A stretch of 34,684 nt of DNA, taken from positions 1 through 34,684 of the IMG/VR virus record IMGVR_UViG_3300006931_000023, one strand, 5' to 3'. Of the stretch, positions 1 through 34,684 are shown piece by piece. The first letter of the stretch is position 1; each line of letters starts with the position of its first letter. The notes below the pieces were generated by a model, which saw only the letters and a program-made list of their open reading frames with translations, did not search any database and was not told the DNA's origin. Made by a program: the position numbers and the translations under genes. This stretch comes from a virus.

Positions 1-120
1 CCATATCTAAAGATTTCAATTTCACATATCTATTTCGGGTCTTGATACCACTTTTTTTCCACTTCTCGTTAAGCAAAGCGAATTCGGCATCGGAGTAGCG
101 ATTGTTTACTACGTGCATTT
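1..120. repeat. Terminal direct repeat, left copy
   Basis: The first 120 bases are identical to bases 34565-34684. The repeat lies inside a gene whose frame stays open across the joined ends, which is what a circular or circularly permuted molecule gives after linear assembly. A true short terminal repeat is not excluded. One copy should be removed when counting genes, leaving a unit of about 34,564 bp. Confidence 0.97.
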
Positions 121-163
121 TAGAGTACTTTTCTATTTTTGGTATCTTTTGTTGTCGGCTCAT
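1..163 (-). CDS. Ribbon-helix-helix-like regulator, N-terminal part (gene crosses the junction)
   Basis: This is the 5' part of a 69-residue protein that continues at 34564 and ends at 34518. The ATG at 161-163 opens a basic tail. Then come a short strand (HVVNNRYS), a helix (DAEFALLNEKWKKSG) and a second helix (KTRNRYVKLKSL). That arrangement resembles MobC/Arc-like ribbon-helix-helix DNA-binding proteins; the assignment is by pattern only. A copy of the genome-wide motif TGATACCAA lies 11-19 bases ahead of the ATG, suggesting autoregulation. No ribosome-binding site precedes this ATG, so an internal ATG at 116-118 (MHVVNN) is an alternative start. It is the best candidate here for the protein that reads the motif. 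Confidence 0.6.
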   Translation of the reverse strand, partial: MSRQQKIPKIEKYSKMHVVNNRYSDAEFALLNEKWKKSGIKTRNRYVKLKSLDM

Positions 164-166
164 ATA

Positions 167-195
167 TTTTTAATGATACCAAAAATTATTGCCAA
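167..195 (-). promoter_or_regulatory. Possible promoter with TGATACCAA site ahead of the ribbon-helix-helix gene
   Basis: On the minus strand TTGGCA (195-190) and TAAAAA (172-167) are separated by 17 bases, and the spacer contains TTGGTATCA (182-174). The -10 is poor (4 of 6). A start point from it would fall at or just past the ATG at 163, so any transcript would be leaderless or would favour the internal ATG at 118. The motif copy is certain; the promoter is tentative. Confidence 0.35.
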
Positions 196-401
196 TGCGC
201 ATTAATTTGTTGCTTAAAGATCCAATCGTCGCCTTTCTCTTCCCTGAATTCCTCTTTGATTTGATCGGAATAACGTTTGTCGAAGTTGATATCAAACGCA
301 CATTCTTTTAAATGGTCTTCACACACGAAACATTTAATGGCGTATCCATGAACATCAAAGTAAACATGACTAACCGCGTTATTTTTACAGAATGTACACA
401 T
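186..401 (-). CDS. Small cysteine-rich, probably zinc-binding protein
   Basis: The 71-residue protein opens with CTFC and has a second cysteine pair (CFVC) followed by EDH. Paired cysteines plus histidines suggest one small zinc site; the rest is charged and probably helical. GGAGG sits nine bases ahead of the ATG. The gene follows the 57-residue gene directly and precedes the ribbon-helix-helix gene in the same leftward operon. The fold gives no function; a host-takeover or regulatory role is only a guess. Confidence 0.75.
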   Translation of the reverse strand: MCTFCKNNAVSHVYFDVHGYAIKCFVCEDHLKECAFDINFDKRYSDQIKEEFREEKGDDWIFKQQINAHWQ

Positions 402-402
402 T

Positions 403-576
403 TTAGTTGACCTCCATTTCTATCGTTAAGATCCATTTCTCTTCATCGAAAGGATTAATCCAGGCTCTGTGACCCAAGGCTTCGTAGGCTTCTTTTAACT
501 GCTTGAGTCTTTCGTATCTTTTGTAAACCACCTCTCGGTATCTAATCCCATCTTCTAGAAAGTCCGTGACGTCCAT
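403..576 (-). CDS. Small hypothetical protein (57 aa)
   Basis: An ATG at 574-576 follows a GGGGG ribosome-binding site and opens a 57-codon frame ending in TAA at 405-403. The product begins MDVTDFLEDG, has a lysine/arginine-rich helical middle (YKRYERLKQLKEAYEALG) and ends EMEVN. The reading frame fills the gap between the lipoprotein and the cysteine-rich protein exactly, and its 3' end holds the GGAGG used by the next gene. I do not recognise the family. Confidence 0.7.
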   Translation of the reverse strand: MDVTDFLEDGIRYREVVYKRYERLKQLKEAYEALGHRAWINPFDEEKWILTIEMEVN

Positions 577-617
577 TTTAAACCCCCTTATTTCAACCTA
601 GAATTCGATTTAAGGCG

Positions 618-932
618 TTAATAACCCTTTCCTGCATAGTACTCATCCCCGATGTAATTATGATGCCCACAGTCAACCTTGACCATGAGATATGTATTTC
701 CGTTAATTTCCTGATCGTTCATGTTAGCGACTCTCACCTGTTCGCAGAAGTCGCGGTGGGATTGGGGCACGAAAGAGGGCCAGGTCATGTTCTTTGAACT
801 ATCCAAGTCTTGACAACAAGCCACGGGTAGAAACTGTTCGGCTTGAACCTTTTCGGGGATTCCCATTAAGTTATTTAACTGTTTTGAATGGCATCCGGTT
901 AAGAACAGAATGATTAAAAGAGCTTTTTTCAT
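618..932 (-). CDS. Phage-encoded lipoprotein
   Basis: The 104-residue protein starts with MKK, a short hydrophobic stretch and the lipobox LTGC (Cys14), so it should be processed by signal peptidase II and anchored in the envelope. The mature part has further cysteines (ACCQ, FCEQ, DCGHH) that could form disulfides in the periplasm. GGAGG lies six bases ahead of the ATG, which overlaps the stop of the 38-residue gene by four bases. Small phage lipoproteins often block superinfection, and its place ahead of the packaging genes fits that, but this role is inferred. Confidence 0.8.
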   Translation of the reverse strand: MKKALLIILFLTGCHSKQLNNLMGIPEKVQAEQFLPVACCQDLDSSKNMTWPSFVPQSHRDFCEQVRVANMNDQEINGNTYLMVKVDCGHHNYIGDEYYAGKGY

Positions 933-1045
933 AAATCACCTCCGTTACATAAAATTATCCATTTGGCGCGAAGTAAGTATTCGGGAAATGCATCTCCCGC
1001 TTGGTGAACCACATGGTCGGCGTACAATTCGTAATAAGGGATCAT
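929..1045 (-). CDS. Small hypothetical protein (38 aa)
   Basis: This frame is coupled at both ends. Its ATG (1045-1043) shares ATGA with the stop of the 150-residue gene, and its TGA shares ATGA with the start of the lipoprotein. It encodes MIPYYELYADHVV, then a short mixed segment ending NGGDL. AGAAGG lies ten bases upstream. The double ATGA arrangement is the main reason for calling it; the family is unknown. Confidence 0.6.
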   Translation of the reverse strand: MIPYYELYADHVVHQAGDAFPEYLLRAKWIILCNGGDL

Positions 1046-1494
1046 AAAAACCATACCTTCTTTGTATAGATTTTACGTCCTCGTTTGACCCATTTCTCGA
1101 AGCTAGGATAGTTTGGGACTTTGATATTTTCTGCCACCAGGTTTTCGGCACAGACATGACTTCCAAAGACAAAATTGGGGTGGTTGCTCTCAAGTATTAA
1201 AAATTCAGCGGTGGCGGGTATATTTTCAAAGGGGTCGTTGTAGTAGGAAAAACAAGCTTTGACTTGAATGGGACTTAAAACTTCTTTCTTATCTTTCATT
1301 CCAGCCATTTCAAGGGAGTTAAGAAGGCGGGGGGTCATGACGGATCCGGCAATATGGCGTCCTGAGAGAATTACGTTGCGTTCCATTTTGTTTAAAGACC
1401 GCCATTCGCGTTTGGCCCGTTCAATAATGACCCCGCTGCGGTGAAGCGAATCATCGACAATCCGCTCTCTCCATTCTTTGTTAACGAAGTTCAC
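1042..1494 (-). CDS. Hypothetical protein, GTG start (150 aa)
   Basis: The start is GTG at 1494-1492, overlapping the TGA of the upstream membrane protein by four bases, with a GGGCGGGGG run as ribosome-binding site. The N-terminal third is basic and helical (WRERIVDDSLHRSG, RAKREWRSLNKMERN). The rest is mixed and includes NHPNFVFGSHVCAENLVAENIKVP. No transmembrane segment or catalytic motif is evident. It is the largest protein of the second leftward operon before the junction. I do not recognise it. Confidence 0.75.
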   Translation of the reverse strand: MNFVNKEWRERIVDDSLHRSGVIIERAKREWRSLNKMERNVILSGRHIAGSVMTPRLLNSLEMAGMKDKKEVLSPIQVKACFSYYNDPFENIPATAEFLILESNHPNFVFGSHVCAENLVAENIKVPNYPSFEKWVKRGRKIYTKKVWFL

Positions 1495-1646
1495 AAAGCC
1501 CCCGCCCAGGTCGCAATCAAGTAAAAACCTGTTATAACCACCGTCGATACAGCAACTAAAATAAGGTTCATCTTTAGGTTTGATTTAAAGTCTGACAATT
1601 CCATGATCTCGGCTTCTTCTGCGTCATACATTTCATAGTTTTTCAT
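1491..1646 (-). CDS. Small single-pass membrane protein (51 aa)
   Basis: The ATG at 1646-1644 follows AGGAG with a six-base gap and is the first gene after the strong leftward promoter at 1677-1705. The product has an acidic N-terminal half (YDAEEAEIMELSD) and one hydrophobic helix (LILVAVSTVVITGFYLI) near the C-terminus. Its stop overlaps the next GTG start by four bases. A first-gene membrane peptide could act on the host envelope, but no family is recognised. Confidence 0.7.
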   Translation of the reverse strand: MKNYEMYDAEEAEIMELSDFKSNLKMNLILVAVSTVVITGFYLIATWAGAL

Positions 1647-1676
1647 ACCAATCTCCTTTTGTTACCCTATGAAAGT

Positions 1677-1705
1677 AGTATAAGTTATTGGTATCATTTT
1701 GTCAA
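1677..1705 (-). promoter_or_regulatory. Strong leftward sigma70-type promoter with TGATACCAA in its spacer
   Basis: On the minus strand TTGACA (1705-1700), a 17-base spacer and TATACT (1682-1677) form a near-consensus promoter, 31 bases ahead of the first ATG of the leftward operon. The spacer carries TGATACCAA (1696-1688), so a bound protein would cover the promoter. It probably drives the small-gene cluster and, by read-through across the junction, the packaging genes. Confidence 0.8.
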
Positions 1706-1709
1706 GGGC

Positions 1710-1736
1710 TTATGAAAATAAACTTTTGGGTATAAT
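1710..1736 (+). promoter_or_regulatory. Candidate promoter of the plus-strand gene
   Basis: TATAAT at 1731-1736 is a perfect -10 box, 40 bases ahead of the only plus-strand ATG. The -35 region is weak: TTATGA at 1710-1715 gives a 15-base spacer. It is divergent from the leftward promoter, with the TGATACCAA copy about 35 bases upstream of this -10, so one bound protein could influence both. Confidence 0.45.
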
Positions 1737-1775
1737 AAACGTATCTAAGATATAAACCGTTTTAAAGGAGAGAAA

Positions 1776-2228
1776 ATGACAAAACATAAAAAACATAAGC
1801 ACCATAAAGATTTGACCGAGACGGCCACCCCTCTCGAATCAAAAGCGGCCAAGCTTAAACTCAAGTTTGAGCAACCCGTTCTAAAAAGGAGTATCACCAT
1901 GTTCGAAAAGACAATTACAAATAAGCAAAAGATACAAGCAACAATCGTACCCTTCGTTAAAACCGATGGGACGCCAGCCACCATTCTAGGGATTCCGACC
2001 TGGACGGTCACAAATGGTCTAAGTACCGTTGAAATCGCCGCAGATGGCCTCAGTGCGTTTCTGGTATCCTCAGATACCAACGGGGACACAAACTACGAAG
2101 TAGACGCATCTGTGGACTTCGGAGCGGGTGCTGTAGCGGTCTCTGCCAACGTTCTTTTGCATGTCACGGATTCCACCTCTCCTAGTGATAGCATTCAGCT
2201 TACGTTTGCTGATCCAGTGGATAAATAA
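1776..2228 (+). CDS. Ig-like domain protein, lone plus-strand (moron-like) gene with two starts
   Basis: The 150-residue protein starts at an ATG five bases after AGGAG. Residues 1-12 are almost all Lys/His (MTKHKKHKHHKD). From about residue 42 the protein is a beta-rich Ig/BIG2-like domain with the pattern TPATILGIPTWTV, AADGLSAFLVSSDT and ending LTFADPVDK. Such domains are common on phage structural proteins and exported host proteins. A second AGGAG precedes an in-frame ATG at 1899 (MFEKTITNKQ), so a long form with a cationic tail and a short form are both plausible. It is the only gene on this strand, with its own -10 box and terminator. It could be a decoration or anti-host protein. Confidence 0.85.
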   Translation: MTKHKKHKHHKDLTETATPLESKAAKLKLKFEQPVLKRSITMFEKTITNKQKIQATIVPFVKTDGTPATILGIPTWTVTNGLSTVEIAADGLSAFLVSSDTNGDTNYEVDASVDFGAGAVAVSANVLLHVTDSTSPSDSIQLTFADPVDK

Positions 2229-2244
2229 GTTAATATTCAAACTG

Positions 2245-2281
2245 GGGAAGGGACTCTTCGAGCGGGTCTCTTCCCTTTTTT
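2245..2281 (+). terminator. Rho-independent terminator of the plus-strand gene
   Basis: GGGAAGGGACTC (2245-2256) pairs with GGGTCTCTTCCC (2264-2275), with two G-U pairs, around a seven-base loop, and is followed by six T. It lies 17 bases after the TAA of the plus-strand gene and abuts the end of the convergent methyltransferase gene. It has no T-tract in the minus direction. Confidence 0.88.
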
Positions 2282-3077
2282 AAAAGTTAAACACTTCCTG
2301 GCTCAATCTTTTTGCTGCGATTTCGCAGTACTTTTCTTCTATCTCTATTCCGATAGCTTTACGGCCTAAGTCTTTGGCTGCGCGGAGGGTGGTTCCACTT
2401 CCCATAAAAGGGTCCAATACAGTATCGCCTTCATTGGACCAAGAAAGAACATGATCTCTAGCCAAGGCATCGGGAAATATCGCCGGATGTTCATAAGCAA
2501 TATCATCTAAAGTCGATTTAGCGTATCCCGTCTTGTAAAGCCAAACGTTTGAAACATTCCCTTCATCTAGAGTATATCGAGTCTTTCCGTTGTTGCTGTT
2601 TATCGTTCCGTCTTTCTGCCGTTCTCTTTCCTTGTAAACCATATTTCCCCATATGTTTTTCTTTTTAATCGGGTTAAAGGTTTTTATTTTTCCTTTGGTA
2701 AGAATGAACATATATTCAAAAATTGGTTGGTAGCGGGTTGCCTCTGGAAAAGGGAATCCATCTTTAAGATAAATCATCGTGTCGTGGATATTAAATCCTA
2801 TTTCTTTGAAATATAAAGCATGACGAAAAGAATCTCCGGATTCAGATCCATCTTTTGTTTGGTCCATTTCTACCCAAACCATCGTAGTCCTTTCTTTTAG
2901 GTTACTCCACAATGCTTTTGCGGTCGCTTCAAAATCAAAGGTATATCCACCATAATTTCGTAAATCACCATAAGGGGGGGAAGTTAAAACCATGTCAACC
3001 CCTTGAAGAAGTGGAATAATTTCAGAATTTTCCCCGTGGTAGATGGTTATTCCTGCGTGTTCATAATATGGTTTCAT
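2280..3077 (-). CDS. Beta-class DNA methyltransferase (N4-cytosine or N6-adenine)
   Basis: The 265-residue protein has the catalytic motif TSPPYGDL at residues 32-39 and the S-adenosylmethionine motif DPFMGSGTT near residue 222. The order IV then I marks the beta class. SPPY is commonest in N4-cytosine enzymes but also occurs in N6-adenine ones. The C-terminal IGIEIEEKYCEIAAKRL is typical. No restriction enzyme is adjacent, so it probably protects phage DNA from host nucleases. It lies downstream of the early-operon terminators and therefore needs its own promoter or read-through; no clear ribosome-binding site is seen. Length is normal for the family, and its target is unknown. Confidence 0.93.
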   Translation of the reverse strand: MKPYYEHAGITIYHGENSEIIPLLQGVDMVLTSPPYGDLRNYGGYTFDFEATAKALWSNLKERTTMVWVEMDQTKDGSESGDSFRHALYFKEIGFNIHDTMIYLKDGFPFPEATRYQPIFEYMFILTKGKIKTFNPIKKKNIWGNMVYKERERQKDGTINSNNGKTRYTLDEGNVSNVWLYKTGYAKSTLDDIAYEHPAIFPDALARDHVLSWSNEGDTVLDPFMGSGTTLRAAKDLGRKAIGIEIEEKYCEIAAKRLSQEVFNF

Positions 3078-3324
3078 TTTTCACACTTTATTTAAAATTT
3101 GGACATGCCTCCAACTTTTCTTTGTTTCCCTGCATCTATAGTATTTGCAGGAATTCAAGGATTTAACATCTCCAATACAACACTCAATCTTTTAAGAACT
3201 TATGAGTATGCAGGTCGTGGGTTGTGAGAAAGTTGTCAAAAGCACAGAGCCCACACTGGTGTCGAGTTTCTTTCGCTTGATTAAGGTTCAGCAAAGAGCA
3301 TTTGAACGAAACCTGTCTACAAAT
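3078..3324. other. Gene-poor gap between methyltransferase and early-operon terminators
   Basis: No convincing gene is seen. The stretch holds a 6-bp hairpin (CCTGCA 3129-3134 with TGCAGG 3146-3151) just ahead of the methyltransferase. It also holds a short minus-strand frame at 3294-3184 whose translation includes HQCGLC and THDLHTH but which lacks an ATG and a ribosome-binding site. A minus-strand promoter for the methyltransferase is expected here; TTGAGT (about 3187-3182) with TAAATC 16 bases on is the best weak candidate. Confidence 0.5.
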
Positions 3325-3443
3325 AAAAAACCCCACCCCTCATGGAAGTAAGAGGTAGGGCATAAAAAGAAAAACCCAGGATACTGACCGCCCTTTCGAC
3401 GGGGCAAGAGTATCGCTGGGTTTAATTGACGATTTCTCGTCAA
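3325..3443 (-). ncRNA. Three-hairpin RNA element ending in a rho-independent terminator
   Basis: Read on the minus strand there are three consecutive hairpins. First, TTGACGA-GAAA-TCGTCAA (3443-3426) has a GNRA tetraloop. Second is a compound hairpin (3423-3372) with outer arms AAACCCAG/CTGGGTTT, middle arms GATACT/AGTATC and inner arms GCCC/GGGC, followed by TTTTTCTTTTT. Third is an 11-bp stem (3360-3350 with 3341-3331) followed by TTTTTT. The last two are credible terminators closing the early operon, whose last gene stops at 3536. The first hairpin and the internal loops of the second are more than a terminator needs, so a stable small RNA or a riboregulator is possible. I recognise no known riboswitch or ribozyme. 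Confidence 0.7.
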
Positions 3444-3535
3444 AATAGATGTTTCTTGTTGTCGAAATATTATTGGTCATGTTTAAGATTTTTAATTATT
3501 TATTAGTTATTTGGCAACAACTATTTTAAATATTT

Positions 3536-3724
3536 TTAAGGCCCCACCGTGATTTGCCCAAATCCTCCAAAGACAGACCCTAAAAGTAGGCATATTCCTA
3601 TGACCACGATAAGGACTGATACCACTTGGTTGAACTTAGGTGTTTCATTTAACATAGCATTCACCCAGTAAGCCAAGCAGGTTAAGACAACAATTAAGAA
3701 AATACGGATTATGTTTATATGCAT
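3536..3724 (-). CDS. Small membrane protein with two transmembrane helices
   Basis: The 62-residue protein has two hydrophobic segments (IIRIFLIVVLTCLAYWV and VVSVLIVVIGICLLLGSVFGG) joined by a short polar loop. AGGAGG lies eight bases ahead of the ATG. It is the last gene of the early operon, 90 bases before the hairpin cluster. Topology would allow a holin or anti-holin role, but the early position argues for a membrane-acting accessory protein. No family is recognised. Its coding sequence contains TGATACCA in the plus sense at 3617-3624. Confidence 0.72.
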   Translation of the reverse strand: MHINIIRIFLIVVLTCLAYWVNAMLNETPKFNQVVSVLIVVIGICLLLGSVFGGFGQITVGP

Positions 3725-3778
3725 AAAAAAAGCCTCCTTTTAAACAGATACTTCTACTACGTTTTAAAATCTGGAACG

Positions 3779-3970
3779 TTATTTGTCTGATGCCTTGGTT
3801 GGATAGGTGATTCCTTGACTTGTAAGATAATTTTCACAATCTTTTCTGATGTTATTTAATATTACTTCAAAAGTATCGTTTGGGTTTAATGCCATATCTA
3901 TTTGAGCAAGTATTTTCTCTAGGAATTCGTATTTGAGACGCCACCTGAGTTCGGATTGCTTGTGTGTCAT
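3779..3970 (-). CDS. Small hypothetical protein (63 aa)
   Basis: The start ATG shares ATGA with the stop of the 32-residue membrane peptide. The product is helical and charged (ELRWRLKYEFLEKILAQID) and ends KASDK, with one cysteine. No motif is recognised. It belongs to the coupled chain of small early genes. Confidence 0.68.
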   Translation of the reverse strand: MTHKQSELRWRLKYEFLEKILAQIDMALNPNDTFEVILNNIRKDCENYLTSQGITYPTKASDK

Positions 3971-4065
3971 TTTACAGCCAAGCTATAGCAGATAATCATG
4001 ATATCCATTCCCACCCAGAAACCAATAAAGAGATTGGTGAATTCGGAATCGTTAAACTTTTTCAT
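3967..4065 (-). CDS. 32-residue membrane peptide
   Basis: The frame starts at ATG 4065-4063, overlaps the end of the upstream gene by 14 bases and shares ATGA with the next gene. It encodes MKKFNDSEFTNLF followed by one hydrophobic stretch (IGFWVGMDIMIICYSLAV). GGTGG lies about eight bases upstream. The double coupling and the membrane segment support a real gene; its function is unknown. Confidence 0.55.
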   Translation of the reverse strand: MKKFNDSEFTNLFIGFWVGMDIMIICYSLAVK

Positions 4066-4375
4066 TTTTTACCACCTTGGGCCAGTTTTCATCAAGCCAA
4101 TCCAAAATTAAAGATTCAAAAGGATTAATTATTGTATTTACTGGAAGACATCTTCTTAAAGCTTGTTCTCGTATTTCTTCACTTGGTTTCTTTTCAGGTT
4201 CCAATTTGATCCAGTCCTCACCTTCTATAAATCTTTGCTTTTCTGAAAAATCGTCTTCTGTTAAAAAACTATTTTTTCCAATTGCGGTGATTGTTTCTTG
4301 ATAGGACTTATCCCATAACTTATTTAATATTTTATCTCCGACTTTAAACTTTTCTTTAAATTCTTGGGGTGTCAT
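4052..4375 (-). CDS. Hypothetical protein (107 aa)
   Basis: The protein begins MTPQEFKEKFKVGDKIL and is acidic/basic mixed, with no membrane segment. The first 50 residues resemble a small barrel-like segment (VGDKILNKLWDKSYQETITAIG), and the C-terminal part (FESLILDWLDENWPKVV) is helical. The ATG shares ATGA with the upstream gene. The family is unknown. Confidence 0.72.
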   Translation of the reverse strand: MTPQEFKEKFKVGDKILNKLWDKSYQETITAIGKNSFLTEDDFSEKQRFIEGEDWIKLEPEKKPSEEIREQALRRCLPVNTIINPFESLILDWLDENWPKVVKNEKV

Positions 4376-4698
4376 TTCTTCTCCGCCTTCAGCGTTTGGT
4401 ATTCGGACTCGATTTGATAGTCAGCGTGATCTCGGGGATCTAAACATTTACAACTAATCCCGATATATTTCTTTTTAAGTTCATGAACTTTTCTTAGTTC
4501 ATCTCTCGCAACGTTCCTCGCCGCCTGAAAACGTAGCTCTAAATTTTCCATTCGAATTTGCCGATCTTTAGAAATTGCAATTTCAATATTTCGATGCTCT
4601 TCCACCTTATCCAAGAGGAACTGGAGTATTTCTTTTGACTCCATGGAAAAAACATCTTGGTCTTCAGAAAGCATCTTTTTAATGTCTTCTATGGTCAT
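4372..4698 (-). CDS. Coiled-coil hypothetical protein (108 aa)
   Basis: The start is taken at ATG 4698-4696 (MTIEDIKKML), which shares ATGA with the upstream stop. A longer frame from 4719 has no such coupling. The body is a long charged helix (SKEILQFLLDKVEEHRNIEIAISKDRQIR onward, given here only in part as EILQFLLDKVEEHRN) likely to form a coiled coil. A short C-terminal part holds CKCLDPRDHADY, which could bind a metal. Function is not recognised. Confidence 0.72.
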   Translation of the reverse strand: MTIEDIKKMLSEDQDVFSMESKEILQFLLDKVEEHRNIEIAISKDRQIRMENLELRFQAARNVARDELRKVHELKKKYIGISCKCLDPRDHADYQIESEYQTLKAEKK

Positions 4699-5099
4699 TT
4701 CTTTTCTCTTAAATAACAAGGCCCATCTGTTCTATGAACAACTAAATTATCGGGTGAGTTTTCTCCACATGTACATTTCTTTTCTAAAAAAGCGAGAATC
4801 TTTCTTTGTATTTTTTCAACAATGTCGAAAACCTTTAGTTTTATTTTCGGTTCAAACTCATCCGGCTGATCGAGTATATCTGCGTCCAAAACTTTCGCAC
4901 TTTCCCTCACGCCATCCTCATATGTTTTTTCACCATTGGTATTTCGTCCTTGTTCATAACCAATTTTCACGCCCTGCTCGTAGCCTTCTATAAACGCTTG
5001 CGCTTTCATTACTTCGTATGCTTCCCCCATTCCAGTAAAAGGGATTTGTTTATGCATTTTATACGGCTTTAAAAGTTTTAATGCCTCGTCCTGTGTCAT
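4695..5099 (-). CDS. Hypothetical protein with YEQG repeats (134 aa)
   Basis: The start at 5099 (MTQDEALKLL) shares ATGA with the HNH gene's stop; the longer frame to 5171 lies wholly inside the HNH gene. The middle has two near-repeats, IEGYEQGVK and IGYEQGRNT, followed by YEDGVRES. Such short repeats with alternating Gly and aromatic residues occur in amphipathic helices of small phage proteins. The C-terminus has CTCGENS and PCYLREKK, a possible zinc site. No function is assigned. Confidence 0.72.
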   Translation of the reverse strand: MTQDEALKLLKPYKMHKQIPFTGMGEAYEVMKAQAFIEGYEQGVKIGYEQGRNTNGEKTYEDGVRESAKVLDADILDQPDEFEPKIKLKVFDIVEKIQRKILAFLEKKCTCGENSPDNLVVHRTDGPCYLREKK

Positions 5100-5506
5100 T
5101 TCAAAACCTTCTCGGCTTTTATGAGATCCCATGCAACTTGCCGATCTTTTTTTCCATGACAAGAAAGACAAAGCGTCTGAAGATTCTTTATTGAGTTATT
5201 TTTAACGATAGAATATCGACCGTTTCCATCAATATGGTCAATAGTTAATCTTCGCGCCCATTTTTGGATATGATCTTTCTCTGACAAATGGCAACTGACA
5301 CATCTATAGTTATCTCTCTCATATACAGCAATTGCCAAACCATCAAAACGGTTTTTAATATTATAAATAAACTTATTGAAACCAGTATTGTATGCACTAT
5401 TAGTGCATTTCCTGCACGCAGAAAGTCTTCCTAGTTTCGACGGTTTATTTTTATTAAATAAATTTAAATCTTTACGCTTCTTGCAATTTTTACAAATTCT
5501 TGTCAT
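5096..5506 (-). CDS. HNH endonuclease with N-terminal zinc ribbon
   Basis: The 136-residue protein opens with a four-cysteine ribbon (CKNCKKRK and CRKC). An HNH domain follows: RDNYRCVSC, then LTIDHIDGNG with the catalytic DH pair, then NLQTLCLSCHGKKD. It should cut DNA in a metal-dependent way. In phages such proteins are homing endonucleases or packaging-associated nucleases. It lies far from the terminase genes and inside a chain of coupled small genes, so a homing or host-DNA-nicking role is more likely. The ATG overlaps the upstream stop by four bases. It is full length for a free-standing HNH protein. Confidence 0.88.
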   Translation of the reverse strand: MTRICKNCKKRKDLNLFNKNKPSKLGRLSACRKCTNSAYNTGFNKFIYNIKNRFDGLAIAVYERDNYRCVSCHLSEKDHIQKWARRLTIDHIDGNGRYSIVKNNSIKNLQTLCLSCHGKKDRQVAWDLIKAEKVLK

Positions 5507-5796
5507 TTCTTCTCACCCTCTGTTTCGTTTGACTCGCCAAGAATCACTTTGTGGTAGTGGTCGAGAACATTCAACAAATTAAACTTATTGAATGTGGATA
5601 TTTGAATTTGGTCCGACTCAATCTCATTTTTAATTGACTCCAACGCCTCCACCAACGGTTTGTATTTTTCGTGAATCTTATCGACGAATAATGTTAGCTC
5701 CTCTCGCATTAGTTGTCTGTCGTCCGAATCAAATCCTTCACCGACAGGAAACCCATAAATTAATTCGTCAATTTCTTCGAGATCTTTCACATTCAT
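5503..5796 (-). CDS. Acidic helical hypothetical protein (97 aa)
   Basis: The protein starts MNVKDLEEIDELIYGF, is rich in Asp and Glu and is predicted helical throughout (LTLFVDKIHEKYKPLVEAL). Strong acidity would suit a DNA mimic or a partner of a basic host protein, but there is no direct evidence. Its ATG shares ATGA with the upstream 46-residue gene, and its stop is coupled to the HNH gene. Confidence 0.72.
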   Translation of the reverse strand: MNVKDLEEIDELIYGFPVGEGFDSDDRQLMREELTLFVDKIHEKYKPLVEALESIKNEIESDQIQISTFNKFNLLNVLDHYHKVILGESNETEGEKK

Positions 5797-5933
5797 AATT
5801 CACAATAATCCCAAACTGTGTTTCTATAGTAGGGATTTTTCTCCTTTTTTCCGTAGTGACGTTCACGAACTGTTGTTTCTGACAAGCAGACAGGACAAAA
5901 AGATATAAAGAATCTGTACCAATGCTTTTTCAT
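5793..5933 (-). CDS. 46-residue protein with CPVC motif
   Basis: This frame is coupled by ATGA overlaps on both sides and has GGAAGGA ahead of its ATG. It encodes MKKHWYRFFISFCPVCLSE, a basic middle (RERHYGKKEKNPYY) and ends WDYCEL. Two or three cysteines plus histidines could form a small zinc knuckle. The family is unknown. Confidence 0.62.
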   Translation of the reverse strand: MKKHWYRFFISFCPVCLSETTVRERHYGKKEKNPYYRNTVWDYCEL

Positions 5934-6073
5934 AATTCCTTCCTCCGAAATACTTTTCTTCTCTTACTCTTTTTAAAATCTACGTCTAACTTGGCAAACA
6001 ATATCCTCTGAATATCTCCCCACGTATAAGCATTAATTAAATGTTCTAAATTGTGGAATTCTCTCAGCGTCAT
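5930..6073 (-). CDS. 47-residue basic hypothetical protein
   Basis: The ATG at 6073-6071 shares ATGA with the stop of the 79-residue gene and follows GGAAGGA. The product is MTLREFHNLEHLINAYTW, then a helix, then a very basic tail (KKSKRRKVFRRKEL) that could contact nucleic acid. The stop again shares ATGA with the next gene. No family is recognised. Confidence 0.62.
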   Translation of the reverse strand: MTLREFHNLEHLINAYTWGDIQRILFAKLDVDFKKSKRRKVFRRKEL

Positions 6074-6309
6074 AATTCCTTCCTGTCTTCTCCAGAAATA
6101 GTTTTCTTAAACTTTTGTGCTGCCAATTCGTGCCATTCTTTTAATGGAAGAACAAAGACAGTGCCAGCCACATCAATTCCAATGGCTTTTCTTGGTCCAT
6201 CACCGCATTGATAAAGCCTATCTTGCCAAGTTCCCACATCGTCGCTATATGGTTCCTCATAAAGAGTTTTTTCTGTCGGATCATATTTCGCCAAATTTTC
6301 TTCGCTCAT
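6070..6309 (-). CDS. Hypothetical protein (79 aa)
   Basis: The start chosen is ATG 6309-6307 (MSEENLAKYD), with AGGAG eight bases upstream. The much longer open frame from 6648 is out of frame with, and shadows, the Lar-like gene. The product is acidic, with a compact segment (GIDVAGTVFVLPLKEWHELA) that looks like a small folded domain. It is unrecognised. Confidence 0.7.
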   Translation of the reverse strand: MSEENLAKYDPTEKTLYEEPYSDDVGTWQDRLYQCGDGPRKAIGIDVAGTVFVLPLKEWHELAAQKFKKTISGEDRKEL

Positions 6310-6310
6310 T

Positions 6311-6652
6311 TTATTTTCTCCTGTCTTCTCGGATTTTGGTGTTATGGTGTTCATAGTTTTTAAAGTATTGCTTAACATCTTTTTCCCACTGAAAATGTGA
6401 GAATATACTTTCAGGAGAATCGTCAATAACATAACGAAGTAACTCCTCTGTTTTATCAAGCTTGGCTTTGAGAGAATCGATTTCTTTCCAGCAATAGGCC
6501 GAATTCCAAGATTCAATCGGACGATACCAAGATTCATTTTCACGGTCACATTTACGGCAAGCAGCGAAGTTTTTAGATGCTGACGAGAATTCCATAGCAT
6601 TTGAATCCCCATGATACGGACACGGCCTAAGTTCTTCTTTGTTTTCACTCAT
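6311..6652 (-). CDS. Lar-like restriction-alleviation zinc-finger protein
   Basis: Residues 1-52 follow the Lar family pattern: RPCPYHGDS, then a gap, ACRKCDRE, then IESWNSAY. That family's small zinc-binding proteins include the Rac-prophage Lar protein that relieves type I restriction, and many phage homologues of unknown role. One of the usual zinc ligands is His rather than Cys (CPYHG). The C-terminal half is a helical extension (SLKAKLDKTEELLRYV) absent from minimal Lar proteins. It sits at the head of the coupled small-gene chain, right after the tRNA-like gene, where anti-host genes are expected. Confidence 0.75.
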   Translation of the reverse strand: MSENKEELRPCPYHGDSNAMEFSSASKNFAACRKCDRENESWYRPIESWNSAYCWKEIDSLKAKLDKTEELLRYVIDDSPESIFSHFQWEKDVKQYFKNYEHHNTKIREDRRK

Positions 6653-6685
6653 GTTTTACACCTCATACTTCTCCATTTAAATTTT

Positions 6686-6803
6686 CGGGTAGTTAGGACT
6701 CGAACCTAAATATCTAGAGCAATTTGCATTTGCTGACTAGAAGCACACACCATCAACCATAAGTTCATAGTGTGCCGCGAGTATCCCGCCTCGCTCCTAC
6801 CCG
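6686..6803 (-). tRNA. tRNA-like gene, best read as tRNA-Cys(GCA) with an enlarged 5' half
   Basis: On the minus strand a perfect 7-bp acceptor stem (CGGGTAG with CTACCCG) encloses a canonical T arm (TTAGG-TTCGAGT-CCTAA). There is also a D-like arm (GCGAG/CTCGC) and a 5-bp arm AGCAA/TTGCT with the seven-base loop ATGCAAA, in which U33, anticodon GCA and A37 are in place. The total is 118 nt instead of about 75. The excess lies between the D arm and this anticodon arm and contains a further stem GCACAC/GTGTGC (6775-6770 with 6748-6743). An alternative is a class II-like molecule whose 21-23-base anticodon loop is inflated. Base 8 is G rather than U. No CCA is encoded. Confidence 0.68.
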
Positions 6804-6824
6804 TTATGTTTTACACCTCATGCT

Positions 6825-6983
6825 TTAATATAAAAGATGTCCGTGGCACAGGAGATCTAGAATATCCTCCCCATATGCTTCAGGCGTACCACGGACAAAT
6901 TCGCATTCCCGATCAGGAATATTTTCATCAAAAACACACTTTTTCTTCTCATTATTACCAATCGGGAATAAATTATTTACCAA
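6825..6983 (-). CDS. Possible small acidic protein, TTG start (52 aa)
   Basis: The frame opens after a stop at about 6993 and ends with TAA at 6827-6825. The likely start is TTG at 6983-6981 just after GAGGTGG, overlapping the end of the 32-residue membrane peptide by 11 bases. The product (MVNNLFPIGNNEKKKC, then an acidic segment DENIPDRECEF, ending CHGHLLY) has the charge mix of a real protein. The start codon and tight ribosome-binding spacing are doubtful. The frame also contains an 8-bp inverted repeat (GTCCGTGG 6839-6846, CCACGGAC 6889-6896). Confidence 0.45.
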   Translation of the reverse strand: MVNNLFPIGNNEKKKCVFDENIPDRECEFVRGTPEAYGEDILDLLCHGHLLY

Positions 6984-7071
6984 ACCACCTCACCAACAAT
7001 TCCGGCAGCACACAGACTGTTAGGAACATGAGGAGGGTTAGGATTAGAAAGTTTCGGGTGTCTTTACTCAT
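6973..7071 (-). CDS. 32-residue single-helix membrane peptide
   Basis: The ATG at 7071-7069 lies three bases after the zinc-finger gene's stop. The peptide is MSKDTRN, one hydrophobic helix (FLILTLLMFLTVCVLPELLV) and a short basic end (RWFGK). No good ribosome-binding site is seen, so expression may depend on termination-reinitiation from the preceding gene. It resembles other tiny phage membrane peptides; its function is unknown. Confidence 0.5.
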   Translation of the reverse strand: MSKDTRNFLILTLLMFLTVCVLPELLVRWFGK

Positions 7072-7074
7072 AAA

Positions 7075-7293
7075 TTAATCCAGCCCTCCGCAGATTCCCT
7101 TTGATGTAACAATGGATGAAAGTAGAGTAGTCCGCTCGGGGCTGAAATCTTTTTTGAATTGGCCTCTTTTTAAAGGAAATAGTTTCAATTTCTCCTCTTG
7201 AATTTCTTGCCACTTTTCAAAGTGTTGGAATATTTCATGTCGGTTCCGGTCTTGATAGCTTTTTGATTTAAAGGGACACCAAGGGCAACGCAT
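7075..7293 (-). CDS. C2H2 zinc-finger protein
   Basis: The 72-residue protein starts MRCPWCPFKSKSYQDRNRHE. It has C-x2-C-x12-H-x4-H spacing (Cys3, Cys6, His19, His24), a canonical C2H2 finger of the kind used mainly in eukaryotes and a few bacterial Ros-type regulators. The tail is basic and probably helical. The position just after the recombination genes suggests a DNA-binding accessory or regulatory protein. The ATG follows GGAG at a long spacing of about 11 bases. Confidence 0.78.
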   Translation of the reverse strand: MRCPWCPFKSKSYQDRNRHEIFQHFEKWQEIQEEKLKLFPLKRGQFKKDFSPERTTLLSSIVTSKGICGGLD

Positions 7294-7396
7294 TTATATG
7301 TGTCTCCATTTGTTTAAAATTGTTCCTGCGGTCGACAGTAAAACCGGACCCCTCCAGCTCTCCTTTGACCGCAGAAAGTGAATGGCTTCCCTCCAT
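7268..7396 (-). CDS. Possible leader peptide or small protein (42 aa)
   Basis: An ATG at 7396-7394 follows a strong AGGAGGAGAGGG and opens a 42-codon frame (MEGSHSLSAVKGELEGSG and on to ALPLVSL) that overlaps the start of the zinc-finger gene by 26 bases. The ribosome-binding site lies inside an inverted repeat (GGCTTCC 7384-7390 and GGAAGCC 7412-7418). A second one (CTGCGGTC 7326-7333 and GACCGCAG 7367-7374) lies within the frame. The composition is unremarkable, so it may be a regulatory leader rather than a folded protein. Confidence 0.4.
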   Translation of the reverse strand: MEGSHSLSAVKGELEGSGFTVDRRNNFKQMETHINALPLVSL

Positions 7397-7422
7397 CCCT
7401 CTCCTCCTTCAGGAAGCCAAAA

Positions 7423-8520
7423 TTATTCATCTTTTTTATGTGTAAACCTTAACGTTGATGAAATGGTAAGCGCTTGCGCCAAATTGTTCGCCAAGTTGTC
7501 ATCGGTTTTGCAAAGTTTTTTAATTTCTTTGGTGTCACATTTGAGATAATTCCAGGGTTCAATATTGTTATTCGTTAGTACTGATACCAACTCTTTTGTA
7601 TCGCCTTTCCATGTTTCGTAAGGGAAGAAAGAGAAAGTTTCACCATTCACTTTTATTTCACCATTATCCTGTATCCAGCCCTTAAGTATTTCTTTCTTTG
7701 ATTCAAGCTGAGATTCAATGGCAAGAATATCTTCAGCCACTTTTTGCGCAGATCTTTTATTTCCGATTTCTTTAATGGATGAAGCTTTTTTAGTGCAGGC
7801 GAACGCAACCATACAAGAAGAGCACCGAGAACCTGGCTTTGCTTTGAAACGCTGGTCTTCTTTCATGGTTTCCGTGATTGCTTTGATTTGAAATTCAATC
7901 CCTGATAATTTTTCTTTAGGAAACTGCCACTTTTCTTTCCAGTTTGAGCGAACATAATGGATCACCACCTCGAAGTTTGTTATGTCGGGATAATATTTTG
8001 AAATGAGATAGGCATAGAGTTGGACTTGGAAGGTATCCGATTTCCCATGAAAACCTGTTTTGTAATCCGTTATACGGGCCGTGGTGCCTCGAATATCCAA
8101 CCTGTCGATGATTCCCCTCATCCACACGTTCTCAGCCAGGAAATCGCAAGGTAGGCCGTCTGCCATCAATCCTAGCTTGAGTTCGCAGCTTGTTTGCCAG
8201 CCTTTAAGATCAGACCAATCAAGATTTTGTATAAAAGCATCACAAATAGATAAATATTCATCATAAAGTGATTGATCTTTTGGTTCTTTTGCCCAACAAT
8301 TCAAAGCGACCATGCTCAGATGATCCAATAAATCATCTGCTACGCCAGGGAGATTCCCTTTTATTCCATCTTCAACCCATGCTTGAAAGAATTCATGCGC
8401 CGCCGCACCCAAGGTCATGGGGTCGCTTTCGTCTTTTCCGACTTTATCCAAATAGGTGAGCTTGTAGCTTAAGGGGCATTCAGTCCAAGCTTTAATTTTA
8501 GAATAGCTATAGGAATTCAT
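7423..8520 (-). CDS. RecB/Cas4-like PD-(D/E)XK nuclease with Fe-S cysteines
   Basis: The start is ATG 8520-8518, overlapping the annealase stop as TAATG, giving 365 residues. The longer frame to 8607 is inside the annealase gene. Nuclease motifs appear in order: LGAAAHEFF (His42), RGIIDRLD (Asp139), ITDYKTG (Asp152, Lys154) and VQLYAYL (Gln167). An N-terminal Cys15 (TECPLS) and a C-terminal CSSCMVAFAC set match the 4Fe-4S staple of Cas4/AddB-type enzymes. It probably resects DNA ends to load the adjacent Bet-like annealase, replacing the lambda Exo type. The last 100 residues are helical and have no recognised domain. Confidence 0.88.
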   Translation of the reverse strand: MNSYSYSKIKAWTECPLSYKLTYLDKVGKDESDPMTLGAAAHEFFQAWVEDGIKGNLPGVADDLLDHLSMVALNCWAKEPKDQSLYDEYLSICDAFIQNLDWSDLKGWQTSCELKLGLMADGLPCDFLAENVWMRGIIDRLDIRGTTARITDYKTGFHGKSDTFQVQLYAYLISKYYPDITNFEVVIHYVRSNWKEKWQFPKEKLSGIEFQIKAITETMKEDQRFKAKPGSRCSSCMVAFACTKKASSIKEIGNKRSAQKVAEDILAIESQLESKKEILKGWIQDNGEIKVNGETFSFFPYETWKGDTKELVSVLTNNNIEPWNYLKCDTKEIKKLCKTDDNLANNLAQALTISSTLRFTHKKDE

Positions 8521-9323
8521 TACTGTCCTACTTGCATCGACTTGGCCCATTCGAGAATTTCCGCGGCCTGTGAATTGTTCAAATCTTTCGATGTACTTAA
8601 ATTCCACCGCTTATTTATTTCTAATTTCACTAAGTCTTTGTTGATTCCGGCGTTTGTAATCTGGGTGTGAAAATATTTGAGTTGAACAGGCGTCATTTTG
8701 TCATCCAAATGATCGGGCGCTCCCTTAATTTCCTCAGTGTCCCCACCAATTTCCTCAGCGATATAAACACCGGACGTTTCAGCAGGAAAAGCTTTTCGAT
8801 GAGCCAAAGCCTCAGCACATTTTGCCAGCATAATATGAGGTTTCACTTTCCAATTCTGTTTGGGTCGATATTCACCCGTCGATTTATCTTTGGTCAATTG
8901 GACATATTCGTCATAACGTGCTGTAGAGGAAACCTCAAACCATTTATCATCAACTCGCTTTTGAATATAGGCAGTCGCTGATACCAATTTTTTATCTTCA
9001 TCATATTCATAGGTGGTATCTTTTCCAGGTGCGTAATTTTTAGATCTGTCAGACAACATTCGATAACCATCGATTCCCGTATAGGCTGTCATCACGTAAG
9101 CACCGATATCTTGATTCCAAATCTTCATCATGTAAATTTGTTTCATGAAGGGATCCAAATTTGTTTTGTTGCAAATGTGAAGGAAGAGTTTTAATTCGTC
9201 GTCGGAAGCACCCTTAGCAACAGTGCGTTTGATGAGATCAATTTGAGGGCGGGTAAATCCTGCAACTGTTTTTGGTGTGATTGTTTTCGGTGTGGTTACA
9301 GCGACTTCATTTGTGTCAGTCAT
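8520..9323 (-). CDS. bet: Bet/RecT-type single-strand annealing recombinase
   Basis: The 267-residue protein carries the lambda Bet signature around LFLHICNKTNLDPFMKQIY, followed by AYTGIDGYRMLSDRS and, later, KPHIMLAKCAEALAHRKAFP. It should anneal complementary single strands during phage recombination and recombination-dependent replication. The start is placed at ATG 9323 (MTDTNEVAVT) because GGAGG lies five bases before it; an in-frame ATG at 9335 lacks this. It is the first gene after the 9.36-9.39 kb promoter and is coupled to the nuclease gene. The C-terminal third (HLDDKMTPVQLKYFHTQI) is the expected variable tail. Confidence 0.92.
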   Translation of the reverse strand: MTDTNEVAVTTPKTITPKTVAGFTRPQIDLIKRTVAKGASDDELKLFLHICNKTNLDPFMKQIYMMKIWNQDIGAYVMTAYTGIDGYRMLSDRSKNYAPGKDTTYEYDEDKKLVSATAYIQKRVDDKWFEVSSTARYDEYVQLTKDKSTGEYRPKQNWKVKPHIMLAKCAEALAHRKAFPAETSGVYIAEEIGGDTEEIKGAPDHLDDKMTPVQLKYFHTQITNAGINKDLVKLEINKRWNLSTSKDLNNSQAAEILEWAKSMQVGQ

Positions 9324-9358
9324 AGTGGCCTCCATCGGTCATTTATTATGATGAAAGA

Positions 9359-9405
9359 AATATAACTTACAAATGATACCAATGTCAATAAATATTTGAT
9401 ACCAA
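9359..9405 (-). promoter_or_regulatory. Early-operon promoter with two TGATACCAA sites
   Basis: On the minus strand TTGACA (9388-9383) and TATATT (9364-9359) are 18 bases apart (TTATAT with a 17-base spacer is equivalent), 36 bases ahead of the bet ATG. One TTGGTATCA copy fills the spacer next to the -35 (9382-9374). A second lies just upstream (9405-9397), in the same orientation and 23 bases away, about two helical turns. This is the arrangement expected for a repressor that blocks polymerase cooperatively. Confidence 0.82.
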
Positions 9406-9406
9406 A

Positions 9407-9443
9407 ATAAAACCCCCTCTCGGCAGCCGATGCTAAGAGGGGG
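9407..9443 (-). terminator. Rho-independent terminator of the late operon
   Basis: On the minus strand CCCCCTCT (9443-9436) pairs perfectly with AGAGGGGG (9420-9413) around a 15-base loop, followed by TTTTATTTT. It lies 27 bases after the holin-like gene and immediately upstream of the early promoter, so it insulates the early genes from late transcription. Confidence 0.93.
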
Positions 9444-9469
9444 CGAGGTGTGACGATAACTCCCTTATG

Positions 9470-9745
9470 TCAGGAGGAGAGCGATGAAGGCGGTACGGTT
9501 GGAACTGAGGTCGAGGTCGTAACAGTTGTGTTTTTGGTCAGGACCGTCGTATCTTTTTTGTTTTTCATGTAGGTATCCATGACGGTTCCCCCACCGATAA
9601 GACCCAACGCCATGACCTCGCACGCCATCCAGGTTTGGGTGTCTATCATTTTAAAGAGAAAGAACAAATGCGACGTGATGAAAAACCAAAGTCCTATTCC
9701 GACTTTTCTCGAATCGTTAAATAAGAGAATTTTAAAGAGGCCCAT
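9470..9745 (-). CDS. Holin-like membrane protein, two transmembrane helices
   Basis: The 91-residue protein has two hydrophobic segments (VGIGLWFFITSHLFFLF and WMACEVMALGLIGGGTVM), a charged stretch (MKNKKD) and a Ser/Thr/Val tail. Size and topology fit a class II holin, which would form lesions that release the endolysin. It is the last gene of the late operon, within the lysis/envelope cluster, and its ATG overlaps the upstream stop as TAATG. The assignment rests on topology and position only. Confidence 0.62.
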   Translation of the reverse strand: MGLFKILLFNDSRKVGIGLWFFITSHLFFLFKMIDTQTWMACEVMALGLIGGGTVMDTYMKNKKDTTVLTKNTTVTTSTSVPTVPPSSLSS

Positions 9746-10188
9746 TAAGGTTTTGGATTGAGTCCAAAAGCAAGTCCTACCGAGAAAGCTAAGTAGGAAT
9801 GTTTTTCTCTAAAGTCATAAGCAAAAGCCGGACCTGCTTCTACAGAATTTAAAAATGTCCAATTGGGACTCAACGTCACGAATTCTCTGATGAGTGGTGA
9901 GATATTAATATAAGCGTCTGCCACATATCCCGCACCCGCTGTCTGATTGTCATCTGGGTTTGTGATACCAGTAAAACCGAACCGAAGTTGACCGATGGCT
10001 GATCCTTTCCATTGTCCAATTTCCACAATGTCAGTGAGAAGCGCCAAACGGTTTTCGCCTTTGGTTGTCCATTGTGAGCTGGCGGACACGTGATCGACCA
10101 AAGATGCTTTAATCTGATCGCCCAAAATATCCGCTTTTAAAATACACGGTGAAATCATCAACAACAATGCAGCAAGTACTTTTTTCAT
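9745..10188 (-). CDS. Exported, probably outer-membrane beta-barrel protein
   Basis: The start at 10188 has a strong ribosome-binding site (AAAAAGGAG, eight bases away) and opens a Sec signal peptide (MKKVLAALLLMISPCILKAD). The 147-residue product has alternating beta segments (IGQLRFGFTGI, SYLAFSVGLAFGL) and aromatic residues as in small outer-membrane barrels. A phage-made barrel could change the host surface, for example to exclude other phages, or assist lysis. The same frame extends upstream without a stop to an ATG at 10389 that is coupled to the preceding gene, so a longer form is possible. Confidence 0.7.
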   Translation of the reverse strand: MKKVLAALLLMISPCILKADILGDQIKASLVDHVSASSQWTTKGENRLALLTDIVEIGQWKGSAIGQLRFGFTGITNPDDNQTAGAGYVADAYINISPLIREFVTLSPNWTFLNSVEAGPAFAYDFREKHSYLAFSVGLAFGLNPKP

Positions 10189-10389
10189 TTCTAATCTCCT
10201 TTTTCTCTGTCTTTCTTTATAATAAATATTGCTCCGTTCTCTCTGGGCGGCTGTGATACCAATTCTATGAGCCAAGAAATAATAACCTGGGATATCACGA
10301 TCTTTTCTTCTGGTCTTTAACCATTTCTGATAATCGGGTGAGGCAACAATCATGTTAATTGTTTTCTCTAAAATTTGTAGATAGTTCAT
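10189..10389 (-). other. In-frame upstream extension of the outer-membrane protein gene (67 codons)
   Basis: An ATG at 10389 shares ATGA with the stop of the upstream exported-protein gene, and its frame runs without interruption into the signal-peptide start at 10188. The 67 residues look like a soluble, very basic domain (YQKWLKTRRKDRDIP, then KERQRKRRLE). If translated in full, the signal peptide would become an internal membrane anchor. The two start signals may give two products, or this may be the remnant of a separate gene whose stop was lost. Confidence 0.5.
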
Positions 10390-10850
10390 GGGCAGACAGT
10401 CGGAACTCTATGTCCGTTAATCATTTGAGAACACCACCCCTTCCAGCCTTGCATTCCATTGGGTAGGTAGGAAGATGTAAAGACCATATATTGTTCCATG
10501 TCATTATCTAGTATCTGATTAATTCCTTTAAGCTTTCCCTGCATCATTAACATCTCTGAGTACCCTTGAAGACTCCAAGTCGCATTGCGAAGGGTGTAGG
10601 TCGAGCCTTCTAACCGATAGGTATAACCGTTAATAACGGTGCTGGAAAAAATCACCCAACCATCTATATAAAATTCATTCCACGTCGAGACATTTACCGT
10701 ATAAGTCGAGTCGTAAATAGTTGTGATTCCGTCGATATAAGTATCGTTGCGAATTCCGGTCGTTGCCGCTGTGGGATAAGTCTTTGACAAAGCTGAAAAT
10801 CCTATAGAAGGAACAAAAAACAAACCAAGTAACAATAAGTACTTTTTCAT
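10386..10850 (-). CDS. Exported protein with Sec signal peptide (154 aa)
   Basis: It starts MKKYLLLLGLFFVPSIGFSA, a clear signal peptide, after GGAGGG. The mature part is rich in Thr, Tyr and Ser with short beta-like repeats (TTIYDSTYTVNVSTWNEFY) and two cysteines near the end (GWCSQM, PTVCP) that may form a disulfide. It lies among the lysis and envelope genes. Its style matches the exported proteins of the virion module, so it may coat the host envelope or be part of a surface fibre. No family is recognised. Confidence 0.75.
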   Translation of the reverse strand: MKKYLLLLGLFFVPSIGFSALSKTYPTAATTGIRNDTYIDGITTIYDSTYTVNVSTWNEFYIDGWVIFSSTVINGYTYRLEGSTYTLRNATWSLQGYSEMLMMQGKLKGINQILDNDMEQYMVFTSSYLPNGMQGWKGWCSQMINGHRVPTVCP

Positions 10851-10876
10851 TTTAAATCCCTCCTATAGGAAGTTAA

Positions 10877-11131
10877 TTAAAGGCCTTCGACTTTAACTGA
10901 ATCCGTGGCGCTGTTGACTGAGGTCGTTGAATCAGCGTTTTTTTGGACAAGAGCCTGAAGTCTATCTACCTCTGGCTGCAGGTCAGGAATTGATCCCGCT
11001 GCAATCTTGGCCAAGAGACGATTCACCGCGTTCGTCACCTCTGTGATATACGTTGTTAACGCATCGATCAGTCCTTGTTGAGACGTCTCTACGTCATTTA
11101 ATTTTGCTCTCACATCATCTAGATTTGCCAT
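10877..11131 (-). CDS. Small coiled-coil protein (84 aa)
   Basis: The protein is helical with heptad-like spacing (MANLDDVRAKLNDVETSQQG, then LIDALTTYITEVTNAVNRLL) and ends in a Ser/Thr/Asn-rich tail. AAGGAG precedes the ATG. Similar small coiled-coil proteins sit in phage lysis or tail cassettes. Here it lies directly after the spanin-like gene. No function is proven. Confidence 0.72.
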   Translation of the reverse strand: MANLDDVRAKLNDVETSQQGLIDALTTYITEVTNAVNRLLAKIAAGSIPDLQPEVDRLQALVQKNADSTTSVNSATDSVKVEGL

Positions 11132-11143
11132 ACAATTTCTCCT

Positions 11144-11491
11144 TTATGATCTTTTCTTTCTATCTTCTAAATTGTCAATTTTGTCTTCTATCTTGTCTAA
11201 CCGACTCATCAAAGATTGGTAGCTTTCGATAATGGTCGAAAACTTACTTGTCGTGTCTGCCATCGAAACCAAGATGTCAGTGAATCTTTTTTCCATTTCT
11301 AACGTATGACTCATCCTCCAATCTCTGAGTTTTGTGATTTCTGACCAGACATGATCGGACTCTTGAACATGATTATCTCTTTCATCTATTTGGTCGCGGT
11401 CGTAGCGGTCGAGCCGCCATTTGGTGACAAAGAAAGATCCTGCTATCGTGGAAATGAGTCCACAAATAGTAATGATGGTCGATATATCCAT
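11144..11491 (-). CDS. Inner-membrane spanin-like protein (N-terminal anchor plus coiled coil)
   Basis: An N-terminal hydrophobic helix (IITICGLISTIAGSFFV) is followed by a basic stretch (TKWRLDRYDRD) and a long coiled coil ending in LMSRLDKIEDKIDNLEDR. The ATG overlaps the endolysin stop as TAATG. Position directly after the endolysin and this architecture fit an Rz-type i-spanin, although the basic residues right after the helix could instead place the coiled coil in the cytoplasm, as in some holin accessory proteins. No lipoprotein partner (Rz1) is visible in another frame. Confidence 0.58.
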   Translation of the reverse strand: MDISTIITICGLISTIAGSFFVTKWRLDRYDRDQIDERDNHVQESDHVWSEITKLRDWRMSHTLEMEKRFTDILVSMADTTSKFSTIIESYQSLMSRLDKIEDKIDNLEDRKKRS

Positions 11492-11844
11492 TATTTATCA
11501 TCGCCTTCCCATACGTAAGGAGAGGGATGTTTTTCGTCAACCATGGTATCTGCGTGAAAATGCTTAGGGGCAATTTCAACCCGATTAAATCCAGCCCGTC
11601 CCAACGCCCACGCTAATTTCGCCCTCATAAATGGATCTTGAGGGGCCACCATATCGAAGGCCATTCCCTTTACATGCGGTGAGTCAGGGGCGCCACCAAT
11701 TTCTGCGTTTCGCTCTGGCGTCCGATATCCTGATGTTTGGACAATCGGAAACCCGAACAATTCACGGGCGCGATCCCGTTTAAAACAAATATCAGGAACC
11801 ATTCCTTCGCTTTCCTCATCTGTGAAATATTGCCATTTGCCCAT
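11491..11844 (-). CDS. Endolysin, peptidase M15 family (D-Ala-D-Ala/L-Ala-D-Glu peptidase)
   Basis: The 117-residue protein is a minimal M15 zinc peptidase: SGYRTPERNAEIGG, then SPHVKGMAFDM (His57, Asp64 as zinc ligands) and PKHFHADT (His97). It should cut peptide cross-links in the host cell wall at lysis. No cell-wall-binding domain or signal peptide is present, so it needs a holin for access. AAAGGA precedes the ATG. It heads the lysis cassette after the internal virion protein. Confidence 0.9.
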   Translation of the reverse strand: MGKWQYFTDEESEGMVPDICFKRDRARELFGFPIVQTSGYRTPERNAEIGGAPDSPHVKGMAFDMVAPQDPFMRAKLAWALGRAGFNRVEIAPKHFHADTMVDEKHPSPYVWEGDDK

Positions 11845-11858
11845 AGTTAGGTTTTCCT

Positions 11859-13385
11859 TTATTGATGAGCGTCGCCCATCTCATGTACAGCTTCTGCTGC
11901 TTCATCAACATAATTTCTAAAAATATCTTTAGGTCTTGAAAGACTATCAGGGTTTTTACGAATGTAATCTGCCAATTTGCTCGCAATTTTTGCCTCTGCT
12001 CTGTACCCAAAAGAATCCAAGAATTTCTGGACGGCGGCGCGTGAGATTCCGGCTCCAGGCCCAAGCCTTCCTCCTGCTTCAGTCGAAGCTCTTCTTTTTA
12101 CAAATTCGTTAATCTGGGTTAAGGCTCCGTAATCCTCTAGAGAATTTTCGTACATTCTCATTTCTTCAGGAGTTAAATATTTTGAAATGGTGGCATGATT
12201 AATGTTTCTGACCTGACGCGCTACGTCTGCAATCGGACCCGAAGGTTTGTTTAAAGGATTTTGATCTTTGGCTTCTTTAAACATCTCGGTTACTTTTTTA
12301 GAAATCCCTTCAGCCGTGCCATCTGTTTTTTTAAGTTCTTCCAAAGCCTTAAGGTAAGATCCTTTCTGTCCTGAATACATCCCCTTGGTTAAATACTTTT
12401 GGTCGAGCTGAGACTTGACCTGATTAATTAAATTGGTTGGATCTTGAACCGCTCCTCGATCAGATGCCATCTTTCTAAAAGCTCCTACTTTCCCGCCAGC
12501 GTCATTAAGATTTTGCTTAACCATCGCTTCTCGACCTTGAGTCCCGACCTTGGGTCCAACAAGTCCTTTGTCCTGCATATAATCTGCTAAAGCATGGGCA
12601 CGGTCGACGCCCATCTTTCTTACCTGACCAGGTGCGGCACCTGCTTCTTTGAGAGTCATATTTTGAGAATGTTCTTTTAAATAGTTCGCCACAATATCCG
12701 ACATTCCAGGTTTTTGGGCGGCTTCTCCATATTCTTTTTGTAAATAATCGCTCACCTGTTTCATGGGGTCAGAAATTTCACTTGGAATTTTAGAAGCGAT
12801 CTTTTCACCAAAAGATTGGGGTGGAGTTTCAGGCGTTGGAGATTCTGGAGTTGGCGGAGGCGCTTTCTTTAAAATATCTGCCGCTTCACTTCCAAGATCT
12901 ATTGGTGCAGGCGCAGGCGTTGTACGCGTAACTTCTGGAGCTTCAGGTTTGGGAATAGCGGCTTCACTCGCACCCTCATTGGCAAGTCCTTCTGTAGAAA
13001 CGCCTGCACCTTTTGGTAAAAATGGCGCCACCAAAGGAGCAACCGTCATGGCAGTCCCCACAGGATGTTCTTTGAAATGCTCTATGGGATGAGTTGCTAA
13101 GTCAGCCAAATCTTTTCCCATGCTTTTTACTTGGTTCAAAGGCTCCATGGTCGCTTCTTTAATCGGGCCTAGGCTCTGTTTATAGGCGGCTTCACCAAGA
13201 CCCAAAGGGTCGGCCATTCTCTTTCCCATGTTGAGTGTCGATTGACCTATTCCTTTAATATCTTCCCACGCATTTTTAGGAACGTCAGACCAAGGCGTTC
13301 CCTCCTTTTCTTTTATATAAGAATCGGGGTCGAAACCGCTTGTCGGAGTAGACTTTTCAGCTATATATTGATCTGGATCAAACAT
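11859..13385 (-). CDS. Large internal virion (ejection) protein with FDPDxYI repeats
   Basis: The 508-residue protein starts with two copies of a short motif (FDPDQYIAEK and FDPDSYIKEK). An amphipathic region follows with a Gly/Ala/Pro hydrophobic stretch (VGTAMTVAPLVAPFLP, about residues 107-122), a Pro-rich linker (about 160-195) and a long helical C-terminal half. Such repeat-led proteins are typical of the last large virion gene of podoviruses, whose products are ejected to build a conduit across the envelope. It lies between the tail genes and the endolysin, as expected. No transglycosylase motif is recognised. The ATG directly follows the upstream stop. Confidence 0.68.
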   Translation of the reverse strand: MFDPDQYIAEKSTPTSGFDPDSYIKEKEGTPWSDVPKNAWEDIKGIGQSTLNMGKRMADPLGLGEAAYKQSLGPIKEATMEPLNQVKSMGKDLADLATHPIEHFKEHPVGTAMTVAPLVAPFLPKGAGVSTEGLANEGASEAAIPKPEAPEVTRTTPAPAPIDLGSEAADILKKAPPPTPESPTPETPPQSFGEKIASKIPSEISDPMKQVSDYLQKEYGEAAQKPGMSDIVANYLKEHSQNMTLKEAGAAPGQVRKMGVDRAHALADYMQDKGLVGPKVGTQGREAMVKQNLNDAGGKVGAFRKMASDRGAVQDPTNLINQVKSQLDQKYLTKGMYSGQKGSYLKALEELKKTDGTAEGISKKVTEMFKEAKDQNPLNKPSGPIADVARQVRNINHATISKYLTPEEMRMYENSLEDYGALTQINEFVKRRASTEAGGRLGPGAGISRAAVQKFLDSFGYRAEAKIASKLADYIRKNPDSLSRPKDIFRNYVDEAAEAVHEMGDAHQ

Positions 13386-14396
13386 TTACATTCCGTGCAT
13401 CGAGAGGATTTTTTTAGCTCTCGGATCATTTCTGTTCGCTTTCGCCCAATTAATCGCTTCCATGTCTTTACTATTAATCGCGGTGGTGGCAATGGGAGCA
13501 GGAGCCGCACCACCTTTCATTTGATCTTCAAGAATTTTTGCTTCATCACGATGCAAAATATTTTTATCCAAGAAACCCATTTTTCCGCGTTTCTCAGCGG
13601 CTTCTGCCGCCAGTTTTTTTGTTTCTAAGTCTTGTTGAGACGTTCTATTTTCTATGTCAGAAGCCAACTTTTTATTTTGCATGTTTAAATCGAGTTGCTT
13701 AAGCATGGTCTCAACTTTAATTTTGTCATCTGCTGACATAAGCTGGGTCAGTGGATCGACAATCGTCTTGGCCGCTGCTGGATTGGCCAAAAGCCTTGGA
13801 ATATCTTTTTCAGGAATACCAACTTTTCTAAAAAACATCTCTAAAGGAGCTGTAAGACTTGAACCAAACGGAGTCTTTGAAGACATCCCCTCATAGCGTT
13901 CTTTAGCACCCATATTTTCTTGGTTCATTTTTGAAAGAGTGGGGATCGCGTCTAAAGCCGTTTTCTCTTGATTGGACTCTCTATCATCTAAACTTTTTAA
14001 ATATTCGGGTCCTGCGAAAGCGGCGGCACCTCTAGCAAGTCGATTCCCCCAAGATCCTTGGCTTTTCATGACGTTTTCTAAAACTTGTTTTTCTTGATCA
14101 GGACCATATTTGTCAATCTGGGCTTCTTGGCCTTTTATATAGGTTGATAAATCATCAGAGGTATGGCCAGGATGAGAGTCAGCGATCTTTTCCTCATCAT
14201 CACCTGGCAACTCCGTCTCTTGAGTGGGTGCCATCTCGGGTTTCGCTTGAATGGGCGGTGTCGGAGAAACAGGCTTAGGAACGTTTAGCCTCTGGGTTGG
14301 AATCGATTGAAAGTCCGAACTCCCATGTGTTAAAGGGGCAAAGTTTTGTTGAAGATATTTTTTTGTATCTTCATCTTCATCGTATGTTAAAGGCAT
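13386..14396 (-). CDS. Internal virion protein, acidic/helical (336 aa)
   Basis: The start is placed at ATG 14396 (MPLTYDEDED), which follows GAGAGG and lies one base after the upstream stop; an in-frame ATG at 14417 falls inside the previous gene. The N-terminal 90 residues are acidic and proline-rich. The C-terminal part is helical (IENRTSQQDLETKKLAAEA). Its position between two large late proteins suggests a second ejection or tail-associated protein. No conserved motif is recognised. Confidence 0.65.
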   Translation of the reverse strand: MPLTYDEDEDTKKYLQQNFAPLTHGSSDFQSIPTQRLNVPKPVSPTPPIQAKPEMAPTQETELPGDDEEKIADSHPGHTSDDLSTYIKGQEAQIDKYGPDQEKQVLENVMKSQGSWGNRLARGAAAFAGPEYLKSLDDRESNQEKTALDAIPTLSKMNQENMGAKERYEGMSSKTPFGSSLTAPLEMFFRKVGIPEKDIPRLLANPAAAKTIVDPLTQLMSADDKIKVETMLKQLDLNMQNKKLASDIENRTSQQDLETKKLAAEAAEKRGKMGFLDKNILHRDEAKILEDQMKGGAAPAPIATTAINSKDMEAINWAKANRNDPRAKKILSMHGM

Positions 14397-14397
14397 A

Positions 14398-15651
14398 TTA
14401 ACCTCTCGCTGCCGCAACGGGCGGATTTCGTCTTTTTGTTAATGCTTCTAAAACACTGTGTACATCATCGGGATGAACAGGGTTTGTTGGTTTGTTTTTA
14501 AGTAAGTGTTGAACAAAACCTTTCGCCAGCTCAGGTGCATTTGGATTTGTCGTAACACTTCGAGGAAGAACCATCTCGCCTGGAGAGAGTCTTGCGTGTA
14601 CGAAATCATTCTTTGGCGAGTCTCCAGGAACTCTCGGCGTGCCAGGAACAACGGCCCCTGAGTCGTAGCCTGGAAGGTCTGCTTCTTGAATGTTCGGGTT
14701 GTAACCCGCAGGCTTATTCATCGCCATGACGTTTCCTGCTCCAGGGGCCAAAGCATTTGCGCCTGCTCCAATTAAATTCTTGGCAATACCTAGATTTTGA
14801 TTTCCGACTTGAGTGGCCTGATTGGCCTGTTGATTCGAGACGTTCGCTATCCCTCCCGCTTTTGTGATCGCATTATTAAAGACACTTTGAGGAACGGTCG
14901 CGTTGTATTCAGTCCGTTTATTCGCGGTGTCCGTATTTAGATTTCCAACATTTTGTTTATTCGTGGCATTGTAAAGATTGGCGTTTTGAACACGGTTGGC
15001 GTTATTCTCAGATCCCGTATTCGTAGCCCCCGCATTCCATTCTCTTATCGCATTCTCTGCCGCGGCTTTATTTGCTTCTTCACTATAGTTTTGACCGTGA
15101 ATGGTCGAGGCTAGATTCCCTTCATTGCTTAAAGCGGCTAACGCGTTTTGTTCGGCTTGTCCGGCGGCCTGAGTGGCGGTTAAATTCGCATTACGTGCCG
15201 CGTCAGCTGAGTCAGCGCGCATGGCCGCTTCAGCCATGAGAGACGAAGGGATTCCACGCTGTGCAAATTGATCTGAAATGGCCGCATTATTTCCACGGGT
15301 AGTAGTTGCCACTTGGTCAAGGGCTGCGGTCAATTGAGCTTTCATCTGAGGAGTGAGTCCACCAGCGTCACTCAAAGCTTTTAATTTGCCCAACGTATCT
15401 TGTTCGGCCATCATGGAGGAGGGGTCGACTTTAATATTGTTATATGCATTTCCAGATACCAAAGCCGTCTTGGCCTCGGCTGGGGTCATGATTCCCATCT
15501 CTACATATTTTTGTAGTTCTGGGAGACTCAGTTGGGCGGCTGTGGGAGAAACGATACTCGAATAATTATTCTTGGCATCCTCTAAAAACTTGGCTGCCTT
15601 GTCATTTTCTCCGCCTGTTAAAGCGTCTGTTACCGAATCTATTAATCCCAT
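14398..15651 (-). CDS. Virion-associated protein with C-terminal LSPGEMVLP motif
   Basis: The 417-residue protein is Ala/Asn/Gln-rich and helical for about 300 residues. It then has a Gly/Pro segment (YDSGAVVPGTPRVPGDSP) leading to DFVHARLSPGEMVLPRSV. That last motif is frequent near the ends of podovirus internal and tail proteins, sometimes as a cleavage or assembly signal. AAGGGG lies ahead of the ATG. It belongs to the run of three large proteins likely ejected with the DNA. Confidence 0.68.
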   Translation of the reverse strand: MGLIDSVTDALTGGENDKAAKFLEDAKNNYSSIVSPTAAQLSLPELQKYVEMGIMTPAEAKTALVSGNAYNNIKVDPSSMMAEQDTLGKLKALSDAGGLTPQMKAQLTAALDQVATTTRGNNAAISDQFAQRGIPSSLMAEAAMRADSADAARNANLTATQAAGQAEQNALAALSNEGNLASTIHGQNYSEEANKAAAENAIREWNAGATNTGSENNANRVQNANLYNATNKQNVGNLNTDTANKRTEYNATVPQSVFNNAITKAGGIANVSNQQANQATQVGNQNLGIAKNLIGAGANALAPGAGNVMAMNKPAGYNPNIQEADLPGYDSGAVVPGTPRVPGDSPKNDFVHARLSPGEMVLPRSVTTNPNAPELAKGFVQHLLKNKPTNPVHPDDVHSVLEALTKRRNPPVAAARG

Positions 15652-15660
15652 AGTGTCCCC

Positions 15661-17166
15661 TTAGAGTGCGTTAAATATTTTCTGCGTATAGTGTTCCCAT
15701 TGTCCCGTTGTCCCGTTGTACTGTTGGTACTGATTTGGCTGTGTGGGGTCCGGTCTTATATCTCCAGTTTTAGGAGGTGTCGGAGTGCCTGTTGAGACGG
15801 TGTTCGGAGTCTTGGTACTGAATTGGTTATAAACTTTTGAGTAATAAGGATCGTTTAACATAGACGGATTTCTCGAAACGATATCCATGAAAACAGGCGC
15901 TTCTTTAGACGTGATAGTCCCCACGGGGTGCGTTTGTAGAAAGTCGTTATCCTTTTGAGTTAAATTTTCGCTCACGTCTCTAAAAGCATTTTGATTATTA
16001 AAAGATCCGAGTGAGGTCGGGGCTGTTCCGGCCTGAGCGACGTTTCCAGGATTTAAGAAAGAAGACAAATCTTCTCCTGTTAACTGAGAAAGAGCCGCTG
16101 CCTTTGCATAATCTTCTTTAGAGGCCACATTTCCTGCATTCACAGAATCAGGAGACACGTTTTGTTGGACATAACTATTAATATCGAAAGGGACACCGTA
16201 GTCTTTATTTAATGTCGCTGCTTCGTCGGTAAATGACTGTAAGTCTTCAGGTCTTGTTCCGAGGACTGACGCTTGTTCCGCGGTTAAAGGCTGACCATTT
16301 TTCAAGGCGTTAACGGCGCTATCATAGGCAGTTTGTAGAGCCGTTTTCGTTTGATCGACCCGTTGATTGATTCCGCTCTGGAATGTCGGGATCACCCCGC
16401 CTTCGCCCGTGAATTGATTTCTCACATTCGTTGAAATTCCTTGAGCTGCGTTTTGAGCGTCGATTGCTTCTTGGTCAGCAGCGGTGGTTGCGTTTGTTAA
16501 ATAACCTGTTAAATCGTTATAAGGCTTGGCCGCGTTTTGAACAGTTGAATAAGCGTCGGGACTTGTTTGGAGTAAAACGGAGTCAAGGACGTTCCCACCC
16601 TTCGTCGCGTTTTGATTTTGAGATTGAAAGTAGTTTTGAAGGCCTTCGTTGGTTCCAATTTGGTTGGCGTTCGTGACGGCTGTATTGACCTTGCCACTTA
16701 AATTTCCGTAAGCGTCTGTTCCTTCAAAATTAGCGGGGCCTGTATAAGAGTCATTGTAGAGAGACTGAAACGCCTTGACGTTATTCGGGTCATTGGCAAA
16801 GTCCGTTGTATTTGTAACTGCCCCTTTAACTAAATCAGGATTGTCTTGGGTATAACCCGATTTTACTTGAGTCGAAAAGTCCGTTTTTCCTTGATCAATA
16901 GAAGACTTGGTTTGACCATATTGATTCGTTAAGTCACCCGCTATTTTATTAGCCTGAGCCGTTACTTGAGGTTGATTGGCGCCCAGGTAAGCTTGTAAGT
17001 TTTGAAAAGGTTGTGCGGGAGTCGATTGAGGAGTGGCTTTACCAGTAGACGAACCTGGTCCTGATCCTGGCGCCGATGAGGTCATGGGAGGTGTCACCAT
17101 TCCGTTCGGCTGTTGCGGTTGCCCGTTTGGATTATTTGGATCTTGTTGATTTGGATCAAAAGCCAT
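15661..17166 (-). CDS. Large Gln/Asn/Thr-rich internal virion protein (501 aa)
   Basis: The N-terminus is disordered (AFDPNQQDPNNPNGQPQQPN). The body is helical with Ala/Asn/Gln-rich segments (ANKIAGDLTNQYGQTKSSID, DAQNAAQGIST), and the C-terminal 60 residues are Pro/Thr-rich. There is no enzyme motif. Composition and place between the tail-tip genes and the other two long proteins suggest an ejection protein. AAGGA precedes the ATG. Confidence 0.65.
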   Translation of the reverse strand: MAFDPNQQDPNNPNGQPQQPNGMVTPPMTSSAPGSGPGSSTGKATPQSTPAQPFQNLQAYLGANQPQVTAQANKIAGDLTNQYGQTKSSIDQGKTDFSTQVKSGYTQDNPDLVKGAVTNTTDFANDPNNVKAFQSLYNDSYTGPANFEGTDAYGNLSGKVNTAVTNANQIGTNEGLQNYFQSQNQNATKGGNVLDSVLLQTSPDAYSTVQNAAKPYNDLTGYLTNATTAADQEAIDAQNAAQGISTNVRNQFTGEGGVIPTFQSGINQRVDQTKTALQTAYDSAVNALKNGQPLTAEQASVLGTRPEDLQSFTDEAATLNKDYGVPFDINSYVQQNVSPDSVNAGNVASKEDYAKAAALSQLTGEDLSSFLNPGNVAQAGTAPTSLGSFNNQNAFRDVSENLTQKDNDFLQTHPVGTITSKEAPVFMDIVSRNPSMLNDPYYSKVYNQFSTKTPNTVSTGTPTPPKTGDIRPDPTQPNQYQQYNGTTGQWEHYTQKIFNAL

Positions 17167-17178
17167 AATTTTTTTCCT

Positions 17179-17601
17179 TTAGTAGATTCTTAAACTAAAC
17201 GTATAACTGGCCGCTGCGGTCAGACCATAAATTGCCAAAATACTCACCTGACTCCCCGTCCACACCCAATCGAGTGTCACAGGGTTTCCGATCGCTGAGG
17301 CAATACCGGTCGTTGAATTAAGCAAGCACTGCCCGATTAAAATTCCATGAGGCGCTCCCACGAACTTTTGGGGAGTGAACGTAAACGTATTACTGGATCC
17401 CGTGGCAGAGGCATTATTAACTTGCAACGAATAAATTTCCTCGTTCGTATTAATCGTTAAATCAACACTCCCATTTAAAACGTTATACATTGGTTCGGTA
17501 AATAAATTGAGCTGACCCAAAAATCTTTGAAACCAAGGAGTTGATCCCTGGTAGTCCTCGGAGTAGAAACGTTTCGTTGAGGGTAAATTTGAGTTGGCCA
17601 T
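17179..17601 (-). CDS. Tail-tip or fibre-like structural protein (140 aa)
   Basis: The N-terminal 60 residues are polar (STKRFYSEDYQGSTPWFQRF). The rest is beta-rich (SVDLTINTNEEIYSLQV, PVTLDWVWTGSQVSIL, ending SYTFSLRIY), as in short fibre or needle proteins. The ATG overlaps the nozzle gene stop as TAATG, so the two are translated together and may assemble together. The family is not identified. Confidence 0.62.
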   Translation of the reverse strand: MANSNLPSTKRFYSEDYQGSTPWFQRFLGQLNLFTEPMYNVLNGSVDLTINTNEEIYSLQVNNASATGSSNTFTFTPQKFVGAPHGILIGQCLLNSTTGIASAIGNPVTLDWVWTGSQVSILAIYGLTAAASYTFSLRIY

Positions 17602-20099
17602 TAATGATTTCGCTCTCCTACGATGTCATAAAATCCTGAAATTCCATTTAATGAAATATTCTGAAAAGCTTGAGCCATGCTGACCGAGACGTTCAACCAA
17701 TGAGCCAAGGTTGTATTTTTGGTGAGGTATGTATTAATCATTTGCAGGGCCACACCCGAGACTCCAAAAGGAAGTGTCCCAAACGGAAAAGTCCCCCAAC
17801 CTCCCGTTAGGACGGGTGTAATATCGATCGACTCTTCAACGGGATAAAAATCAGTTGAGAAACCCACTGTTGCGAAATCGAAATTCGATTGACTAAAAAT
17901 AAACTGCATGACAGGTGAGAATCTTTTTATGAAATTCGGATACCCGCACGTAAGAGGCGAGTACGTAATGGTAGATGAAATCGGTTGGTAAATTCCAGCG
18001 GCAATTCCGATATACCAATTGAGTAAATCAGTAACGGTGACCGTTTTATTAACTGTATCGATGGCGGTGATGACGCTGGTCAGTTCCACGGACCCTGTTG
18101 AAACATTTTGAGCCAAGGAGTAACCAACGACCGCATTTGAAACGTCGTTTAAAGTAACCGTGTAATTACTGACATTCGTCACCGTTACCGCGTATTGACG
18201 ATCAACGTAGTCTGTTAATGTAAAGCTTTTTCTTTCCTGTAAGACCTGACCAGTAGAATCTCCGAAGTAAAGGAGATTATCGAAAGGATTCACGACTCCG
18301 CATTTAATGTCCAAGTCCCATGTGGTCCAACTCTGCGTTATCCAGTTGTAAACATATTGAAGGGTTGAGAATTCGTCAGTCGTTTCCGCGGCGAGTGAAT
18401 AAATATATTTACGGTCGGACTCATAAGAAACCGCAAAAGCGACACTGGGAAAGTTTGTGTACAAAGAAGGGGCGGAGAGTCGAAGTATATCCCCTTCAAT
18501 ATTCCGACTCGTAATCTGAGATCCTGACTCCGTGACTGAGATAATTCCTTGAGTCGTGTTAGAATAAACAGAATTATTTAAAGTCACGCCTGTGTCGATT
18601 CCATACTGAATGACCGTGTTATCAAAAGGAGTGACTGCAATATTTGAAGGTGAGCTTCCTGTCAGCCTAAAAACTCCTCCCTGAGCTTCCACAATCACAG
18701 CGTCACGTAGCGCATAGACTCTGTAAATAGATTGATCACCACTTCCTACGAAAATCAAATTGACTGTTGGTACTGCTTCAGGTTGATTGACTTTCGAAAT
18801 ATAGATTCCGTTTAAAACAGTGTTATTTGAAGAAGGATAAGTCGTGCCCGAGGTCGGGAGCGCCGGACTAAAAGCCGTCGTCCTTGAAGAAAGACCGTAG
18901 AAGATCGCGTGACTTAAATTCCGTGCCTTAATTAAAATCTGACCAGGAAGTTGATCGAAACCGGAGACATAGTAGGCATAAAATTCTGTATTGGTCGTAT
19001 CTTGATTAATTGCGGAGACTAAGTTCCTGGCTGTCGCGTCAATATTCGCCGCAACAGTTCCACTGGAATCGACCTTAAACTGTTGGGCTGCGAAATTATT
19101 TGCGCCAGCTCCTGTGTAGGTATTTGTTGCTGTTCCAACCAAAGAAACGGTGTCTCCATTAACAAGACCATTTGGGGCGCCTACTGAAATAAGGGTGATA
19201 AAAAACTGTTGGATGGTCGAGCAGTTGGCATAGAACATCATTCCCAAGAACTGACACATGTCATGAGCCAAAGGAGGCGGGTCGTTCGTCTGAAACTCAC
19301 CCTGCGCCCCTGGGCTTGTATAAAGAGTGGTTCCGAGTAAAACGTCAGGGGTCACATCAGTGACTGTCACCGCTTTGGCAGTAATTTGTAAAGCCGTCGG
19401 CTGGCCTTGATAGGCCAGTTGAAAAGTATCTCCTGGTGAGATAGAGGTCGAGCCAGTCTGAAGAGTCCGATAAATTCGGTAGGTGTAAGACGTCGTAACG
19501 ACTGACGGAATGGTAAAAGTCACATCCACATTCGTCGCATTCCCAGAACTATTCGAGATGGTTGTCGCCATCGAAGGGTTCCCTTCAATTAAATTCCCGT
19601 TTGCATCTGTATAGACCCAAGTTATTCGATAAGCCGTCTCAGAGTTATTGTTTAAAAACCCAGTGACGCCATTAATAGCCAGGGTTAAGTCAAGGGCGGG
19701 GACTCCTCCCGCGGCGTAAGGGTTATTCGTTAGGGTATCGATTTTGTAAATGCCGTTATTGGTTGTGAAGTAAAGATTTTGATTGGCTTCAACGGCCCGA
19801 ATGTGATCGCCTGAGATAGCCGTGAAAGTACCAGAATAATCAACCCACGTGCCGGTTCCCGTTGAGTCGTAAGCCATCTTGGTTGAATGGTTGGCAATCA
19901 GTCTGTTTTGAAAAGGGAAGAGTTTATAGATGGGAGTGGATAAAACTGTTCCGTACTGCTTAAATCCGCGTCTAGTTTCTACAACGCCAGGCTTGTCGAT
20001 AACGACATTGTTCGCCACTTGCATAGCACCTGGCGGATTTTTTGAAACCGCGTTATTAAAAGTGAAAAGGCCAAGGGCGTCCAGGTTAATTGCAAGCAT
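17601..20099 (-). CDS. Podovirus tail nozzle/hub (tubular-protein-B-like)
   Basis: The 832-residue protein starts with the pattern typical of this group: NPPGAMQVANNVVIDKPGVV then ETRRGFKQYG. WD/propeller-like segments follow (IYKLFPFQNRLIANHS, NLYFTTNNGIYKID, DNLLYFGDSTGQVLQ), and the C-terminal part is beta-rich. It should form the hexameric lower tail below the connector. A region around residues 300-410 (LVNGDTVSLVGTATNTY, AARNLVSAINQ-like and GQILIKARN) resembles a separate beta domain also seen in the 185-residue capsid-region protein. Length is normal for large podovirus tail hubs. Confidence 0.78.
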   Translation of the reverse strand: MLAINLDALGLFTFNNAVSKNPPGAMQVANNVVIDKPGVVETRRGFKQYGTVLSTPIYKLFPFQNRLIANHSTKMAYDSTGTGTWVDYSGTFTAISGDHIRAVEANQNLYFTTNNGIYKIDTLTNNPYAAGGVPALDLTLAINGVTGFLNNNSETAYRITWVYTDANGNLIEGNPSMATTISNSSGNATNVDVTFTIPSVVTTSYTYRIYRTLQTGSTSISPGDTFQLAYQGQPTALQITAKAVTVTDVTPDVLLGTTLYTSPGAQGEFQTNDPPPLAHDMCQFLGMMFYANCSTIQQFFITLISVGAPNGLVNGDTVSLVGTATNTYTGAGANNFAAQQFKVDSSGTVAANIDATARNLVSAINQDTTNTEFYAYYVSGFDQLPGQILIKARNLSHAIFYGLSSRTTAFSPALPTSGTTYPSSNNTVLNGIYISKVNQPEAVPTVNLIFVGSGDQSIYRVYALRDAVIVEAQGGVFRLTGSSPSNIAVTPFDNTVIQYGIDTGVTLNNSVYSNTTQGIISVTESGSQITSRNIEGDILRLSAPSLYTNFPSVAFAVSYESDRKYIYSLAAETTDEFSTLQYVYNWITQSWTTWDLDIKCGVVNPFDNLLYFGDSTGQVLQERKSFTLTDYVDRQYAVTVTNVSNYTVTLNDVSNAVVGYSLAQNVSTGSVELTSVITAIDTVNKTVTVTDLLNWYIGIAAGIYQPISSTITYSPLTCGYPNFIKRFSPVMQFIFSQSNFDFATVGFSTDFYPVEESIDITPVLTGGWGTFPFGTLPFGVSGVALQMINTYLTKNTTLAHWLNVSVSMAQAFQNISLNGISGFYDIVGERNH

Positions 20100-20100
20100 A

Positions 20101-21051
20101 TTACCTGAGAAAAGGCGTTCCCATAATGCCGAAATTAAAAGGATTGTTCCGATTTTGAATAATCTTTCGTCCTCCCTGGACCCTTGGATCTACCAACTTC
20201 ACAAAGCCTGCGGATATTTCCTCGTAGTTCTTTTCAGCCAACTGTAAACCTTGCGAGTCTCCTAGACTTCGCGCAAGTCGTGCCGCACCAGCGGCGATGA
20301 GTAAATCATAAGTTTCATAAGGAATTTGGGGGATACAGCTCATGAGAGTGGGACAGAGATACATTCCAACAGCGAGTCCCGTAGGAGCCGTCGTTAAAGT
20401 AATCTGACTCGTCCCCGTATTTATATTTGTGATCGTAGCCCCATCATCAATTGAATTAAATTGCGGGAAGTTTTGAATAATGTCAAAAGTGGTGGCCGTG
20501 GTCCAATCGGTCACAATGTTATCGACTGTAATGACGTTAGAGGCGACGTTTGTAATAAGTCCACAGTTGGTAACAGACGTTAAATTATTTGGGCGTCTCA
20601 AAAACTTCATACGAAGGGTGTAAGCAGTTGCCGTGACCGCTTGTTGGGGATAGAGAATGACTTGGTCGTCTTGAAGATAATAACCAAAGGTATAGAGAGG
20701 CAACTGATAACCAAATGGAAAAGTAGACTTTATTTGAACAGGTGAGAGTCTTGTCAATTCAATCTCGTTACCTTGCGCGTCAACAAAGACTATATCTCGA
20801 AGCATAGCTCCTGAAGATCGTTCTGGGAGTGTATAGCTGGCCGCTCCCGTTACAGGTTGGTCAAAGATATTCACCCAATACTCTTCACGAACTGAATTAA
20901 TAAGCGGGATAATCTTAGACCTCATCGCCTTATCCAAATGCTTAATAACGTCATCCGGCTGGAAAAGATTTTGAGAGGTGGGGGTGATGTATTCGCTCTT
21001 TACATCATCCACCATCTCATCAACTAAATATTCTGGGCTAGCTGTAGCCAT
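20101..21051 (-). CDS. Head-to-tail connector/adaptor (tubular-protein-A-like)
   Basis: The 316-residue protein has an N-terminal helical region (DDVIKHLDKAMRSKIIPLIN), a beta domain that includes an inserted segment (TNVASNVITVDNIV), and a helical end with AAGAARLARSLGDSQG. The overall layout and its position directly before the nozzle match podovirus tail adaptors that bind below the portal. The ATG overlaps the upstream stop as TAATG. The assignment rests on layout and context. Confidence 0.7.
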   Translation of the reverse strand: MATASPEYLVDEMVDDVKSEYITPTSQNLFQPDDVIKHLDKAMRSKIIPLINSVREEYWVNIFDQPVTGAASYTLPERSSGAMLRDIVFVDAQGNEIELTRLSPVQIKSTFPFGYQLPLYTFGYYLQDDQVILYPQQAVTATAYTLRMKFLRRPNNLTSVTNCGLITNVASNVITVDNIVTDWTTATTFDIIQNFPQFNSIDDGATITNINTGTSQITLTTAPTGLAVGMYLCPTLMSCIPQIPYETYDLLIAAGAARLARSLGDSQGLQLAEKNYEEISAGFVKLVDPRVQGGRKIIQNRNNPFNFGIMGTPFLR

Positions 21052-21440
21052 TATTTCTTCTTCTTACGAAGGAAGGGAGGAAGATCTAGTTCTTCACTAT
21101 CTTCTTCTTCAGGATTAACAACCCCGCCTTTCGCCATTCCCATTTCACCTTTTTTATACAAAGGGTCGCCCGTGTCGTAACCTGAAAAAAGGTCTGAGTC
21201 TTCATTTTCAGGTTTAGGAACCGTTCCGCCTGTGTGATAAGCGCACCCACCCTTACACATGTCTTCATCATGACCTTCAGGAAATTCGTCTCCGTCCGGA
21301 TCTCCACCTGGAGAAACTGAAATTGTGATACTGACTCCCTTGTCTCCGTTCATATCGTCTTTTTTACCGAACATCTTTTTAGACTCTAAATCGTCCATAT
21401 CGCCAAACATCGAATCTAAAGCTTTTGCATGTGCATTCAT
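21051..21440 (-). CDS. Acidic Gly-rich structural protein (129 aa)
   Basis: The protein is strongly acidic, with short Gly motifs (YHTGGTVPKPENED, MGMAKGGVVNPEEED) and a basic C-terminus (FLRKKKK). Small proteins with AKGGxV segments occur between capsid and tail genes of many podoviruses and may be structural or assembly factors. AAGGAG precedes the ATG. Two CxxxC-type residues (DMCKGGCAYH) could bind metal. No clear family is recognised. Confidence 0.68.
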   Translation of the reverse strand: MNAHAKALDSMFGDMDDLESKKMFGKKDDMNGDKGVSITISVSPGGDPDGDEFPEGHDEDMCKGGCAYHTGGTVPKPENEDSDLFSGYDTGDPLYKKGEMGMAKGGVVNPEEEDSEELDLPPFLRKKKK

Positions 21441-21449
21441 ATTTTCTCC

Positions 21450-22046
21450 TTATCTCGCTCTTGTACAAGTCAAACTTGAAAATCGCATCGAAGGGGCGGT
21501 GGGCGAATAAGTTTGTTCTTGTTTTAAATAAATCGTTGTTGGACCTGAGAGTGAAACGCGGTACCTTGGAATGACTAAGGTCTGTCTGTCATTATTTCCG
21601 AAAGCAGCTGTAAAATTTGCGACGTTATAACCGCTCACATGATCCGTCGTTGTATTGGCGGAAAAACTAGAGATTGCAATCGAAACGTCAGTCCATCCCG
21701 CAACCCCTGGCCCTGATGTTATTCCTAAGGCTGAGCAGTCCCAAATACCCGCTGATAAAGTCGTGCTTACGATATTCGTATATTGAGTGCTTGTTCCCGC
21801 TGTAAAATTTGCTGTTGTAGCCGTGGACGCAAATTCGCCATAGGCTCCCTGTGTGTCAGTATTCGCTGAAATAGAGCCCTGAATAACAGCTGGAGTTGAA
21901 ATGACTATATTCGTGGCGTTCATGGTGATGTAATTGACTGAAGTATCCGTCGTATTAATAGCGATTTTTCCATTCCCAATCGAATTCACCGCGAAAGATA
22001 ATGTCGAGGTCAGTAAGATACTTCCTAAAAGTATTATTTTTCTCAT
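21450..22046 (-). CDS. Exported protein with Sec signal peptide (198 aa)
   Basis: It starts MRKIILLGSILLTSTLSFAV, a clear signal peptide. The rest is Ser/Thr-rich and beta-like (TNIVISTPAVIQGSIS, TDVSIAISSFSANTTTDH) with two cysteines. It sits within the virion module, where proteins are normally assembled in the cytoplasm, so a signal peptide is unusual. It may be a surface fibre exported before lysis, or a host-envelope modifier. It directly follows a second exported protein of similar style. Confidence 0.75.
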   Translation of the reverse strand: MRKIILLGSILLTSTLSFAVNSIGNGKIAINTTDTSVNYITMNATNIVISTPAVIQGSISANTDTQGAYGEFASTATTANFTAGTSTQYTNIVSTTLSAGIWDCSALGITSGPGVAGWTDVSIAISSFSANTTTDHVSGYNVANFTAAFGNNDRQTLVIPRYRVSLSGPTTIYLKQEQTYSPTAPSMRFSSLTCTRAR

Positions 22047-22049
22047 AAT

Positions 22050-23024
22050 TTATTTCCCACTCAACTGAATTATATATGCTTGAGTCAAATAGTTTCCTGA
22101 AGCGACTTTGCAAAGAATAATTCCTGTCGATGAACCTCCGCTTGAATAAGTACGGACAGCCGGAGATCCCAAATCATCATGTGATGAAATGACGAGCGGT
22201 GTTACCGTATAGAAACTTGTTCTTATTTCATCTGTAAAAGACAAAGTGCCCGCTGCGTCATGTCCTTCGATTGTGATCTGACAACTATATTGATCACATT
22301 CGGCAACCTGATTATTGGTTGTTGTTACGGAGCTCGTATAAATACCGACATTAACTGCTGAATTTGTTCCTGTGGCGGTCGCTGACCCTCCAGTAATCGT
22401 GTAAATATTGGCAATTGTTTTATCAAGGGGGAGCGGGAAGTCATGCTTATGAATCACAATTCCCGTCGAGCATCCTGCGCTAAATCCTAAATTGTCAACT
22501 GACGGCAAAAACATGCCAGAACCTGCGTCCGTTCCAAACACAAAACCTGGTAAACATGACGTTCCGTCTCCTGTTATGACTTGACGAGAAGCATTTACAC
22601 GAACCCCAACGCCGCCCCGTGAAACGAGAGCTACTGTATCGTCAGTATTTATTCTGACCCCCGAGGTTGTTGAGGTATTGGAAAAGAATTGAGGCTGTGT
22701 ATTTGATTCTGTGACAGAAATATTTGATGGGTATAAATTATTCACAATGATTGTTGAGACAGTAAGGTTTGTAATAGTTGAAGATGAAATGGTTTCGAGC
22801 CTGGTCACAGTTAAAGTCGATACGGTTAGATTTGAAATCGTGGAAGATGAAATCGTAGAACTTACCGTAAAGGTGGATACGTTCAAATTCCGAATGGTTC
22901 CGCTTTCAATATTAATCACGTAATTGTGATAGGTGCTTGTCGACGGAATATAAATCTGTGTCGCGGCCCGACCAACCATCGGCATTAAAAATAAGCTTAA
23001 ACTGAGTAATATTTTCTTCATCAT
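22050..23024 (-). CDS. Exported fibre-like protein with NLTVST repeats (324 aa)
   Basis: The start is ATG 23024, sharing ATGA with the upstream stop and following GGAG (ATG 23021 is also possible). A signal peptide (MMKKILLSLSLFLMPMVGRA) leads into three near-repeats (TIRNLNVSTFTV, TISNLTVSTLTV, TITNLTVSTIIV), as in beta-helical or coiled-coil fibre shafts. The C-terminal 200 residues are mixed beta with cysteines (AECDQYSCQI). It could be a receptor-binding fibre or an envelope protein. A frame starting at 23045 overlaps the previous gene and is less likely. Confidence 0.73.
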   Translation of the reverse strand: MMKKILLSLSLFLMPMVGRAATQIYIPSTSTYHNYVINIESGTIRNLNVSTFTVSSTISSSTISNLTVSTLTVTRLETISSSTITNLTVSTIIVNNLYPSNISVTESNTQPQFFSNTSTTSGVRINTDDTVALVSRGGVGVRVNASRQVITGDGTSCLPGFVFGTDAGSGMFLPSVDNLGFSAGCSTGIVIHKHDFPLPLDKTIANIYTITGGSATATGTNSAVNVGIYTSSVTTTNNQVAECDQYSCQITIEGHDAAGTLSFTDEIRTSFYTVTPLVISSHDDLGSPAVRTYSSGGSSTGIILCKVASGNYLTQAYIIQLSGK

Positions 23025-23446
23025 ATCTCCAAGAGTACGTACCAATTTGTCCCGTCAGCCACAATCATGCAAAGTTCATAAGGAAGACTTAAAGTCTTAT
23101 CTGCCGCCACACCGTCAATTAACTCTGAACCATTTCTGTGAAGTGTGATGTTATTTGTGGCCGCATTTCCGTTGATGTCTTTGATCATAAGCCATGTATT
23201 AATCGATGGGGCTGGTAGATTAATTGTAATTGCCAGGCTTGTTGTCGTTACCAAATACGTATGAGCGGTGGCCCCCGTAATGGGAGTGGTTGTCGCGGAG
23301 GTCAACGACATGAAATTTGACCCCGTTGAGGCGGCAGCCAAGGCGATCAGAAGTTGCGATAAATTGCCACTCCCTTGCGCCCAGCCTGTCTCCCCATAAA
23401 GGGGAGTAGGGTACGTTGTTCCGTTAACGACTACATTTGTGGGCAT
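23021..23446 (-). CDS. Fibre-tip-like structural protein (141 aa)
   Basis: The protein ends in a beta domain common at the tips of phage fibres: TINLPAPSINTWLMIKDING, then NITLHRNGSELIDG. It has no signal peptide. The stop shares ATGA with the next, exported protein, so the two products may be partners despite different localisation. Only weak ribosome-binding signals precede the start. Confidence 0.68.
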   Translation of the reverse strand: MPTNVVVNGTTYPTPLYGETGWAQGSGNLSQLLIALAAASTGSNFMSLTSATTTPITGATAHTYLVTTTSLAITINLPAPSINTWLMIKDINGNAATNNITLHRNGSELIDGVAADKTLSLPYELCMIVADGTNWYVLLEI

Positions 23447-23449
23447 ATT

Positions 23450-24007
23450 TTATAATCCGTGCGAAATAACGCCTTTGGTTCCGTCTGTCCCGCCTGTCAA
23501 AGCAGATCCGACCGTAATCGTACCGCCTGTCGATGATAGCGTAATTAAGTTTCCAATCGTGCCAGGAACAAGGGAAGCGATTGTAACAACGGCACCGCTG
23601 GAGGTTGCTTGAACTACTTTATTTAAGGTCGTAAGGGCATTAATCGTCGTGACTGCATTGGCTGCTGTAATGGTGTCCGTTCCACCGACTTTGAATTGAA
23701 CGCTTGTCGGAGTGCCATTGGTTGCTGTGATGGTCACGCCTCCAATAACCAAAGTGTTCGTATTAACAACAGAGGCAAACGTCGCGGTCCCTTTTGCGTA
23801 AACACCACCCTGGATCACTTGCCAGTTAGAACTATAAATGCCTCTCTGTAAGTCATTAAAAAACTGAGTCAATTTGTTTTGTGTGACGCTGCTATTGCCT
23901 GCAATAGGAAGTAAGGTCACGGCTGGGAAATTCGCATTTGTCTGAAGCACGATCGTCATGACTTTAACCCCTGTCCCAAGCGGAATTGTTGGTGAAGAAA
24001 CGCCCAT
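23450..24007 (-). CDS. Capsid-associated structural protein (185 aa), possibly head fibre or decoration
   Basis: The N-terminal 70 residues are mixed, including LTQFFNDLQRGIYSSNWQV. The C-terminal 110 residues form a beta domain with the recurrent pattern VIGGVTITATNG, AVTTINALT, VTIASLVPGTIGNLITL and LTGGTDGTK, found on many phage structural proteins. The position directly after the capsid gene and AAGGAG before the ATG suggest a decoration or head-fibre role. A related-looking pattern occurs inside the tail nozzle. Confidence 0.68.
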   Translation of the reverse strand: MGVSSPTIPLGTGVKVMTIVLQTNANFPAVTLLPIAGNSSVTQNKLTQFFNDLQRGIYSSNWQVIQGGVYAKGTATFASVVNTNTLVIGGVTITATNGTPTSVQFKVGGTDTITAANAVTTINALTTLNKVVQATSSGAVVTIASLVPGTIGNLITLSSTGGTITVGSALTGGTDGTKGVISHGL

Positions 24008-24031
24008 ATAAAATCTCCTTTAGATAGCCGC

Positions 24032-24061
24032 ACCCCGCGGACTATTAAAGTCCTGCGGGGT
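24032..24061. other. Stable hairpin between capsid gene and the next gene
   Basis: ACCCCGCGGAC (24032-24042) pairs with GTCC-T-GCGGGGT (24050-24061), an 11-bp stem with one bulged T and a seven-base loop. On the coding minus strand no T-tract follows, so it is more likely to block 3' decay of capsid mRNA or moderate read-through than to terminate. In the plus direction it is followed by TTTT. Confidence 0.6.
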
Positions 24062-24079
24062 TTTGGCTTGAATTAATTC

Positions 24080-25387
24080 TTAAACGTTAACAATGTTCTT
24101 CAAGAATACTCCATGTGCAGGAGCTTCCAAGAAGATCGCCTGATTGGCGTAACAACGTAATTCGTAAGCAGCATAAGTCTGGGACTGCACGAAAAAGTCG
24201 CCTGGCATACCAGGGAGCGTGTTCGTGACATTTTCGACTGGACCCATACGAATGAGTTCGTCATCCGGGAATATCATGGCCTCTCCTTGGTGCATGAAGA
24301 TATGAACTTGGATCGTGTTCACACCGTTCGGACCAAAGAATTGAAGCTTTTTAAACCCATTTTTTCCCTTATCGCTATCGTAAGAGCTGTCATACATCCG
24401 CGCCCCTGCCTGTTCGTCGATGAGGTTGGCGAAGGTATTCGGGCTGATCAATGTCGTTGAATCAGAATCAAGACCTCGGTTCACACCCAAAGCAATGGCT
24501 GCTTGGAGTTTTCCGAAGGTCAGCTGAGTGCTAGCCACGTCATAAATATTCGACTGCCAGAGTGAATAGGTCGACATATTAATATTGAAGAGTTGGCCAG
24601 AGGTCGTGGAGAGAATAGCTCTCAGACCCAACATCGAATTTCCAAAAGACGAATTCCAGTAAATATCCAATGTCGTTGAGCTAAGCGCATTTAAGGCTGT
24701 AATACCCGTTGCGCTTCCTGTAACCGTGATGGTTCCACCAACTGTCGAAGAAGCGGGGACGACGTTTAAAGCGGTGATTGTGAAGATTGAATCTGCACCA
24801 CTCGAAACAAGTGTTCCTGCGTTATAAAACACGATCTGGGAATTTTCCATACCTGAAAATACAGCAGGGGCCCATGTTGCGTAATTAATCGTAACGACCT
24901 GAGTTGTTGCGTTTGTGTTGGTTGAGGTTGTCTGTTGAGCCAATGAATTTCCTGTGCTTGGGGACGAACCACCTCCATACAAAAGGTCCAGTTCCAAGAA
25001 TTTTGAGGTTGCTTTGACCAAGTTCTTAACAATAAGGCTTGTTGCTTCTGCAAAGGATTGTTTTCCACCTTTGGCCGCTTTGGCCGCTGCGTCATAAGCC
25101 AAAAGGTCGCGGTGAGTAATAGCGGACCCTTGAACCTGAGCATCTCCGAGTTGCGAGGCAATGGCATTCACCAAAGTTACGACTCCAACACCCCAAGTGG
25201 CGCCCGTGGGAAGTGCCAAGACGACGGGTTGATGGTATTTGTTTCCTTCGCGTTGTTCTTTGGAAACAAAGTTGTCCATTTTTAAGAGGACATCAGAATC
25301 AGGAACTAAGTCTTTAATCTTATCGGCGTATACTTCCTTATATAGGCCGTTTAGCGTAGTAGTTGTTTCAATAGATGACTGTGCCAT
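24080..25387 (-). CDS. Major capsid protein with Ig-like insertion
   Basis: The 435-residue protein has features of HK97-fold podovirus capsids: LNGLYKEVYADKIKDLVPDS at the N-terminus, KQSFAEATSLIVKNLVKAT, and a C-terminal domain with LISPNTFANLIDEQAG and GFKKLQFFGPNGVNTI. About residues 165-245 contain a Thr/Ser-rich beta segment (TSTNTNATTQVVTIN, TVGGTITVTGSATG) that looks like an inserted or surface Ig-like domain. AAGGAG precedes the ATG. It follows the scaffold gene, the usual order. It should form the icosahedral shell. Confidence 0.82.
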   Translation of the reverse strand: MAQSSIETTTTLNGLYKEVYADKIKDLVPDSDVLLKMDNFVSKEQREGNKYHQPVVLALPTGATWGVGVVTLVNAIASQLGDAQVQGSAITHRDLLAYDAAAKAAKGGKQSFAEATSLIVKNLVKATSKFLELDLLYGGGSSPSTGNSLAQQTTSTNTNATTQVVTINYATWAPAVFSGMENSQIVFYNAGTLVSSGADSIFTITALNVVPASSTVGGTITVTGSATGITALNALSSTTLDIYWNSSFGNSMLGLRAILSTTSGQLFNINMSTYSLWQSNIYDVASTQLTFGKLQAAIALGVNRGLDSDSTTLISPNTFANLIDEQAGARMYDSSYDSDKGKNGFKKLQFFGPNGVNTIQVHIFMHQGEAMIFPDDELIRMGPVENVTNTLPGMPGDFFVQSQTYAAYELRCYANQAIFLEAPAHGVFLKNIVNV

Positions 25388-25409
25388 TTTGTTGGCTCCT
25401 TTAATTTAT

Positions 25410-25437
25410 TTTATAGATATCTAAACGGCAGAGTCTA
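25410..25437 (-). promoter_or_regulatory. Possible capsid-gene promoter
   Basis: In the 96-base gap between scaffold and capsid genes the minus strand has TAGACT (25437-25432), a 16-base spacer and TATAAA (25415-25410), about 23 bases ahead of the capsid ATG. The match is 4 of 6 and 5 of 6. An extra promoter would suit the high demand for capsid protein and the terminator upstream of the scaffold gene. Confidence 0.3.
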
Positions 25438-25483
25438 TTTACGACATGGGATATTCAAGAAACGAAGTCCCATTTAATGCAAA

Positions 25484-26419
25484 TTATTCGATAATTCCCC
25501 GTTCTAAGTTTCGTAACCATTTTTTACGTTCTGCCGGACTCCTTTCTTTCTCTTTTCTAGACCGGGCCGGACGTGGAGCGCTGGGATCTGTTGGAAGCGA
25601 ATCCTTTTTATCCAACGCTTTCATCAAAGCCTTGTTAATGACTTGAGGCGTTTCGCCATCCAACATCGTTAAAATGTTATCAACCGTCCCTTTACCCAAA
25701 ACGGACTTTACTTGAGTCACAAAGTCAGCCTGGACCAACTTACAGCAGTTATCAAAATCAGGATGTTTTCCGGCCCGAACGTACAAACGTGCCTTTTCCA
25801 TGACTTGACGGACAATATAGTCATCGACAGGCAGACCGCTAGCAAGGACTGATTTACCCAGAGCCGTTCGGTACACTTCTTTTATGCTGGCAATGTTGGC
25901 CGCTTCTTCTTGTTCTTTTTGGGCGCGTTCTCTTTCCGCTTTCTCAGCCCTAAGAGACTCTGCTTCTTTTTTTGATTCAAGAAGTTCACGATCTTTTGGA
26001 TCCATGAGCGAAGGTTTGACCTCATTTTCATAAATCCACCTCTTAACGCTTTCTACCAACTTAGGCTTTTTAGAATTCAAGGCAGCCATTAGAAGCGCTT
26101 CTTGTTTCGATTCATCAAACTTCAAATCAGGATGATTGAGTAACTCAAATAGTTGATTTGGGTCTTGTACCTTAGAGACAAAATTGTTTAAAGCTTTCTC
26201 GTACCGATCCGCATCACTGACCCGCTTCTCAAGTCCAATTGACTTCTGGGCCCGTTCTTGTAACCAAGACTCGCCCCGTTTCTCAATGCGTCCGTCAGGG
26301 AATTTGATGTCATAGGTCCGCTCTCCAGGTTTTGGTGCGTTTGGATCTATAGGCGCAACTTTGGCGGCGCCGTCTCCTACTACAGTTTCTGCGGTATTGA
26401 CCGCGACTTGTTCAGACAT
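25484..26419 (-). CDS. Capsid scaffolding protein
   Basis: The 311-residue protein is highly charged and mostly helical, with an acidic/basic coiled coil (LLESKKEAESLRAEKAERER) in the middle and a basic C-terminal tail (PARSRKEKERSPAERKKWLR). That tail is the usual capsid-binding region of scaffolds. Position directly before the capsid gene supports the call. AAAGGAG precedes the ATG. The N-terminal 60 residues (YDIKFPDGRIEKRGESWLQ) may be a small folded domain. Confidence 0.78.
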   Translation of the reverse strand: MSEQVAVNTAETVVGDGAAKVAPIDPNAPKPGERTYDIKFPDGRIEKRGESWLQERAQKSIGLEKRVSDADRYEKALNNFVSKVQDPNQLFELLNHPDLKFDESKQEALLMAALNSKKPKLVESVKRWIYENEVKPSLMDPKDRELLESKKEAESLRAEKAERERAQKEQEEAANIASIKEVYRTALGKSVLASGLPVDDYIVRQVMEKARLYVRAGKHPDFDNCCKLVQADFVTQVKSVLGKGTVDNILTMLDGETPQVINKALMKALDKKDSLPTDPSAPRPARSRKEKERSPAERKKWLRNLERGIIE

Positions 26420-26445
26420 AGTGTCTCCTTTTATTTAAGTCCAAC

Positions 26446-26486
26446 AAAAAAGGGGTTGTCACCCGCGTTAACGGATAACAACCCCT
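26446..26486 (-). terminator. Internal terminator ahead of the scaffold/capsid genes
   Basis: On the minus strand AGGGGTTGT (26486-26478) pairs perfectly with ACAACCCCT (26459-26451) around an 18-base loop and is followed by TTTTTT. It lies between an exported-protein gene and the scaffold gene in the middle of the late operon, preceded by a GC-rich stretch with a small GGGG/CCCC hairpin near 26527-26540. Scaffold/capsid expression must come from read-through, antitermination or a local promoter. Confidence 0.85.
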
Positions 26487-26556
26487 AAAAGTTGGTACTG
26501 CTTTCGGTGGCGTTTTAGGCACCCAAGGGGAGCAACCCCCGCCCGTTTAAATTAAG

Positions 26557-26934
26557 TTATTGTGGATTGCGGCTTGACGAACCCGTCGATAAGAAAACGC
26601 TCGTCCAAGCAGCGGGACCCGTTCCTGTCGAAACAACAATCGGCGTATTTGTGCAGTTACTGCAAAACACAATCTGGCCGGTCGTATTCGGTGTTAAAGC
26701 TTGAATCTGAGCCAAGGTTCTGACCCACAGAGTCAAAGGCGCGCCGCCAGATTGCACAACCGCTCCGCCTGAAGAACCAATTTGAACGGGCTGACCAACG
26801 GTCGAGGTGGTGTCATCCGGTGTGACCCATGCTCCGCCTGTCGAGGTTCCCCAATTGTATTGGTTTGCAGCATACACACTTACTCCGATCAACGTAACAA
26901 GCGTGAGTCCTACGAATAACAGTATCTTTTTCAT
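26557..26934 (-). CDS. Exported protein with Sec signal peptide (125 aa)
   Basis: It starts MKKILLFVGLTLVTLIGVSV then YAANQYNWG, a clear signal peptide. The mature part is short, Gly/Thr/Val-rich, with a cysteine pair (FCSNCTN) and a WTSVFLSTGSSS end that resembles phage fibre/host-surface domains. It is paired with the next exported gene between portal and scaffold. No family is recognised. Confidence 0.73.
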   Translation of the reverse strand: MKKILLFVGLTLVTLIGVSVYAANQYNWGTSTGGAWVTPDDTTSTVGQPVQIGSSGGAVVQSGGAPLTLWVRTLAQIQALTPNTTGQIVFCSNCTNTPIVVSTGTGPAAWTSVFLSTGSSSRNPQ

Positions 26935-26949
26935 TTTATTTGAATCTCC

Positions 26950-27336
26950 TTATTTAGATCTAAAAACAGAAATTGATGCACTTGAATTTGTATTGACAGC
27001 ACCCCAAAGGTCGCCAGCGAAAGGACTATTGACTCCATCTGGTGACCAAATAACAGGCGTCGCATTCGCTGGTGTTCCTGGGATTCCGAACGAATTGGTG
27101 AATGAAACAGTTGTGTTGGAGGTTGCTACAAAGATCGTAAAGGTCGAGGTATTCACAATCCAGTTTCGTTGAATCCCTGATTCTCTCGTTAAGATATGGG
27201 TCGGAGAGTTCGTGCTGGTCGCAACCGTTAAGGTCCGCGTATCGTTACTGAAAGTCAGCGAATTGTCCGGTGGATTCCAAGCCAAGGCAAAGTTTGTATA
27301 GACGGTCATGATGGTAAAGAAGAGTAACTTTTTCAT
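26950..27336 (-). CDS. Exported protein with Sec signal peptide (128 aa)
   Basis: It starts MKKLLFFTIMTVYTNFALAW, a signal peptide, one base after the portal stop and with AGGAG ahead. The mature part is Ser/Thr/Asn-rich beta (TRTLTVATSTNSPTHIL, STFTIFVATSNTTVSF). Its position inside the head gene cluster is unexpected for an exported protein. It probably acts with the neighbouring exported protein; the role is unknown. Confidence 0.73.
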   Translation of the reverse strand: MKKLLFFTIMTVYTNFALAWNPPDNSLTFSNDTRTLTVATSTNSPTHILTRESGIQRNWIVNTSTFTIFVATSNTTVSFTNSFGIPGTPANATPVIWSPDGVNSPFAGDLWGAVNTNSSASISVFRSK

Positions 27337-29361
27337 TTAAGCTCCTACGGGCTGTGGAATCTGATGCGGCATTCCATTTGAATTTGGTACGGGTAAATTT
27401 TGAGGTGGAATTGTTTCACGTGAAATCGTGGGAGCTGGTCCAGCGCCATGGTTCATGGTTGGTGGCGGCGGAGGCGGTGGAAGAACTGGAATCTTCATAA
27501 GTGCGCAAATCTCAGGTGACGTGGCCGATAATTGTTTCCAAAGCTGTTTATGCTGTTCAACAAAATCTTGAACGGATTGGATGACGTTCATGTCCATTCT
27601 GGCATCTAAGTTTGAAAGAACTGACATTCCCTCTAAGATGAAAAGTGGGTGATTATCATAGATTGACGCGACTACTTTCTCGCCATCACGAAGCTTTTCT
27701 TTGATTTCTCTAATCAGTCGCATGGTTGCTTCTTCTGATTCTAAAACAGGTTCCAAAGCGCCCGTCTCGACCACTTCAAAATATTGTTGCGGGGTAATCA
27801 AACCTTTATTTAGGAAGGACTCTGCAATCTGTGAACGTCCACTGGTCGTTTGAGCCAATGGGTTTCCATAACGGATAATGACTTTATCGATCTTGTTGAT
27901 GTCATCTTTAGAATACTTCTTTTTGGCGTACTTATTATTCGCCGAGAGCGTCATTCCTTCACGTTCAAGTGTTTTGTCTCCTAAATCAGGGAAGGCGAAG
28001 TCTTGTAGGTTATGAATGGTTGCGGTCCCGACTTGTTCTGCCAGTCTGACGTAACCCTTCTGGAGATCTGAATTAAATTGAATAGAGTTTGAGGTCATGA
28101 GAGCCAAAGCCTCACCTGAGACTTGGCCTTTGAGTGTCAAATCAGGATTCCCACGAACCACCTCATTAATTCCGTAGATCGTACCCATATCAGAAACGGT
28201 TTGTTTAATAAAGTTAAACGTCTCGGGAGGGCTTGAGGTTAACTGTAAGGCCTTGGGCATCCCCGCTCCTCCAGCTATTGTGGCGTCCCATTCTATGACG
28301 TTAAGACCTCCATAAAGATTTTCCCAAGAGATGCTGGACCCTTTGGCAATGGCGATATTCTGGACTGAGAAGGTTAATTGATTTGTGACTATAGCTGAGC
28401 AAAGGCGGTCGATTGTTTCTTGTAGAGGAAGGAGGTCAAAGGCTCTGGAATAAGCGTAAGGCGAACCCCATAGCTCGCGTGTGGCCATTCGGAATAGTGG
28501 AATCTCACGGTAAGCTAGTTTCCCATCTGAAAGAATAATTGTGTCATCGATAAATTTGGTGAAACGTCCTTGAGGGATGGCGGCGGTCTTCTTATGAAAG
28601 AAATAGTAAACGGGAATAATGTCTGAGCTTTCCGATATCGTATAGGTTAATTGAGTGTCGCCCAAACCGCTGCCACAATATAAAGATATGATGTCGTCAG
28701 ACCAATCAGGATACTCAGCAGCCACTTCGTACTTATTTTCCCACTTACGTAAACAAATCCAAGAGTGTAGGCTATGATCAGGTAAAGTAGTGTCGACCAC
28801 AATATCAAAGGGGCTCCAGACTCGATACTCATTGTCTCCTTCCTTTATTTCTTGTTTTTCGCCGTTCTCGTCTGCTTTAAAAGCGATTGTTCTCCCTAGG
28901 TTTTTGTTCCAAAGAACCGATACATAGCTTTCTCCAAAGACTTGTTGCATGTCTGTTGCGTTACGGAGGACGCCATCTAAATCCATGTCTGATCTATTGG
29001 CGTAGGTGTATAGAATTCCTTTGGATAGTTTGATCTGGTCTAAGGCCTCAGAGTCCGAGACGGTCGCTTGAGGTTCGTAAGAGAGTTTCTGTTGGCAGAC
29101 CATGTTCGTCGCATGGGTGATGAGGTTTGAATAGTGGTTGACGTAGGTGTTGGTGAGTTCGCCTTCTTGACCTGAATGGTATAAGGCGCCTTTCATGATA
29201 AAGCCTTGATAGAATTTAAAATAAGAGTTGCGGTACAGGTTGACCCGTCCTGTCCTATTCATTTCCTTATAATAGGCCTCGATATGGTCTACAACCCCAT
29301 TAACGCAGTCTGTCACCTCTTCAGAGGCGGCGAAATATTCTTTGGACTTCTTGGCCTGCAT
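27337..29361 (-). CDS. Portal protein
   Basis: The 674-residue protein lies between terminase and scaffold/capsid genes, as portals do. It has the expected long mixed N-terminal domain (NSYFKFYQGFIMKGALYHSG), a wing/clip region (RVWSPFDIVVDTTLPDHS), a helical crown-type region (TSSPPETFNFIKQTVSDMG, GQVSGEALALMTSN) and a Pro-rich C-terminus (PVLPPPPPPPTMNHG). It forms the dodecameric DNA channel and docking site for terminase. The start follows GGATTA. Length is within the podovirus range. Confidence 0.82.
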   Translation of the reverse strand: MQAKKSKEYFAASEEVTDCVNGVVDHIEAYYKEMNRTGRVNLYRNSYFKFYQGFIMKGALYHSGQEGELTNTYVNHYSNLITHATNMVCQQKLSYEPQATVSDSEALDQIKLSKGILYTYANRSDMDLDGVLRNATDMQQVFGESYVSVLWNKNLGRTIAFKADENGEKQEIKEGDNEYRVWSPFDIVVDTTLPDHSLHSWICLRKWENKYEVAAEYPDWSDDIISLYCGSGLGDTQLTYTISESSDIIPVYYFFHKKTAAIPQGRFTKFIDDTIILSDGKLAYREIPLFRMATRELWGSPYAYSRAFDLLPLQETIDRLCSAIVTNQLTFSVQNIAIAKGSSISWENLYGGLNVIEWDATIAGGAGMPKALQLTSSPPETFNFIKQTVSDMGTIYGINEVVRGNPDLTLKGQVSGEALALMTSNSIQFNSDLQKGYVRLAEQVGTATIHNLQDFAFPDLGDKTLEREGMTLSANNKYAKKKYSKDDINKIDKVIIRYGNPLAQTTSGRSQIAESFLNKGLITPQQYFEVVETGALEPVLESEEATMRLIREIKEKLRDGEKVVASIYDNHPLFILEGMSVLSNLDARMDMNVIQSVQDFVEQHKQLWKQLSATSPEICALMKIPVLPPPPPPPTMNHGAGPAPTISRETIPPQNLPVPNSNGMPHQIPQPVGA

Positions 29362-29375
29362 TAATCCAATTGAGC

Positions 29376-29702
29376 TTATTTATTTGATCCTGTGGGCTGG
29401 GCTGGACGTGTAGCAAACGGTGTCATGGTGTCAATGACAGATGCTACTCTGGTCTTAATATTGGCTTGGTTCTTGATCGTGCTGATTTCTTCTTTTAACT
29501 TAACAACCTCAGACTCTAAATATGTCGTGTGAGCCTGAATCGCACCTACCTCGTTATCCACATTAATACATCTTTTAGAGCGTTCGCTTAAAATAGCAAT
29601 TGATGCAGCGAATCCGTCGAAACGCTTATTCACCTCCTCAACCGTCATCTTCTCAGGGAAGTGCTTTTCTACCCAAGTGCCGATGCGTGTGAAGATATTC
29701 AA
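29376..29702 (-). CDS. Coiled-coil protein, TTG start (108 aa)
   Basis: The start is TTG at 29702-29700, overlapping the upstream stop as TTGA. The product (MNIFTRIGTWVEKHFPEKMT) continues as a helix with a predicted coiled coil (YLESEVVKLKEEISTIKNQ) and a Pro/Thr-rich end. It precedes the portal gene; a packaging or head-assembly accessory role is possible but not shown. Confidence 0.66.
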   Translation of the reverse strand: MNIFTRIGTWVEKHFPEKMTVEEVNKRFDGFAASIAILSERSKRCINVDNEVGAIQAHTTYLESEVVKLKEEISTIKNQANIKTRVASVIDTMTPFATRPAQPTGSNK

Positions 29703-29998
29703 GGCTTTTTAATAGGTGGTGTGGCGGGTTTTGGGGATAGGGGAGCAACCGCAGGCTTAGGTGGCGCAACAGGAACCACAGGTTTTTGCGGAATAATGGG
29801 GGCCACTGGCTTGGGAACCACTTTGCCATCGTTGTATTCCATGATGATCGGGTCGCCATAAGAATTTGGGAGTGATACTTTAATACCCCATTTCTCGACT
29901 AAATCTTTTACATCTTTCTGTGTGGGGTTTAGGTTTGCGTACTTATCCCCTTTCAAAACAAACGTTACATTAAAGGAATGATCTTCATATCTACCCAT
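29699..29998 (-). CDS. Hypothetical protein with Pro/Ala/Lys-rich tail (99 aa)
   Basis: About 60 residues of mixed sequence (MGRYEDHSFNVTFVLKGDKY) are followed by a tail with repeated PKP, PKPxV and PVxP units that should be extended and flexible. GGAGG precedes the ATG, and the gene overlaps its neighbours by a few bases. Such tails often connect or tether proteins; the function is unknown. Confidence 0.66.
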   Translation of the reverse strand: MGRYEDHSFNVTFVLKGDKYANLNPTQKDVKDLVEKWGIKVSLPNSYGDPIIMEYNDGKVVPKPVAPIIPQKPVVPVAPPKPAVAPLSPKPATPPIKKP

Positions 29999-30275
29999 AA
30001 TAAAGCCTCCATAAAAAATCTTTTAAAGTTTTAAATCTGTTCTTGTTTAACTGTCTTACAACTTTATCAGAAACGCTTTCCGTTGAGCAAAGAAGCAATG
30101 CTTCTCTTGGATTCATCCCATATAACCATATTTTAAAATCATTTCGTGAAAGATGAAATATTACTTCTTCATCCTCAGGATAGTGGAGGTTCGCTAAATA
30201 AGCCATGTGAGCATATTCTTTGCCAGACAACTTCCTGGCTGGCATCGGATCGCCCTCGGGATTTGTTAACGGCAT
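29991..30275 (-). CDS. Hypothetical protein (94 aa)
   Basis: The protein has a helical N-terminal part (ARKLSGKEYAHMAYLANLHY) and a C-terminal region (MNPREALLLCSTESVSDKVV). The ATG overlaps the upstream stop as TAATG. No motif is recognised. It is one of six small genes between terminase and portal. Confidence 0.66.
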   Translation of the reverse strand: MPLTNPEGDPMPARKLSGKEYAHMAYLANLHYPEDEEVIFHLSRNDFKIWLYGMNPREALLLCSTESVSDKVVRQLNKNRFKTLKDFLWRLYYG

Positions 30276-30505
30276 TATTGAGTGATGACCAGTCGCATGA
30301 TTTCGCGGTTCATCATCTGTAAAATCGAGCCCCGTGAGTTCGCGTCAGTAATGACACGCTTCCTATTTCCTTTCTCATCTAATTGGACCAATTCCCAAAG
30401 AGACTTAAAAGGCCCCGACCTTAACGCTCTCACTGCAAGTACACAGTCGTAGCGAATAGGTTCGCTCTTTTCTGCTATGGGTTTAATCTTAATTGGGGCG
30501 GGCAC
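30275..30505 (-). CDS. Small hypothetical protein, GTG start (76 aa)
   Basis: The start is GTG at 30505-30503 with GGAGG six bases upstream, inside the end of the preceding gene. The product is basic, beta-like in the middle (YDCVLAVRALRSGPFKSLWE) and helical at the end. The family is unknown. Confidence 0.64.
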   Translation of the reverse strand: MPAPIKIKPIAEKSEPIRYDCVLAVRALRSGPFKSLWELVQLDEKGNRKRVITDANSRGSILQMMNREIMRLVITQ

Positions 30506-30773
30506 TGGACGCCTCCGGCTGGGTCTTGTATTGATTTCTCATCTTCTCAATTTCATCAGGTCCAATCTCAACAATTAACTTTTGATGAATCGTGTTTAAG
30601 AAGTTCATCCCATCTAACATGGCGGTGGCCATTCTAAGAGGAGGACCGAAGTTCATAGAGTTCACTGCATGAAAGAAGTTCTCGATTATTAACAACGACT
30701 TCTTGGCATTTTCAATTCCTATCTCTTCATTTGTCAAAGGCTGTCCGTCTGTCCCTATAATTCCATTAACCAT
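30489..30773 (-). CDS. Helical hypothetical protein (94 aa)
   Basis: The start is ATG 30773 (MVNGIIGTDGQPLTNEEIG), after AAAGGGAG. The longer frame from 30953 runs through the KTSC gene and is rejected. The protein is helical (NAKKSLLIIENFFHAVNSMN) and ends in a Ser/Ala/Pro tail. Function is unknown. Confidence 0.68.
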   Translation of the reverse strand: MVNGIIGTDGQPLTNEEIGIENAKKSLLIIENFFHAVNSMNFGPPLRMATAMLDGMNFLNTIHQKLIVEIGPDEIEKMRNQYKTQPEASSARPN

Positions 30774-30774
30774 T

Positions 30775-31092
30775 TTAACTCCCTTTCTTTTTAGTTTTCG
30801 CTGATATGCGCGGTCCGACATTTTTGTCGACAATTCGCGTCGACGGATATTTTCCTCGAATGAATTTCGAATAATATTCTCCTTTAGATGGAGCTTGCAT
30901 AAAGTCATCCACCGTCTGTGGGTAAATCTGTGGATAAAGATATTGTCCACCATCTTTCATGGTGACTGTCAATTGCATGGAACTTTGATCATAGGCCAGA
31001 TGCATAAGAAAACTTGAATCGGCGATACCGGTTTCAATCTTCTTTGAATTGCTTTGTCCACCAAAAGATGGATGTTGAACTATTTGTGCCAT
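30775..31092 (-). CDS. KTSC-domain protein
   Basis: The 105-residue protein fits the small KTSC domain family: SSFLMHLAYDQSSMQLTVTM, then GGQYLYPQIYPQTVDDFM and PSKGEYYSKFIRGKYPSTRI. The domain occurs alone in phages and with lysyl-tRNA synthetase or transferase fusions elsewhere; its biochemical role is not known. The protein ends in a basic tail (SAKTKKKGS). It lies in the packaging cluster. Confidence 0.82.
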   Translation of the reverse strand: MAQIVQHPSFGGQSNSKKIETGIADSSFLMHLAYDQSSMQLTVTMKDGGQYLYPQIYPQTVDDFMQAPSKGEYYSKFIRGKYPSTRIVDKNVGPRISAKTKKKGS

Positions 31093-31250
31093 TTCTTTAT
31101 CAGCTCTTTAAAGAAGTTTTCTTTTATCGCATCAATCTTGTCTGAGAATTCTTTATTTATTTTCTTCAATTTTAAACGTTGCTTAGAAGATAAATGCTGC
31201 CACCAATTGCAACACCAATAAGGATTTACTGAATGCCGAAATCTAGCCAT
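31080..31250 (-). CDS. Small basic protein (56 aa)
   Basis: The frame starts at ATG 31250, overlaps the terminase stop by eight bases and runs into the KTSC gene by 13. It encodes MARFRHSVNPYWCCNWWQHL then a lysine-rich helix (SKQRLKLKKINKEFS) ending KKWHK. The Trp/Cys-rich start could bind metal or membrane. The compact placement supports it; its function is unknown. Confidence 0.6.
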   Translation of the reverse strand: MARFRHSVNPYWCCNWWQHLSSKQRLKLKKINKEFSDKIDAIKENFFKELIKKWHK

Positions 31251-32754
31251 TCGCTTTTACTCTCCAATCCTCTGTGGTCTTTTGTCTCGTTGTTATCTTA
31301 AAAGCTTGTCTTAACGTTTTATAAGTCGGTGATTCGATTTTTGTTTGAGGGATTGAATGCGTCTGGTCCGATATGCCAAGTAATGGCGGAATGGGATTGG
31401 TTTGAGTGTCCACGTGTCTGAGCAAATAACATAATGCAGCCAACCCATCAAAGTGTCCATAATTTGTCGATCTCGCAAAAGCTTTTTTACTTTTGTCCCA
31501 GATTCCATTCTCTAAACATCCTATTAAATATTTGCAATTTGGTTTAACGATTAATCTGCCAGCGTTCACCCAAAGCCTGAGTTCGTTGACCATTCCGAAA
31601 TCTTCATCACCGGTGTTAGAGTTAAGAACTCCTTTTGTTGTGGCCATGAAAGGGAGATTATGTTTCGGGCCTGAGAGATCGTTTAAGATGATGAGATTAT
31701 TATTGTCTCCAATACGGCGATACATCTTTGTGTAACCAAGCAACTTTTCTTTTTCTTTTGTTCGCTCGGCCAAGATGTCGGTACGAACCATATCGCCTTT
31801 AAGGAGAACCTCATCTTCAACAATCATCTTTCCCAACTTAAAGTTATAGTAGCCGAAACCATTAATCGTAAAGTCTCGGACTCCTGTGTCTAGGAATTCG
31901 TATTTGTGATAGAAATTGAAAAGATTATCTCGTAGGAAGTCTTGGACATATTTCTCACTCGACCATTCAGGAACGATTAAGCGATTGGTATCTACCACCC
32001 ACCGACACATCATTTCCCGTTCCCACGCCAAGGGGTCAGTGTTTCTTCTCTTCATCTCTTCTATTTTGTGTTGGGGGATGTCTGAGTTTAAAATATCAAA
32101 TGTGGCCACGCATCCACTGGCTTGGGCTCTTTCATAATAAATCTTACAAGGATGGTTTGGAACATCAGGAGGTGTTGTCATGATGATAATTCGTGGGGTG
32201 GACTTTGTACGAATGAACATGGGATTGAGTATATGTTCAATTACATAGTCGAGTGGGTAGGAATCGTCTTCATCTCCAAAGAAAGCAGCTTCATCGATTA
32301 AAACTAAAATTACTTTGTGGATTCCCCTAAGATCTTCGATATGACCTTTTTCTGCTGCACATAAATGCACTCTAATTCCGCTTGGAAATTCATAAGTGCT
32401 ATCTTGCGCGTGGTATTTTGGACGGTAACTCTCTGGACAGTCGCGGAGAATTTGCTCAAAAGTTGGCTTGACAATTGTTCTAAGCTTTTTAAGCGTTCCA
32501 GATACGATGAGTATACTTCCTTCCACTTCTCTTCTAGCCGATTCAATTCCAAGTATGCTTCCGAGGAAAGTCTTTCCAAATCCTCGGTGACATAAAAGAA
32601 AGAAGATCTCTTCTGCGGGACTTCGTTTGATGTGGTCATAGGCTTCTCTTTGTTTTGGTTCTAGTTTGAATCTAAGCTGTCCAATCTCCCAGAGATTATG
32701 AACAGCTGCTTTAAACTCGGGCGACTGTTGGTTGATTAATTGTGCCGTTGGCAT
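31243..32754 (-). CDS. terL: Terminase large subunit
   Basis: The 503-residue protein has a Walker A variant (CHRGFGKTF, residues 55-63), Walker B with catalytic acidic pair (VILVLIDEAAFF, Asp154/Glu155), the coupling region IIIMTTPPDVP and an RNase H-like nuclease part from about residue 285 (LDTGVRDFTINGFGYYNF, GDNNNLIILNDLSG, NYGHFDGLAALCYL). It translocates and cuts DNA during packaging. The start lies 44 bases inside the small-subunit gene. It is full length; the packaging mode (headful or cos) cannot be read from it here. Confidence 0.93.
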   Translation of the reverse strand: MPTAQLINQQSPEFKAAVHNLWEIGQLRFKLEPKQREAYDHIKRSPAEEIFFLLCHRGFGKTFLGSILGIESARREVEGSILIVSGTLKKLRTIVKPTFEQILRDCPESYRPKYHAQDSTYEFPSGIRVHLCAAEKGHIEDLRGIHKVILVLIDEAAFFGDEDDSYPLDYVIEHILNPMFIRTKSTPRIIIMTTPPDVPNHPCKIYYERAQASGCVATFDILNSDIPQHKIEEMKRRNTDPLAWEREMMCRWVVDTNRLIVPEWSSEKYVQDFLRDNLFNFYHKYEFLDTGVRDFTINGFGYYNFKLGKMIVEDEVLLKGDMVRTDILAERTKEKEKLLGYTKMYRRIGDNNNLIILNDLSGPKHNLPFMATTKGVLNSNTGDEDFGMVNELRLWVNAGRLIVKPNCKYLIGCLENGIWDKSKKAFARSTNYGHFDGLAALCYLLRHVDTQTNPIPPLLGISDQTHSIPQTKIESPTYKTLRQAFKITTRQKTTEDWRVKANG

Positions 32755-33100
32755 TTAGTTCGCGCATAAGTTTCAAAGTTGTCTCGGCCATTCGAAGTGC
32801 AGCGTCTGGAGAAACGTTTTGATCTATCTTTTGTTTAAGCGCATACTCTTCATAATATTTTCTCTCTAACAACCATGCGGCAGCTTGCCATGATTTTAAA
32901 GCGGCGTCTCTGATATATCCGATGCATCTTGATTTAAACTTTGCTTCGGCCTTTTTAATAGCTTCAGAAAATTCAGGCTTTTGCATCCAAACTGTGAATG
33001 TCTCATATGAGATATCGGATAGTAAACACGTATCGGTTCTGTTATTTCCTTGTTCTATATTGATGCAAATCTCTAATGTTTTTTCAGGTCCATATTTCAT
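32711..33100 (-). CDS. terS: Terminase small subunit
   Basis: The start is taken at ATG 33100 (MKYGPEKTLEICINIEQGN), sharing ATGA with the upstream stop; a frame to 33145 is inside the previous gene. The 129-residue protein has an N-terminal helix-turn-helix (DTCLLSDISYETFTVWMQ), a helical core (EFSEAIKKAEAKFKSRCIG, WQAAAWLLERKYYEEYALKQ) and a C-terminal tail. This is the classic small-terminase layout for DNA recognition. It is directly followed by the large subunit. Confidence 0.88.
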   Translation of the reverse strand: MKYGPEKTLEICINIEQGNNRTDTCLLSDISYETFTVWMQKPEFSEAIKKAEAKFKSRCIGYIRDAALKSWQAAAWLLERKYYEEYALKQKIDQNVSPDAALRMAETTLKLMRELNANGTINQPTVARV

Positions 33101-33375
33101 TTGAGGAGTCCCACCTTTGGACTGAATCTCTCGACGGTAAAGCATCCGTATGGGATATTACTATTGATATGGACTGGAACTGAGATAAATTTAAAGTTTC
33201 CATAGTCATCTGGAAAATAGGCATTTTTGCTTCTGAGAATTTCGACAAACTTTTTGTAGGCGATAGGGTGCAAAGTGATACCAAGAGGGAGAGGTTTTTG
33301 ATGACGTGCATCTAGCATAATTTGATTCATCATTTTTTCAATATTTCTTTCAATCCATGAGTTTGAATCTTTCAT
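33097..33375 (-). CDS. Hypothetical protein (92 aa)
   Basis: The protein is mixed, with a helical start (KDSNSWIERNIEKMMNQIM) and a short beta region (FKFISVPVHINSNIPYG). Both ends are coupled by ATGA overlaps. It contains TGATACCAA in the plus sense at 33276-33284. The family is unknown. Confidence 0.68.
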   Translation of the reverse strand: MKDSNSWIERNIEKMMNQIMLDARHQKPLPLGITLHPIAYKKFVEILRSKNAYFPDDYGNFKFISVPVHINSNIPYGCFTVERFSPKVGLLK

Positions 33376-33512
33376 TTCTTAACCTTCACATTAAAGAAAT
33401 ACTCTACTATTATTTCATATCCTACGAAAAGAAAAATTGCAATGAGAATGCTTAAGATAAAAGTAATTGTTAGGAGTGCTGTTATCTCAATTAAGAATCT
33501 TAAAACATTCAT
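33372..33512 (-). CDS. 46-residue membrane peptide
   Basis: The frame is coupled by ATGA overlaps on both sides. It encodes MNVLRFLIEI and a long hydrophobic helix (LLTITFILSILIAIFLFVGY) ending NVKVKK. It is a likely single-pass membrane peptide. Function is unknown. Confidence 0.6.
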   Translation of the reverse strand: MNVLRFLIEITALLTITFILSILIAIFLFVGYEIIVEYFFNVKVKK

Positions 33513-33760
33513 TTAAGCATTGTAAAGTGCAATCCGTTTTCTTCTTTCCATTTCCTGCGGCGTTCATCGGTCCATATTTCGTAGCGTTGCCGTTTGCACT
33601 CGGGGCATTCTCGAATTGTTAGAAACATCATTCGCCCTTCTGGAGTCTGACCCAATCCTTCGTGTTTTAAATTGCTGGTCCGACACATCCGCAACTGACA
33701 GAGAAGCTTCACTTCTTCACCATCCATAGAGTTTTTGAATTTGGTATCAAGTATCGACAT
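33509..33760 (-). CDS. Zinc-ribbon-like hypothetical protein (83 aa)
   Basis: The protein has cysteines in ECPECKRQR and in LLCQLRMCRTS, consistent with a four-cysteine zinc ribbon, and a basic end (ERRRKWKEENG). No good ribosome-binding site precedes the ATG. TTGGTATCA is present near the start at 33741-33749. The family is not recognised. Confidence 0.62.
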   Translation of the reverse strand: MSILDTKFKNSMDGEEVKLLCQLRMCRTSNLKHEGLGQTPEGRMMFLTIRECPECKRQRYEIWTDERRRKWKEENGLHFTMLK

Positions 33761-33791
33761 AAATTGTTCATGGTTAAGGTGAACATGATTT

Positions 33792-34178
33792 TTATTTTAA
33801 GACTTTCTTCTCGCTTTTCATTTTCTGTAACATAAGTTCTAGTGCTAGAGCTATTTCTGCTTCATCTACCTTTTGCGGTGTAGCGGCCCTTACAGCCAAT
33901 GCTTGGAAACGTTTGAGTCCTAATCTCTTCTTGAAAAACTCTACGTGATCATTTGGATTTCCGCTAAAGTAATTATGACATGAAAAACAGAGGGAGGCAC
34001 AATTTTCTGGATCGAATCTGACTGATTTTTTCGCTCGGCTGTGGAAGTGTGAGTTATGAAGTCCTTGTGCTGGCTTTTCAAATTCTTTATGGCATCTTTC
34101 ACATGAATATCCCGCTAATTCTCGAATGTAATTACTAAATAAAGCATCCGCTTTTGATCGCTTGATACCAAAAGACAT
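33792..34178 (-). CDS. NinG/Rap-like recombination endonuclease
   Basis: The start is ATG 34178 (MSFGIKRSKAD), overlapping the previous stop as TAATG. The 128-residue protein has CERCHKEFEKPAQGLHNSHF, then SVRFDPENCASLCFSCHNYF and SGNPNDHVEFF, the zinc-bound pattern of lambda NinG (Rap), which cleaves branched DNA. It probably processes recombination intermediates made by the Bet-like protein encoded in the other operon. The frame to 34217 is inside the preceding small gene and is rejected. TGATACCAA occurs at 34163-34171. Confidence 0.8.
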   Translation of the reverse strand: MSFGIKRSKADALFSNYIRELAGYSCERCHKEFEKPAQGLHNSHFHSRAKKSVRFDPENCASLCFSCHNYFSGNPNDHVEFFKKRLGLKRFQALAVRAATPQKVDEAEIALALELMLQKMKSEKKVLK

Positions 34179-34297
34179 TAATCTTCCCACCATATAATAA
34201 GCTCTAGCGCACACCAATCAAAGACATTCATGGTAAATTCTTTCTCTTCTGCCCATGCGTCCATTTCCCAGAAGGAAGGCTCTCGACAATCTTCCAC
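34178..34297 (-). CDS. 39-residue acidic protein, GTG start
   Basis: The start GTG at 34297-34295 overlaps the upstream TAG (TAGTG), and the stop overlaps the NinG-like start (TAATG). The peptide is very acidic and Trp-rich (MEDCREPSFWEMDAWAEEKE, ending LIIWWED). Coupling on both sides supports a real gene; the acidity would suit a nucleic-acid mimic or protein inhibitor, but this is a guess. Confidence 0.58.
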   Translation of the reverse strand: MEDCREPSFWEMDAWAEEKEFTMNVFDWCALELIIWWED

Positions 34298-34518
34298 TAC
34301 TTCATTCCCTTTTCAAACTCTTCATTAACAAAATCGATTGCAATTTCTTTGTAATTCTCTGGGAAACCGTGTTCTCTGAAATCAATTTCAGCTTCTTTGA
34401 TGAGAAGATCTTTAACCACTTCAAAACCCTTCATTAAATATCCGAAGTCTTCAAAAGCCAAAGAGAGAGAGAAATATTCTTTCGATTTCATTTCATTTAT
34501 TCTTTCAAGAGCCGTCAT
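34297..34518 (-). CDS. Hypothetical protein (73 aa)
   Basis: The start is ATG 34518 (MTALERINEM), overlapping the ribbon-helix-helix stop as TGATG; an ATG at 34530 lies inside that gene. The protein is acidic and helical (GYLMKGFEVVKDLLIKEAEI). It is unrecognised. Confidence 0.64.
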   Translation of the reverse strand: MTALERINEMKSKEYFSLSLAFEDFGYLMKGFEVVKDLLIKEAEIDFREHGFPENYKEIAIDFVNEEFEKGMK

Positions 34519-34684
34519 CAATAATCCCATTTTGGTAAACGCGGATTTGACTTGTTAACCAATTCCATATCTAAAGATTTCAATTTCACATATCTATTTC
34601 GGGTCTTGATACCACTTTTTTTCCACTTCTCGTTAAGCAAAGCGAATTCGGCATCGGAGTAGCGATTGTTTACTACGTGCATTT
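34518..34684 (-). CDS. Ribbon-helix-helix-like regulator, C-terminal part (right-end copy)
   Basis: This is the 3' part of the gene described at 1-163; bases 34565-34684 duplicate bases 1-120. The C-terminal residues after the second helix are MELVNKSNPRLPKWDY. Joined, the gene spans 163 to 1 and then 34564 to 34518, giving 69 residues. Its stop is coupled to the next small gene. Confidence 0.6.
   Translation of the reverse strand, partial: MHVVNNRYSDAEFALLNEKWKKSGIKTRNRYVKLKSLDMELVNKSNPRLPKWDY
34565..34684. repeat. Terminal direct repeat, right copy
   Basis: Identical to bases 1-120. See the left copy for interpretation. Confidence 0.97.

Follow-up and report, generated by a model that had tools for sequence, protein, structure and literature searches.

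A dispersed and oriented nine-base word confined to the non-virion part of a phage genome is a likely operator

The window analysed here, 34,684 bases long, is the whole of a phage record and carries a 120 bp direct repeat at both ends. The genome is circular or terminally redundant, as seen from this end repeat, and measures 34,564 bp if circular. Nearly all genes lie on the minus strand. The non-virion part includes genes for a RecT-like annealing protein, a phage exonuclease and a NinG-like endonuclease (Table 1), and the other recognisable genes encode a DNA methyltransferase, the small and large terminase proteins, the portal and an endolysin. No tRNA was found in the window, and no integrase family was hit among the proteins scanned. 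The sole clear plus-strand gene (1776-2228) sits between two early operons and has no family match; by eye, the C-terminal part of its product resembles a virion decoration protein or an Ig-like one. ORF 9745-10389 (minus strand) is an apparent fusion of a short basic N-terminal part of about 68 residues with a secreted protein that has its own signal peptide and an in-frame ATG, and two of the sites described below (9963 and 10254) are inside it.

The word TGATACCA is present at 13 distinct sites of the genome, ten of them exact copies of TGATACCAA, where about one match is expected. The window itself holds 14 matches, the one at 34607 being site 43 again because of the terminal repeat, against 0.80 +/- 0.82 (largest value, 3) in dinucleotide shuffles. 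The original prediction had listed the ten TGATACCAA sites together with TGATACCA at 43, 3617 and 9963, all of which are present, and its estimate of about one 8-mer match by chance agrees with the shuffles. The core is strict at eight bases, and the ninth base is A in 10 of the 13 sites and C or G in the others. One-mismatch variants at the remaining positions showed no clear excess, and no longer consensus was found around the sites, whose flanks hold little information. Since nearly all genes are on the minus strand, most copies appear as TTGGTATCA when read in the mRNA sense. The spacings of paired half-sites in the window are 35, 45 and 23 bp, with differing polarity.

Table 1. Copies of the word, promoters and genes discussed in the text
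Feature	Position	Strand	Context
TGATACCAC	43..51	+	In RHH-like ORF, encoding Gly-Ile (GGT ATC); second copy at 34607-34615 through the terminal repeat
AGATACCAA, one-mismatch copy	139..147	-	In RHH-like ORF, inverted relative to site 174; possibly chance
TGATACCAA	174..182	+	Intergenic, between ORF 186-401 and RHH-like ORF; in weak 9/12 promoter match
TCATACCAA, one-mismatch copy	1643..1651	+	Over the start codon downstream of P1705; possibly chance
TGATACCAA	1688..1696	-	Spacer of P1705
TGATACCAC	3617..3625	+	ORF 3536-3724, Val-Ser
TGATACCAA	7582..7590	+	Exonuclease gene
TGATACCAA	8979..8987	+	recT
TGATACCAA	9374..9382	+	Spacer of P9388
TGATACCAA	9397..9405	+	Directly upstream of the P9388 -35 element
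TGATACCAG	9963..9971	+	ORF 9745-10389, Gly-Ile
TGATACCAA	10254..10262	+	ORF 9745-10389, Gly-Ile
TGATACCAA	33276..33284	+	ORF 33097-33375, Gly-Ile
TGATACCAA	33741..33749	-	Codons 4-7 of ORF 33509-33760, Asp-Thr
TGATACCAA	34163..34171	+	Codons 3-6 of NinG-like gene
P1705, TTGACA-17-TATACT, 11/12	1677..1705	-	TTGACA AAATGATACCAATAACT TATACT; then Shine-Dalgarno aaggag and ATG at 1646
P9388, TTGACA-18-TATATT, 11/12	9359..9388	-	TTGACA TTGGTATCATTTGTAAGT TATATT; then Shine-Dalgarno gatggagg and recT ATG at 9323
RHH-like ORF, 69 aa	1..163 + 34518..34684	-	ATG at 163; crosses the circular join
Phage exonuclease	7423..8607	-	PHROG_69, E=2.4e-31; second gene downstream of P9388
RecT-like annealing protein	8520..9323	-	PHROG_2780, E=3e-41; first gene downstream of P9388
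NinG-like endonuclease	33792..34178	-	PHROG_5034, E=8.4e-23

The over-representation of the word was confirmed. TGATACCAA is the top over-represented 9-mer of the genome (10 copies vs 0.31 expected under a first-order model) and also its most over-represented dispersed 9-mer, with a log10 P of -9.0 under a second-order model in which hits within 200 bp were counted once. The same second-order scoring was applied to 11 genomes as a control scan for dispersed words. Lambda (-5.8), P22 (-5.7) and the relative G001 (-5.2) were all weaker, and genomes with known dispersed elements scored higher: T7 reached -15.3 with words that are parts of the T7 promoter, and Bxb1 reached -16.1 with ACACGTAAC, which fits the core of the Bxb1 stoperator. 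Words of another kind, namely simple CCG words in contig G004 (-8.9) and the top word of contig G005 (-7.8), come near the score of TGATACCAA, so that this score is a strong hint and not a proof.

Concerning position, all 13 sites are located in the 12.3 kb non-virion part of the genome and none in the 22 kb virion module, a confinement with a chance of about 1.5e-6 under uniform placement. Eleven sites are on the plus strand and two on the minus strand (p = 0.022), a bias that is modest by itself. Nine of the 13 sites are inside genes, and eight of these nine have the same sense (p = 0.039). The word had been described as oriented and restricted to the non-structural region, and both properties hold.

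Could the excess be a product of chance, or of codon or dipeptide use? Five in-gene copies encode Gly-Ile, and some unrelated genomes score near the present one through simple coding repeats, as G004 does. The in-gene copies are nevertheless read in three frames (Gly-Ile, Val-Ser or Asp-Thr), and the nine sites in early genes compare with 0.94 expected when synonymous codons were shuffled and 0.55 when codon order was shuffled, a count reached in 0 of 1000 codon-aware shuffles; the late genes have none against 0.75 expected. Codon-aware shuffling had been named beforehand as a possible refutation, and the significance was kept. Early intergenic DNA, moreover, amounts to only about 1,134 bp and holds four exact sites. 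In G001, the ortholog of ORF 33097-33375 keeps the residues LGIT but writes them CTG GGA ATT ACC instead of CTT GGT ATC ACT; as the amino acids are kept and the word is not, protein constraint fails to explain site 33276. The view that the word is not a protein motif is borne out by its different frames and by the lack of a codon effect, and we regard chance or coding by-product as very improbable.

Only two sigma-70-type promoter matches at 11/12 exist in the genome, both on the coding strand, and each of them, P1705 and P9388, holds an exact TGATACCAA between its -35 and -10 elements. Downstream of both, a Shine-Dalgarno sequence and a start codon lie at the usual distance. P9388 precedes recT and the exonuclease gene, and P1705 precedes an operon leading to a small ORF with a ribbon-helix-helix (RHH) residue pattern. 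The chance of finding the word in both of the best promoter spacers is about 6e-4 and becomes 0.7% when the four intergenic sites are taken as given, and the word has opposite orientations in the two. The original prediction had placed three intergenic copies in actual or possible promoter spacers. This was upheld for sites 1688 and 9374 and not for site 174, where the 9/12 match is weak and badly placed for the start of the RHH-like ORF, with no Shine-Dalgarno sequence seen.

The promoter copies could also belong to an activator site or a phage-specific promoter element through which a phage factor is brought to promoters of the early or middle class, the in-gene copies being internal promoters. 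A word in promoter spacers is what phage transcription elements look like, and the T7 promoters gave a like signal in the control scan. But P1705 and P9388 have near-consensus -35 and -10 elements that should need no help, the word points in opposite directions in them, no promoter match of at least 10/12 overlaps an in-gene copy, and the genes scanned showed neither a phage RNA polymerase nor a sigma factor; we consider such an element quite unlikely. An element acting in early mRNAs as UUGGUAUCA, through antitermination, decay or translation control, has a still lower probability and is the least credible of the explanations weighed here. It would account for the 11 of 13 sites that have the UUGGUAUCA sense in transcripts, but site 1688 is reversed, sites 1688 and 9374 lie in promoter spacers upstream of the start sites, and an Rfam search of the window gave no match to any RNA family.

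We looked for the word in relatives of the phage. Six contigs with common virion genes (G001 to G006) showed no excess of TGATACCAA. They are without recT, the exonuclease gene and the RHH-like ORF; of the early module they share no more than a few short matches and, in G001, a NinG-like gene. Because the early module is also missing from these virion relatives, the lack of the motif in them is neither conservation nor refutation. Viral contigs, a collection that may lack those closest to the window, were queried with TerL, RecT, the exonuclease and the RHH-like ORF, genome contigs and phage records were queried with TerL, and capsid and TerL were aligned. TerL had no match in the genome contigs, and the relatives that came out shared the virion module only, none having the early module or an excess of the motif. 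Two pattern searches yielded candidates that were rejected: the motif-richest loci with a double-site pattern in viral contigs were mostly tandem or clustered repeats of unrelated kind, and a pattern of promoter plus operator, run against viral and genome contigs, gave 179 loci, of which 149 had one copy and the best had three, which is the chance level. No convincing equivalent dispersed word was identified in the relatives, three of which (G002, G004 and G005) are dominated by their own repeats. These three are rich in short words (CCCGTACCCG, CGACCTCGAC, CCCGGACCCG), mostly on one strand, that are probably coding repeats.

Two other features were observed in these comparisons. A non-coding segment of about 130 bases (3182-3309), which comes just after a terminator-like hairpin (3361-3330), matches positions 33575-33703 of G001 with 78% identity, and around it the non-virion genes of the window and G001 are mostly unrelated; it is possibly a small RNA, an origin or a packaging signal. 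In an unrelated AT-rich phage (G007, IMGVR_UViG_3300026488_000040), positions 490-690 contain an array of GTATC-N6-GATAC palindromes, several of them with TGATACCA. The array lies immediately upstream of a small ORF (250-453, minus strand) that by eye may be RHH-like and has no Pfam hit. This array looks like an autoregulatory operator or a partition site.

A recombination, replication or segregation signal, such as a Chi-like sequence, an initiator box or a centromere-like site, would also be short, strict and oriented. The near-invariant 8-mer without degenerate copies, the strand bias and the RecT and exonuclease encoded by the phage all agree with it. On the other hand, 22 kb of the same genome lack the word, each of the two best promoters has an exact copy precisely between its -35 and -10 elements, and the virion relatives have no excess. 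A Chi-like signal had been put forward as the main alternative; confinement and promoter placement disfavour it, and we judge explanations of this class improbable.

As for the protein that might recognise the word, the early ORFs that were scanned against Pfam and PHROGs gave no hit to a helix-turn-helix (HTH) or repressor family. The RHH-like ORF, of 69 residues, has its first 54 codons in 1..163, and residues 16-69 are also read in 34518..34684 owing to the terminal repeat; its stop overlaps the next start (TGATG) and site 174 is about 10 bp upstream of its ATG. It matches a Pfam NikA-like family at 15.6 bits, below the cut-off of 27 (E=0.019), and, weakly, PHROG_30322 (E=0.0056), a family of unknown function. 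The best NCBIfam hit is an unrelated family (E=0.015), and no PDB match was found. In two single-sequence models (mean pLDDT 64 and 60) the first helix alone was clear, and neither of these low-confidence models displayed a clear beta-alpha-alpha or RHH fold. In our reading the ORF has the residue pattern of an RHH domain. The RHH protein of the original prediction has a candidate, the ORF from 163 to 34518, whose assignment depends on sub-threshold hits and on this pattern; it may be the protein that binds the sites. Like the RHH repressors Arc, CopG and the NikA/MobC-like proteins, it is a small ORF with the RHH sequence pattern and lies close to a putative site of its own. The operators of RHH proteins are usually paired or palindromic, whereas the word is asymmetric and its sites are mostly single, which counts against this candidate. 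An alternative candidate DNA-binding protein is encoded by the small ORF 7075-7293 (minus strand), which is C2H2 zinc-finger-like (CPWC and then a His pair) and has no family match. ORF 1042-1494 is a further alternative.

A literature search for the 9-mer gave no relevant site in titles or abstracts among the matches listed, and no RHH site similar to the motif came out of a paper search. Among known systems, the stoperators of Cluster A mycobacteriophages such as L5 and Bxb1 are asymmetric sites of 13-14 bp that lack dyad symmetry, present at 20-30 per genome and oriented with transcription; some lie in the early promoter, and they are bound by a monomeric repressor with HTH and Stoperator domains (PMC6550527, PMC9283540). 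The word described here is likewise asymmetric and dispersed, with many copies outside promoters and some in early promoters (1688 and 9374), and 11 of its 13 sites have one orientation, a modest bias. It differs in that its core has eight bases plus a preferred A, in that there are 13 sites, and in that 9 of the 13 are in genes whereas the non-promoter stoperators occupy short intergenic gaps. No repressor with HTH or Stoperator domains was recognised among the early ORFs scanned, and the genome is not Cluster A-like. The resemblance to stoperators that had been proposed is then partial: dispersal, asymmetry and promoter copies agree, as perhaps does the modest orientation bias, and length, intergenic placement and repressor do not. 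The system falls outside the stoperators of Cluster A, although it perhaps works like one. Another comparison is with SPbeta, where a 15 bp element is repeated at promoter and intergenic sites under the master repressor MrpR, which has a tyrosine-recombinase fold (PMC10516654). Both phages would use one short word at several promoters, but no repressor with that fold was found here among the proteins scanned. The C1 operators of phage P1 are also asymmetric and scattered over the phage genome; those sites are longer and the repressor is unrelated.

We consider it somewhat better than an even chance that TGATACCA(A) is the operator of a phage regulator that blocks the early promoters, with the in-gene copies acting as roadblocks or occupancy aids. 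An operator role of the sites is in itself likely, given their positions: copies lying between the -35 and -10 elements, whichever way they point, suit a steric repressor, and promoters as strong as these need no activator. The word would be the binding site of a phage-encoded sequence-specific regulator, and occupancy of the copies in P9388 and P1705 would prevent RNA polymerase from starting. The P1705 operon takes in the RHH-like ORF and ninG on its way to the terminase genes. This ORF, the foremost but weak candidate for the regulator, would be downstream of P1705 and close to site 174, and could provide negative feedback and switch the early genes off. Such control could serve either lysogeny or early shut-off. 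The lack of sites in the virion operon also fits, because roadblocks there would hurt late transcription, which would proceed unhindered. Against the operator reading, operators usually have a tail of degenerate copies and the core of the word is almost invariant.

The copies inside early genes, mostly in one orientation, might be weak roadblocks to elongation or might raise the occupancy of the regulator; a stoperator-like block of elongation is possible by analogy. Alternatively, the sites could be operators at promoters only, the in-gene copies being decoys or passengers with no effect on elongation. An anatomical explanation exists just for the promoter copies, and a block of elongation is inferred. 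Even so, nine in-gene copies where less than one is expected, eight of them in one orientation, call for selection, and we give this restricted version a small probability.

To our knowledge, no regulation has been described for the phage group of this genome, and good descriptions of genome-wide elongation control through a phage repressor come only from Cluster A-like actinobacterial phages. That the word with its regulator forms an independent stoperator-type network outside actinobacterial phages, in which a small autoregulator, RHH or of another non-HTH kind, reads a 9 bp word, represses two early promoters and blocks elongation in the early operons, with the virion genes spared, is a more ambitious proposal that we hold to be doubtful. 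The analysis names testable promoters and a candidate regulator. If such a network is real, it would be a second and unrelated case, with a much shorter site, which would mean that the strategy evolves repeatedly and that simply scanning uncultured phages for words could reveal such systems.
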